A stretch of DNA of 64,000 nucleotides, from assembly GCF_003086295.3 (NCBI RefSeq), contig NC_092051.1, positions 68,077,772 to 68,141,771 on the forward strand. The letters are read 5' to 3'. Shown piece by piece: positions 1 to 64,000 of the stretch (the stretch's first letter is position 1; each line of letters starts with the position of its first letter). The notes beneath the pieces are model-generated. The model was given only the letters and a program-made list of their open reading frames with translations. It did no database searches and was not told the DNA's origin. The position numbers and the translations under genes are program-made. The DNA is from Arachis hypogaea. Taxonomy: Eukaryota; Streptophyta; Magnoliopsida; Fabales; Fabaceae.

Positions 1-267
1 TAAGATTCAGCTCTTTTACTTCTTCTGCTCTTTAATTTACTGTCAATTCTCCCTCTCCCTTTTAGTTTCATGCAATTTAGCTTCTGTTGGTTACAAATCA
101 CTCAAATCATCAACTGTTTACTTAACTAAATCAACCACCTAACTAAAATTGCTCAATCCTTCAATCCCTGTGGGATCGACCTCACTCATGTGAGTAATTA
201 CTACTTGATGCGACCCGGTACACTTGCCGGTGAGTTTAGGTGTTGGAATTCCGTTTTCAACCCATCA
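1..267 (+). repeat. 5' LTR of element A, right end only
   Basis: It matches 7009-7275 base for base apart from about 7 substitutions and ends in CCCATCA directly before the primer binding site. A hairpin with CCGG arms and an 8-nt loop (TACACTTG) lies at 215-230; the same arrangement recurs near the 3' end of the other LTR families. Confidence 0.92.
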
Positions 268-273
268 AGTTTT

Positions 274-291
274 TGGCGCCATTGCCGGGGA
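274..291 (+). promoter_or_regulatory. Primer binding site, tRNA-Asp type (element A)
   Basis: TGGCGCCATTGCCGGGGA is complementary to the 3' end of plant tRNA-Asp (consensus TGGCGCCGTTGCCGGGGA) with one mismatch. It begins 6 bases after the LTR end. Confidence 0.88.
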
Positions 292-468
292 TTGATTAGA
301 TTGACAATGATTAAGTAAGGTGGTGTTCTAGATTAAGCACTTTTTCTTTATTTTTGTTTATTTCCCTTATTTTTAACTAGCACACTAACTATTTGAGACT
401 TTGTCTCTACTAACTCTCACTGCACTCAAGCTACAGAGTGCTCTTGTGTTTCTTGTTGTTTGGGTTTT

Positions 469-3427
469 ATGACAGAGGCAAGGAGGGAGACCCCTACTTT
501 TTGTGAAGCTGACGAAAGAACTCTCCGAAGGATAAGAAGAGAAGAAAGAGGGAAAGGAATTGTTGGAGAAGAAGAACTTTTGGAAGAAGAATTTCATGAA
601 ATGGAGGAACACTCAACAAATCCAAAAAATCCACCAGTAGGAATGGCCAACAACAATGGTCAACCACAAAGGAGAGTATTGGCTTCATACACATTTGCTA
701 ATCCAAGGCATTGTGGGAGTAGCATCCTTACCCCAAATGTCAAATCAAATAACTTTGAATTGAAGTCCCAGCTCATCACATTGGTACAGAACAATTGTTC
801 ATATGGAGGAAGCCTTTTGGAGGATCCAAACCAACACTTTATCTACCTTTCTAAGGATTTGTGATACAGTGAAGTCTAATGGTGTGCATCCAGAAACATA
901 CAAATTGTTGCTGTTCCCATTTTCATTGAGGGACAAGGCTGCTCAATGGCTTGAAACCTTTCAACAAGGAAGCATCATTAGCTGGGAGGATCTAGTGAAT
1001 AAATTTTTGGTCAAATTTTACCCCTCTCAAAGGATCATCAGGCTCAAGACTGAAGTGCAAACTTTCACACAGATGGATGCAGAATCTCTCTATGAGCCAT
1101 GGGAGAGGTACAAGGCCCTGATTAGAAAATATCCCCCTGAAATGTTTAATGAATGGGATGTCCTTCAAAATTTCTATGAAGGATTGACTCTTAAGGCTCA
1201 GGAAGCACTAGACCATTCAGTAGGAGGCTCTTTGCAACTAATGAAAATAGCAGAGGAGGCTCAAAACCTCATTGATATGGTGGAAAACAATCAATACTTC
1301 TTTGGCCATCAGAGACAACGACAACCATCACAAAGGAAAGGAGTGCTAGAGTTGGAAGGAGTAGACACAATCCTAGCTCAACACAAGATAATGCAGTAGC
1401 AAATCCAACAACAATTTGAGCAAATGGCTAAAAGGATTGATAGCTTGCAAGTTGCAGCAGTGAATACAAGCCAACCATCACCCACATGGGGACAAAATGA
1501 AGAAAACCAAGAAGATCAACAGCAGGAACAAATTCAATATGTACACAACCAAGGCTCTGGCCAAAATGAAGTTTATAGTGACACCTATAATCCATCTTGG
1601 AAAAACCATCCGAATCTCAGATGGGGAGATAACCACAATCAAAATCAGCAACCATGGCAAAGAAATTCAAACCAAAACAACTCAAGAAACAACCAGAACA
1701 GCAACCAGCAAAGCACAAACCACAATCCATATAGAAAACCCCAAAACAACCACCCAAATTTCAGCTACTATCCACCCAACAACCCAACCACTAACCAAAA
1801 CACCTATAACCCACCTTCAACATCTCACAACCAGCCACAAGCATCACAAGACACTCAAAAGATCTCCAACTTGGAGATATTGATAGAAAAGATGCTGAAG
1901 CACCAAGAGATAACAAGCAAGAATCAGGAAGCCTCAATAAGAAACCTAGAGAGGCAGATGGGGCAACTATCTAAGCAAGTTGTGATTGAAAGTTTAACAA
2001 GCTCACTCCCAAGTGATACCATTCCAAATCCTAAAGAAGAATACAAAGCCATCCAACTGAGGAGTGGAAAAACCTTGGTGAGTAACAAAGAAGATAACAA
2101 GAGGCCCATGGACAATGACAAAGCTAACAGCAAGCATGGTGAAGCTAGCAACAAGGAAGAGATGATAGCAAGCAAGCAAGCTCAAGAGAAGCCTAAAGAG
2201 AAAGATGATCAGCCACAAGATTCAAGGAAAGGGAAGCAAGTAATGAAGGAATAATCTCAAGGGCAGAAGCAGGTAGTAAAGGCTTTTACACCTCCCTTAC
2301 CATATCCTTAGAGGTTCAACAAGGAAACCAAGGATCAACACTTCCCCAAGTTCCTTGAAGTCTTCAAGAAATTGGAAATTAATATTCCTTTGGCTGAAGC
2401 ATTAGAGCATATGCCTCTATATGCAAAGTTCTTGAAGGAGCTCATTAACAAAAAGAGAAGTTGGCATGAGAAGGAGAGCATTATACTCACACAAGAGTGT
2501 AGTGCTGTAATTCAAAGAGGTCTCCCACCAAAACTCAAAGATCCTGGGAGCTTCTTCTTACCTTGCACTATTGGCAATATAACCATAAAAAAGGCACTGT
2601 GTGACTTAGGGGCTAGCATCAATCTAATCCCTTATTCTATGATGAGAAAGCAATGCATAGAGGAGGTAAAGCCCACACAGATGTCACTAAAGCTCGTGGA
2701 CAAATCATTGGTGTTTCCCAAAGGAGTAATTGAAAACCTTTTGGTCAAGGTGGACAAGTTCATATTCCCTACAGACTTTGTTATCCTGGATCTAGGAGAA
2801 GAAGGGAGTGAATCTATTATCTTGGGAAGACCATTCTTAGCCACAGCAAGAGCCATTATAGATGTTGAACAAGGAAAGCTGACTCTAAGGGTACATGATG
2901 AAAGCATTACCCTGAATGTCTTTCCAGAAGCACAGCATAATGAGGAGAAGGAAACATGCTTGGAGGCTAACAAAGAAGACTTGCAGTGGAAGGAAGAAAC
3001 CAACAAGACACTCATTAGTTCCCTTCCAAAGCAAGAGACAAGCAGCAAGGTAGGACAAAAGGAGAATGAGACTCTAAAGAATGACGAGAAAAAGCAAGAA
3101 GGAAGTGAGGTGTTAGCTATTGGGAAGATAGATTCCAAAATACAGCCCACTGTCAAAGGAGAAAAATCACTGAAAAAAGGGAAGAAAAACAAGAAAAAGG
3201 GTCCAAAAGGGTGCAAAAATAAAAATATCCCAACTGAAGGATTCTCAAATGGAGATAAAGTACAACTAATCTACCAACAGTTGGGGACAAATCAACAATT
3301 TGATGATTACTACACTATCAACAGGCTACTCTCACTGGAACATGCAGATATTGAACATCAGGGCACTGGAAGGAAGCTTACTTTGAGAGGAGACAAGCTG
3401 AGACATCATAATCATCAACCACCCTAA
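469..3427 (+). pseudogene. Degenerate gag-protease polyprotein of element A
   Basis: The ATG at 469 opens a gag frame (start TEARRETPTFCEAD) that runs to 864. An extra T in the run near 838 shifts the frame; the rest, from about 803, is one frame broken by stops at 1397-1399 (TAG), 2252-2254 (TAA) and 2309-2311 (TAG). Gag features visible are the capsid-like core (LRDKAAQWLETF, ESLYEPWERYKALI) and an Asn/Gln-rich, RNA-binding-like stretch at about 1580-1860. There is no CCHC zinc knuckle. The retropepsin-like domain lies at about 2580-2920 with the catalytic loop CDLGASINLIP and the later motif ILGRPFLATARAIIDV. A Lys/Glu-rich linker and a 60-residue tail (F-S-N-G-D-K-V through LRGDKLRHH) end at 3427. 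The tail resembles an integrase C-terminus. No polymerase domain follows. Confidence 0.88.
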
Positions 3428-3439
3428 TGAGGGTCCAAT

Positions 3440-3486
3440 GTCAAGCTAGTGACAATAAAAAAGTGCTTGTTGGGAGGCAACCCAAC
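3440..3486 (+). other. Post-ORF double hairpin (element A)
   Basis: Hairpin 1 is GTCA-AGCTAG-TGAC (3440-3453); hairpin 2 is GTTGGG-AGGCAA-CCCAAC (3469-3486), joined by an A-rich spacer ending in GTGCTT. It sits 12 bases after the protease stop. The same pair occurs after the ORF in elements C, E, F, G and I, with compensating stem changes in E and F. Confidence 0.8.
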
Positions 3487-4982
3487 CTGAGGTAATTTTC
3501 TTTTCATAGCTATTTCAATAAAAAGGCTGAGTGGTTTTATCTGTATTGCAAGGAGCTAAGTTTGGTGTTGCACACCAAAACAATTTAAGGAAGAGTGAAT
3601 GATGCTAAGTTTGGTGTTCCACCGAATTCTCATTTAAAAACACATTCTCACCTTCTGCATAAAGGGTTGCTAGCTCCAAGCAATCAGATGAACCATTGAA
3701 CCATTGTCTGTCTTCTAGTTTTTAGTTTTATAAACTTCATTAAAGACAAAAGGGTTTCATATATGATTAATTTGATGCATGAGAAACATTGGCAAGGGAC
3801 TAAGTTTGGTGTTCACACACCAAAGTAAGTTCAAAAGCCCGCAAATAATTCTTACATACTAACCAGTTGCCCAAGGGCTTGAGAAACAAGCAACTTCTAA
3901 GGATTATACAGGAAAACATTCAATCTGTGAGAAGGATCTGCATCATCATCCAAAGGAGAAGCAACAGATAGAAATAATGATGATAGAAGGAAAAGCTGAG
4001 AGACACTCCCAACAGGTTGTATTGACACTTAATCCTTATTGCTGTGAAGCATTTTTAATCTAGAAATTCCTATGTGTCTTGCTGAAGTGTTCAATTAAGT
4101 GCAAGTGGAGATGCTTGCTAAGAATGCTAGCTTGCATATTCATCCATCATTAGCTTGAATTTTGTTTTGTTTCCCTTCTGCATAAATAAAAGAAAAATGT
4201 TTGATTTAGAAAAGTGGTTGTCCAATGTTGTAGAAACTAGGATGAGGATTCAGTGGTGGTATTTGTTTGATTTAATGGTTAGCTCAAATAAGAAAAGCTG
4301 CATAATAACATGTTTTTTGAAGTGTGAATTAGTTTGCTACTATAAAGTCCTTTATTTATGAAATTCCCTAGAGAATGAAGCCAAATAAGAAAGAAAAAGA
4401 AAAAGAGAAAAGCCAAGAATTGGCAAAGAAACAAACAATAAGGCTAGACACCAATAGCTTGGACCTTAGGACATTTGCCTGTGGTGATTTTGTACTGGGA
4501 TATGCTTGGACAAGTAGGTTCTGAGGAGTATTTTAAAACTTGGCCACTTAGATCAATTGATTTGGGATTGCCAACTGAAAGTCCACCGTCAAGAGCTACC
4601 TAGTTACAAAACATTTAGTAATCCAAAGATATGCTGGGCATCAATGTTCCTAGGAAGAAATTGTGAGCCATGTGTCTATGGTGAAGAAGTGTTGAGCAAA
4701 ATTTAGCCAAAAGGCTGCTGCAACACTTGCCACTAAGCTTTCATTAATAAATAAGCCTTCTAAAGCAAAAGAAAGAAAGAAAAAGCTCACAGGGATCAAG
4801 CAAAAGCAAGGCATTATAGCAGCAACTCTAATGAACCTTTAAGGAAACATTTCTTATCTGTCAACAAGGAATAAATGAGCTGCCATTGTCTGCATAAAAT
4901 TCCATGAACCAAGTTCAATTATCTGCTAAATAAGGACATGCATACTTCTCTGTTTCATTTCATTTTCTCTTATGTTTAGTGC
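3487..4982 (+). other. Non-coding 3' region of element A
   Basis: No open frame of note. It holds three copies of CTAAGTTTGGTGTT (3556, 3605, 3800), the same word that abuts the 3' LTR at 5005-5018. Otherwise it is AT-rich with no recognisable pol remnant. Confidence 0.75.
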
Positions 4983-5018
4983 TTGCTTGGGGACAAGAAA
5001 GGTTTAAGTTTGGTGTTG
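4983..5018 (+). promoter_or_regulatory. Pre-LTR hairpin and polypurine-tract junction (element A)
   Basis: TTGCTTG-GGGA-CAAGAAA (4983-5000) forms a 7-bp stem with one mismatch. It is followed by GGTTTAAGTTTGGTGTTG, which ends exactly where the LTR begins (TGATGACA). Plus-strand priming normally occurs at this position. The same hairpin-word order is seen in C, F, G and M. Confidence 0.7.
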
Positions 5019-5390
5019 TGATGACAAGTCATCTTATGCTAGCTTTTCAAGCATTTTTCACTTGTTTCATTAGGTTTTATGCACTTTCTTGCATTGTAAG
5101 TAAGTAATTTGGAGTGGATTTGCATGGTTTTGTTGAATCAATCAACCATCCTTTATTTGACACCAAATCATGAGGTTTAAGCTAAAATTAGTTGGTTTTT
5201 GAATAATTTATGAACCTTGTGAATTTGGTGATGCTTTGTTTGGTTGTGTTGATTACTTGTAGGTGAAGAAATGGTTAAAAAAGGAAATTTTTGGCACGCT
5301 TTTGAAGATAAAGCATGCTTTGGACCTTAGGCCATGCTTTAGAAAGCGTGACCCAAGGAAACAAAAGCGTGGCGCACAAAGGAGGCAAGG

Positions 5391-6130
5391 GCGCTCAGTT
5401 AAATTACTTAACTGAGCGCTAGTAGATAATCAAAGCAGCATGACCAAAGGACCAAGGCTTAGGGCGTTAAGTAAAGAGAGTTAACTGAGCACCTAAAGAA
5501 GAAGGCAAAACTCATGGCGCTCAGTTAACTTTTCCCACCTTTTTCGTGCCCCCCATGAAAGAAATCAAAGCACATCAAGCAAAATGGGGGAGCCAAGGAT
5601 CGAACCTTGCACATGAGGTATGAGGGGCGCTACTCTTCACCAAAGGAAATTGCCAAAATGCAACCTCCAAGGCTCGAACCAAGCACCTGATGGAACCAAG
5701 GGGAGCGCTACTCCACTTTGCGAAGGAAATTGGCACCAAATTTGCACCCACCAGGATTCGAACAAGGAGCCTCAAGCCAAAAAGAAAAGCGCTACACCAA
5801 AGCAAAAGGGGTGCTCAGTTAAAACTTCTTCACTGAGTGCTACCTTGTGCCACAAAAATTGGCCGAATTGCTTCCACCAAGGCTCGAAGCTGGCCTCACT
5901 CAAACAGCAAGGGGCGCTAAGTTAACAAAGTTAACTTAATGCTATGAGGCACGCACAAGAAAGCTATGCAAGGCACACCCAAGGAAGCTTGTCACGCACC
6001 AAATTGAAGGGCAAAGGCATGTGTAGCGCTCAGTTAAAAAAGCCTAACTGAGCGGTCCCCTGGAGCCAAGCACCATGAGCAATTTTAACAAGACTTGAAG
6101 CGCTCAGTTAACTGAGTTAACTGAACGCTC
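5391..6130 (+). repeat. Array of GCGCTCAGTTAAC / GTTAACTGAGCGC words in the element A LTR
   Basis: The word GCGCTCAGTTAA and its reverse complement recur about every 100-150 bases, often as inverted pairs, for example 5391-5420 and 6100-6130. The array ends 110 bases upstream of the TATA box, in U3. Other LTR families here have a different self-complementary word in the same place. Confidence 0.75.
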
Positions 6131-6239
6131 CCCTGGAGGTGCACCATGGGTCCAATTATTATTCAATTGCCACTTTGGATTTAATTCTTCACCAAATGAG
6201 AAGCCCACTCCAAATTCTGAAGATAAAAAATAGAAAGTG

Positions 6240-6248
6240 TATAAATAG
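6240..6248 (+). promoter_or_regulatory. TATA box of element A LTR
   Basis: TATAAATAG in the LTR, downstream of the palindromic word array and about 1.03 kb before the LTR end. It is the likely core promoter of the element transcript. It is called from sequence only. Confidence 0.65.
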
Positions 6249-7275
6249 GACTTAGTTTGAGTGAGAGAGGAATTTTTTTGACCTTTTGGACCTTTTTGAC
6301 CTTTTGCTTTTTTTTTTTATTTTGAGCTTGGATTTGGGAATTGGGATTGAGAGCTGAGTTCTTTCCTCCTTGTTCTCACTTTTGCATTTCTTGCTTTCTG
6401 TTTTTGAATTGTGGATGGAGATTGAAGGAATTCTGTTTCAATCCTTGATCTACAATTCATCTTTGTTCTCTTTTGCATAATTCTAAGGAATTGTGAATTG
6501 GATTAAGCTTTCTGATTTCGTTTCCATTTCTTCTGCTACATTTGCTATCTACTCTTGGAATTTGAATTGAGATTGAAGAGCTTCATTGATTCTAATTTTG
6601 AGAATCATCTTTTACCTCTCTTCTCAAGTGTTCCAAGAAGTGGATCTGAATTTCCTTTGCTGTTTTAAATTTTCTTTTCTTCTGTAAATTGTTCTCTATT
6701 GGATCAAGGAAGGAATTGAGATCTAGACTTGTTTTCTAGTCTCATTGAGCCTCTGAGCTCTTGGATTTCTTTCCTAGCTCTTGAAATTAAGTTGAATCTA
6801 CTCTCTGTTTGGTTCTTCACTGCAATTTTCAAATTCTATTTAGATCTACTGCATTTATTTCATCTTCTTTGTTTTTTGTTGTTAAATTCTGAATCTCAGC
6901 ATCCCACACCCCTTTATTATTCAAGCAATTTACATTTCTTGCACTCTAAGCTTCAGCTATTTACATTTCTTGCAATTTAAGTTTTAGTCATTTATATTAC
7001 TTGCACTTTAAGATTCAGCTCTTTTACTTCTTCTGCTCTTTAATTTACTGTCAATTCTCCTTCTCCCTTTTAGTTTCATGCAATTTAGCTTCTGTTGGTT
7101 ACAAATCACTCAAATCATCAACTGTTTGCTTAACTAAATCAACCACCTAACTAAAATTTCTCAATCCTTCAATCCATGTGGGATCGACCTCACTCATGTG
7201 AGTAATTACTACTTGATGTGACTCGGTACACTTGCCAGTGAGTTTAGGTGTTGGAATTCCGTTTTCAACCCATCA

Positions 7276-7680
7276 ATGGGAAGGAAGAAATTCCATAACT
7301 CACCTAAGTCAAGGTTCTATTTATGTTTTGAACCACTTTTCCACCAATTTTGAGTCTTACTTGTCATAATTATATACATAGTTCTTTTATTCCTTCATTA
7401 GTTAATTAATTGCAATTTTGATCGTTCTTTTATCTCTTTATTGTTTGCTTCCTTATTGAAAACACCCATTTGACTTTCAGAACCAAAAATTGTGTGCTCT
7501 TAGACACTAGTTCATAGGAAAGACTACCCGAGGTATAACTACTCTCGGTTAATTTGATTTGAATTGTGACATCTTTGAATTAAAATTTGATTTGAGCATT
7601 ACTCGTTGGCTTGGAGCTATACTTGCAACGGAATTATTTTGTGACAAAAAAATTCTAAGCCGACGGTTTTGCTCTTTCAG
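7276..7680 (+). repeat. Remnant of an E/F-like LTR, right end
   Basis: The order ACCCGAGG...CTCTCGG, then TATACTTGCAACGG, then a GACGG...TTTCA end is that of the last 400 bases of the element E and F LTRs (for example 27850-28012). The sequence is much diverged and no primer site follows, because element B begins at 7681. Element A ends at its left edge. Confidence 0.55.
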
Positions 7681-7681
7681 T

Positions 7682-9694
7682 ACTCAAGGATGAGTTGATG
7701 ATTATTGGAAATGTTTCCTCCCCACCAACAAATGCATATTTGAGATGAGTTGGCAGAGGTTTCAGTTCTAACTTTGGTGCCTCCTCTTTCTTTCCTTCAA
7801 GTGAATTTTCGGTACTTGCTTCTTTTTGGCATCTTAATCTTAAATCTGTTGAAATTCTTCCTCTTGTTCTTCAAGATGGCTTGTCTCAAGTTCTTCTTCC
7901 ACCAAGGTTTCTATCATCTCCACCCTCATATGGTTCTCTTTCTCAGGGGGTATTGCATTGCCTTAAAGACATTGATGATCATTTGCTCATTATGTACCCT
8001 GAGAACCATTTTACCTTTTTCTACATCAATGATGGCTTTTGCTGTGGCTAAGAAAGGTCACCCCAAGATAATTGAGTTGTGTCCCTCCTCTTCCATATCT
8101 GGGATTACAAAGTCAGCAAGGAAGATGAACTCCCCAACCTTCACCAATAAGTTTTTCACAACTCCATTAGGTATTTGAGTGATCTATCAGCCATTTGAAG
8201 TGACATTTTGGTGGGTTTAACTTCCTCTATTGACAGCTTTTTCATCATGGAGAGAGGCATCAAATTTATACTGGCACCCAGGTTACAGAGAGCTTTTTCT
8301 AATGTTATGTTTCCTATGGTACATGATATGAGGAAACTCCCTAGGTCCTTGAGTTTTGGTGGAATACCTCTTTGAGTTACAGCACTGTATTCCTGGGTGA
8401 GGATCACAGTTTCCTTCTCTTTCCAGCTCCTTTTGTTATTGATAAGTTCCTTGAGAAACTTTGCATAGAGTGGTATTTGTTCTAAGGCATCAGCTAGCGG
8501 GATGTTGATCTCCAATTTCTTGAAAATCTCCAAGAACTTAGCGAATTGTTGATCCTTCATCTCCTTGTGCAATCTCCGAGCGTAAGGTAGTAGAGGGACA
8601 TATGGTTTCACCTCCTTTTTCTGCTCTTGTGTTTGTGTCTCTGAGACTTGCTTGCCTTTCCTTGAAGCTTGTAGTTCATCATCCTTCTTGGGATCCTCCT
8701 TGTCATTTTTCTCAGCCTCTGTCTCTTCTTTGCTGTCAACATTGCTATCTTTTTCCAATGTTTTACCACTCTTAAGTTGTATTGCCTTGCACTCCTCCTT
8801 TGGATTAGGAATGGTGTCACTTGGGAAGGCATTGATTGGCCACTCAGCAGGTTGCTTGGATAGTTGCCCTATTCGTCTTTCAAGGTTTTTCATTGATGCT
8901 TCATGGTTCTTGCTTGCCATCTCTTGGTTATTCATGAGTTTCTCCATCATCATCTCTAGATTAGAGATTCTTTGAGACTCTTGATGTTGTTGTGGTTGTG
9001 GATGAGAGGTTGGTTGTTGATGGAAGTTGGTTGGGGTGTTTGAAGGGTTATTTTGTGGGTAGAATCTGGATGTGGAACCATTATTTTGTGGTTTTCTATA
9101 TGGATTATTTTTAGTAGGATGATGGTTTTGGTTGCTTGTGTTGTGAAAGTTATTGGGGTTAGAGTTCCTCTGCCATTGGTTCTGGTTTTCTCCCCATCTC
9201 AAGTTGGGATGGTTCCTCCATGAAGAGTTGTATGTGTCCCCATGAAAGTCATTTTGGGAAGAACTTCTGTTGTGCATATACTGGACATGCTCAGGCTGCT
9301 TCTCATTGCTGTACACCTCAAGGCTTTCTTCAGTTTGCCCCCATGTATTTGGAGCTTGACTTGTTGTACTTATTGCTGCCAATTGAAGTCTATCCATCCT
9401 TTTTGCCATCATGTTCATCTACTGCTAAAGTTGCTAATGCATTAGCTTGTTCTGGGCTAGGATAGCATCCACACCCTCAAGCTCATAGACACCTCTCATT
9501 GGAGTTGCTTGTCTCTCCAAGGAGTAAAAGTACTGATTGTTAGGCACCATATCTATGAGATCATGTGCCTCCTGTGAAGTTTTCATCATTTGAGGTGACC
9601 CTCCTGAAGAGTAATCTAATGCCTTTTTTGCTTTCATAGAGAGGCCCTCATAAAAGTTCTGGAGCTTCACCCATTCACTAAACATATCTGGAGG
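7682..9694 (-). pseudogene. Element B gag C-terminal part, protease and start of the pol linker
   Basis: Read on the minus strand from 9694, gag continues (SEWVKLQNFYEGLSMKAKK) to a run of three in-frame TAG codons near 9416-9434, where the sequence expected is Gln-rich. The Asn/Gln-rich region follows, then the protease with catalytic loop CNLGASINLMP. The usual Asp is Asn here, so the enzyme would be dead. A one-base deletion near 8171 shifts the frame; the second protease motif (SIILG, FLATAKAIIDV) follows. The frame then reaches ELKPLPTHLKYAFVGG and IIINSSLS, the conserved linker just before reverse transcriptase in Athila/Tat-like elements. It ends at 7682, before any RT motif. Confidence 0.85.
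9690..9694. repeat. Left target-site duplication of element C (GGAGG)
   Basis: GGAGG directly precedes the LTR start and is repeated at 16676-16680. Removing C and one copy rejoins the gag of element B. Confidence 0.92.
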
Positions 9695-10116
9695 TGATGA
9701 CAAGTCATTTTGTGCATGTTTTAGTAGAAATTTTTATCTGTTTTTACTTGGTTTTAATGCATTTTTAGGCAATAAGTAAGTGCTTGGATGAGAAATTCAT
9801 GCTTGTACTGATTCAATCAAATATTATTGATTTTATGCATTTTCATGAGATTTTTGCGAGATTTAGTTGATAATATGAATGATGCAAGATTTGATGATTA
9901 TGCCAAGGCTTTGATGTATCTGTTTGGTTGATGACAGGTAAGAAAGAAGCAAAAAAGCACAAAATAAGCTCAAAAGAAGAATTTTGGACACACTTTGAAG
10001 TTTGAGCACGCTTTGAAACCTTAGGCCACGCTTTTAAAAGTGTGGCCCATGATTTAAAAACAATGAGCGCTCTTGGCGCGAGAGCGCTCTGTTTGTTGTC
10101 AAAGAGCACTTGTGAT

Positions 10117-10470
10117 AGTGGAGCGTACGCGTAGGCCATGCGTACGCGTCGAAGTGACAATTCTGAAAGACCATGCGTACGCATGCATGATGCGTATGCG
10201 TGGGTGTGGCATCTGTGAAGATCCACGCGAACGCGTGGATAAAGCGGCAGCATGGAATTGATTTTTGAAGATCCACGCGTATGCATGGGAGCACTCTTAT
10301 TTTGAGCGCCACGCTCTTTTGGAGAGCGCTACTTCGGATGCGCACACGTATAGCATGTGTACGCATCATAAGGGGCAAATTCTAAAGGTCATGCGTACGC
10401 GTGGGTGACGCGTATGTGTGGATGTGCCAAAATGCAAAATGGTGCGCACGCCTGGGTGACGTGTGCGCGT
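10117..10470 (+). repeat. ACGCGTACGCG word array in U3 of element C
   Basis: Degenerate copies of ACGCGT, GTACGCGT and CGCGTGGG recur every 20-40 bases, 210-560 bases upstream of the TATA box. The same array occurs in the 3' LTR at about 14950-15330. CGCG cores of the form VCGCGB are known binding sites of plant CAMTA factors; whether these are used is unknown. Confidence 0.7.
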
Positions 10471-10679
10471 GGGTGTAAAAGCGCTCCATCCTCCAAATGA
10501 ACGCCACGTTCTCCTGGGAGCAGAATTCTGGCTGAATTGATTTCATTCCAAACCTATTTGAACCACACAAGCATGCAAGCCCACTCATATCACTCAATGA
10601 AGGCCACAAGGATCATCTAGAATAGGAATTTTATTTAATTATAATTTATTTTCATTTTCACTTGTAATTTAGGGAAGCC

Positions 10680-10688
10680 TATATAAAG
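10680..10688 (+). promoter_or_regulatory. TATA box of element C 5' LTR
   Basis: TATATAAAG after the CG-rich words and before a purine-rich leader; the same string is at 15529-15537 in the 3' LTR. Confidence 0.65.
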
Positions 10689-11832
10689 GCTTTAGTTTCA
10701 TATTCTGAGGGGGGAATTCTAAAAGACTCTCATCGACAGTAGGAGTAGGAGGAGAATAGAAGGCTGGAAGATTAGAGACTCCAGAGCTCTCTTGGAGGAT
10801 GAGAGACTCCAGAGAGCTTAGCATAGTTTGATACACTTTCTTCTCTGCACTTTATATTTCTTTTGTATTGAATTTAGTTTAGCCAATGCAATTTCAGTTT
10901 CTGATAATTCTCTTTTGTAAATTTCCCTTCTACAAATTTTACAATTCAGTTTACAATGAGCTTGATTTACATTTTTGCAATTTAGATTTCTTGCAATTGT
11001 TCTTAGAGCTATGATCCACTGAACCCCAATCATTAGGGGAGGAGCTCTGTTATGATTCACATAATTTAGTGAACTTATTCTTCTTTCCAATTCATTTGTG
11101 TAGCTATAGGATATCCTCTATTTTAATTGAGATTAATTCACTCTGGAAGGGGGTTCAAATATGTTGAATGCTTGTGTGAGCCTCGGAAGGTGAATCATGA
11201 GCATTAGAACTCAGGCTCTATCCTTCACAACTCTCTTGATCAACACCATTCGGGAGGAATTGAGATCTTGAGAGATTGTGTGGCTTATGGATGAGAGACA
11301 TGCACTTAACCTCTTTTCATGACAATTAGATCGAGGAATTGGCAAGATTGATTGTGATTAGAGAGATTGGATTGCCAACGAATTGGGATCCAATCAATTT
11401 CAATCTGCCATAGATCTACTCATATAATTGAGAAGGAACTTGAGACCCATTGGATTCATTGTGGATTATGATATCTCCAATCCCTGATGAGTTTTTCTTT
11501 CTGTTAATTGTCCCTGAGTTCAATGTGATTTACTGCTTCCTTAATTTTCCTGCACCCAAAGCCCTTTACATTTGATGCAATTTACTTTTCTTGCCATTTA
11601 AGTTTCTGCCATTTAGTTTCAGCACTTTAAATTCCTTGCAATTCATATTCTGCTGATTCAATTTCACTCAAGTCACCACTGTTAGCTTAACTAGACTAAT
11701 CACCATACTAAAGTTGCTTGATCCATCAATCCCTATGGGATCGACCTCACTTTCGTGAGTTTTACTCCATAATACAACCCGGTACACTTGCCGGTTAGTT
11801 TGTGTGGAATCGATTTTCCCTCATCATGTTTT

Positions 11833-11850
11833 TGGCACCGTTGCCGGGGA
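11833..11850 (+). promoter_or_regulatory. Primer binding site, tRNA-Asp type (element C)
   Basis: TGGCACCGTTGCCGGGGA starts 7 bases after the LTR end and matches the complement of the tRNA-Asp 3' end with one mismatch. Confidence 0.88.
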
Positions 11851-12080
11851 TTGATTTAGATCGACAATGATTATGGGGGTGATAAATCTAGATTAAGCAT
11901 TTTTCTTTGTTTTTCTCATTTAAGTTCTTTTAATTCCCTATTTTCTCTTTACACTGAGGTGTTTGTGTTTTTGCGTCACTAAAAAATTCTCATTTGAGAC
12001 ATGACTTTCAATTCTCTTTGGTGATTATGTTTTACAAAATTCAAATGGAGTTCAACTTATATCTTGATTAAACAAATTTC

Positions 12081-13433
12081 ATGGGATATTGCCCACCATT
12101 AGCAAATGACTATTCTAATGGTGGTTGGGAATATCACCAAGAAATGATAGATTATGAGCAATCCACCAAATGGGGATATGCTCCAGGGACACAAAATGGT
12201 CAGGACAATTCCATGATATACTACCCAACACCAAAACATGATTCATGTCATTATGCTAATGGTGGATGGGAATATCAACAAGGAATGAGGGAGTATGAAC
12301 AATCAAGTGAAATGAACTACTTCCCAGAGCAACAAAGTGACTCATATTGTTATAACACTGACGCAAATTATGGCTGGGAAGGGAATTTCAATGCTTCATT
12401 TTCTGTTCATCAAGAAACATCATCATTTGATTGTGCTGTCAATACACTCATGCAAGATTGCTCTCCAAGGCCACAAAATGATCCATACACTGATGAATAC
12501 AAAAACTACTCAAGTTGTGGATGGGAGGATCAAAACCAAATAGCATTCAATAGTCCATACTCCACCTATCAAGAGCCATCATCACTTGAGAGTACCTTCA
12601 ATGCATTCATGCAACATTCTCCAACCCCAACTCCCAATTTTTCATTTGAAGATTCTTCATCACTTGACTACCTCTCAACACAAAATCCCTTCCAAAACTC
12701 ACAACCCACTCAAACTTCCCTGAACTAAAGACTCTTAAAGCTTGAGTCCATGCTTAAAAGATATGAAGAGGAGACGAGAAAATCTTGGGAAGAACAAGAA
12801 ACCTCTGTCAAAAACATGGAAGTGGTTTTAGACCAATTATTGAGTGCAAAGGAGGAAGTGAAATAGCAAGATGAAGAGGTCCCTGTACCAAATGAAACTT
12901 CAATAGAGAAGGAAGTTGTGGAGGTATTTGAACCTGTAACTCCATATCCACAGAAGCTACTTGAGGTGATAGAAGAACATGAAAATTCACTCCCAAAGGG
13001 CTCAATGGAAAATCATGAAGAAGAAAGAGAGGAAGACAATCAAGGAAGTACACATTCAATTGAAGCAGAGAGCTACATAGAAGAAGGGTTCATTGAACCA
13101 CGAATTCAAGAGGCTTTTGATAAAGAGGACACTCCAACCATCACACAACACCCAAGTCTTGATATCCAAGAAGTGAAGGCAACCAACAATAACACTGAAA
13201 AGAGGATTGTGACCAATCCACAATTGATTATATCCATAAAGAAAAAAAGGTCAACTGCAAGCAATCCAACCCCTGATCTAGCAAGCAAGTTCAATCCAGC
13301 AAATACCAAAAGAAAGCTTGCTGAAAAGAGACCAAGAAAGGGGACACTGACTGACTCTTCTCTCCTCTTGAGGTCATTCCTCTTAACAAACTGGAAGAAG
13401 AGGAAGAAAGTTGAGAACAACATGTCAAGCTAA
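12081..13433 (+). pseudogene. Element C ORF: unrecognised Trp/Tyr/Gln-rich then acidic-basic protein
   Basis: One frame of about 451 codons broken only by TAA at 12726 and TAG at 12864; the TAG is consistent with loss of a CAG codon. I do not recognise the protein and see no gag, protease or zinc motif. The first 215 residues are rich in Tyr, Gln, Ser and Pro. They carry four copies of a GWE motif (two as NGGWEYxQxM, near residues 13 and 60; two weaker, near 96 and 147) and two copies of an N-x-(L/F)-MQ module. A heptad-like charged helix follows (LESMLKRYEEETRKSWEE), then a Glu-rich stretch, then a strongly basic tail (KKKRS, KRKLAEKRPRKGT, NWKKRKKVE). The stop codon at 13431 lies in the loop of the first post-ORF hairpin. 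A protein with a helical centre and basic tail could bind the element RNA in place of gag, but that is only inference. Confidence 0.75.
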
Positions 13434-13470
13434 TGACATTAAAAGAGCGCTTGTTGGGAGGCAACCCAAC
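13424..13470 (+). other. Post-ORF double hairpin (element C)
   Basis: GTCA-AGCTAA-TGAC at 13424-13437 and GTTGGG-AGGCAA-CCCAAC at 13453-13470, separated by ATTAAAAGAGCGCTT. The TAA stop of the ORF is inside the first loop. Both stems are identical to those of element A although the ORFs are unrelated. Confidence 0.82.
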
Positions 13471-13508
13471 CTTAGGTAACATTTCATTTCTTTGCTTTGT
13501 TTATTTTC

Positions 13509-14034
13509 AAATAAAATTGGCATATGATTACATTCTAAGTTTGGTGTTGCCTTACAACAATCTATTTTTGATCTTTCTGGATGATTGCATCAATTTCAAG
13601 AGAAAGTGTCACACTAAGTTTGGTGTGCCACTTATTTTTTTTATGCAATGAATCCAGCAACACCACTTGTTTGTATAATCATAATGCCTTTGCAGTATTA
13701 TCTTTCTTTTGGTGTGGCACTTTTTCTTTCTCTTGGTTTTAGTCATTCTTTTGTTTTTTATACTTTCTTTTATTTTTCTCCTTAACTATTTTTGTTAATA
13801 CCTCACCAAGATATCCTTTCTCGTGACAGACTTTTCGCTTGGTGATTGTGTTATTAGCATAGAACAGTTTCCTTTGTTTAGTTTTAGTTCAAATAAATTG
13901 ACATGTGATTGCATTCTAAGTTTGGTGTTGCTATGCAACAAAAAATTTATTTCCAATCTTTACTGGATACTTTCATCAATTCCAAGTGAAAGTGTCATAC
14001 TAAGTTTGGTATGCCACTTATCTTTTATGCAATG
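13509..14034 (+). repeat. Direct duplication of a 140-bp unit with CTAAGTTTGGTGTT words
   Basis: 13509-13650 and 13890-14034 are diverged copies, each starting CAAATAAA and ending TTATGCAATG. Each holds two TAAGTTTGGT words (13536, 13614; 13916, 14000). The word is the one that abuts the 3' LTR at 14647-14661. The 240 bases between the units hold nothing I recognise. Confidence 0.75.
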
Positions 14035-14199
14035 TATCATACACACCCTCTTAGTTTTGCAACCATATTGTCCATGTTTTCTGTCTTATGCCTTTATTGT
14101 ATCTTTAATCTCTGCTTGATTAAGTACATGCCTTACTCACATTTCATTGTGTAAGACACTCATGATCCATCATAGCTCCCATCATCACTGTTTTAATTG

Positions 14200-14217
14200 T
14201 TGCTTGAGGATAAGCAA
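14200..14217 (+). other. Internal copy of the pre-LTR hairpin (element C)
   Basis: TTGCTTG-AGGA-TAAGCAA, a 7-bp stem with one G-T pair and an RGGA loop, 450 bases before the 3' LTR. No purine tract follows it here, unlike the copy at 14625. Confidence 0.65.
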
Positions 14218-14624
14218 GCATTCTAGGCTCAAGTGCAAAAGCACTCCCTCAAAGCTCAAGGCTCTGAGCATCAATGATTAGAGAGTAAAGAAAAGAAACA
14301 AATAAGCTTAAAGAAGTCCTCTAATTAAATGCTTGTGGTACTTATGTATCAAGTGGTAATACTTGAAAACAAAGCATTTAGAGTCGTAGCTTTGTTTTCA
14401 ACTCATGGGGCAAAGCACCCAAAAGGAGAAGCTAAGAAGAGAATTAAAAGCTTGCTTCAAGGAAGAAATATAAAGAAAAGATTTCATAAAATGAGCTAGA
14501 TAAAAACATCAATCATTTGAATTTCTTTTGTGATTGTTGCATGCATAGAAAACTAGCTAACCATGGACATCAACTTGCTATTCTTCTCACCTTGGGTTGT
14601 CAAAATTTACTACATGATTCTTTG

Positions 14625-14661
14625 CTTGCTTGGGGACAAGTAAGATTTAAGTTTGGTGTTG
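14625..14661 (+). promoter_or_regulatory. Pre-LTR hairpin and polypurine-tract junction (element C)
   Basis: CTTGCTTG-GGGA-CAAGTAAG (8-bp stem, one G-T pair) followed by ATTTAAGTTTGGTGTTG, then the LTR. Confidence 0.7.
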
Positions 14662-16675
14662 TGATGACATGTTATTTTGTGCATGTTTTACTAGCAATTT
14701 TTATCTGTTTTTACTTGGTTTTCATGCATTTTTAGGCAATAAATAAGTGCTTGGATGAGAAATTCATGCTTGTGATGATTCAATCAAACATTGTTGATTT
14801 TATGCATTTTCATGAGATTTTTACAAGATTTAGTTGATAATATGAATGATGCAAGATTTGATGATTTAAAAACAATGAGCGCTCTTGGCGCGAGAGCACT
14901 CCATTCGTTGTCAAAGAGCGCTTGCGATAGTGGAGGAAGAAAAATTCGCATGTGACGCGTACGCGTAGGCCACGCATACGCGTCGAAGTGACAATTCTGA
15001 AAGACCACGTGTACACATGCATGACACGTACGCGTGGGTGTGGCATCTGTGAAGATCCACACGAATGCGTGGATGGAGCGGCTGCGTGGAATTGCTTTTT
15101 GAAGATCCACGCGTACGCGTAAGGGAAGCGTATGCGTGGAGAGCGCTTTTATTTCGAGCGCTACGCTCTTTTGGAGAGCGCTGCTATGGTAGCGCACGCG
15201 TATAACACGTGTATGCGTCATAAGGGCAAATTCTGAAGGTCACGCGTATGCGTGGGTAACCCGTATGCATGGATGTGCCAAAATGCAAAATGGCACGCAC
15301 GCTTGGGTGACGTGTGCACGTGGGTGTAAAAGCGCTTCGTTCTCCAAATGAATGCTATGTTCTCCTGGGAACAGAATTCTGGCTCAATTGATTTCATTCT
15401 AAGCCCGTTTGAACTACAAGCAAGCAAGCCCACTCATATCACTTAATGAAGGCCACAATGATCATCTAGAATAGGAATTTTATTTAATTGTAATTTGTTT
15501 TCATTTTCATTTGTAATTTAGGGAAGCCTATATAAAGGCTTTAGTTTCATATTCTGAGGGGGAAATTCTAAAAGGCTCTCGTGGACAGTAGGAGTAGGAG
15601 GAGAATAGAAGGCTGGAGGATTAGAGACTCCAGAGCTCTCTTAGAGGATTAGAGACTCCAGAGAGCTTAGCATAGTTTGATACACTTTCTTCTCTGCACT
15701 TTACATTTCTTTTGTATTGAATTTAGTTTAGCCAATGCAATTTCAGTTTCTGATAATTCTCTTCTGCAATTTTTCCTTCTACAAATCTTACAATTCAGTT
15801 TACAGTGAGCTTGATTTACATTTCTGCAATTTAGATTTCTTGCAATTGTTCTTAGAGCTATGATCCACTGAACTCCAATCATTAGGGGAGGAGCTCTGTT
15901 ATGATTCACATAATTTAGTGAACTTCTTCTTCTTCTAAATTCATTTATGTAGCTATAGGATATCCTCTATTTTAATTGAGATTAATTCACTCCGGAAGGG
16001 GGTTTGAATCTGTTGAATGCTTGTGTGAGACTCGGAAGGTGAATCATGAGCATTAGAACTGAGGCTCTATCCTTCACAACTCTCTTGATCAACACCATTC
16101 GGGAGGAATTGAGATCTTGAGAGATTGTGTGGCTTATGTTTGAGAGACATGCACTTAACCTCTTCTCATGACAATTAGATCAAGGAATTGGCAAGGTTGA
16201 TTTTGATTAGAGAGATTGGATTTCCAAGAAATTGGGATCCAATCAATTTCAATCTGCCATAGATCTACTCATGTAATTGAGAAGGAAGTTGAGACCCATT
16301 GGATTCATTGTGGATTCTGATATCTCCAATCCCTGATGAGTTTTTCTTTCTATTAATTGTCCTTGAGTTCAGTGTGATTTACTGCTTCCTTAATTTCCCT
16401 GCACCCAAAGCCCTTTACATTTGATGCAATTTACTTTTCTTGCCATTTAAGTTTCTGCCATTTACTTTAAGCACTTTAAATTCCTTGCAATTCATATTCT
16501 GCTGATTCAATTTCACTCAATTCACCACTGTTAGCTTAACTAGACTAATCACCATACTAAAGTTGCTGTATCCATCAATTCCTGTGGGATCGACCTCATT
16601 TTTGTGAGTTTTACTACTTGATACGATTCGGTACACTTGTCGGTTAGTTTGTGTGGAATCGATTTTCCCTCATCA
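14662..16675 (+). repeat. 3' LTR of element C
   Basis: 2014 bp, TGATGACATG to CCCTCATCA. It lacks 155 bp found in the 5' LTR; the breakpoints are short ATGATT direct repeats (9894 and 10049 in the 5' copy). It has about 20 bases near 14935 that the 5' copy lacks. TATA box at 15529. Confidence 0.92.
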
Positions 16676-16680
16676 GGAGG
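16676..16680. repeat. Right target-site duplication of element C (GGAGG)
   Basis: Copy of 9690-9694, followed by the rest of the gag of element B. Confidence 0.92.
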
Positions 16681-17331
16681 ACATCTTCTGATTAGAGCCT
16701 TATACCTTTTCGAAGCTTCATACAATGATTCTCCCTCCAATTGACGGAAAGTTTGCACATCACTCTTAAGTTTGATGATTCTTTGAGGGGGGTAGATCTT
16801 GTCCAAGAATTTTCTAACCAAGTCATCCTAATTTGTGATGCTCTCCTTTGGGAAGGTCTCCAACCACTGAGTAACTTTGTCCCTTAGAGAGAAGGGAAAC
16901 AGCAGTAGCTTGTAGATGTCTGGGTGTACTCCATTAGTTTTGATAGTGTCACATATCCTTAAGAAGACAGATAAGTGTTGATTTAGGTCCTACGAAGCAC
17001 CTCCTCCATACTCACAATTGTTCTGAATCAGAGTAATGAGCTGAGGTTTGAGCTCAAAGTTGTTGCCATGTACATTAGGAGTAAGGATGTTGCTCCCACA
17101 ATTCCTAGGATCAAGAATGGTGTAGGAGGCTAGCACACTCCTGGCAGGTTGGGCATGGTTGTTAGCCACCCCTTCCTCATGTATTTCATCCTCCATGACT
17201 TGGTCCAAGTCCTCTTCTGAGTCTTCTTCACCAACAACTCTCTTCTCGCTAGCTTCTCTTCTAAGTCTCAGGAAAGTTTTCTCTGGCTCAGAATCAAAGG
17301 AAGTTGATGTTGCTTTGCTTCTTCCTGGCAT
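16681..17331 (-). pseudogene. Element B gag, N-terminal part
   Basis: The minus-strand ATG at 17331 starts PGRSKATSTSFDSEPE, followed by an acidic region and the gag core start (SYTILDPRNCGSNILTPN, FELKPQLITLIQNNC). Two in-frame TAG codons interrupt it, near 16990 and near 16830. The capsid-like core then continues (FLDKIYPPQRIIKLKSDVQ, GESLYEASKRYKALIRRCPP) to the point where element C is inserted. The reading resumes at 9694. It is close to the gag of element A but its LTR belongs to another family. Confidence 0.85.
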
Positions 17332-17487
17332 GCACAACACAAAACAGACCAAAAGCAAAATGATCACTTTATTGCTAGAGTGATGTCAAAGTTAGCTGAG
17401 TCAAACGGTTAGTGTGCTTTAAAGAAAACAAAAGAAAAATGCTTAATCTAGACTATCACCCACTTAATCATTGTCAATCTGAATCAA

Positions 17488-17505
17488 TCCCCAGCAATGG
17501 CGCCA
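17488..17505 (-). promoter_or_regulatory. Primer binding site, tRNA-Asp type (element B)
   Basis: On the minus strand TGGCGCCATTGCTGGGGA, two mismatches from the complement of the tRNA-Asp 3' end, 6 bases from the LTR. Confidence 0.82.
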
Positions 17506-17511
17506 AAAACT

Positions 17512-19505
17512 TGATGCGTGGGAATTTGCATAACACAAACCCCTTCGGCAAGTATACCAAATCGTCAAGTAATAACTCACTTTTGAGTGAGGTCGATCCC
17601 ACATGGATTGATGGATTAAGCAACTTTAGTTAGGTGATTTATCTAGTCAAGCTAATAGTTGATGATTTTGGTGAACTTGAATTGACAGAATGTAAATTGC
17701 TAGAAATTTAAGTGCTGAATGTAAATTGCAAAATGTAAATGGCAGAAACTTAAATAGCAAGAAACTAAAAGAGCTGAAACTTAAATGACAATAAAGTAAA
17801 AGCAAGAATGTAAATGGCAATAAAAGGTAAATTGCATGAAATGTAAATGGGTTTTGGGAGCTGGAAATCCAAGAAAGCTAGAAACTCAAAGCAATTAAAA
17901 TGAAAAATAACAATGGGAGAGATTCATTAGGGATTGGAGATATCATAATCTATCATGAATCAATGGGTCTCAACTTCATTCTCAATCATATGAAGTAGAT
18001 CTATGGCGGATTGTAATTAATTGAGTCCCAATTCCTTGGTAATCCAATTTCTCTTAACACAATCAATTTTGCCAATTCCTTGATCTAATTGTCATGAGAA
18101 GAGGTTAAGTTCAATTCCCTTATCCATAAGCCACACAAGTTCTCAGGATCTCAATTCAACCCGAAATTTATTGATCAAGAGAGTAGTGAGAGAAAGAGCT
18201 TGAAACTAATTTCCATGATTCTCCTTCCAAGGCTCACATAGAAATTCAATGGATCTAAACCCCCTTTCGGTGGTGAAAAGATCAATTAAGCACAGAAGTT
18301 TCTTAGCTACAACAAGTGGATTGAGAAGAAGAAGAATTTCATTCATTCATTTAAATTACAATAGAGCTCCTCCCCCTAATGATTGGGGTTTAGTTCATCA
18401 TCGCTCTAAGAATAATTGCTGGAAAATGAAATTGCTTCAAAGTAAACTAAAACTTAATACAAGCTAATGTAAAATTGCAGAATGTAAAAGTGCATAACTC
18501 TAAGCTAAGCTCCGTGGAGCATCCCCCAGTGTAAGCATTCTTATTAAGTTCAGAAGCTCTCCTATATATACTCGTCTTCTCATCCTCAAAATGGGTCTTC
18601 AAGTACTTGGATGTGGGCTTTTGGCCTTAGTTGAAGCAAGTTTGGAGTGGCTCATTCTGAAGTTAGCACTGGAGTTAGCTCACTAACGTTCTCATGAGTG
18701 CCCTTGGATTGGCATTAATGCTGCCGTTAGTGCACTAACGGTCGCACTAACATTCTTTCTACTGTGCGTATGCACACTGCCTTGTGCGTGTGCACACTAG
18801 CTAATTTTTCTCTTATGCGTAGGCACACTGCTCCGTGCATACGTACACTAGCCAAATCTTCCAGCCCAAACTCATGAAATGGTTGAAGACGTTAGTGTGC
18901 TAACTTGGGGTAACGTTAGCCCACTAACGTTGGCACCTCTTTTGTGTTGTAACGTTAGTGAGCCAGCTTAGGCCACTAACGTTGCTCCCTTCTCCCTTGG
19001 TGCATGTTGGTGAGCCAACTTTGGCCACTAACGTTGCCCCTTCTCCTTGGCAACGTTAGCACTGGCATTAGTCGGCTAACTTGGCCACTAACACCAGCTT
19101 CCCTTCCTTGAGCCAACGTTAGTGCTGGCGTTAGTGGGCTAACTTGGCCACTAACGCCAGCTTCTTCTTGTGGAGCCAACGTTATCCATGTAGTTAGTGG
19201 ACCAACTTGGCCACTAACGCTATGGTCTCTGCTTCTTCTCTGCTTCTCCTTTGCTTCTTCTTGTCTATCATTAACCAAACAATTGCATCAAAGCTTTGCC
19301 GTAATCACAAGATAATGCACCATTCATTGCATCAAGTAATTCTTGCATCAATCTCATAAAAATGTTTATAATTCACAATGTTTGATTAAATCAAGACATG
19401 CATACATTAATCATCCAAATGCTTGCTTATTGACTAAGAAAATGCATGAAACCAAGTAAAAACTAATGAAAATGACTTGTGAAACTAGCCAAAGATGCCT
19501 AGGCA
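17512..19505 (-). repeat. 5' LTR of element B
   Basis: On the minus strand it runs from TGCCTAGGCATC to CCACGCATCA, about 1994 bp. A TATATATA box lies at 18563-18570. The region upstream of it (18660-19240) is full of CGTTAGTG/CACTAACG words, often paired across 15-25 bases (GTTAGTG...CACTAAC). It belongs to the same family as the LTR of element M (54661-56611), judged by the shared ends and order of blocks. Confidence 0.82.
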
Positions 19506-19686
19506 TAAATGTACCCACACAATTAGGCTCAAAACTCACATGCTTATGTGTTCTTAGCTCAAAAACTATGTTCCACAATATATAATTCTAGCAAGTTTGA
19601 TGAAAAATTTTTACTCAAATCAATTGGGATATCAATGCCCTATATGAAAAGAAGTGTTCTTGAAAAATTTCCTATTCTGATAAGCT

Positions 19687-19737
<51 letters not shown>

Positions 19738-21517
19738 AATTAGGAAAATGCAACTATAAATTCTAAAAGACCTAGCAATAACATAAAATAAAATGTGAAA
19801 GTGTTGGGATTATAGAATTTTGTCAACCAAAAATTGGCCGATTGGTAAATGAGTAAATTCAAAAGCAAGGAAGCATAGATTGTTGGAATGAGGTAAGAAT
19901 CACTAAAATGAAGTGACTGAATTAATGTGTAACATGGATGAAAACAAGTGTGTAAATTCTAGTTTCTGCGCGGTTTAGAACACATACACTACCACTTAAA
20001 AGCTATGTGACAACTACACAAAAGAATCATGCACTTCACTCATTATAGTGTGCTTGAGATACTTCAAAGAAAACTTGTAGGTTAAGACAAACAAGCAAGT
20101 AATAAAGAAGCATGCAAGTACTCAAGCAAGAATTAGGCAATTGTGAAATGGATGATGAATGAACATTGATTGATGTACAAGGAAACTTAATAAACCAAAC
20201 GAAATATGAAACTTACACATCAATCAATGACACACTTTGAATTTTGCATGCATCACCTAATTGACATAAAGTGGAACACATGGATGCTATGCAACTTATT
20301 AAAAGAGAGAGATAAGTTGAACATCAATCACATTACAAGCATGGTCCATATGGCTTGAGAATTTCAAAAAATTTCCCTAGGTGAGCTTCCAATCCAATTT
20401 CACAAACGAAGCATTATGCCAAAATGACTAGTTTCAAATATGTGCAGAGCACATAGTTAAATAATTAAGAATTAACAAGTCATTAAGGCATAAGCATAAC
20501 ATATGGATGCATATGATCAAGCAACACAATGCATTAAGATGAATGCACATCATCCAACATCAAGAAATTGCCTAGTCAGGGTTAAAGAATTTAAATCACA
20601 TGGTGGCCAAATCATGCAATCTAAAAGATTTAGAACATGTTGAAGGCAATGGTTTAAGTACTTGGTATGCATAAAATTAAGCATGAACAATATAATACCA
20701 AGCAACAAAATATGACCTCAACAAAGAAAGCCAAAAAAGAATATTAACAACAATGATGCTAACGTAGCATCCTACCAATAATCAGCAGCAATAACAGTAC
20801 AATTAACAAATTAAATCAATAATCCAACATTTAGCATGAAAATATAACCTAAACTAACAACTTAATCTACTAAAATAGAAAATTAAACTAAATAACTAAG
20901 AAATAGAGTGGTAAATGGTGGTGGTAGATGATGGTTGGAGGGGGGAGAAGAGAGAAGAAAGAAAAAGAAGAAAAGAAATGGAGAAAAGAGAAGAAAAAAA
21001 GTGTGTGAAACAGGGGTGGCCACGCGTAAGCATGGGTCTTGTGTAGGCGTGGGATGGAAGAATGGAATGCGACATATGCATGTCCAGGAGGCGTACACAT
21101 GATAGGGGAAAATAGGGAGTGACGCGTACCCATGGGACACGCGTACGCGAGGGAAGAGTTTGTGCTAGACGCACAGTTTCCGCAAGCCACGCACACAACT
21201 GACTGTTTGGACCGCGCGATGGCACAGTGCTCGCGCGATCCTAGAACGCTCAAAATCTTGGGGGTCACGCGTACGAGTGGGGCACGCGCACGCGTGACAG
21301 GGTGCTCTGTTTTTCAAAATTTTCCAATTTCTTGCACCAAACGCAAGCATTCCAAACATCCAAATAGCTATCTAAACATCACCAAACCTTATTAAACATA
21401 CTAAACTATCAAATAAACTAAACCAACCAAACTAAACATGAAATTAAGCTAATTTACCAATATATACAAAAAATAAAAGTGAAAAGATGTTACCATGGTG
21501 GGGTGTCTCCCAATTTA
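19506..21517 (-). mobile_element. Element D: remnant of an F-like non-autonomous element (region after ORF1)
   Basis: On the minus strand, from right to left, it has a hairpin TGGG-AGACAC-CCCA (21512-21499) followed by CCATGGT, as after the ORF1 stop of element F. Next come ACGCGT-type words (21300-21010), a pyrimidine-rich block (21000-20880) and about 1.37 kb of T-rich, intron-like DNA to 19506. There it is cut by the LTR of element B. This order matches 29786-31890 of element F. ORF1 and the LTRs are missing, and no ORF2 is present. Confidence 0.6.
19690..19734. repeat. (AT)n microsatellite
   Basis: About 22 uninterrupted TA units. Confidence 0.97.
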
Positions 21518-22251
21518 GGATTTCTTCTTCTCAATTTCCAGGTTCAATGTCCCTTCTATTTATTTTCTCAATTTAGTTTATGAACTCTTTATGTTTATAT
21601 TGATTTTCTATTTAATACGATTTGAGGTATTTCAGATTTGATTTTGCTTTATTTTATTTATGAATGCTTTTAATTTAATTTAAGATATTTTTCCCTTTTG
21701 GCTTTGGTCAAGTAATTAGCAACACTTGAGTTATCAAACTCAGCTGTTGATTGAAATTGGAATTCTCTGCTGGTTAATTTGTACTCTGATAACTCTAGTC
21801 TTTCCATAGTAGTTGACTAGGACTTGAGGATCAAAATAATTAGTCCACTTGACTTTCCTTTGTTTAGCAAGGGTTAATTAAAGTGGAGCAGAATCCAATT
21901 CTCATCACACCTGATAAGGATAACTAGGATAGGACTTCAATTTCTTATACCTTGCCAAGAGATTTTATTAATTATTAATTTATTTTTTTTGTTATTTAAA
22001 TCACTTGTTTCCTATTTTAAAAACCCAAAAATATACTGTTTTACATAACCAATAATAAATCATACCTCCCTGCAATTCCGTGAGAAGACGACCCGAGGTT
22101 TAAATACTTCGGTTATAAATTTTATTGGGTTTTGTTACTTGTGACAACCAAACTTTTGTACGAAAGGATTCTCTGTTGGTTCAGAAACTATACTTACAAC
22201 GCGAATATATATTTTAATAAAAATTCTTTACCGACAGAAATCTGTTCGTCA
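21518..22251 (+). repeat. Partial 5' LTR of element E
   Basis: Aligned block by block with 27440-28012 of element F: TTTGAGGTATTTCAGA, a CCGAGG-TTTAAATA-CTTCGG hairpin at 22093-22112, ACTTGTGACAACC and a final TTCGTCA. The left end is lost near 21518. Confidence 0.8.
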
Positions 22252-22254
22252 AAA

Positions 22255-22272
22255 TGGCGCTGTTGCCGGGAA
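22255..22272 (+). promoter_or_regulatory. Primer binding site (element E)
   Basis: TGGCGCTGTTGCCGGGAA, the tRNA-Asp type with two mismatches, 3 bases after the LTR end. Confidence 0.8.
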
Positions 22273-22366
22273 ATTGCAAACGTGTGCCTTATTATTGGTT
22301 ATTGTAAATATTTTATTTTGCTTGTTTATTTGATTTTATTTTTGTTTTTAATTTTTATTAGTTGCT

Positions 22367-23200
22367 ATGAGTTCTCACCCCCATCGCTTTGAGTTTGCTT
22401 CCAATGTTGTTGCAGGGAATGGAAATTATAACAGGAACATGCATCAAGGTCAAAACAATCAGAGATGGAAGGAGCCACGAGGATCTGATCAACCCTTTCG
22501 GCAGCAACACCTTCCACAGTACCATAGACAAAGAGCATTGCACAATGCATGCCGAGACAATAGTTATGGTGGACCCTTTCGTGACAACCAACCTCCACTA
22601 AATTACTATAGTCAAGAGCCATTTCAGGGAGCGTACCAAGATGATGGATATGGTGGACCCCCTTGTAGTTACCAACAAGGCCCACCATATGATTATGAAC
22701 TGCCTCCTCAACACAACTCTGGACCACCATACTTACAAGCCCCCTACTACCAAACACCATCACATGATTCTAACCTTTATCCACCATATCAACCACCCTA
22801 TGAGCCATATGAGCCATACATAGAGCCACCCCAATTTCAAACCAATTACTCCCAAGAACCACCACCTCCATATACACCACATCCATATCAATCAATCCAA
22901 GAGCCTTACGATCCTACTTATGATATCCGAGCAGAACAAGAGTCAAGGGATCATCTCAAGGAAACAATTGATCAATTTTAAGCAACCCTACATTAGTTGG
23001 ACCGAGCGGTAAACCGAATAGCACCCGAAGCTTTCATGGCTAAAGAATCTCAACTTGAGAATACGAAATTAAAGTGTGCTGTGCAACAAGTGGAAAAGAT
23101 GGAGAGTGATGAACCACCCTCTTATCATGAACCTTTCCTCCCAAATAATGAGCCCTCACATCCACCTCAACCTTCAATGCATGATACTATTGGTGTTCTT
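22367..23200 (+). pseudogene. Element E ORF1, N-terminal part
   Basis: The ATG at 22367 begins SSHPHRFEFASNVV, nearly the same as ORF1 of element F (NSHPSRFEFGSNIV), and includes YNRNMHQG and EPRGSDQPF. Pro/Tyr/Gln-rich sequence follows for about 160 residues. Two in-frame stops (22979 TAA, 22994 TAG) replace likely Gln codons. A short charged helix (ESQLENTKLKCAVQQVEKM) follows, and the frame is cut at 23200 by an inserted LTR. I do not recognise the protein beyond its relation to F. Confidence 0.75.
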
Positions 23201-23605
23201 TGATGAGCGGATAATTTATATGCTTTTTGGCATTATTTTTAGTATGTTTTTAGTATATTTTAGTTAGTTTTTATTTTGTTTTTATTAGTTTTTAAATAAA
23301 AATCACATTTCTGTACTTTACTATAAGTTTGTGTGTTTTTCTGTGATTTCAGGTATTTTCTGGCTGAAATTGAGGGACCTGAGCAAAAATCTGATTCAGA
23401 GGCTGAAAAAGGACTGCAGATGCTGTCGGATTCTGACCTCCCTACACTTGAAGTGGATTTTCTAGAGCTATAGAAGCCCGATTGGTGCGCTCTTAATTGT
23501 GTTGGAAAGTAGACATCCTGGGCTTTTCAGAAATATATAATAGTCTATACTTTGCTCGAGATTTGATGGCCCAAACCGACGTTCCAAATCAGCATAAAAA
23601 TTCTG
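23201..23605 (+). repeat. Fragment of a G-family LTR inserted in ORF1 of element E
   Basis: It starts TGATGAGCGGATAATTTAT and follows, on the plus strand, the first 400 bases of the element G LTR (reverse of 53499-53100), including TTTCTGGCTGAAATTGAGGG. The right 1.3 kb is missing and ORF1 sequence resumes, so no target duplication can be read. Confidence 0.75.
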
Positions 23606-24009
23606 CCGTCAAAACGGACGGCCAACTTAGGAACCTTTGTGGCATTAAGTGTAAGAGAAGAATGTTTAGTGTTTGGAGTTGCTAATCAAGGCTTATCAAG
23701 GTTGATACTTCAAGAGAAAGATGTAAGGGCTCAACTGGTGATAATTTGGTTAGATCTAAAAGAAGAGTTTGGTACTCCGTAGAGAATTCAGAGTGCTTGC
23801 CACCCGGATAGAACCATGATGATCAACTTGAAGACGGGTGCAGAAACAAGATTTGGGATCCAGGCATATATGAGGATCAAATTTGGGAGCTCAAAACTTG
23901 TGACAAACTTCATCAAAGCTTGAGAAATTTACTTGGTATTGATAGAGCTTATTGGAAGTCCAAGCATTGGTGGAAGTTTCAGGATGAGTTCAAGCACAAG
24001 CCGCCATGA
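23606..24009 (+). pseudogene. Element E ORF1, C-terminal part
   Basis: The frame reads KTDGQLRNLCGIKCKRRM, then broken sequence with two stops, then KIWDPGIYEDQ, and ends SKHWWKFQDEFKHKPP with TGA at 24007. It matches the C-terminus of element F ORF1 (TDGQLRALC, KVWDPEIYSD, SKHWWRFLDEFKHKPP). The last 16 residues are the best-conserved stretch. Confidence 0.75.
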
Positions 24010-24026
24010 CAAGGAGCTCACCAAAT

Positions 24027-24076
24027 GTCCAACTTAAGGACTTTAACTAAAAGTGCTAAGTGGGATACAACCCACC
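24027..24076 (+). other. Post-ORF double hairpin (element E)
   Basis: GTCC-AACTTAA-GGAC (24027-24041) and GTGGG-ATACAA-CCCAC (24060-24075). Both stems differ from those of A and C, but remain paired. Confidence 0.78.
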
Positions 24077-24231
24077 ATGGTATGATTGTTCCTTTTCAAT
24101 TTTAATTTTATTTTGTTTTGTTTGTTTTAAAGTTTTGTTTTATTCTATTGAACCTGGAATTATTCATAACCTCCATATCAACATTTGCATTCTGCATTCT
24201 GCATATTGCATACTGCATCAAAAAAAAAGGA

Positions 24232-24401
24232 ATGTACGCGACACGTAAGCGTCGCTGACGTGTCCGCGTCATAGTTGCCTTGGACACGAGAAGAAAAGAA
24301 ACAGAGAGTCACGCAAAAGCGTGGCTGGAGGCGTGCCTTAGGCACAAACATGAGACGCGTTCGCGTCGTTTGCGATATAGCCTCCCCACGCGTCCGCACA
24401 A
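24232..24401 (+). repeat. ACGCG word cluster after ORF1 of element E
   Basis: Copies of GACGCGT, CACGCGTCC and GCGTCG spaced about 20-40 bases, as after ORF1 of element F. The cluster stops at 24401, where element H begins. Confidence 0.65.
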
Positions 24402-24598
24402 TTGTTCTGCACCAAAGTGATTAGTTGAGGCTCCAACTCAAAGTCATTTGCATGAATATTTGGGATGAGGATGCTGCTCCCATAGTGTCTGGGATTGGGG
24501 ATAGTGTAAGAGGCCAACACCCTTCTTGCAGGTTGAGCATTGTTGCTCACTCCATCTTCATGCACCTCAGCCTCCATGACTTGCAAAATCATAAACAA
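24402..24598 (-). pseudogene. Element H gag, N-terminal fragment
   Basis: It reads EVHEDGVSNNAQPARRVLA, SYTIPNPRHYGSSILIPN and FELEPQLITLVQNNC, the first segment of the same gag as in elements A and B. It breaks off at the conserved QNNC, where E sequence begins. Confidence 0.75.
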
Positions 24599-24749
24599 AC
24601 CAAATGAAACCTGGAGAATCTAATGCTAGAATGTGGTTAGAGGGTTAGGTGACACAATGTGTCAAATAGTTAATATGCTTAAAAGGAAAACAAAAGAAAA
24701 TTGCTTAATCTAGATTATCACCTACGTAATCTTTGTCAACCTAAATTAG

Positions 24750-24767
24750 TCCCCGGCAACGGCGCCA
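24750..24767 (-). promoter_or_regulatory. Primer binding site, tRNA-Asp type (element H)
   Basis: On the minus strand TGGCGCCGTTGCCGGGGA, a perfect complement of the tRNA-Asp 3' end, 6 bases from the LTR. Confidence 0.92.
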
Positions 24768-24773
24768 AAAACT

Positions 24774-26552
24774 TGATGAGGAAAAAACAATTCCACACAA
24801 CCTCACCAGCAAGTGTACCAGGTCGCATCAAGTAGTAATAACTCACAAGAGTGAGGTCGATCCCACAGGGATTGATGGATTGAGCAACTTTAGTATGGTG
24901 ATGAATTTAGTTAAGCGAATATTTGTTGAATTTGGTGAAATCTTGATTAACGGAATTTAAATTGCATGAAAATAAAATGCAGAAAATAAATTTGGGCAGA
25001 ATCTTAAATTGCAGAAACTTAAAGTGCAAGAAATTAAAAGAGCTGAAACTTAAATTGCAAGAAAGGTAAATAGCTGAAGCTTAAAGTGCAAGTAATTTAA
25101 ATTGATGAATCTAAATTAACAGGAAACTTAAATTGCATGAAGAATAAAGGGATTTGGGTGCTGGGAATTAAAACAGAACTAGAAAATGTAAAAGTGCAGT
25201 AAAATAAAGAACTCTCAGATGAAGAAATTTAAATCAGGGTTCAGTTATCAAAACAGAAATGGGAAATTTGCAGAAGAGTAAAAAAAATAGAATGAAAACT
25301 TAGATCAACTTTAAAATCTTAAAAGAGAAATTGACAATTGCAATAGAATGACAAAACAGGAAGGAAATCTAGATCTCAATTGCTCTCATAGCAAAACAGA
25401 AAAGAAATTGCAGAAGAAAGTAGAAACCTAAGATCAGATCTCAAATTAGTAGAACTATGAAAGAAAAAGTAAAAGATGACTCCCGGATGAAGAGATTCAG
25501 CAGAATTCTTCAATCCAAGTTCAAGACCAAAGAACAGAAAATAAAAGTTGCAGAAGAGAGAAAACAAAACGGAAAAGAAAATTCAGATCTGATCCCTATT
25601 CTAAAATTCTAAAAGAAAACTAAAAGAGAGCTTTTTAATGAAGTCAAATTCCTAGCTATTTATACACTTTCCAATTATGGCTTCCAGTACTTGGAGTGGG
25701 CTTTTTGCCCTTTGAAGAAGTGGATCAAAATGTCACATGGTTGCTGCTTCCAGGGGAACCTTGCGTTCTCAAAGTGAGCGAAGCGTTCACTTTCCACTTG
25801 TGCGCATCTCTGACGCGTGCACGTCCTTTTGCTCTTTTTGCCCATCGACGCGTACGCGTCATGTATGTGTACGCGTCACTGATAGTGTTAACTTAGTAAG
25901 CGCTACGTTGATTTAGTGAGGGCTGCCCTTGCCTGCGCGTCCTCTGCGAGTGCGCGTGGGTAGCAAAATATTCATTCCATGCTTCAGCACCAGTCACGCG
26001 TGCGCGTGCTTCATCACAGCTGCTCCATCGACACGTGCGTGTCAAGCACGCGTACGCGTCAATTGCAAAGCTTTGCCTCCAATTTTGAAGTTGCTCGAAA
26101 ACGCTGGCTTAGTGAACGTGGCGCTCTTTTTGAAAACGACCGCCAAACACACCCACGCGTACACGTCATACACGCGTGCGCGTGGATCTTCGAAAATTGC
26201 CTCCTGACGCATAAGCGTCCCGTACGTGTGCGCGTTGCTACTCAGCGTGGCATTCTTTGTTTGAACGCAATGTTACTCTGTACTACATCACTTTCTCTTC
26301 ATTTTCTTACCTGAATTCAATCAAAACAAAATCAAAGTCTCACCAAAATCACAAGAACTTGCATCATTCATAATAATCATTTAATTCTTGTACAAATCTC
26401 GTGATTTTGTATAAAATAAATGATGTTTGATTGAATCACAATAATCATAAAATTCCACTCCAACCACTTACTTATTGTGCAAGAAAGTGCATAAAACCTA
26501 ATGAAACAAATGAAAAATGCTTGTGAAACTAGCATAAGATGACTTGTCATCA
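24774..26552 (-). repeat. 5' LTR of element H
   Basis: 1779 bp; on the minus strand it runs TGATGACAAGTCATC to CCTCATCA. Minus-strand TATAAATAG lies at 25664-25656. CG-rich words of the ACGCGT type lie upstream of it at about 25810-26240. Confidence 0.88.
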
Positions 26553-26731
26553 GCACCCAAAGATGAAAATTTTGTTGAGGAACTGAAGGAGAACAAGGCT
26601 CAGGAGGAGATTGGGAGTGTACTTATACAGGCCCTCATGAAGATGAAGCAGCCTGAAGACTAACCCTCTCTAGACGTGCAAAATGAGACTGAGGATTAGC
26701 AACTAGCTTAATTCTTGGTAGTCTTGAGGAA
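26553..26731 (+). pseudogene. Element I gag C-terminus / protease start, left of element F
   Basis: It reads ENFVEELKENKAQEEIGSVL and ALMKMKQPED, then several stops. The last 30 bases align with the sequence just before the protease of element A. Removing element F and one target copy gives VLRKL-stop-VNI against VFKKLEINI of A, exactly in register. So this is the left half of one broken gag-protease frame. Confidence 0.75.
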
Positions 26732-28012
26732 TGATAAACCCATATTTTATGATATATATTGTGCTCAATTTAAGTGATTTATTCAACCCTTCATCCACTT
26801 ATTCATGTAAATTGCATGGTTTTACTTTCCCTTCCTTATTATGTGATATATGTGAAAAAAACATGTTTTCTATGCTTTAAAAATAATTATTTTAATTACC
26901 CTTTATTACCATTCGATGCCGTGATTTGTGTGTTGAGTAGTTTCAGATCTTCTAAGGCAGGAATAAATTAAAGGATGAAAAAGGAAACATACAAAAATGG
27001 AAGGAGAGCACAAAATGGAGTTTTTAAGAAACTGGCAGCGACGCGAACGCATGGACGACGCGGTCGCATGCCCAGCGCGAAAAAGGCAGCAACGCGAACG
27101 CGTGACTGACGCGGACGCGCGCCAAGAGCAAAACACAAATGACGCGTACGCGTGACCGAAGCGAATGCGTGACAAGGAAAACACCAGATGACACGACCGC
27201 GTGACCCACGCGGACACGTGACCCACGCGGACGCGTGACAGATGCCACGCACCAGAAAATACAGAAAACGCTCCCAGCGATTTCTGAAACCCTTTTTGGC
27301 CCAGATCCAAGTCCAGAAGGCACAGATTAGAGGTTATGAAGTGGGGGAATGCATCCATTCATTATCATGTCTTGAATTATTCACTTTTCTTAGTTTAGAT
27401 GATGTTTTTAGAGGGAGAGGTTCTCTCCTCTCTCTTAGGTTTTAAGATTAGGATTTTTTATTATTTCAATTTAGTATTCCGACTCTTTATTAGGTTCAAT
27501 GTTCCTTTTACTTTATATTTCTCTTTTACTTTCAGATACTTTAATGCTTTCCTTTAATTACTTTTGTTGCCAAATTGGCTTATGAACCATTCATATTTAG
27601 ATTTAATTTTCTATTTAATATAATTTGAGGTATTTCAGAATTATGACTGCTTTCCTTTATTTACATTAATAATTTAAATTCTCCCCTTTTGGCTTTGGTT
27701 GATTAATTGGTAACTCTTGAGTTGTCAAACTCATCATGATTGATCATTGTTATCCTTGCTAATTGATTTAAATCCCCATTCCTTACTTTCAAAACCCCCA
27801 TTTACAAAACTTATAACCAATAATAAGAACACCTCCCTGCAGTTCCTTGAGAAGACGACCCGAGGTTTAAATACTTCGGTTATCAATTTTAAAGGGGTTT
27901 GTTACTTGTGACAACCAAAACATTTGTAAGAAAGGTCGATTGCTTGGTTTAGAAACTATACTTGCAACGGGAATTTATTCTGAATTCTAAACCGTCAATC
28001 TTCCGTTCTTCA
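26732..28012 (+). repeat. 5' LTR of element F
   Basis: 1281 bp, TGATAAACCC to GTTCTTCA. ACGCG-type words lie at 27030-27245 and a CCGAGG-TTTAAATA-CTTCGG hairpin at 27860-27879. It lacks about 200 bp present in the 3' LTR (around 36165-36303 and 53505-53590), so it suffered an internal deletion near 27775. Confidence 0.9.
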
Positions 28013-28015
28013 AAA

Positions 28016-28033
28016 TGGCACCGTTGCCGGGGA
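28016..28033 (+). promoter_or_regulatory. Primer binding site, tRNA-Asp type (element F)
   Basis: TGGCACCGTTGCCGGGGA, 3 bases after the LTR end. Confidence 0.88.
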
Positions 28034-28128
28034 ATTACAAACGTGTGCCTTATTATTGGTTATTGTAAATATTTTTATTTTACTTGTTTATTTATTCTTG
28101 TTTTTTCTTTTTTATATTTTTAGCCACT

Positions 28129-29736
28129 ATGAATTCTCACCCCTCTCGCTTTGAGTTTGGTTCTAATATTGTTGAAAGGAGTGAAAGCTATAACAGGAAT
28201 ATGCATCAAGGTCTATGCAATCAAGGATGGATGGAGCCAAGAGGATCTGATCAACCCTTTGGGCAACAACACCCTCCAAGATATCATGGATGAAGACCAC
28301 TATACAATGCATACCAAGCTAATAGACATGGTAGACCACCTTGCAATTACCAACAAGGCCCACCCTGTGCTTATAGGCCATCCTCTCAACATAGATTTGA
28401 ACTACCACACTCACAAGTTCCTTTTTACCATTCACCACCATATGACCCTTATCCACCACAATCCCAATCCAATTACTCCCAAGAACCACCACATTCTTAT
28501 TTTGAACCCTCTCCTCCAACCAATGAAACCTCACACCCACCCCAACCTCCAGTGAATGACAAACTTCATGTTCTTCTTCAAGGGCAAGCAAAGATAGAAA
28601 AGGGCGTACTGGAACTCACTACTGCCGTAACTAAGGTAGTAAATTTAATAGCTTCCCGACATATGAGAACTCAAGGTACTCCCATGGCTGCATGTGGAGA
28701 ATCAAAAGAAGAGCGTAGCATGAAGGAGACACTAGAGACCTTGGTGGACAATGAGGAGCATGGCTTTGTACTGGAACGAGTAGAGGAAACCATGATAGTT
28801 GTAGAGGAGGAAGTGGTTGAAGATTTAGGAGATGCTGAACCTCCATGGGAATCAAGAACCGTAAAGGATTCCGCTGAGAAGTCCGAAATTGATGCCAAGG
28901 AGGACAGTGCACAACCTCCACAGCATATGCCTTGTGAAAAATTGGATGAAACATACCAAGAAGTTGATTCCATGGGCAGTGACGATCTTGAATCAAGCTC
29001 TCCTAGTCATGAATTCACATCCGCAACTGAATTCCTTGAGCCTGCAGAACGATACCCAAGTGAATACGAAGATGACGTCAAGGTAGATTTCTGTCAACCT
29101 TCAACGTATGACATAAGTGATGAGGAAGACATAGAAGACTTTGATCAAGACGCAGTTGCAGCTGAAGAATTTTACAAAGAAGTGGAGGAATTCACAGAAG
29201 ATTACAAGGGAGTAGAACTTACAGAACCACTGGAAACACCTATCCCAAGGCCATTACCACCTAATACAATCTTCAAGTGGGTACAATCCTTAACCTTTAT
29301 CTTTACTTTCCCACTTGAATATGGTTTGCTTGAAACAGATGGCCAGCTTAGAGCTCTCTGCAGCTTTAAGAGTAAGAGGGAAATGGCTCGTACTCAAAGC
29401 TGGTGCGCAAGGTTCAATAAGGTCCCACGCTTCAATTCGAAGTGCACGGATTGGTATCAAGTTCAACAGAATGGGTCACAGAAGACGTTTAGTCATCTTA
29501 GCGAGAATACAATTTCTAAACCGCCCAGATGGAAGCATATAGATCAAGACAAAGGCGGATTTAAAAGCAAAGTTTGGGATCCTGAAATCTATTCTGACAT
29601 TCGTCACCCCGGGAGCCTGAGAACCTGTTTGAAGCTGCTCAAAGGCTTCACATGCCTAATTTGGGACCCCGGAGGCTGTTGGCATTCCAAACATTGGTGG
29701 AGATTTCTGGATGAATTTAAGCATAAGCCGCCATAA
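28129..29736 (+). pseudogene. Element F ORF1: unrecognised Pro/Tyr/Gln-rich, acidic protein with conserved C-terminus
   Basis: One frame of 535 codons with a single in-frame stop (TGA at 28291, likely a former CGA). I do not recognise it as any gag. Residues 1-140 are rich in Pro, Tyr, Gln and His (start NSHPSRFEFGSNIV). At about 145-170 a short hydrophobic/charged helix follows (LQGQAKIEKGVLELTTAV). Residues 180-370 are strongly acidic (VEETMIVVEEEVVEDLGD, DISDEEDIEDFD). The C-terminal 150 residues are Trp/Lys-rich and end SKHWWRFLDEFKHKPP, shared with element E. N- and C-terminal conservation across two diverged elements suggests past selection on the protein. It occupies the place normally held by gag; a structural role is only inferred. 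Confidence 0.75.
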
Positions 29737-29753
29737 TTGGAAGCTCATCCAAT

Positions 29754-29803
29754 GTCCAACTTAAGGACTTTAACTAAAAGTGCTAGGTGGGAGACAACCC
29801 ACC
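29754..29803 (+). other. Post-ORF double hairpin (element F)
   Basis: GTCC-AACTTAA-GGAC (29754-29768) and GGTGGG-AGACAA-CCCACC (29786-29803), 18 bases after the ORF1 stop. Compared with element A both stems have changed on both sides, keeping the pairing. Confidence 0.82.
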
Positions 29804-29937
29804 ATGGTATGGTCGTTTCTTTTTAAAATTTTTATTTCGTATTGTTTGATTTTATGTTATATTATTTTTATTGAACCTGGATGTTATTCATCACATTTGC
29901 ATTAGCATTGCATACTTACATATATATAAAAAAAAGA

Positions 29938-30430
29938 GAGACGTGCGACGCGACCGCATTGCTAACGCGTTCGTGTCAGTTGCGAAAACCACCTCCCACG
30001 CGTCCGCGTCAATCACGCGAACGCGTGATCTGGAAATCGGCATAAAAATCCAACGCCCAAAAATCTGGGCTGGAATCGTGCGGCTGCTGTACGTTTAGCA
30101 CAAAACGGCTCACGCGTTCGCGTCCGTCACGCGAACGCGTCACTTGCACAAAAACTCATACCACGCGAAAGCGTGAGCGACGTGTTCGCGTCGCGTGGAT
30201 ATTATGGCACCCCAATGGAGACAGAGAGTTACGCTGAAACGACGCTGGAATTGTGCGTTTCGCACAATTTCCAGTGACGCGGTCGCATGCCTCACGCGAC
30301 CGCGTTATTCATCCTTTTACCAATTCCATGCAATTGCATCACTCACGCGATCGCGTCAACCCCATTACACCCTAGCCACGCGACCGCGTGCCGCACGCGT
30401 TCGCGTGGATTCAAATTCACTAACCCCAGT
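29938..30430 (+). repeat. ACGCG word array after ORF1 of element F
   Basis: Many copies of CACGCG, GACGCG and CGCGTC, often as inverted pairs such as CACGCGTTCGCGT. The same kind of word fills the LTR of F at 27030-27245. Confidence 0.75.
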
Positions 30431-30439
30431 GACGCGAAA

Positions 30440-31890
30440 CCCTACCCCCATCGCGCCCCACTTTTCTTCCCCAACCTCCTCTGTTCTCTCTCCCCCCTTC
30501 CTCTGCACCCATCGCCGCCGCCAACCACCCATGACCACTACACCAGCGCCGACCACCCAGCCACGACCGCGACGCCACCCCCTCCTTCTTCCTTCCCTCC
30601 CTTTCTTCTCTTTCTCTTCTCTTCTTCCCTCCACCACCGTTGCCCCCATCGCGGCCAACCACTGCCACACCAACCGCCACCACCGCCGCGCCTCCCACCA
30701 CCACTACCCTCATCCCCATTTTCTTAAACCACCCCCTCCACTATTAACCCTACCCCCTGCCACCATGAACAACCACCCACCACCGCGCCAACCACCCTGT
30801 TCTGCCACCACACTGCCGTGCCCCCTCCCAGCACCACCACCACACCCCCGCCATCTCTATGTTCCCTAGCTTCGTTCATACGCCTACCAGGTTCCGCCGA
30901 ACGCCATTTTTCTTTCATTCGTAGTTAGTTGTATATTTTTCCAATTATGTTCAAATTAGGATAGTTAGAGATGCATGTTTGTAGTGGATTCTAGGGGGTT
31001 AGGTAGCTAGCATGTGGTTAGTGGATTTAGGCCTGATTAATTGTGCTGTTCTTACTACTTGTTTTATAATTTTCGCAATTCTGCTATTGCTGTGATGTTA
31101 ATACTGTTCATATGCTTGTCTTCACTGTTTCATGCTGCTTTTTACATTGCTTTTTCATGTTCATATTCCGTATATGTAATTGCAGCTTTATTTTAATTTA
31201 TATGAACTATTCTGCTTGCTGTTTATTACCCGGGAACATCCAATTTTAGCTGGAATGCTGTCCAATTTTCTGTAAATTGTTTTGATATTCATTCATGTTT
31301 TGGTTTTGGAAATTTGAATTTGGCATTCCTTAGCTTTTACCAAACAAATTCATGAATGCACGGGCCAGCATTCTTATTCCTCTGTTTCCCCGGTTAATAA
31401 ATCACATTATTGATGATTAGATTTCAATTTTCGCTATTTCTATATCTATAGGAATCATCAATAACTTGATTTCCTTGCTTGAATATGAGTTGTCTGTTGC
31501 TTCAAATTGTGAAATTCTTGTTACTTAGAAACCAATCATCATGCCACTTACTCTGACTTTCTTTTTACTAACTCACTGATTTTCGCTTTCTAACCTCTTT
31601 TTCAATTTTACCCACTTTTAACTTTCTAACTTTCCCCTCTGCTTTCTGACTAACTCTTTCAACTTTTTAAGTCATGGCATAATTATTGTTTGCCTAATTA
31701 ACATGTGTTCTACTTATAACATATTTTGGTTTGTAATTTCTCATCTCAGCTTTTTAACTCCAAAACAATCCAAAATGCAAAATTATTCAACTCACTTCAT
31801 AATTCTACTACTCCTTTGCCACTATGCGCTTATCTTGTTATTTGCCTACTTGTTTTTCTATTTTTATTATATCCTAGATTTCTATTTTTC
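30440..31890 (+). other. Pyrimidine-rich leader and intron-like stretch before ORF2
   Basis: 30440-30870 is C/T-rich, low-complexity sequence (CCACC, CTTCC). An open frame of 224 codons across it looks compositional rather than real. 30870-31890 is T-rich, with no coding signal, and ends TCTATTTTTCAG, a good plant 3' splice site directly before the ORF2 start. The 5' splice site cannot be fixed by eye. Confidence 0.6.
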
Positions 31891-31893
31891 AGG

Positions 31894-33361
31894 ATGTCTG
31901 ACCTTCAAAGAAAAGGAACAGGCAAGGCTACCACTGGTAAAAGGAAAAGAGGTGAATCCTCTATGTCCATCCTGGACATTATGCATGATGACTCCTGGCG
32001 GAAAAAGCACTTTACCCCGCAGGAGAAGGCTGACCAGCTCCTCCCTACCAATGATCCCATTAAATTTGCAAACAGATACTGTGAGCTCAAGTTTCCGGTG
32101 TTTGCCACCTCCAGAAATCTGTACCTGGAGAGGACTCTGAAAATTCCAGAAGAACTACAGCAGTACACCTCCGATCAGATCAAACAAAGAGGCTGGTTCT
32201 TCTTGGAGAGAAATTTGACTGAGGTCAATGCTTCCTGGGTAAGAGAGTTTTACTGCAACTATTTCAAGACTTCCCTGGATGCAGTGCACCTCAGAGGGAA
32301 ACAGATACTAGTCACTAAAGAGGCCATTGAGGATATTCTGTAGCTTCAGCCTAAGTCAGATCAGCCTGGCGGTTACCAAAAGGCTGAAGAGGACATGCGC
32401 TTTCTGAGATTTGACTAGGATGCTATCAAGCAGAGGATAGCCCTTGATCCAACTGTCCCCTGGGTCATGGGTAAGAACACCACAATGCCTAAAGGAATCA
32501 AGCTTATGTATCTGAATGATGAGGCTCGGCTCTGGCACCAGATCCTGAGCAACTTTGTTATACCGAGCACTCATGAGACGAAGCTACCTGCCACTATGAT
32601 TACCCTTCTCTGGTGTCTGTTGGAGGGTAAGGACCTGTATCTGCCATGATTCATCCGGTACTATATGGCCAGGGTCCATGTCAGAGGCACCCTCCCTTTC
32701 CCATATTTGATTACCCAGCTAGGCCGTCGAGCTGACATGCCTTGGGAGGCTACTGATGAGAAGCCACCTGCTGCAGACTGCAAGAAGATCATTTCTCACA
32801 GCAGGAAGTTTCGGGCTATACACCTCCATTCCTGACCGTTTCTAATGAGACAGTCACGCCCTCAGCTGCCCCCTCTTCTTCCACTGCTGCACCAGCCCCA
32901 TCCACTGCACCTCCACCTGCCTCGGAGCCCGTTTACCACCTCGTGCACCGCTTATTCCAGCAGCTAGACCAGATGGAGCACCGCAACTGGCGGTGATATG
33001 AGAGATCCGAGCGTCGCAACAAGCAACGCTATGAGCACCTCAAGTTGATGATCAAATCTGGCAGCGACATCCCCTCCGAGCCTGACACACCATCAGAGCC
33101 ATCTGAGGAGGAGGCAGACGAGCATGAGGAGGAGACCCATCCACAGAGAGAGGCCGAGCAAGCAAGCTCAGAGCAGGCTGTGCCACAGCAGGAGGATCCA
33201 CACCAGATACAGGCCGCAGATGCAGAGATTCCTATCCAGTTAGAGCCTCCACTGCAGCAGACAGATCCTCCTACCCTCATCCAGTCTGCAGATCCTCAGG
33301 CCACCACTGAGACTCCAGCAGCCCATCCTTCCAGTGATGACACTCCTTCACACCCAGCTTG
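31894..33361 (+). pseudogene. Element F ORF2: putative plant transposon protein (Transposase_32-like)
   Basis: The ATG at 31894 follows a splice acceptor (AG at 31891-31892). The N-terminus is basic (SDLQRKGTGKATTGKRKRGE). A globular part with WVREFYCNYF and VHLRGKQILVTKEAIEDIL resembles, from memory, the plant family called putative plant transposon protein, often found beside Athila-like elements. Stops lie at 32341, 32416 and 32647; a frameshift near 32815 leads to a Pro/Ser-rich linker, a helix (RLFQQLDQMEHRNWR, then a stop, then RSERRNKQRYEHLKLM) and an acidic tail rich in Glu and Pro, ending SHPA. Function of the family is not known to me; despite its name I see no transposase catalytic triad. 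Confidence 0.7.
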
Positions 33362-33365
33362 AGTG

Positions 33366-33403
33366 AGCATCGAGGACGATGCTTTATTTTAAGTGTGGGG
33401 AGG
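33366..33403 (+). other. Internal hairpin and purine tract, first copy (element F)
   Basis: AGCATCG-AGGA-CGATGCT (33366-33383, perfect 7-bp stem), then TTATTTTAAGTGTGGGGAGG. It is 5 bases after the ORF2 stop and 1.74 kb upstream of a second copy at the LTR junction. Confidence 0.75.
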
Positions 33404-35104
33404 TCGCCATCCCTGGTGTATTTCTTTTTGGTGAACCACTACAGACTCTTTTATTTTATTTTGGTTATTTTTCTATATTTTTATCTTTATTTTTATTTTT
33501 ATCTTTCAGTACTTATATATTGTTCTTTTCATGTGTTTTTACTCTATTTCTGCATTTTGCACTTTAGTTCATATTTTAGCCAGTTAGTTTAGTTTGCAAT
33601 TCTAAACTTATTAGTTATAGAATATGTGGATTAATTAGTATAGTTTACCCTTTTAGCATATGATAGTTTGGTTTAAATTGAAAATAAAAAGGAAGTAAAC
33701 TAGAGACTTTAACATAATCAAAAACAATCCACACACCTTGTATATAGAGCATAACATGTTAGTTAGTTAACAACATTTCATCAATGAGGAACACTAAAAC
33801 TTTAAAACCACCCAAAAAAATTTTTACATTGAGAATAATGGGAACTCTTAATTTTTACTTGCATGACATGTATAACTGATATATGACTTTTGAGCTAGAG
33901 AACACACAGCCTGTGAGTTTTGAGCTTAATTGTATGGTTACATTCAAACCATAATTTTTATTCCTGTGTGTTTTGCCCTTCTTTTTTATTCTGGTGTTCT
34001 TTACTTTGTTTTAGTCTATATGTCTAATTAAAGAGTATAGATACATACTAAGAGATGATTGAGGCCATCATTTGAATTTTCCTCACTTATCCCAATTTAG
34101 CCTACCTTGTACATCACCCTTGTTAGCCCCCTTGAGCTTTTTAATCCCCTCTTGTTCTATAAACCACATTACTAGCCTTAAGCAGAAAAACAAAATAAAA
34201 ACCTCAAGTTGAATCCTTGGTTAGCTTAAGATAGAAATTGTGTATTGTTTAAGTATGGGGAACTTTATGGGAACATGGATGATAAAAACAAAGGTAGAAA
34301 GTTAAAAAGAATAAAGATGTTTCAAAATAAAGGAATTTGGGAAGCATGCTCATGTGAAATCAAAACAATTGAATTACCATGTGCATTAAAAAAAAGGTTA
34401 TTTTCGGTATTTAATTAAGGGGATACAAAAATTCCCCAATTGCAAAATAAAAAAAAAGAGAATCAATGCACATGGATAAAATTAAAGTTAATACATGAGC
34501 TTGCAATACAAGGTGAGAAAAGTTGGGCAAATAGGTTAAGAAACTTTGAATTACAAAATATATATGTTAGGTGAGATCTTAGACTAATCAAGAATTCACT
34601 TATTAGCTCACTTAGCCTTATATATATACCCTTACCTTTACCTTGGCCCCATTACAACCTTGAAAAAGACCTCATGATTTTTGTATGTCTGTATTCTATA
34701 ATTGTTGATTAGTTAGATGAAGAACAAAGTTATAGAAAATAAGGATAAAAAGAAGAATAGAGTGATTAACCCAATAAACACTGAGTGACTAGAGAGTAAA
34801 CACAAAATCCAGTGAGGGTTCAATAGCTCATCACCATATATCTCTGCTTAAATTGTTAACTGTCTTGCAAGTTTGCAAAATATTTTTACCCATCTCAATT
34901 GTAAAAGTGCTTCAACATTATCTAGGGTTTGGCTATGCATATATGATTCCTTGAGAATATGAGTTAATTTAACTACATGTAAGTTTTATATACAAGTGAA
35001 TAACTATTAGAATTGCATGATTCATTTAGGTAATTACATTTAGGATAGATTGCATTGCATGAGATTCCAGCACTCTAACCTTACCTTACTCTTTATCTTG
35101 GACT
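33404..35104 (+). other. Non-coding 3' region of element F
   Basis: AT-rich, no open frame of note and no pol remnant. A weak partial echo of the purine tract (TTTAAGTATGGGGAAC) lies near 34247. Nothing else recognised. Confidence 0.65.
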
Positions 35105-35142
35105 TAGCATGAGGACATGCTATTGTTTAAGTGTGGGGAGGT
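35105..35142 (+). promoter_or_regulatory. Pre-LTR hairpin and polypurine tract, second copy (element F)
   Basis: TAGCATG-AGGA-CATGCTA (35105-35122) then TTGTTTAAGTGTGGGGAGGT, ending at the 3' LTR start. The stem sequence differs from the copy at 33366 but is also fully paired. Confidence 0.78.
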
Positions 35143-36308
35143 TGATAAACCCATATTTTATGATATATATTGTGCTCAATTTAAGTGATTTATTCAACCC
35201 TTCACCCAATTATTCATGTAAATTGCATGGTTTTACTTTCCTTTCCTTATTATGTGATATATGTGAAAAAAACATGTTTCCTATGCTTTAAAAATAATTA
35301 TTTTAATTACCCTTTATTACTATTCGATACCGTAATTTGTGTTTTGAGTAGTTTCAGATCTTCTAAGGCAGAAATAAATTAAAGGATGAAAAAGGAAACA
35401 TACAAAAATGGAAGGAGAGCACAAAATGGAGTTTTTGAAGAAACTGGCAGCGACGCGAACGCATGGACGACGCGGTCGCATGCCCAGCGCAAAAAAGGTA
35501 GTGACGCGAACGTGTGACTGACGCGGACGCGCGCCAAGAGCAGAACACAGATGACGCGTATGCATGACCGAAGCAAACGCGTGACAAGGAAAACTCCAGA
35601 TGATGCGACCGCGTGACCCACGCAGACACGTGACAGATGCCACGCACTAGAAAATACAGAAAATGCTCCCAGCGATTTCTGAAACCCTTTTTGGCCCAGA
35701 TCCAAGTCCAGAAGGCACAGATTAGAGGTTATGAAGTGGGAGAATGCATCCATTCATTATCATGTCTTGAATTATTCACTTTTCTTAGTTTAGATGTAGT
35801 TTTTAGAGGGAGAGGTTCTCTCCTCTCTCTTAGGTTTTAAGATTAGGATTTCTTATTATTTCAATTTAGTATTCCGACTCTTTATCAGGTTCAATGTTCC
35901 TTTTACTTTATATTTCTCATTTACTTTCAGATACTTTAATGCTTTCCTTTAATTACTTTTGTTGCCAAATTGGATTATGAACCATTCATGTTTAGATTTA
36001 ATTTTCTATTTAATATAATTTGAGGTATTTCAAAATTATGACTACTTTCTTTTATTTACATTAATAATTTAGATTCTCCCCTTTTGGCTTTGGTTGATTA
36101 ATTGGTAACTCGTGAGTTGTCAAACTCATCGTGATTGATAATTGTTATCCTTGCTGATTGATTTAAATCCCTATAACTCTAGTCCTTCCTTAGGAATTGA
36201 CTAGGACTTTAGGTGTTAAATTGATTTACCCACTCGACTTACCTTCATAGTTAGTGGTTGACTTAGTGGAGAGCAAAATATAATTCTCATCACCATTGAT
36301 AAGGATAA
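35143..36308 (+). repeat. 3' LTR of element F, left part
   Basis: It follows the 5' LTR from TGATAAACCC with few substitutions, then continues through about 140 bp that the 5' copy has lost, and is interrupted after GATAA (36304-36308) by element G. Confidence 0.9.
36304..36308. repeat. Left target-site duplication of element G (GATAA)
   Basis: GATAA, repeated at 53500-53504. Removing G restores TTGATAAGGATAACTAGG, the same as at 21915 in element E. Confidence 0.92.
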
Positions 36309-38044
36309 TGGTGCACGAAATTGTGATGTCCAGGCTCAAACAATCCCTGGTAATGGCTCCAAAGCTTGGTGCTTTGAGCTTAATTCATAATTGTCATAAC
36401 TTCGATACAACTAACCAGCAAGTGCACTGGGTCGTCCAAGTAATACCTTACGTGAGTAAGGGTCGAATCCCACGGAGATTGTTGGTATGAAGCTGCTATG
36501 GTCACCTTGCAAATCTCAGTCAGGCGGATTTAAACATGATATTTTATTAGATTAAAATAAACAATAAAAGGGATAGAGATACTTATGTAATTCATTGGTA
36601 GGAATTTCAGATAAGCGAATGGAGATGCTTTTCGTTCCTCTGAACCTCTGCTTTCCTGCTATCTTCATCCAATCAGTCTTACTCCTTTCCATGGCTGGCT
36701 TTATGTGATACATCACCACTGTCAACGGCTACTTTCGGTCATCTCACGGGAAAATGATCCAATGCCCTGTCACGGCACGGCTAATCGTCTGGAGGCATCA
36801 CCCTTGCCAATGGCTTCATCTTATCCTCTCAGTGAATAATATGCTCACGCACCCTGTCACGGCACGGCTATTCATCTGTCGGTTCTCGATCATGCTGGAA
36901 TAGGATTTACTATCCTTTTGCGTCTGTCACTAACGCCCTGCAATCGCGAGTTAGGAGCTCGTCACAGTCATTCAATCATTGAATCCTACTCGGAATACCA
37001 CAGACAAGGTTTAGACCTTCCGGATTCTCTTGAATGCCGCCATTATTCTAGCTTACGCCACGAAGATTCTGGTTATGAGATCTAAGAGATACTCATTCTA
37101 GCTTAATTCATGTAGAACAGAAGTGTTTGTCAGGCACGCGTTCATAAGGGAGAAGGATGATGAGCGTCACACATAATCATCACCTTCATCACGTTCTTGG
37201 GTGCGAATGGATATCTTAGAAGAGAAATAAGAAGAATTGAATAGAAAACAGTAGTACTTTGCATTAATCTTTGAGGAACAGCAGAGCTCCACACCTTAAT
37301 CTATGGAGTGTAGAAACTCTACCGTTGAAAATACATAAGTGAAGGTCCAGGCATGGCCGAGATGGCCAGCCCCCTTTTACGTGATCAATAGATCAAAGGC
37401 TGATCAAAAGATGCCTAATACAATAGTAATAGGTCCTATTTATAATAAACTAGCTACTAGGGTTTACATGAGTAAGTATTTGATGTATAAATCCACTTCC
37501 GGGGCCCACTTGGTGTGTGTTTGGGCTGAGCTTAAGTGTAGCACGTGCAGAGGCCATTTGTGGAGTTGAACGCCAAGTTCTGTGCCAGTTTGGGCGTTCA
37601 ACTCTGGTTTTGGATCCTTTTCTGGCGCTGGACGCCAGATTTGGGCAGAAGGCTGGCGTTGAACGCCAGTTTACGTCGTCAATGCTTGGCCAAAGTATGG
37701 ACTATTATATATTGCTGGAAAGCCCTGGATGTCTACTTTCCAACGCAATTAGAAGCGCGCCATTTCGAGTTCTGAAGCTCCAGAAAATCCACTTTGAGTA
37801 CAGGGAGGTCAGAATCCAACAGCATCAGCAGTCCTTTTTCAACCTCTGAATCTGATTTCTGCTCAAGTCCCTCAATTTCAGCCAGAAAATACCTGAAATC
37901 ACAGAAAAACACACAAACTCATAGTAAAGTCCAGAAATGTGAATTTAACATAAAAACTAAGGAAAACATCCCTAAAAGTAACTAGATCCTACTAAAAACA
38001 TACTAAAAACAATGCCAAAAAGCGTATAAATTATCTGCTCATCA
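36309..38044 (-). repeat. LTR copy 1 of element G (3' end of the array)
   Basis: 1736 bp. On the minus strand TGATGAGCAGATAATTT to CGTGCACCA. Minus-strand TATAAATAG at 37444-37436, with GGCGTTGAACGCC words upstream of it at 37555-37682. A CCAG-TGCACTTG-CTGG hairpin (minus) lies at 36430-36415. Confidence 0.92.
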
Positions 38045-38081
38045 CAACACCAAACTTAAATTGTTGCTTGTCCCCAAGCAA
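38045..38081 (-). promoter_or_regulatory. Pre-LTR hairpin and purine-tract junction (element G, copy 1)
   Basis: On the minus strand TTGCTTG-GGGA-CAAGCAA (38081-38064), a perfect 7-bp stem, then CAATTTAAGTTTGGTGTTG abutting the LTR. Confidence 0.75.
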
Positions 38082-39081
38082 CTGAAAATCAAGTAGGATA
38101 AAAAGAAGAGAATATACTATAAATTCCAAACTATCAATGAAACATAGTTTCAATCATATGAGCGGGACTTATAGCTTTTTGCCTCTTGAATAGTTTTGGC
38201 ATCTCACTTTATCCATTGAGGTTCAGAATGATTGGCATCTATAGGAACTCAGAGTTCAGATAGTGTTATTGATTCTCCTAGTTCAGTATGATGATTCTTG
38301 AACACAGCTATTTTATGAGTCTTGGCCGTGGCCCTAAGCACTTTGTTTTCCAGTATTACTACCGGATACATAAATGCCACAGACACATAATTGGGTGAAC
38401 CTTTTCAGATTGTGACTCAGCTTTGCTAAAGTCCCCAATTAGAGGTGTCCAGGGTTCTTAAGCACACTCTTCTTTTGCTTTGGACCTTGACTTTAACCGC
38501 TCAGTCTCAAGTTTTCACTTGACACCTACACGCCACAAGCACATGGTTAGGGACAGCTTGGTTTAGCCGCTTAGACCAGGATTTTATTCCTTTAGGCCCT
38601 CCTATCCACTGATGCTCAAAGCCTTGGGATCCTTTTTATTTGCCCTTGCCTTTTGGTTTTAAGGGTTATTGGCTTTTTCTGCTTGCTTTTTCTTTTTCTT
38701 TTTTTTTTCTTTCTTTTTTTTTTTCGCCTATATTTTTTTTTCTGCAAGCTTTGTTTTTTTGCTGCTTTTTCTTGCTTCAAGAATCATTTTTATGATTTTT
38801 CAGATTATCAAATAACATGTCTCCTAGTCATCATTCTTTCAAGAGCCAACATATTTAACATTCTTAAACAACAACTTCAAAAGACATATGCACTGTTCAA
38901 GCATACATTCAGAAAACAAGAAGCATTGTCACCACATCAATATGATTAAACTAAGTTCAAGGATAAATTCGAAACTCATGTACTTCTTGTTCTTTTGAAT
39001 TAAAACATTTTTCATTTAAGAGAGGTGATGGATTCATAGGACATTTATAACTTTAAGACAGAGTTTACTAACTACTAATGA
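38082..39081 (-). other. Non-coding 3' region of element G (copy 1)
   Basis: No recognisable gene. A T-rich low-complexity run lies at about 38685-38770. The region is repeated almost exactly at 45355-46356. Confidence 0.7.
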
Positions 39082-39448
39082 TCATGTAATGAAGACACAA
39101 ACATAGATAAGCACACAACATAGAAAATGAAAAACAGAGAAAGTAAGAACAAGGAATGAGTCCACCTTAGTGATGTCCTTGAGCTCTTCTATGTCTCTTC
39201 CTTGTCTTTTCTGCTCCTCCTTCATTGCTTTTAGATCTTCTCTGATTTCATGAAGGATGATGGAGTGCTCTTGATATTCCACCCTTAGTTGCTTCCAATA
39301 ATTGTGTGGAATAAAATGTATCCCCTGAGGTATCTCAGGGATCTCTTGATTTGCAGTCAAATGTTCTACCACTGAGCTATAGACCTTTGATGGAAGCTTT
39401 TGTCTTCCCTTTCCTCTTTCTAGAGGCTTCTCTGGCCTTTGGTGCCAT
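39082..39448 (-). pseudogene. Small second ORF of element G with tRNA-derived segment (copy 1)
   Basis: The minus-strand ATG at 39448 begins APKAREASRKRKGKTKAS, a basic, nuclear-signal-like start, then hits TAG. A shift of one base continues KVYSSVVEHLTANQEIPE, which is read from a tRNA-Cys-like sequence, then a charged helix (EDLKAMKEEQKRQGRDIEE) and a hydrophobic end. The family is not recognised; the basic start and helical tail resemble the ends of ORF2 in element F, so it may be a remnant of the same kind of gene. The same frame is at 46357-46723. Confidence 0.55.
39323..39386 (-). other. tRNA-Cys(GCA)-like segment inside element G (copy 1)
   Basis: On the minus strand 39386-39340 matches plant tRNA-Cys from the acceptor 5' side through the variable region. 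It has TA linker, GCTC-AGTGGTA-GAAC D-arm (one mismatch) and a TTTGA-CTGCAAA-TCAAG anticodon arm with GCA at 39354-39352. The T-arm is replaced by CCCTGAG-ATAC-CTCAGGG (39340-39323), a 7-bp hairpin without the TTCRA loop, and the 3' acceptor strand is missing. It is not a working tRNA gene. Confidence 0.72.
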
Positions 39449-39505
39449 CAATGGTTATGGAAAAATCAAAAAAGCTATGCTTTTTACCACACCAAACTTA
39501 GAAAG

Positions 39506-39523
39506 TTGCTCGCCCTCGAGCAA
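39506..39523 (-). other. Internal copy of the pre-LTR hairpin (element G, copy 1)
   Basis: On the minus strand TTGCTCG-AGGG-CGAGCAA, a perfect 7-bp stem, followed by CTTTCTAAGTTTGGTGTGG and then the second ORF. The same is at 46781-46798. Confidence 0.72.
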
Positions 39524-39847
39524 AAGAAGAAAGAATAGAAGAATAAGAAGAAGATATGGAGGAGATGGAGGGAGATGTGTATTCGGCCATATGGGTGGGA
39601 TTGGGTGGGAAAGAGATGTTGAATTTTGAAGGAAAGTGGGTGTTTGGATGTGAGTGGTAAAGAGTTAATAGGGAAGAGTGTTTATTGGGAATAGAGGATG
39701 ATTGAGAAGAGAGAAGAGAGTGAGTGGAGGTAGGTGGGGATCCTGTGGGGTCCACAGATCCTGAGTGATCCTGTGAGGTCCACAGATCTTGAGGTGTCAA
39801 GGCATTTACATCCCTGCACCAATTTAGGCATGCAAAATGCCTTGCAC

Positions 39848-40025
39848 ACAACTCTGGGCGTTCAGCGCCAGGTTGGTGCCCATTTTGGGCGTTCAACGCC
39901 CATTTGTGCCATTTCTGGCGTTGAACGCCAGAACCATGCTTGTTCTGGGCGTTCAGCGCCAGGAGCTCCCATTCTGGGCGTTCAGCGCCAGAACTATGCT
40001 CTGTTCTGGCGTTGAACGCCAGACA
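39848..40025 (-). repeat. GGCGTTCAACGCC palindrome array after gag-protease (element G, copy 1)
   Basis: Six copies of (T)GGGCGTTCA(A/G)CGCC(AG) or its complement at about 30-base spacing. The same word occurs three to four times in the LTR. The matching array of copy 2 is at 47130-47305. Confidence 0.8.
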
Positions 40026-40193
40026 GATGCTCCTCCAGATGTGATTTTTCTTCTGCTTTTTTGATTCCGTTTTGATTTTTTTGTTTATTTTGTGACTCCA
40101 CATGATATGAACCTAAGAAAACATAAAAAAAGAATTAGATAAACATGGGTTGCCTCCCAACAAGCACTTCTTTAATGTCAATAGCTTGACAGT

Positions 40194-41168
40194 GGGCTCT
40201 CATGGAGCCTCACAGATGTGCAGAGCTTTGTTGAAACTCTCCAACACTAAACTTAGAGTTTGGATATGGGAGTTCAACACCAAACTTAGAGTTTGGTTGT
40301 GGCCTCCCAACACCAAACTTAAGTTTGACTGTGGGGGCTTGGTTGACTCTGCTTGGAGAGAAGCTTTTCTGCTTCCTCCCATGGTTGCAGAGGGAGATCC
40401 TTGAGTTTTAATACAAGGGAGTCTCATTCCATTGAAGGACTATTTCACCTCTGTCAACATCAATCACAGCTCTTGATGTGGCCAGGAAAGGTCTTCCTAG
40501 GATGATGGATTCATCCTCTTCCTTTCCATATCCAGGACTATGAAATCAGTAGGTATGTAAAGGCCTCAACCTTTACTATACATCTCTACTTGTCCATAAG
40601 CCTTTTTCTTGAGTGTCTGCCATCTCTATGAGATTTTAGCACTTGCACCCCATAGATTCCCAGTTTCTCTATTACAGAGAGGGGCATGAGGTTTATCCCT
40701 GAACCAAGGTCACACAGAGCCTTAAAGATCATGGTGCCTATGTACAAGGATTATGAACTTTCCAGGATCCTGTCTCTTCTGAGGCAATGTAGTTGATCCA
40801 TATCACTTAGTTCATTGATGAACAAGGGAGGTTCAACTTCCCAAGTATCAATGCCAAATAATTTGGCATTTAGCTTCATGATTGCACCAAGAAACTTGGC
40901 AGTTTGCTCTTCAGTAACATCCTCATTCTCTTCAGAAGAGGATACTCATCCGAGCTTATGAAGGGCATAAGGAGGTTCAATGGAATCTCTATGGTCTCTA
41001 GATGAGCCTCAGATTCCTTTGGTTCCTCAGAGGGAAGCTCCTTATTGTCACTGGACGTCCCAGGAGATCTTCCTCCTTGGGATTCACGTCCTCCTTCCCT
41101 CAGGTTCGGCCATTGCTTATGTCAATGGCCTTGCACTCTCCTTTTGAGTTCTCTTCTGTATTGCTTGG
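40194..41168 (-). pseudogene. Element G gag-protease remnant cut by the N gap (copy 1)
   Basis: It matches 47480-48480 but with many single-base losses (for example near 40320, 40370, 40410, 40540, 40740 and 40940). These break the frame repeatedly and become denser toward the gap. The pattern looks like uncorrected long-read sequence rather than natural decay. The protease loop and the FLATSRAVIDV motif can still be matched to copy 2. Confidence 0.75.
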
Positions 41169-42168
41169 NNNNNNNNNNNNNNNNNNNNNNNNNNNNNNNN
41201 NNNNNNNNNNNNNNNNNNNNNNNNNNNNNNNNNNNNNNNNNNNNNNNNNNNNNNNNNNNNNNNNNNNNNNNNNNNNNNNNNNNNNNNNNNNNNNNNNNNN
41301 NNNNNNNNNNNNNNNNNNNNNNNNNNNNNNNNNNNNNNNNNNNNNNNNNNNNNNNNNNNNNNNNNNNNNNNNNNNNNNNNNNNNNNNNNNNNNNNNNNNN
41401 NNNNNNNNNNNNNNNNNNNNNNNNNNNNNNNNNNNNNNNNNNNNNNNNNNNNNNNNNNNNNNNNNNNNNNNNNNNNNNNNNNNNNNNNNNNNNNNNNNNN
41501 NNNNNNNNNNNNNNNNNNNNNNNNNNNNNNNNNNNNNNNNNNNNNNNNNNNNNNNNNNNNNNNNNNNNNNNNNNNNNNNNNNNNNNNNNNNNNNNNNNNN
41601 NNNNNNNNNNNNNNNNNNNNNNNNNNNNNNNNNNNNNNNNNNNNNNNNNNNNNNNNNNNNNNNNNNNNNNNNNNNNNNNNNNNNNNNNNNNNNNNNNNNN
41701 NNNNNNNNNNNNNNNNNNNNNNNNNNNNNNNNNNNNNNNNNNNNNNNNNNNNNNNNNNNNNNNNNNNNNNNNNNNNNNNNNNNNNNNNNNNNNNNNNNNN
41801 NNNNNNNNNNNNNNNNNNNNNNNNNNNNNNNNNNNNNNNNNNNNNNNNNNNNNNNNNNNNNNNNNNNNNNNNNNNNNNNNNNNNNNNNNNNNNNNNNNNN
41901 NNNNNNNNNNNNNNNNNNNNNNNNNNNNNNNNNNNNNNNNNNNNNNNNNNNNNNNNNNNNNNNNNNNNNNNNNNNNNNNNNNNNNNNNNNNNNNNNNNNN
42001 NNNNNNNNNNNNNNNNNNNNNNNNNNNNNNNNNNNNNNNNNNNNNNNNNNNNNNNNNNNNNNNNNNNNNNNNNNNNNNNNNNNNNNNNNNNNNNNNNNNN
42101 NNNNNNNNNNNNNNNNNNNNNNNNNNNNNNNNNNNNNNNNNNNNNNNNNNNNNNNNNNNNNNNNNNNN
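41169..42168. other. Assembly gap, 1000 N
   Basis: Exactly 1000 N. By alignment to copy 2 (48481-50332) about 1.85 kb is missing here: the gag N-terminal half and part of the leader. Open frames spanning the N run are meaningless. Confidence 0.98.
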
Positions 42169-43557
42169 AAAAGATAAGATAGAAGATATTTTTGAAAAGA
42201 TATGATTGAGATTAGTTTTTTGGAAAACGATTTGATTTTTAAATCTCAATAATGACTTGATTCATAAAAAATCACAAGATATGATTCTAGAACTTAAAGT
42301 TTGAATCTTTCTTAACAAGCAAGTAACAAACTTCAAATTTTTGAATCAAAACATTAATTGATTAGTTGTTTTCGAAAATTTGATTTAAAAATAAGAAAAA
42401 GATTTTGAAAAATATTTTTGGAATTTTCGAAATAACTAAGAATTTTGAAAAAGATTTGATTTTTGAAAAAGATTTTGAAAAAGATAAGATTTTCAAATTG
42501 AAAATTTGATTTGACTCATGAGAAACAATTTGATTTTAAAAATTTTTGAAAAAGTCAATCCAAATTTTCGAATTTGATGAGAGAAAAAGGGAAAGATATT
42601 TTTTTTTTGATTTTTTGAATTTTTATGATGAGAGAGAAAAACACTAAAAAGATGCAATGCATGAAATTTTTAGATCAAAACATGTGATGCATGCAAGAAT
42701 GCTATGAATGTCAAGATGAACACCAAGAACACTATGAATGTCATGATGAACATCAAGAACATATTTTGAAAAATTTTAATGCAAAGAAAACATGCAAGAC
42801 ACCAAACTTAGAATTCTTAATGCTTACGCACTAAGAATCAGAATGCATATGATAAACATGAAAAGACACAAAACAAAAAATCATCAAGATCAAACAAGAA
42901 GACTTACCAAGAACAACTTGAAGATCATGAAGAACACTATGAATGCATGATATTTTCGAAAAATGCAAGATGCATATGCAAGTGACACCAAACTTATAAT
43001 GTGACTCAAGACTCAAACAAGAAACAGAAAAATATTTTTGATTTTTATGATTTTCTAATTTTTTTTGTATTTTTTTCGAAAATTATATGAAAAAGAAAAA
43101 ATAAGGATTCCAAAATTTTTAACATGAATTCCAGGAATCTTGCATTCTTAGTCTAAAGCTTCAGTCCAGGAATTAGACATGGCTCACTAGCCACCAAGCT
43201 TTCAATGAAAGCTCCGCCAAAACACTAGACATGGCCAATGGCCAGCCAGCTTCAGCATAATTCAGACATGACACGCCTGACATACCCTACAGTCGTGTAA
43301 GAGCTGATGGTTGGAAGCCTCAGTCCAAAAGAATTTAGACATGGCTTTACAGCCAGCCAGGCTTCACATGCTTCATGAAACACTAGAATTCATTCTTAAA
43401 GATTTTGAATAAAATTTTTGAAAACGTTTTTATTTATTTTTTTCGAAAATAGATGATAGATTTTTGAAAACATTTTGACAATTTTGAAAATAAAATAAAA
43501 GGAAAATTACCTAATCTGAGCAACAAGATGAGCCGTTAGTTGTCCAAACTCGAACAA

Positions 43558-43575
43558 TCCCCGGCAACGGCGCCA
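43558..43575 (-). promoter_or_regulatory. Primer binding site, tRNA-Asp type (element G, copy 1)
   Basis: Minus-strand TGGCGCCGTTGCCGGGGA, a perfect tRNA-Asp complement; 6 bases from the middle LTR. Confidence 0.92.
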
Positions 43576-43581
43576 AAAACT

Positions 43582-45317
43582 TGTGCACGAAATTGTGATG
43601 TCCAGGCTCAAACAATCCCTGGTAATGGCTCCAAAGCTTGGTGCTTTGAGCTTAATTCATAATTGTCACAACTTCGATACAACTAACCAGCAAGTGCACT
43701 GGGTCGTCCAAGTAATACCTTATGTGAGTAAGGATCGAATCCCACGGAGATTGTTGGTATGAAGCAAGCTATGGTCACCTTGCAAATCTCAGTCAGGCGG
43801 ATTTAAACATGATATTTTATTAGATTAAAATAAACAATAAAAGGGATAGAGATACTTATGTAATTCATTGGTAGGAATTTCAGATAAGCGAATGGAGATG
43901 CTTTTCGTTCCTCTGAACCTCTGTTTTCCTGCTATCTTCATCCAATCAGTCTTACTCCTTTCCATGGCTGGCTTTATGTGATACATCACCACTGTCAACG
44001 GCTACTTTCGGTCATCTCACGGGAAAATGATCCAATGCCCTGTCACGGCACGGCTAATCGTCTGGAGGCATCACCCTTGCCAATGGCTTCATCTTATCCT
44101 CTCAGTGAATAATATGCTCACGCACCCTGTCACGGCACGGCTATTCATCTATCGGTTCTCGATCATGCTGGAATAGGATTTACTATCCTTTTGCGTCTGT
44201 CACTAACGCCCTGCAATCGCGAGTTAGGAGCTCGTCACAGTCATTCAATCATTGAATCCTACTCGGAATACCACAGACAAGGTTTAGACCTTCCGGATTC
44301 TCTTGAATGCCGCCATCATTCTAGCTTACGCCACGAAGATTCTGGTTAGGAGATCTAAGAGATACTCATTCTAGCTTAATTCATGTAGAACAGAAGTGTT
44401 TGTCAGGCACGCGTTCATAAGGGAGAAGGATGATGAGCGTCACACATAATCATCACCTTCATCACGTTCTTGGGTGCGAATGGATATCTTAGAAGAGAAA
44501 TAAGAAGAATTGAATAGAAAACAGTAGTACTTTGCATTAATCTTTGAGGAACAGCAGAGCTCCACACCTTAATCTATGGAGTGTAGAAACTCTACCGTTG
44601 AAAATACATAAGTGAAGGTCCAGGCATGGCCGAGATGGCCAGCCCCCTTTTACGTGATCAATAGATCAAAGGCTGATCAAAAGATGCCTAATACAATAGT
44701 AATAGGTCCTATTTATAATAAACTAGCTACTAGGGTTTACATGAGTAAGTATTTGATGTATAAATCCACTTCCGGGGCCCACTTGGTGTGTGTTTGGGCT
44801 GAGCTTAAGTGTAGCACGTGCAGAGGCCATTTGTGGAGTTGAACGCCAAGTTCTGTGCCAGTTTGGGCGTTCAACTCTGGTTTTGGATCCTTTTCTGGCG
44901 CTGGACGCCAGATTTGGGCAGAAGGCTGGCGTTGAACGCCAGTTTACGTCGTCAATGCTTGGCCAAAGTATGGACTATTATATATTGCTGGAAAGCCCTG
45001 GATGTCTACTTTCCAACGCAATTAGATGCGCGCCATTTCGAGTTCTGAAGCTCCAGAAAATCCACTTTGAGTACAGGGAGGTCAGAATCCAACAGCATCA
45101 GCAGTCCTTTTTCAACCTCTGAATCTGATTTCTGCTCAAGTCCCTCAATTTCAGCCAGAAAATACCTGAAATCACAGAAAAACACACAAACTCATAGTAA
45201 AGTCCAGAAATGTGAATTTAACATAAAAACTAAGGAAAACATCCCTAAAAGTAACTAGATCCTACTAAAAACATACTAAAAACAATGCCAAAAAGCGTAT
45301 GAATTATCTGCTCATCA
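43582..45317 (-). repeat. LTR copy 2 of element G (middle)
   Basis: 1736 bp, one G shorter at its minus-strand end (TGTGCACG rather than TGGTGCACG on the plus strand). It differs from copies 1 and 3 at only a handful of sites. Confidence 0.92.
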
Positions 45318-45354
45318 CAACACCAAACTTAAATTGTTGCTTGTCCCCAAGCAA
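45318..45354 (-). promoter_or_regulatory. Pre-LTR hairpin and purine-tract junction (element G, copy 2)
   Basis: Identical in design to 38045-38081: TTGCTTG-GGGA-CAAGCAA (45354-45337, minus) and the AAGTTTGGTGTTG word. Confidence 0.75.
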
Positions 45355-46356
45355 CTGAAAATCAAGTAGGATAAAAAGAAGAGAATATACTATAAATTCC
45401 AAACTATCAATGAAACATAGTTTCAATCATATGAGCGGGACTTATAGCTTTTTGCCTCTTGAATAGTTTTGGCATCTCACTTTATCCATTGAGGTTCAGA
45501 ATGATTGGCATCTATAGGAACTCAGAGTTCAGATAGTGTTATTGATTCTCCTAGTTCAGTATGATGATTCTTGAACACAGCTATTTTATGAGTCTTGGCC
45601 GTGGCCCTAAGCACTTTGTTTTCCAGTATTACTACCGGATACATAAATGCCACAGACACATAATTGGGTGAACCTTTTCAGATTGTGACTCAGCTTTGCT
45701 AAAGTCCCCAATTAGAGGTGTCCAGGGTTCTTAAGCACACTCTTCTTTTGCTTTGGACCTTGACTTTAACCGCTCAGTCTCAAGTTTTCACTTGACACCT
45801 ACACGCCACAAGCACATGGTTAGGGACAGCTTGGTTTAGCCGCTTAGACCAGGATTTTATTCCTTTAGGCCCTCCTATCCACTGATGCTCAAAGCCTTGG
45901 GATCCTTTTTATTTGCCCTTGCCTTTTGGTTTTAAGGGTTATTGGCTTTTTCTGCTTGCTTTTTCTTTTTCTTTTTTTTTTCTTTCTTTTTTTTTTTCGC
46001 CTATATTTTTTTTTTCTGCAAGCTTTGTTTTTTTTGCTGCTTTTTCTTGCTTCAAGAATCATTTTTATGATTTTTCAGATTATCAAATAACATGTCTCCT
46101 AGTCATCATTCTTTCAAGAGCCAACATATTTAACATTCTTAAACAACAACTTCAAAAGACATATGCACTGTTCAAGCATACATTCAGAAAACAAGAAGCA
46201 TTGTCACCACATCAATATGATTAAACTAAGTTCAAGGATAAATTCGAAACTCATGTACTTCTTGTTCTTTTGAATTAAAACATTTTTCATTTAAGAGAGG
46301 TGATGGATTCATAGGACATTTATAACTTTAAGACAGAGTTTACTAACTACTAATGA

Positions 46357-46723
46357 TCATGTAATGAAGACACAAACATAGATAAGCACATAACATAGAA
46401 AATGAAAAACAGAGAAAGTAAGAACAAGGAATGAGTCCACCTTAGTGATGTCCTTGAGCTCTTCTATGTCTCTTCCTTGTCTTTTCTGCTCCTCCTTCAT
46501 TGCTTTTAGATCTTCTCTGATTTCATGAAGGATGATGGAGTGCTCTTGATATTCCACCCTTAGTTGCTTCCAATAATTGTGTGGAATAAAATGTATCCCC
46601 TGAGGTATCTCAGGGATCTCTTGATTTGCAGTCAAATGTTCTACCACTGAGCTATAGACCTTTGATGGAAGCTTTTGTCTTCCCTTTCCTCTTTCTAGAG
46701 GCTTCTCTGGCCTTTGGTGCCAT
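46357..46723 (-). pseudogene. Small second ORF of element G (copy 2)
   Basis: Copy of 39082-39448 with the same stop and one-base shift, so the break is older than the duplication or both copies derive from one sequence. It includes the same tRNA-Cys-like segment at 46661-46598. Confidence 0.55.
46598..46661 (-). other. tRNA-Cys(GCA)-like segment inside element G (copy 2)
   Basis: Same bases as the segment at 39323-39386, with anticodon GCA at 46629-46627. Confidence 0.72.
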
Positions 46724-47419
46724 CAATGGTTATGGAAAAAACAAAAAAGCTATGTTTTTTACCACACCAAACTTAGAAAGTTGCTCGCCCTCGAGCAAAA
46801 GAAGAAAGAATAGAAGAATAAGAAGAAGATATGGAGGAGATGGAGGGAGATGTGTATTCGGCCATATGGGTGGGATTGGGTGGGAAAGAGATGTTGAATT
46901 TTGAAGGAAAGTGGGTGTTTGGATGTGAGTGGTAAAGAGTTAATAGGGAAGAGTGTTTATTGGGAATAGAGGATGATTGAGAAGAGAGAAGAGAGTGAGT
47001 GGAGGTAGGTGGGGATCCTGTGGGGTCCACAGATCCTGAGGTGATCCTGTGAGGTCCACAGATCTTGAGGTGTCAAGGCATTTACATCCCTGCACCAATT
47101 TAGGCATGCAAAATGCCCTTGCACACAACTCTGGGCGTTCAGCGCCAGGTTGGTGCCCATTTTGGGCGTTCAACGCCCATTTGCTGCCATTTCTGGCGTT
47201 GAACGCCAGAACCATGCTTGTTCTGGGCGTTCAGCGCCAGGATGCTCCCATTCTGGGCGTTCAGCGCCAGAACTATGCTCTGTTCTGGCGTTTGAACGCC
47301 AGACAGATGCTCCTCCAAGATGTGATTTTTCTTCTGCTGTTTTTGATTCCGTTTTTGATTTTTTTGTTTATTTTGTGACTCCACATGATTATGAACCTAA
47401 GAAAACATGAAAAACAAGA

Positions 47420-47477
47420 ATTAGATAAACATGGGGTTGCCTCCCAACAAGCGCTTCTTTAATGTCAATAGCTTGAC
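47420..47477 (-). other. Post-ORF double hairpin (element G, copy 2)
   Basis: On the minus strand GTCAA-GCTA-TTGAC (47477-47464), then ATTAAAGAAGCGCTT, then GTTGGGAGGCAACCCC, in which the second stem is weakened to 3-4 pairs. The copy at 40177-40190 / 40146-40162 has the same first hairpin and a 4-bp second stem. Confidence 0.7.
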
Positions 47478-47496
47478 AGTGGGCTCTCATGGAGCC

Positions 47497-49824
47497 TCAC
47501 AGATGTGCAGAGCTTTGTTGAAACTCTCCAACACTAAACTTAGAGTTTGGATATGGGAGTTCAACACCAAACTTAGAGTTTGGTTGTGGCCTCCCAACAC
47601 CAAACTTAGAGTTTGACTGTGGGGGCTCTGGTTGACTCTGCTTGGAGAGAAGCTTTTCCTGCTTCCTCCCCATGGTTGCAGAGGGAGATCCTTGAGTTTT
47701 GAATACAAGGGAGTTCTCATTCCATTGAAGGACTATTTCACCTCTGTCAACATCAATCACAGCTCTTGATGTGGCCAGGAAAGGTCTTCCTAGGATGATG
47801 GATTCATCCTCTTCCTTTCCAATATCCAGGACTATGAAATCAGTAGGTATGTAAAGGCCCTCAACCTTTACTAATACATCTTCTACTTGTCCATAAGCCT
47901 ATTTTCTTGAGCTGTCTGCCATCTCTAGTGAGATTTTAGCAGCTTGCAGCCCATAGATTCCCAGTTTCTCTATTACAGAGAGGGGCATGAGGTTTATCCC
48001 TGAACCAAGGTCACACAGAGCCTTAAAGATCATGGTGCCTATGGTACAAGGGATTATGAACTTTCCAGGATCCTGTCTCTTCTGAGGCAATGTTAGTTGA
48101 TCCAGATCACTTAGTTCATTGATGAACAAGGGAGGTTCAACTTCCCAAGTATCAATGCCAAACAATTTGGCATTCAGCTTCATGATTGCACCAAGAAACT
48201 TGGCAGTTTGCTCTTCAGTAACATCCTCATTCTCTTCGGAAGAGGAGTACTCATCAGAGCTCATGAAGGGCATAAGGAGGTTCAATGGAATCTCTATGGT
48301 CTCTAGATGAGCCTCAGAGTCCTTTGGTTCCCCAGAGGGAAGCTCCTTATTGATCACTGGACGTCCCTGGAGGTCTTCCTCCTTGGGATTGACGTCCTCT
48401 CCTTCCCTTACAGGTTCGGCCATGGCACTTATGTCAATGGCCTTGCACTCTCCTTTTGGGTTCTCTTCTGTATTGCTTGGGAGAGTACTAGGAGGGATTT
48501 CAGTGATCCTTTTACTCAGCTGGCCCACTTGTGCTTCCAAATTTCTAATGGAAGACCTTGTTTCATTCATGAAACTTACAGTGGCCTTAGATAGATTAGA
48601 GACTAGATTTGCTAAATTAGAAGTATTTTGTTCAGAGTTCTCTGTCTGTTGCTGAGTTGATGATGGAAAAGGTTTGCTATTGCTAAACCTGTTTCTTCCA
48701 CCATTATTAAAGCCTTGTTGAGGCTTTTGATCCTTCCATGAGAAATTTGGATGATTTCTCCATGTTGAGTTATAGGTGTTTCCATAAGGTTCACCTAAGT
48801 AATTTACCTCTGCTATTGCAGGGTTCTCAGGATCATAGGCTTCTTCTTCAGAAGATGCCTCTTGAGTACTGTTGGATGCAGCTTGCATTCCATGCAGACT
48901 CTAAGAGATCATATTGACTTGCTGAGTCAATATTTTATTCTGAGCCAATATGGCATTCAGAGTATCAACTTCAAGAACTCCCTTCTTCATAGGCGTCCCA
49001 TTACTCACAGGATTCCTTTCAGAAGTGTACATGAACTGGTTATTAGCAACCATGTCAATGAGTTCTTGAGCTTCTGCAGGCGTTTTCTTTAGGTGAATGG
49101 ATCCACCTGCAGAGGTGTCCAGTGACATCTTTGATAGCTCAGATAAACCATCATAGAATATATCCAGGATGGTCCATTCTGAAAGCATGTCAGAAGGACA
49201 CTTTTTGGTCAACTGTTTGTATCTTTCCCAAGCTTCATAGAGAGATTCACCTTCTTTCTGTCTGAAGGTTTGAACATCAGCTCTAAGCTTGCTCAGCTTT
49301 TGAGGAGGAAAATACTTGGCTAAGAAAGCCGTGACCAGCTTATCCCAAGAGTTCAGGCTGTCTTTGGGTTGAGAATCCAACCATAATCTAGCTCTGTCTC
49401 TTACAGCAAAAGGGAAAAGCATAAGCCTGTAGACTTCAGGATCTACTCCATTAGTCTTAACAGTATCACATATCTGCAAGAATTCAGTTAAGAACTGAAA
49501 AGGATCTTCAGATGGAAGTCCATGAAACTTGCAGTTCTGCTGCATCAGAGAAACTAATTGAGGTTTCAGCTCAAAGTTGTTTGCTCCAATGGCAGGAATA
49601 GAGATGCTTCTTCCATGTAAATTGGAATTAGGTGCAGTAAAGTCACCAAGCATCTTCCTTATATTATTATTATTTTCGGCTGCCATCTCCTCTTCCTATT
49701 CAAAAATTTCTGAAAGGTTTTCTCTGGATTGTTGTATTTTAGCTTCTCTTAATTTTCTCTTCAGAGTCCTTTCAGGTTCTGGATCTGCTTCCACAAGAAT
49801 GTTCTTATCCTTGCTCCTGCTCAT
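47497..49824 (-). pseudogene. Element G gag-protease polyprotein (copy 2)
   Basis: The minus-strand ATG at 49824 begins SRSKDKNILVEADPEPER and one frame runs to about 47497 with only three stops: near 49696 (TAG), 48901 (TAG) and 47899 (TAG). Gag has the core LMLFPFAVRDRARLWLDS and GESLYEAWERYKQLTKKCP, then Gln/Asn/Ser-rich sequence with a heptad-like helix (NLVSNLSKATVSFMNE). There is no CCHC knuckle. The retropepsin-like part has CDLGSGINLMP, where the usual G-A-S is G-S-G, and SIILGRPFLATSRAVIDV. The C-terminus contains three NSKFGV-type repeats read from copies of the AAGTTTGGTGTTG word. No polymerase follows; about 780 codons in all. Confidence 0.88.
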
Positions 49825-51738
49825 ATGATAAGGAAGAATGGACAGGAAAATGATAATAATAATAGAGATCCTTTATACCACAGTATAGGGATCCCTTTGT
49901 GAGTGGAAGAAAAGAGGGGGAGACAAAGCACGTGATGTAAAAGAAGAAATGCAACTGTGCGAATGGAAGAGATGTGAGATGAGATGTTAGGATATGAATG
50001 AATAAATAGAATGAGATGGGGGAGGAATAATTTTCGAAAATTATTTTGAAAAAGGGTTAGTGATTTTTGAAAATTGGTTTTTGAAAATTGTTAGTATTTT
50101 TTTTTCGAAATTTTTTTTTAAAATAAAAATAAAAATAAAAATAATTAGTAAATAAAAAAGAAATTTTTGAAAAAAGGGGGAGGTATTTTCGAAAATTAGA
50201 AAGGGAGAATTAGTTAGGTGGTTTTGAAAAAGTTAAGAAACAAACAAAAAGTTAGTTAGTTAGTTGAAACAAATTTTTGAAAAGATAAGAAGTTAGGAAG
50301 TTAGAAAAGATATTTTGAAAAGATATTTTTGAAAAAGATAAGATAAGAAGATATTTTGAAAAGATATGATTGAGATTAGTTTTTGAAAACGATTTGATTT
50401 TTAAAATCTCAATTAATGACTTGATTCATAAAAAATCACAAGATATGATTCTAGAACTTAAAGTTTGAATCTTTCTTAACAAGCAAGTAACAAACTTCAA
50501 ATTTTTGAATCAAAACATTAATTGATTAGTTGTTTTCGAAAATTTGATTTAAAAATAAGAAAAAGATTTTTGAAAAATATTTTTGGAATTTTCGAAAATA
50601 ACTAAGAATTTTGAAAAAGATTTGATTTTTGAAAAAGATTTTGAAAAAGATAAGATTTTCAAATTGAAAATTTGATTTGACTCATGAGAAACAATTTGAT
50701 TTTAAAAATTTTTGAAAAAGTCAATCCAAATTTTCGAATTTGATGAGAGAAAAAGGGAAAGATATTTTTTTTTTGATTTTTTGAATTTTTATGATGAGAG
50801 AGAAAAACACTAAAAAGATGCAATGCATGAAATTTTTAGATCAAAACATGTGATGCATGCAAGAATGCTATGAATGTCAAGATGAACACCAAGAACACTA
50901 TGAATGTCATGATGAACATCAAGAACATATTTTTGAAAAATTTTTAATGCAAAGAAAACATGCAAGACACCAAACTTAGAATTCTTTAATGCTTACGCAC
51001 TAAGAATTCAAGAATGCATATGATAAACATGAAAAGACACAAAACAAAAAATCATCAAGATCAAACAAGAAGACTTACCAAGAACAACTTGAAGATCATG
51101 AAGAACACTATGAATGCATGATATTTTCGAAAAAATGCAAGATGCATATGCAAGTGACACCAAACTTATAATGTGACTCAAGACTCAAACAAGAAACAGA
51201 AAAATATTTTTGATTTTTATGATTTTCTAATTTTTTTTGTATTTTTTTCGAAAATTATATGAAAAAGAAAAAATAAGGATTCCAAAATTTTTAACATGAA
51301 TTCCAGGAATCTTGCATTCTTAGTCTAAAGCTTCAGTCCAGGAATTAGACATGGCTCACTAGCCAGCCAAGCTTTCAATGAAAGCTCCGGTCCAAAACAC
51401 TAGACATGGCCAATGGCCAGCCAAGCTTCAGCATTTAATTCAGACATGACACGCCTGACATACCCTACAGTCGTGTAAGAGCTGATGGTTGGAAGCCTCA
51501 GTCCAAAAGAATTTAGACATGGCTTTACAGCCAGCCAGGCTTCACATGCTTCATGAAACACTAGAATTCATTCTTAAAGATTTTGAATAAAATTTTTGAA
51601 AACGTTTTTATTTATTTTTTTCGAAAATAGATGATAGATTTTTGAAAACATTTTTGACAAATTTTTGAAAATAAAATAAAAGGAAAATTACCTAATCTGA
51701 GCAACAAGATGAGCCGTTAGTTGTCCAAACTCGAACAA
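49825..51738 (-). other. Leader between primer site and gag (element G, copy 2)
   Basis: 1.9 kb without ORFs. It is dominated by TTTTTGAAAA and TTTTCGAAAA words (about 50030-50770 and 51180-51670) and holds ACACCAAACTTA words at about 50970 and 51155. The leader of copy 1 is 42169-43557. Confidence 0.75.
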
Positions 51739-51756
51739 TCCCCGGCAACGGCGCCA
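51739..51756 (-). promoter_or_regulatory. Primer binding site, tRNA-Asp type (element G, copy 2)
   Basis: Minus-strand TGGCGCCGTTGCCGGGGA, perfect match, 6 bases from the LTR. Confidence 0.92.
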
Positions 51757-51762
51757 AAAACT

Positions 51763-53499
51763 TGGTGCACGAAATTGTGATGTCCAGGCTCAAACAATCC
51801 CTGGTAATGGCTCCAAAGCTTGGTGCTTTGAGCTTAATTCATAATTGTCACAACTTCGATACAACTAACCAGCAAGTGCACTGGGTCGTCCAAGTAATAC
51901 CTTATGTGAGTAAGGATCGAATCCCACGGAGATTGTTGGTATGAAGCAAGCTATGGTCACCTTGCAAATCTCAGTCAGGCGGATTTAAACATGATATTTT
52001 ATTAGATTAAAATAAACAATAAAAGGGATAGAGATACTTATGTAATTCATTGGTAGGAATTTCAGATAAGCGAATGGAGATGCTTTTCGTTCCTCTGAAC
52101 CTCTGTTTTCCTGCTATCTTCATCCAATCAGTCTTACTCCTTTCCATGGCTGGCTTTATGTGATACATCACCACTGTCAACGGCTACTTTCGGTCATCTC
52201 ACGGGAAAATGATCCAATGCCCTGTCACGGCACGGCTAATCGTCTGGAGGCATCACCCTTGCCAATGGCTTCATCTTATCCTCTCAGTGAATAATATGCT
52301 CACGCACCCTGTCACGGCACGGCTATTCATCTATCGGTTCTCGATCATGCTGGAATAGGATTTACTATCCTTTTGCGTCTGTCACTAACGCCCTGCAATC
52401 GCGAGTTAGGAGCTCGTCACAGTCATTCAATCATTGAATCCTACTCGGAATACCACAGACAAGGTTTAGACCTTCCGGATTCTCTTGAATGCCGCCATCA
52501 TTCTAGCTTATGCCACGAAGATTCTGGTTAGGAGATCTAAGAGATACTCATTCTAGCTTAATTCATGTAGAACAGAAGTGTTTGTCAGGCACGCGTTCAT
52601 AAGGGAGAAGGATGATGAGCGTCACACATAATCATCACCTTCATCACGTTCTTGGGTGCGAATGGATATCTTAGAAGAGAAATAAGAAGAATTGAATAGA
52701 AAACAGTAGTACTTTGCATTAATCTTTGAGGAACAGCAGAGCTCCACACCTTAATCTATGGAGTGTAGAAACTCTACCGTTGAAAATACATAAGTGAAGG
52801 TCCAGGCATGGCCGAGATGGCCAGCCCCCTTTTACGTGATCAATAGATCAAAGGCTGATCAAAAGATGCCTAATACAATAGTAATAGGTCCTATTTATAA
52901 TAAACTAGCTACTAGGGTTTACATGAGTAAGTATTTGATGTATAAATCCACTTCCGGGGCCCACTTGGTGTGTGTTTGGGCTGAGCTTAAGTGTAGCATG
53001 TGCAGAGGCCATTTGTGGAGTTGAACGCCAAGTTCTGTGCCAGTTTGGGCGTTCAACTCTGGTTTTGGATCCTTTTCTAGCGCTGGACGCCAGATTTGGG
53101 CAGAAGGCTGGCGTTGAACGCCAGTTTACGTCGTCAATTATTGGCCAAAGTATGGACTATTATATATTGCTGGAAAGCCCTGGATGTCTACTTTCCAACG
53201 CAATTGGAAGCTCGCCATTTCGAGTTCTGTAGCTCCAGAAAATCCACTTTGAGTGCAGGGAGGTCAGAATCCAACAGCATCAGCAGTCCTTTTTCAACCT
53301 CTGAATCTGATTTCTGCTCAAGTCCCTCAATTTCAGCCAGAAAATACCTGAAATCACAGAAAAACACACAAACTCATAGTAAAGTCCAGAAATGTGAATT
53401 TAACATAAAAACTAAGGAAAACATCCCTAAAAGTAACTAGATCCTACTAAAAACATACTAAAAACAATGCCAAAAAGCGTATAAATTATCTGCTCATCA
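51763..53499 (-). repeat. LTR copy 3 of element G (5' end of the array)
   Basis: 1737 bp; on the plus strand TGGTGCACGAAATTG to CTGCTCATCA. Followed directly by the right GATAA duplication. Confidence 0.92.
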
Positions 53500-53504
53500 G
53501 ATAA
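53500..53504. repeat. Right target-site duplication of element G (GATAA)
   Basis: Copy of 36304-36308. Confidence 0.92.
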
Positions 53505-53826
53505 CTAGGACAGGACTTTCAAATTTTAATACCTTGCCAAGAGTTTATTTTACAGTTATTTATTTATTTTAATTGTCATTTAAATTATTTGTTCCTTACT
53601 TTCAAAACCCCCATTTACAAAACTTATAGCAATAATAAGAACACCTCCCTGCAGTTCCTTGAGAAGATGACCCGAGGTTTAAATACTTCGTTTATCAATT
53701 TTAAAGGGGTTTGTTACTTGTGACAACCAAAACGTTTGTAAGAAAAGTCGATTGCTCAGTTTTTAGAAACTATACTTGCAACGGGAATTTATTCTGAATT
53801 CTAAACCGTCAATCTTCCGTTCTTCA
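53505..53826 (+). repeat. 3' LTR of element F, right part
   Basis: Continues the F LTR after the G insertion to GTTCTTCA at 53826; the final 250 bases match 27770-28012 closely. Confidence 0.9.
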
Positions 53827-54420
53827 AGAAAGTTGTAAGTTAATATCTCTTTTGCTGAGGTGTTGGAGAAGAAACCACCCTATATGGCCTATTTGAAAAG
53901 TGTGATTTCTGAGAAAAAGGCCCTGACGGAAGATGAAACCGTGGTGCTGACCAAGGAATGCAGTGCCCTGGTGCAAAGGAAGCTGCCTCAGAAGGTGCTA
54001 GATCCCGGAAGTTTCCTAATTCCCTGCATTATAGGGACCATCACATTTGAGAAGGCACTGTGTGACCTTGGCTGAAGAATCAATCTTATGCTTCTCCGTG
54101 ATGAGGAAGCTGAGGATTCAAGAGGTGCATCTCACAAGGATCTCATTAGAGATGGTAGATAAGTCCCTGAAACAGTTTTCAGCCTTCTCCTCTTAGTGCA
54201 GAGCTTTAAAGAACCCCCAGACATCAAATCTAAGTTTGATGTTGGGAATTCATCATCAAACACTAAGGAAGGAGGCCCTATGAAGAAGGTACCCAAGGGT
54301 TGGGAGAACAAGAAAATTCCAACTGAAGACATCTCACCTGGCATGTGAGTTGTCTTCACTAGAAGTCCAGTCATTCCACATACTGTGAACTGGATCCTGT
54401 CTCTAGAACATGTTAAACTG
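53827..54420 (+). pseudogene. Element I protease and C-terminal tail, right of element F
   Basis: The frame reads VNISFAEVLEKKPPYMAYL (after a stop in place of Glu), DPGSFLIPCIIGTITFEKA and LCDLG, then a TGA right after the catalytic Asp-Leu-Gly and a one-base deletion a few codons on. The second protease motif (ILGRPFLAT) is missing, apparently deleted near 54180. The tail (KGWENKKIPTEDISPGM, a stop, then HTVNWILSLEHVKL) matches the tail of the element A protease frame. The left half of the same frame is at 26553-26731. Confidence 0.8.
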
Positions 54421-54460
54421 ATTCACTGAGCCCCTATCAACCTTCATAAAGGAGCTGTCC

Positions 54461-54507
54461 GTCAAGTTAATGACGGTAAAAAAGCGCTTGTTGGGAGGCA
54501 ATCCAAC
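54461..54507 (+). other. Post-ORF double hairpin (element I)
   Basis: GTCA-AGTTAA-TGAC (54461-54474) and GTTGGG-AGGCAA-TCCAAC (54490-54507), the latter with a G-T pair. The remaining 150 bases to 54660 are T-rich with nothing recognised. Confidence 0.78.
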
Positions 54508-54660
54508 CATATGTACAATATATCCTAATTTTTTTTCTTTTATATCATTTTTATTTTGATTTCATATCATTTTATTTTCTATCATTTTTCATAGTTTTCC
54601 TCTTCTTTTTAATGTTTGTGATCATGTGTAGCACTTAGAACAGAAATAGGAATAGAGGAC

Positions 54661-56611
54661 TGATATCCTAAAAACTGTCTCTCAACAATTTTCTATCAGC
54701 AAGTGCACCGGATTGTTGTCAAGTAAAAACTCATTGTAGAGTGAGGTCGAATCCCACAAGGATTGGTTGGTTGATCAATGTTAATTGGAGAATTGTTCTA
54801 GTTGAACTAAATCCGATTTGAAATTAGGATCGCAGAATGTAAATTAGCGGGAAACTTAAATTGCAAGAAATTAAATGGGAATGGGGAGATTGAGCATTAA
54901 ATTAAAGACAGAATTTAAAAGAATGGGTAGATCAGAGATGGAAAAGCTCATTGGGGTTAGGAGATGCTATAATTCTCCGGATCAAACTCATTTTCATCTC
55001 TTCCTCAATCAATGTATTCATTGATCTCTTTGGCAATCTTAGGTGATTGGATCCCAATTCCTTGGTAATCCAATCTCTCTAAGCATGAACAATTGCCTAA
55101 TTCCTTGATTTAAGTGCTCATAGGAAGAGATGAGGTGTGGTCACTGATTATACCACACATATTCATAGATCAAAGTGTTGGTAGGATTACATTTCACGAT
55201 ATCCATCCAAACCCCAGTCTAATCTAATGTGAGAAAGCATTTTTAGCATGATCTCCTCATTCCTCTTCTATATTCAGAGGAGATCCAATTATGGATAGCT
55301 TCTTTCCCAAGACAACTATCCACTGGGATGAAGAACGAAAGCTTTCTAGCAAGATCAAGAGAAAAGAAAGAAGAAGAAAAATGAAAATTAATATTGATCC
55401 ATTTAATTACACAGAGCTCCCTAACCCAATGAAGGGGGTTTAGTTGTTCATAGCTCAATACAAATCAAAAAGAAAAGAAATTGCAGAAAAGTAAGAAAGT
55501 ACAAAAGGAAAATGTTGCAAAAAAAGAAAGTACATAAACTAAAAGGAAAAATTGCAGATGAAATGAAATCAGAGTCTGAACCTCTAGAGCCCCTTCAGGG
55601 CCTCCCAGAGAGATGCCTTCAATCTTCAGCAATCCTTCTATTTATACTCTTCTTCTCATCTTCAATTGGATCAAGTACTTGGATGTGGGCCTTTTAGAAG
55701 TGATTCTTTGATGATAGGCATTGGCAACTAACTGCAAACTCTGCATAGGTGCAATCTCGAATGGAAAAAGCCTCAACGTTGGTGATCACGTTTGTACAAA
55801 AACGTTGGGTCAAACATTGCTTTAGAAAAATGAATTCTGGGCTTTGATAGCAATGTTTGACTCAACGTTGGAGCACCAACGTTCGCGCGTCCACCCATGC
55901 ACCTGGCCCACGCGTACGCGTGGATGGTCAAAATTGTCATTCTACGTTTACACGTCAAACAAGTTTTTGCGCGTATGCGTCGTTCAGGCATTCGCGTGCA
56001 AGGCCAAAATTTGTATCCACGCGTATGCGTCATAGAACCGTACGCGTCACCTCAAATTTTCCCACTTCCAGTTTTGGGAGTCTCATCGCGTACGTTGGCC
56101 TCAGCATTGGACCACAAACGCTCCCTCCAACATTGGCCTTTCCATGCGTGCGCGTCACCCATGCGTATTCGTGGATTTTCAAAATTCCACAATCGACGCG
56201 TGGGCGACACGCGTCGCACCAAATTTTTCCAATTTCCAGAAAGCACATTGTATTGAAATAGGTTGGAGGTAACATTGGACTACCAATGTTCCCTCCAACG
56301 TTGGCACCAGAAACTTGCAGAAAGTTGCATTGCCCTCTTTCGTTGCTCCTCCTCTGCTTCTTTCCTCCTATCATCAACCAAACAAATACATCAAAGCTTT
56401 GCTAATTTCATAATAATTTGCATCATTCATAATCAACAAGTAAACATATCATAATTCTTATGAAAATGAATCAAAATAACAATGTTTGATTGAATTAAGG
56501 CATGCATGAAATTCCCATCTAAATACCTACTTATTGCCTAAGAAATGCATGAAACTACCCTAAAACAAGCTAAAAATGGCTTGTGAAACTAGCCAAGATG
56601 CCCTGGCATCA
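54661..56611 (-). repeat. 3' LTR of element M
   Basis: 1951 bp; minus-strand TGATGCCAGGGCATC to GGATATCA. Minus-strand TATAAATAG at 55636-55628. Words of CAACGTT type (GTTGG, CCAACGTT) and CG-rich ACGCGT words are mixed upstream of the TATA box (55770-56310). Confidence 0.78.
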
Positions 56612-56647
56612 CAACACCAAACTTAAATCTTGCTTGTCCTCAAGCAA
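56612..56647 (-). promoter_or_regulatory. Pre-LTR hairpin and purine-tract junction (element M)
   Basis: Minus-strand TTGCTTG-AGGA-CAAGCAA (56647-56630), perfect stem, then GATTTAAGTTTGGTGTTG abutting the LTR. Confidence 0.75.
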
Positions 56648-57788
56648 ATGATAGATCATAAGAAGAATGAAGTGAGAATACAAGAGATACAAATCCTTAT
56701 TTAGAGAATTGAAATCCTTGGTTTATGGAGTTTCATGCATTACAACTTAGGTTCATGTTCATGCTGGTTTTTAGGCTCTCATATGCTCTTGAACTCTCAC
56801 TCTATTTCCTTCTATGAGACTCTTATTCTTGATCCGTAGCTTCTTTGTTTTTGTTTTCATTCCTTCTTTAGAGCTTATTGCTTACTATAGCTAAGTATTC
56901 TGTGTTGAGACAACTCTTTAGGATAGGTTTTTAGCCAACACTCCCAAACCAGTTAGTTCAAGGTGCTAGGTGTTGAAACACCCCTAAGGACTTAATCACC
57001 CAAGTCTCTCCTCAGCACATACACACCACAAGCACATGGTTTGTTATTCATTCCTTAGACCTTGGTGTCCAGCACCTCTTTGGGTTGCCAAATATCTTGT
57101 GACAAGGTTGCTCTTGATAGTGGACTTTTAGTTGACAATCCCGGGTTAGTTAACCCAAGTTGTCAAATAATGAAGCACTCCTAAGAACTTACTCATCCAA
57201 ACATATCCTTGCACCAAAAACACAATAGACACATGTCTCAAGGTTCAAACTATTGGTGCCCAGCTTTAATTTGTGCTCTTTTCTTTGTTTTTCATTCTCT
57301 TTTTCTCTTTTTAGGATCTTATTGATTCATTTAAGTCTCGTAGAATGCACTTCAAGCTCATAATTCAAGAGATATCTTAGCCTTGTACCCTATTGATGAA
57401 CCAACTTAGCTAGCAAATACCACCACAACACTAGGACTTTATTCTGCACATTAGATTTTACTCTTGTTTTTCACAACAAATTCTCATGATTTCCTTTATT
57501 GAGCTCAAGGACATAACATACAATTCAAGTAAGGATACAGTGGACTAGGCACTTAGACTAGTAGCCCAAAATGACATTAAAGAAAAACACACAGAATGTA
57601 AAGGTTCATGCAAATAGGGCACAATCATACTTCCAATTAAAGCACTACAAATTAGAGACAGTTAAGTACAATACAACCTCTTGGTGTCTTCTTGTTTCTT
57701 CTTTGTCATCATCATCCCTAGCTTTTGCATCCTTCTTTGTCTCCTTGGATGATGGTACATAATTTTTCCAAGAGATTGATTAAATTCC
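56648..57788 (-). other. Non-coding 3' region of element M
   Basis: No coding signal on either strand. Its right border with element J is placed only approximately. Confidence 0.45.
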
Positions 57789-58171
57789 TGTAAAGTTATT
57801 AGAAGTAGCTTGTTCCCCAAGAACTTGAGAGATAAGATAAGATGACTTTACTCAAAGATAACTTCACTCAAAGATAAGATAAGATAAGATAACTAACTTA
57901 TCTAAGAAGGTCAGCCCACACTACTATAAATACACTGGAGCACCCAGGTATAACTCATACTCTGATTCTACACACAAAACCTACTTAAAGCCCATGCTAA
58001 CTTAAGCATCGGAGTCTCTTGCAGGTACCACCACCCTCTGGTGAAGTGGTGATGAAGGATCAGCAGCATCTCCAGCTCCACCAGTTCCACCAGGTCAGAC
58101 ACGACAGCTCTGGCCACCACAGCAGATCTCATCCAAGCTCGACCTTCAGTTTCAGGTAACCCTCGGAACAT

Positions 58172-58189
58172 TGGCACCATTGCCGGGGA
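58172..58189 (+). promoter_or_regulatory. Primer binding site, tRNA-Asp type (element J)
   Basis: TGGCACCATTGCCGGGGA, two mismatches to the tRNA-Asp complement, 22 bases upstream of the gag ATG. Confidence 0.8.
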
Positions 58190-58211
58190 CCCTAGAAGGC
58201 ATCCCATCACC

Positions 58212-58881
58212 ATGGCAGACGACCATGACAATGACCACAACTCTGGTTTTGTGGACAGAATGCCAAACAAAAACACAGACGCCACATCAAAAGATGTACC
58301 TCAAAACAAAGGGGATAAACAGCCCTCCAACATAGACTCAGAAATCTTGGAAGCCATCCGAGAACAACATGATCGCCTCAAACAGCTTGAACAAGAGGCC
58401 AAACACCAGCGAGAAGCTGAAAGAGACCTCTGTAGAGAAACTGGGTGAAAGCAAGATCTAAAGGATAAGCTTCTAAAGCTCGAAGCCGATCTCAAGACCA
58501 GAACTACTCACTCCAACCATGAGAATAACTCCCACAAGGACCAAGACCCCTTCAGTAAAGAGATCATGAAAGCTAAAGTTCCAAAAGATTTTAAAGCTCC
58601 AGCCATCATCTCAGCAATTTCAGGAGCAGAATGTATCTCATCGATGCCTTAGATGCCGTTCGATGTAAAGCCTTCCCGACCACTCTGACAGAAATAGCCA
58701 TAAAATGGTTTGACAATTTGCCTCCCACGTCCATCACAAGTTTTGACGACCTAGCCAAAAAGTTCCTTGCCAGATTCTCCATTCAAAAGGACAAAGCCAA
58801 ACACGCCCCGAGCCTGTTAGGGATCAAGCAGGGAGAACGGAAAAGTCTCCGCAACTACATGGAAAGATTCAACATCCTTGA
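58212..58881 (+). pseudogene. Element J gag, N-terminal part
   Basis: The ATG at 58212 opens ADDHDNDHNSGFVDRMPN, then a charged coiled-coil-like stretch (REQHDRLKQLEQEAKHQRE). A TGA at 58446 replaces a likely Trp, and a deletion near 58610 shifts the frame. The retrotransposon gag core follows clearly: AIKWFDNLPPTSITSFDDL, KKFLARFSIQ, GERKSLRNYMERFN. It stops where the LTR of element K is inserted. This gag type differs from that of A, B, G and H. Confidence 0.82.
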
Positions 58882-60407
58882 TGTAACAACCCCGATTTTT
58901 GAGTACGTGAGATCTTTTCTGAAAGTACGGATTTCTCCGGAAGATCATTAAGGGGAGAACCTATGCTATATCATCAAGCATATCAATCCTCATTGTCATT
59001 ATATTATCTTTAATTCAGGACCTTAGTGGAGATAAGCCCGACAACGCAATTGCGAAGAACCTAATTTTTGAACCGTATCAGTTATGAGTTTTGATTCTAG
59101 TTTTCGTAAATAGTCTCTGTTTGACAAACCGGACTCGATTCATGAGAGGAAAAAGATAATAGTATAATATTATCATTATATTAGTATTAGAAAATGCTTG
59201 AATGATATTATAAGATTACCTGGTCTGTTTTAGTTAAAAATAGAAAATCGGTTTAACCGGGTTTACGGTTTACTGATGCAGCTTAGCACCAGCACTCTCT
59301 GATGAATTTAGCAATGCTAAGGCCTCATTATACATGTTCTATTCTCATAATAAATATGTTATTAGTGTCATTTATGCTAGTAACTCAGAAAATAATTTTT
59401 AGAGATGTTTTTACGAGTGTTCCGTCACACCTAGTTTTAGTAGTTGTACACCAGAGATATTTTAATATTATTTTAATCCACCTCCAAGCCAACCAATCAC
59501 AACTCACCTTACACCCCCAAGACCCCCAAGGCTGGCTCATTTTCACTTTGTGGCCGAAAATAAGTAGAGAGAAAAAGAGAGAAAAGTTCTTAGTTCCAAA
59601 TCTTCAAAACTTGATTTCTGCTGAACTAAAACTCAAATCAAAATTCCAATCCGACCAGAATGATCCTCTCTTCTTTCTCTACATGATCATATGACTTATC
59701 AAGGCTGGAATCAAGGTGAGTTGGCTGCACCATCTCTCTTTTAATTCGGTTTCAAGAAAACATGCTTAAATATGTGTTTTCTTGATGTGATTTAGGAGGA
59801 AAAAGTGCTTAAGGACCACCTGAAAGTCTAACCAAATTAGGAGCAGCAAAACCAGGTAGGGTTTGACGAAATTAATCTTGATTATTTGTGTTTGAGTTTT
59901 GTGAATGTTGTATGATTTGGTTGTGCTAAAAATTGGTTGCATATATGATTGATTCTTGGTGAAAAGTTGGTGAAATTTTGATGAAATTTGATCAAATTCA
60001 AGCTTTAAAGTTCATGTTCTTGGAGCAGCTGTAAAAATAAAAACCCAGGCTTAAATTGAGGTTCAATTTGTGTCTAAATCATGTGGAAAAGATGGGGTTT
60101 TAGTGGCTGGGAATTTATTATGAATTATGGTAAAAATCGGTTGCTGAAAAGACTGAAAAACAGGAAAAAACAGAGAAAGAATCTGAAGAATTTATGAAGA
60201 ACATGAAGAACAGTTTGAGTGTGGTAAAGAACAATGAAGAACACCTTTTTTATTCATAAAAGGGCAAGGAAGTAATTAATTTGGTGTTTGGGGGGTTATT
60301 CGGTAATTTCTGAAAGTTAGGGTGGTTAAAGTATAAATATTAAAAGTTACGGGTGGTAAAAAGTTAATTTTAAAGGTTAAAAGGTAAAGGAAAGGTAATT
60401 TTTGAAA

Positions 60408-60495
60408 ATTTAATAATAAAATAATAAATAATAATAAAATATTAAATAATAATATTTAAATAAAAATAATATTTTAATAAAAATATTAAAATAAT
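60408..60495. repeat. AT-rich simple sequence (AATAAT/AAAT)
   Basis: Runs of AATAATAAA and ATATTAAAAT with no G or C for most of the length. Confidence 0.85.
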
Positions 60496-61207
60496 GCGGA
60501 AAAGGCAGTTTTTTGTAAAAGCTTTAGAAAGACAACTTTAAGCGCAGAATCTCATAATTACCTTCATAAAACACTTAGGGAGTGGTAATAACATGTTAGT
60601 GAGGCAAAGATAAAAGAAAGATAAAAAGTTGAAGAAAAGATAAAAGTCGAAGAAAAAGTCTGTAAAGTTTTAATGACAAAAACAGACAGAGATTAGTGAA
60701 CGAACTAGGGCAACATAGTTAGTCCTTGAGTTGCGACTAGGGTTAGGTATTATATGAAAAGTTAAACTGCTTCAGTATAGACTTAATGAACCTATACTTG
60801 GGACAGACTAACTATTCATACCGAAATTTACATAAGCTTTAAACACATACGTTAAGCAGAGAAATCAAAGCAGACAAAAGAAACACAGAGAACAGAGTAA
60901 CCAGAGAAGAATAAAGGGATACAGAGAAAAGAGTAATCTGATAAAGAGAAATGGTTTGAGTTAAGATGTTGTAAAAGTAAAAGCTGTAAAGTTTGTATAG
61001 TATGATTGAACAGAGAAAGAAAGAAGTACTGCATAAGAATGTGAAAGTGATGATGAATAATGAGAATGATAATGAATGATGATAATGAGAAAAAAGTAAT
61101 ATAACAAAGAGAATAGAGGAGAAGAGTATAAACATAAAGAGTTAAGCCTTGTGGCATGATATTCTATTATATGTTCATCTGATGCTTTTCTATTGGCCCT
61201 AGAGGTC

Positions 61208-61608
61208 CTGTAGGCCCAAGTTCACCTACAGTGAGTTGTTATTCTTGTAGGCCGAAGTTCACCTGTAGTGAATATCAATTGTGTATCTCAGGGTGTTGGT
61301 CCTGTAGGCCAAAGTTCACCTACAGAGAGTTGTAATACCTGGAAGCCGAAGTTCACTTACAGGGGCGCTATTTCTGTAAGCCGAAGTTCACTTACAGAGG
61401 TGCTATTTCTGTAGGCCGAAGTTCACCTACAAAAAGTTGTTATGCTGTAATTAGACTATTTCTGTAAGCCGAAGTTCACTTACAGAGGTGTTATTTCTAT
61501 ATGCCGAAGTTCACCTACAGAAAGTTGTTATGTTGTGTTTAGATTATTCCTGTAAGCCAAAGTTCACTTACGGGAGTGCTATTTTGGTAGGCCGAAGTTC
61601 ACCTACAG
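61208..61608 (+). repeat. Ten-unit hairpin array in the element K LTR
   Basis: Units of CTGTAGG-CCGAAGTTCA-CCTACAG start at 61208, 61244, 61302, 61339, 61374, 61409, 61462, 61497, 61550 and 61585. The loop core (GCC)(G/A)AAGTTCAC is nearly constant. The stem alternates between GTAGG/CCTAC and GTAAG/CTTAC, with both arms changing together in most units. Confidence 0.88.
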
Positions 61609-62766
61609 AAAATAAGCCATATCTAGGACTAGTTCCAAGGTAATGTCGGGCTGCGGGGTGTAAACCAACATGTGAGCTCATGGCCTGCATAGGACAGACA
61701 TGCATCATTCTTGGTTGCGCATTTCCACTGTTATGATTGTTGTTTGAATGTATGCCTTCTTTGTTTTCATTCTATTCTCTGTGTCTATGTTTTGTTTTCT
61801 TGTATTCTTTTGTTTGTGTTTTGCTTTTTATTTTCTATATTTTCTCTATTTATCTGTTTTTCTGTCTACTGCTTCTCAGTATTCTGTTATTTATCTGCTA
61901 AACAACACGGAATTAATGAACGTAACTAATAACCCCAGCCCAACTAAGAACTCCCCAGTTCTTACCCCTTCTCTCTCCCTTCCCCCTTCAGATGGAAGCA
62001 TGTGTTCCCTTCCGTAGTTTGCTGACGATCGTACGCAAAAAGGATTCTGCTCTAGGTAGTCTTCTGAGTCTAGGGTGAATCTCGTTCTCTATTTATATGT
62101 ATATACTGTGAGACCAGCCAACGTCTGCACCTCGTTCGTATGCGAACTTTAGCCTATGTCCTCCGTACAATGTTGCTGTTTTGTGGCCACTCGATGAAGT
62201 ACTTGAGAGACGTTCTTTGATGACATATGATCGTGCAGAGGATTAGTAGACGACCTTCTACCTTTTGATGACGATCCACCTGACTTGAGTTTTGAAGACC
62301 TAGAACGTACTTTCCCTCGCTTTAGTAGTTTAGAGGGACTAGGTGAGTATAGAGTCTAGGCTAGCCTGTGCGCCAGCTTAGGGACTTCTTGAACAGGTCA
62401 GGACCAGGGATTTTGTATGTATATATATGTATATAGATATTATTTAGCTATATCTAGGGGTGTTCTAACTAAAAGGCTATATACTCTAATAAAGGCTGGA
62501 TCACAGAATGATATCAACTGCTTGTGATATATTTATGTTTGGTTGTTTATAAATGTTTTATCTGTTACTATTTGTGACATGATTATTAATGATTCTGTTT
62601 TTAATCCAAATGTTTTTTAAAAAAAAATGTACCTCGTAAAATAACTACGCTTTTAATAATGAATCAGGCTCATATAATAAATAATAGATAATAATTAGGT
62701 AGACAAGTTGGTAGCGCTCAGTTTCTAGTATGATGATGACGTACCAGAAATTGGGTCGTTACAATT

Positions 62767-62778
62767 TGGTATCAGAGC
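62767..62778 (+). promoter_or_regulatory. Primer binding site, initiator tRNA-Met type (element K)
   Basis: TGGTATCAGAGC, the classic plant tRNA-Met complement, 3 bases after the LTR end. All other elements here use the tRNA-Asp type. Confidence 0.93.
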
Positions 62779-63212
62779 AGTTTGTTCCCGGTAGAGCCTG
62801 GGGAGTGGACTGACTATGCTTCATTGCATACTCTGCTTGTGTGTCTCATGCCGTTAGGGTATCTTTAAGATACATTGGGCATGAATGTCTATGAGTGCTC
62901 ATTTTGGGAATGTTCGTACTTAACTTGATATATTAAGACTGATCACCTTAATGTTGATTGTTTGGTGCGGATAAGACCTCAATGATTGTGAATAGGCATG
63001 GTTTAACTGAGATCCGAATGACGAATCGATGTGAGACCAGCTATCCTAATAGCTGTTATGATATACATGGCAATGACTATGATAGATTTGGATGCTGTAA
63101 GGAACGAACTAATGTCTTCGTCAGGATGGCTTGAAGGAAATAGACTGCTTGAAGATGGATTCTGCATGTGGCTGAAATTTTGAGGGCAAAATTTTCTTTT
63201 AGGAGGGTAGAA
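62779..63212 (+). other. Non-coding interior of element K with polypurine tract
   Basis: No ORF of note. It ends in TTTTAGGAGGGTAGAA, the polypurine tract, directly before the 3' LTR. Confidence 0.8.
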
Positions 63213-64000
63213 TATAACAACCCCGATTTTCGAGTACGTGATATCTTTTCTGAAAGTACGGATTTCTCCGAAAGATCATTAAGGGGAGAACCTATGCTAT
63301 ATCATCAAGTATTTCAATCCTCATTGTCATTATATTATCTTTAATTCAGGACCTTAGTGGAGATAAGCCTGACAATGCAATTGCGAAGAACCTAATTTTT
63401 GAACCGTATCAGTTTTGAGTTTTGATTATAGTTTTCGTAAATAGTCTCTGTTTGACAAACCGGACTCGATTCATGAGAGGAAAGAGATAATAGTATAATA
63501 TTATCATTATATTAGTATTAGAAAATGCTTGAATGATATTATAAGGTTACCTGGTCTGTTTTAGTTAAAAACAGAAAATTGGTTTAACCGGGTTTACGGT
63601 TTACTGGTGCGGCTTAGCACCAGCACTCTCTGATGAATTTAGCAATGCTAAGGCCTCATTATACATGTTCTATTCTCATAATAAATATGTTTCTAGTTTC
63701 ATTTATGCTAGTAGCTCAGAAAATAATTTTTAGAGATGTTTTTACGAGTGTTCCGATACACCTAGTTTTAGTAGTTATACACCAGAGATATTTTAATATT
63801 ATTTTAATCCACCTCCAAGCCAACCAATCACAACTCACCTTACACCCCCAAGACCCCCAAGGCTGGCTCATTTTCACTTTTTGGCCGAAAATAGGTAGAG
63901 AGAAAAAGAGAGAAAAGTTCTTAGTTCCAAATCTTCAAAGCTTGATTTCTGCTGAACTAAAACTCAAATCAAAATTCCAATCCGACCAGAATGATCCTCT
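63213..64000 (+). repeat. 3' LTR of element K, left part
   Basis: Starts TATAACAACCCC (TG of the 5' copy changed to TA) and follows 58882-59670. It runs off the window. Confidence 0.9.

What the first reader, a model, noticed from the sequence alone, without database searches (positions are those of the whole stretch)
4983..56647. A 7-bp hairpin with an RGGA or AGGG loop precedes the purine tract in five families, with covarying stems
Just upstream of the 3' LTR, elements A, C, F, G and M all have stem-(R)GGA-stem followed within about 10 bases by TTTAAG. Stems are TTGCTTG/CAAGCAA (G at 38064 and 45337; M at 56630), CTTGCTTG/CAAGTAAG (C, 14625), TAGCATG/CATGCTA (F, 35105) and TTGCTTG/CAAGAAA (A, 4983, one mismatch). 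Internal copies add AGCATCG/CGATGCT (F, 33366), TTGCTCG/CGAGCAA with loop AGGG (G, 39506 and 46781) and TTGCTTG/TAAGCAA (C, 14200). At least four stems differ in sequence yet stay fully paired, while the loop stays constant. That is the mark of a selected RNA structure. Its place suggests a role in plus-strand priming, 3' end formation or packaging; the role is inference.
Basis: partly seen in the sequence, partly recalled or inferred. Interest (0 to 1): 0.88.

Follow-up and report, generated by a model that had tools for sequence, protein, structure and literature searches.

The report
Covarying hairpin before retrotransposon plus-strand primers
A plant genome carries tens of thousands of retrotransposon copies with a small hairpin a fixed distance before the place where second-strand DNA synthesis starts; its letters change but its pairing does not, so it is probably a working part of how these elements copy themselves.

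Summary
In the window, 62 of 63 base-pair cells of nine distinct hairpin copies pair, and 6 of 7 pairs show double changes. In an independent 200-kb stretch of the same genome, 25 of 35 TTTAAGTKTGG sites carry a purine loop at the expected place; eighteen distinct copies there show 36 double-change cells against 11.5 in shuffles. One form alone has 45,204 genome matches, reversed control 0. Five 5'-type LTR flanks lack it, and so does a Tat/Retand-like family. The loop ends 25-27 nt, usually 26, before the LTR in both tract types, so the stem base lies about 16-20 nt from the PPT/U3 junction. HIV-1 RT cuts RNA 18 bp behind its polymerase site (passages, PMC3185654). My best explanation: reverse transcriptase pauses at the hairpin and RNase H then cuts the plus-strand primer at PPT/U3. 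That function is inferred, not shown. Internal hairpin-PPT cassettes with other stems may be second plus-strand start sites.

The parts
4982..5001 (+). Element A hairpin CTTGCTTG-GGGA-CAAGAAAG, 7 of 8 pairs
5003..5018 (+). Element A purine-rich tract TTTAAGTTTGGTGTTG; 3' LTR starts at 5019
14625..14644 (+). Element C hairpin CTTGCTTG-GGGA-CAAGTAAG, one G-U pair
14646..14661 (+). Element C purine-rich tract; 3' LTR starts at 14662, boundary fixed by GGAGG target-site duplication
14200..14217 (+). Element C internal hairpin TTGCTTG-AGGA-TAAGCAA (closing G-U), no purine tract after it
35105..35122 (+). Element F hairpin TAGCATG-AGGA-CATGCTA
35126..35142 (+). Element F purine-rich tract TTTAAGTGTGGGGAGGT; 3' LTR starts at 35143
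33366..33383 (+). Element F internal hairpin AGCATCG-AGGA-CGATGCT followed by TTTAAGTGTGGGGAGGTCG (no LTR)
38063..38082 (-). Element G copy 1 hairpin GTTGCTTG-GGGA-CAAGCAAC; 3' LTR starts at 38044
45336..45355 (-). Element G copy 2 hairpin GTTGCTTG-GGGA-CAAGCAAC; LTR starts at 45317
39506..39523 (-). Element G copy 1 internal hairpin TTGCTCG-AGGG-CGAGCAA followed by CTTTCTAAGTTTGGTGTGG
46781..46798 (-). Element G copy 2 internal hairpin, same as copy 1
56630..56647 (-). Element M hairpin TTGCTTG-AGGA-CAAGCAA; 3' LTR starts at 56611
63175..63194 (+).
63197..63212 (+). Element N purine-rich tract TTTTAGGAGGGTAGAA; 3' LTR starts at 63213
62767..62784 (+). Element N tRNA-Met-type primer binding site; 62767-63212 (446 nt) lies between it and the 3' LTR
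58882..62763 (+). Element N 5' LTR, about 3.9 kb (TGTAACAACC ... GTCGTTACA); right end inferred from the primer site, since the 3' LTR runs out of the window

Best explanation
It is a cis-acting hairpin of the retrotransposon genomic RNA that belongs to the plus-strand primer. During minus-strand synthesis reverse transcriptase copies U3, then the purine-rich tract (PPT), then meets the base of the hairpin and pauses. [quoted passage not shown] Shown here: the hairpin, its covariation, its near-constant loop, its coupling to the PPT, the spacing, and its presence before two unlike tract types, one of them in an element with a tRNA-Met primer site. Inferred: the pause, the cut, and the RNA rather than cDNA strand. 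Internal hairpin-PPT cassettes would be second (central-type) plus-strand start sites by the same means (inferred).
For: Covariation: 62 of 63 cells paired and 6 of 7 pairs with double changes in 9 window copies; 132 of 144 cells, 36 double-change cells against 11.5 shuffled, 7 of 8 pairs, in 18 distinct copies from 200 kb found by PPT and loop letters only. Outermost pair genome-wide: with 5' C, 5 of the about 100 listed rows end in C and the rest in G; with 5' G, 1 of about 100 ends in G and the rest in C; both counted by eye. Coupling: of 22 RGGR-loop hairpins in 200 kb, 19 are followed by a PPT; of 286 other 4-nt-loop hairpins, 3, two of which are cassettes with AGAA and GAAA loops. Prediction met: for another PPT type the pattern (its GAGGAC start partly recalled, partly taken from N) set no condition on the 5' arm, and 12 of 12 loci read carry the complementary arm AATTTTC. 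Spacing: 41 distinct LTR junctions, 40 with at least 6 pairs; loop end to U3 26 nt in 31, 27 in 6, 25 in 3. In one search, where 13 spacer lengths were allowed, 57 of 58 matches have one length. Element N keeps a primer site, hairpin and PPT in 446 nt whose three sense frames have no stop-free run over 58 codons. PMC3185654 (passages): RNase H cut 18 bp behind the polymerase site, RNase H about seven times slower than synthesis, pausing already suspected of allowing the PPT-U3 cut.
Against: No reverse-transcription or RNA-probing data were available. The polymerase to RNase H distance of these plant enzymes is unknown to me; I take it from HIV-1. Stem base to U3 spans 16-20 nt depending on which outer pairs are counted. 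Several junctions in the spacing count (L023-L030, L051-L054) were fetched with patterns that fix the spacing, so only the window, the 200-kb stretch and searches are free evidence. A Tat/Retand-like family in the same genome has no such hairpin above chance (best stem mean 3.10 against 3.12 shuffled, 51 distinct strings), so the device is not general for Ty3/gypsy. The stems alone are not very stable (-2.0 to -8.5 kcal/mol), and 60-nt folding energies are ordinary for A, M and N. PPT-like copies without a hairpin are frequent (10 of 35 sites).
Confidence: 0.45

Rival explanations
1. A Gag (nucleocapsid) binding hairpin used for packaging or for bringing Gag to the 3' end. The conserved G-rich loop is what zinc knuckles bind in retroviral packaging hairpins (recalled).
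For: Two loop G and the closing G are the only invariant letters in the window while stems vary. A zinc knuckle is encoded in one locus that carries the hairpin, L059 (1 of 3 stretches scanned). Internal plus terminal cassettes: ten same-strand pairs in 200 kb.
Against: Does not explain why the terminal cassettes sit 25-27 nt before U3 or why internal copies bring the PPT with them. Loops AGAA and GAAA occur with intact stems in some copies, though these may be decayed.
Confidence: 0.2
2. The hairpin acts in the minus-strand cDNA (loop TCCY), next to the annealed PPT primer, for example by marking the primer 5' end or stopping plus strands arriving from upstream.
For: Covariation and strand asymmetry fit single-stranded cDNA as well as RNA. 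Among listed copies of the TGCACCG family both wobble kinds (G-U and A-C) occur, so wobble does not decide.
Against: G-U pairs in C, in internal C and in some 200-kb copies pair in RNA but would be A-C in cDNA; however, a common CTTGCTT-AGGGAC-AAGCAAG form has A-C in RNA.
Confidence: 0.13
3. Transcript 3'-end formation, stability or export signal.
For: Lies in the 3' part of the transcript, just before the 3' LTR.
Against: Poly(A) sites of LTR elements lie in the LTR (recalled); internal cassettes 1.4-2.1 kb upstream would be misplaced; spacing to U3 has no obvious meaning for it.
Confidence: 0.07
4. No function: a relic of common ancestry, or a palindromic protein site in DNA.
For: Copies within a family are related, so copy number alone proves nothing.
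Against: Letters of the arms differ at most pairs between families while pairing stays; a protein site would keep its letters. Internal G copies are read by database proteins in three frames, so coding does not keep them either.
Confidence: 0.04

Closest known systems
Polypurine tract plus-strand primer of Ty3/gypsy and retroviral elements
   Same: Purine-rich tract ending at the 3' LTR, the start site of plus-strand DNA (PMC5371799 passages).
   Different: Six papers on such elements or on PPT priming have no occurrence of the word hairpin in the main text (word searches). The G-type tract here (TTTAAGTTTGGTGTTG) is only partly purine.
RT pausing proposed to help the PPT-U3 cut in HIV-1 (PMC3185654 passages)
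   Same: Pause gives RNase H time to cut at the PPT/U3 junction.
   Different: There the pause is ascribed to the stiffness of the tract itself; here a covarying hairpin stands where the polymerase would be.
Central polypurine tracts (retroviruses and Ty1; PMC5371799 passage, says none is known for Ty3)
   Same: A second internal copy of the plus-strand primer sequence.
   Different: Here the internal copy brings its own hairpin with another stem sequence; no plus-strand gap or flap was tested.
Retroviral packaging hairpins with G-rich tetraloops (recalled)
   Same: Short stem, G-rich 4-nt loop.
   Different: Located at the 3' end next to the PPT, not in the 5' leader.

Membership tests
Athila/Tat-type plant Ty3/gypsy LTR retrotransposons (elements A, C, F, G, M) | Paired LTRs with target-site duplication | tested here: met
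   C: GGAGG on both sides; G: TTATC around an LTR-internal-LTR-internal-LTR array. A, F and M not shown with duplication; M's 5' LTR is not in the window.
Athila/Tat-type plant Ty3/gypsy LTR retrotransposons (elements A, C, F, G, M) | tRNA-Asp-type primer binding site after the 5' LTR | tested here: met
   Sites at 274 (A), 11833 (C), 28016 (F), 43575 and 51756 (G), 0-1 mismatch; M not testable in the window. That the motif is tRNA-Asp is recalled; PMC1142308 (passage) gives tRNA-Asp for Calypso/Diaspora.
Athila/Tat-type plant Ty3/gypsy LTR retrotransposons (elements A, C, F, G, M) | Gag and pol domains in Ty3/gypsy order | tested here: inconclusive
   Retrotrans_gag in A and G; no RT or integrase among the 25 window stretches scanned with Pfam at E 0.001.
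Athila/Tat-type plant Ty3/gypsy LTR retrotransposons (elements A, C, F, G, M) | Lineage placement by RT phylogeny | not tested
   No RT found to place; the lineage names rest on primer site and recalled LTR starts.
Chromovirus (element N) | tRNA-Met primer site, absent from non-chromoviruses | tested here: met
   TGGTATCAGAGC at 62767; PMC6317226 passage gives tRNA-Met for most chromoviruses and the copia lineages with complete tRNA primers, not for non-chromoviruses. No primer site was found in L051-L066, which resemble N in tract only.
Chromovirus (element N) | Chromodomain or integrase type | not testable with these tools
   N's internal region is about 446 nt and its sense frames are short; copia is not excluded.
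Central polypurine tract | Second PPT copy inside the element | tested here: met
   F 33388, G internal; 13 internal cassettes against 16 terminal in 200 kb. A has no internal hairpin and C's lacks the tract.
Central polypurine tract | Plus-strand start, gap or flap at that site | not testable with these tools
   Needs cDNA mapping.
Described RNA families | Match to an Rfam model at the gathering score | tested here: not met
   The only match in the window is snoR71, elsewhere.

The most novel reading that the evidence does not exclude
Many plant Ty3/gypsy-type retrotransposons, with two unlike tract types and probably two primer-tRNA classes, set the plus-strand start with an RNA ruler: a covarying RGGR hairpin whose base stops reverse transcriptase one polymerase-to-RNase H length from the PPT/U3 junction. 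This can replace a true polypurine tract, and it is repeated inside the element with a different stem as a second start site.
Probability: 0.35. Interest if true: 0.85.

Novelty: new variant of a known kind. Interest (0 to 1): 0.74.

Why it matters
How reverse transcriptase picks the one correct plus-strand primer is an old open question. A covarying structure at a near-constant distance from the cut site, in tens of thousands of copies and in elements whose tract is not really polypurine, makes a pause-and-cut model directly testable with short synthetic RNAs. It also gives a marker of 3' LTR junctions and strand that does not depend on the stem's letters. I found no description in print in ten searches of the open-licence library (listings seen, nine papers looked into by passages); subscription papers are mostly not held, so it may be known.

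Tried and rejected
Outer helix in which the PPT pairs with the pyrimidine-rich stretch upstream: seen in the folds of F, G and internal F, but not better than with shuffled upstream sequence (51-408 of 500 shuffles as good, nine sites). Rejected.

Coding explanation for internal G copies: nine database homologues of the ORF that ends in the hairpin. By my reading of the alignment, P0001, P0002 and P0006 cross it as ARGRATF-stop, P0003 and P0009 as LEGEQHSKFGVV, P0005 and P0007 as SRAS..NILSLVW, that is three frames; P0004 and P0008 do not reach it. Coding rejected as the cause.

Relatives outside this genome: three IMG/VR pattern scans gave 13 loci sharing one unrelated, coding-looking stretch, nothing, and four GC-rich contigs without the hairpin's tract; a gag search gave none; one GTDB scan gave five matches in bacterial or archaeal records, reading as unrelated. 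So no second plant was examined.

Tat/Retand-like PPT AGCAGGGGCA: 2715 + 2657 matches, reversed control 207 + 244. From the 100 or so listed rows I kept 51 distinct strings whose context looked like the element's and dropped the rest before the count; no hairpin above chance (7 of 51 with 5 or more pairs, shuffled 4.0).

G-U against A-C preference to separate RNA from cDNA: both occur, undecided. Loop GGGGA complementary to the tRNA-Asp 3' end (recalled): fits only GGGA loops, not AGGA or the tRNA-Met element; dropped without a test.
Full report
What is there. The window lies at C16:68077772-68141771 of a 2,557,474,382-base assembly with 440 contigs; the size fits cultivated peanut (recalled, not tested). 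It is a nest of LTR retrotransposons. LTR pairs were found by self-comparison, and boundaries were fixed by target-site duplications for C (GGAGG) and for the tandem G array (TTATC).

The hairpin. All ten reported sites exist. Nine distinct copies, with N included and one copy of each duplicated G site, align without gaps. 62 of 63 cells pair, six of seven pairs have double changes, and none or one of 500 shuffles reaches these values; sliding the partner column by one to three drops pairing to 29-54%. The only invariant letters are the closing G and two loop G. RGGR loops with seven or more pairs occur nine times in the window where simulation gives 0.17. Five LTR starts that are not 3' junctions have none.

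Independent test in the same genome. I took 200 kb of contig C2 chosen without regard to the motif. I examined 16 LTR-like pairs out of the 30 alignments: nine show the hairpin on an inner, PPT-side flank, two of them with loop AGAA and one with a U-G pair; one shows it on an outer flank, where that LTR is itself the 3' LTR of another listed pair; six show none (one cut by the edge of the stretch, four without a clear LTR start, one Tat-like with only a 6-bp stem and a 7-nt loop). One further 6-bp stem lies on an outer flank. Of 35 exact TTTAAGTKTGG sites, 20 have a perfect stem of 6 or more with a 4-nt loop in the 32 nt before (letter-shuffled mean 0.2, maximum 2). 25 have a purine loop ending 9-11 nt before TTTAAG and 10 lack it. 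The 18 distinct 20-mers, selected by PPT and loop letters but not by pairing, give 91.7% paired cells, 36 double-change cells (shuffled 11.5) and 7 of 8 pairs with double changes; the number of changed pairs and of pair types alone is not unusual (64 and 123 of 500 shuffles). RGGR loops are followed by a PPT in 19 of 22 hairpins, other loops in 3 of 286.

Whole-genome counts. One form: 22,722 + 22,482 matches, reversed control 0. A pattern that excludes the common stem centre: 9,291 + 9,301, control 30 + 20; the first 100 rows reveal new stems such as TGCACCG/CGGTGCA. All 100 can form a stem (loop of 4 or 6, G-U counted, at most one mismatch): 44 of the 45 distinct strings over six or more positions, one over four. 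The outermost pair swaps G-C for C-G between families with few mixed copies (rows counted by eye). These searches list only the first rows, mostly of contig C1, so listed rows are not a random sample.

A second tract type. N-type: 467 + 441, control 0, loops mostly AGGG and AGGA. From N, and from a motif partly recalled, I predicted a hairpin before related tracts with other arms: the pattern GAGGACB...AGGRGGGTAGAATGTAA found 27 + 31, control 0, and the 5' arm, left free, was complementary in 12 of 12 loci, before four different sequences following TGTAA (LTR pairs and primer sites were not found or checked for these). N has about 446 nt between primer site and 3' LTR, with hairpin and PPT at its end and no long sense frame.

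Internal cassettes. In the 200 kb, 16 cassettes stand before an LTR start and 13 do not; in ten cases an internal one lies about 1.4-2.1 kb upstream of a terminal one on the same strand (my pairing of the rows). Their stems differ (TTTGCTCG, TGCACCG, TAGCACGG against GTTGCTTG, TTAGCATG) but loop and tract agree. In the window F and G follow this; A has no internal hairpin; C's has no tract.

Spacing. Over 41 distinct junctions found by PPT and LTR start, 40 have at least six pairs; loop end to U3 is 26 nt in 31, 27 in 6, 25 in 3; the stem base lies 16-20 nt from U3. One row (C) is registered at 27 by the script where the 25-nt register is the obvious one. Junctions in L023-L030 and L051-L054 were fetched by spacing-fixed patterns and are not independent; the window, the 200-kb stretch and the free-gap search (57 of 58 matches of equal length) are.

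How it probably works. The cut that makes the primer must fall at PPT/U3. RNase H of HIV-1 RT cuts 18 bp behind the polymerase site, is about seven times slower than synthesis, and pausing has been suggested to allow the PPT-U3 cut (PMC3185654, passages). A hairpin whose base is about that far from U3 would be a pausing device. That step is inference; so is the RNA strand. The G-type tract is only partly purine, which would make such help useful (inference). Packaging, cDNA and 3'-end rivals are weighed in their sections.

Limits. No second plant was examined; no RT was found to place the elements; the Tat/Retand-like type lacks the hairpin; no biochemical data. In print: passages of nine papers (for PMC11963269 also abstract and outline) and ten searches gave no description; most subscription papers are not held.

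Noticed in passing
window, + 3557, 3606, 3801, 13536, 13615, 13917; minus strand 40277, 47564, 50967 and others: The 12-mer TAAGTTTGGTGT occurs 21 times in the window: five at 3' LTR junctions, two at the internal G hairpins; the rest have no such hairpin, and two pairs are 33 nt apart. Their role is unknown.
   Followed up: partly
window 36311-53499, minus strand: Element G is a tandem LTR-internal-LTR-internal-LTR array with one target-site duplication TTATC around the whole; by the alignments it appears to be inserted in the 3' LTR of F.
   Followed up: partly
window 58882-63212: Element N has an LTR of about 3.9 kb (inferred) and about 446 nt between primer site and 3' LTR, a non-autonomous design with almost only cis-acting sites; it begins within a gag-like frame (58595-58945, Retrotrans_gag).
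   Followed up: yes
G000 contig C1 rows: A common form CTTGCTT-AGGGAC-AAGCAAG has lost the closing G-C pair (A-C), giving a 6-nt loop with the 7-bp stem kept.
   Followed up: no
window 61946-61963: The only RGGR hairpin with 7 or more pairs in the window that is not next to a purine tract or LTR (AAGAACT-GGGG-AGTTCTT on the minus strand).
   Followed up: no
window 49183-49290: Rfam snoR71 match just at its threshold (40.6 against 40 bits), antisense inside the gag frame of G; possibly chance.
   Followed up: no
L034 5742 and 6242: A Tat/Retand-like element has two tract copies 500 nt apart, the terminal one with CGATCT/AGATCG and a 7-nt loop; its kind shows no hairpin above chance over 51 strings.
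   Followed up: partly
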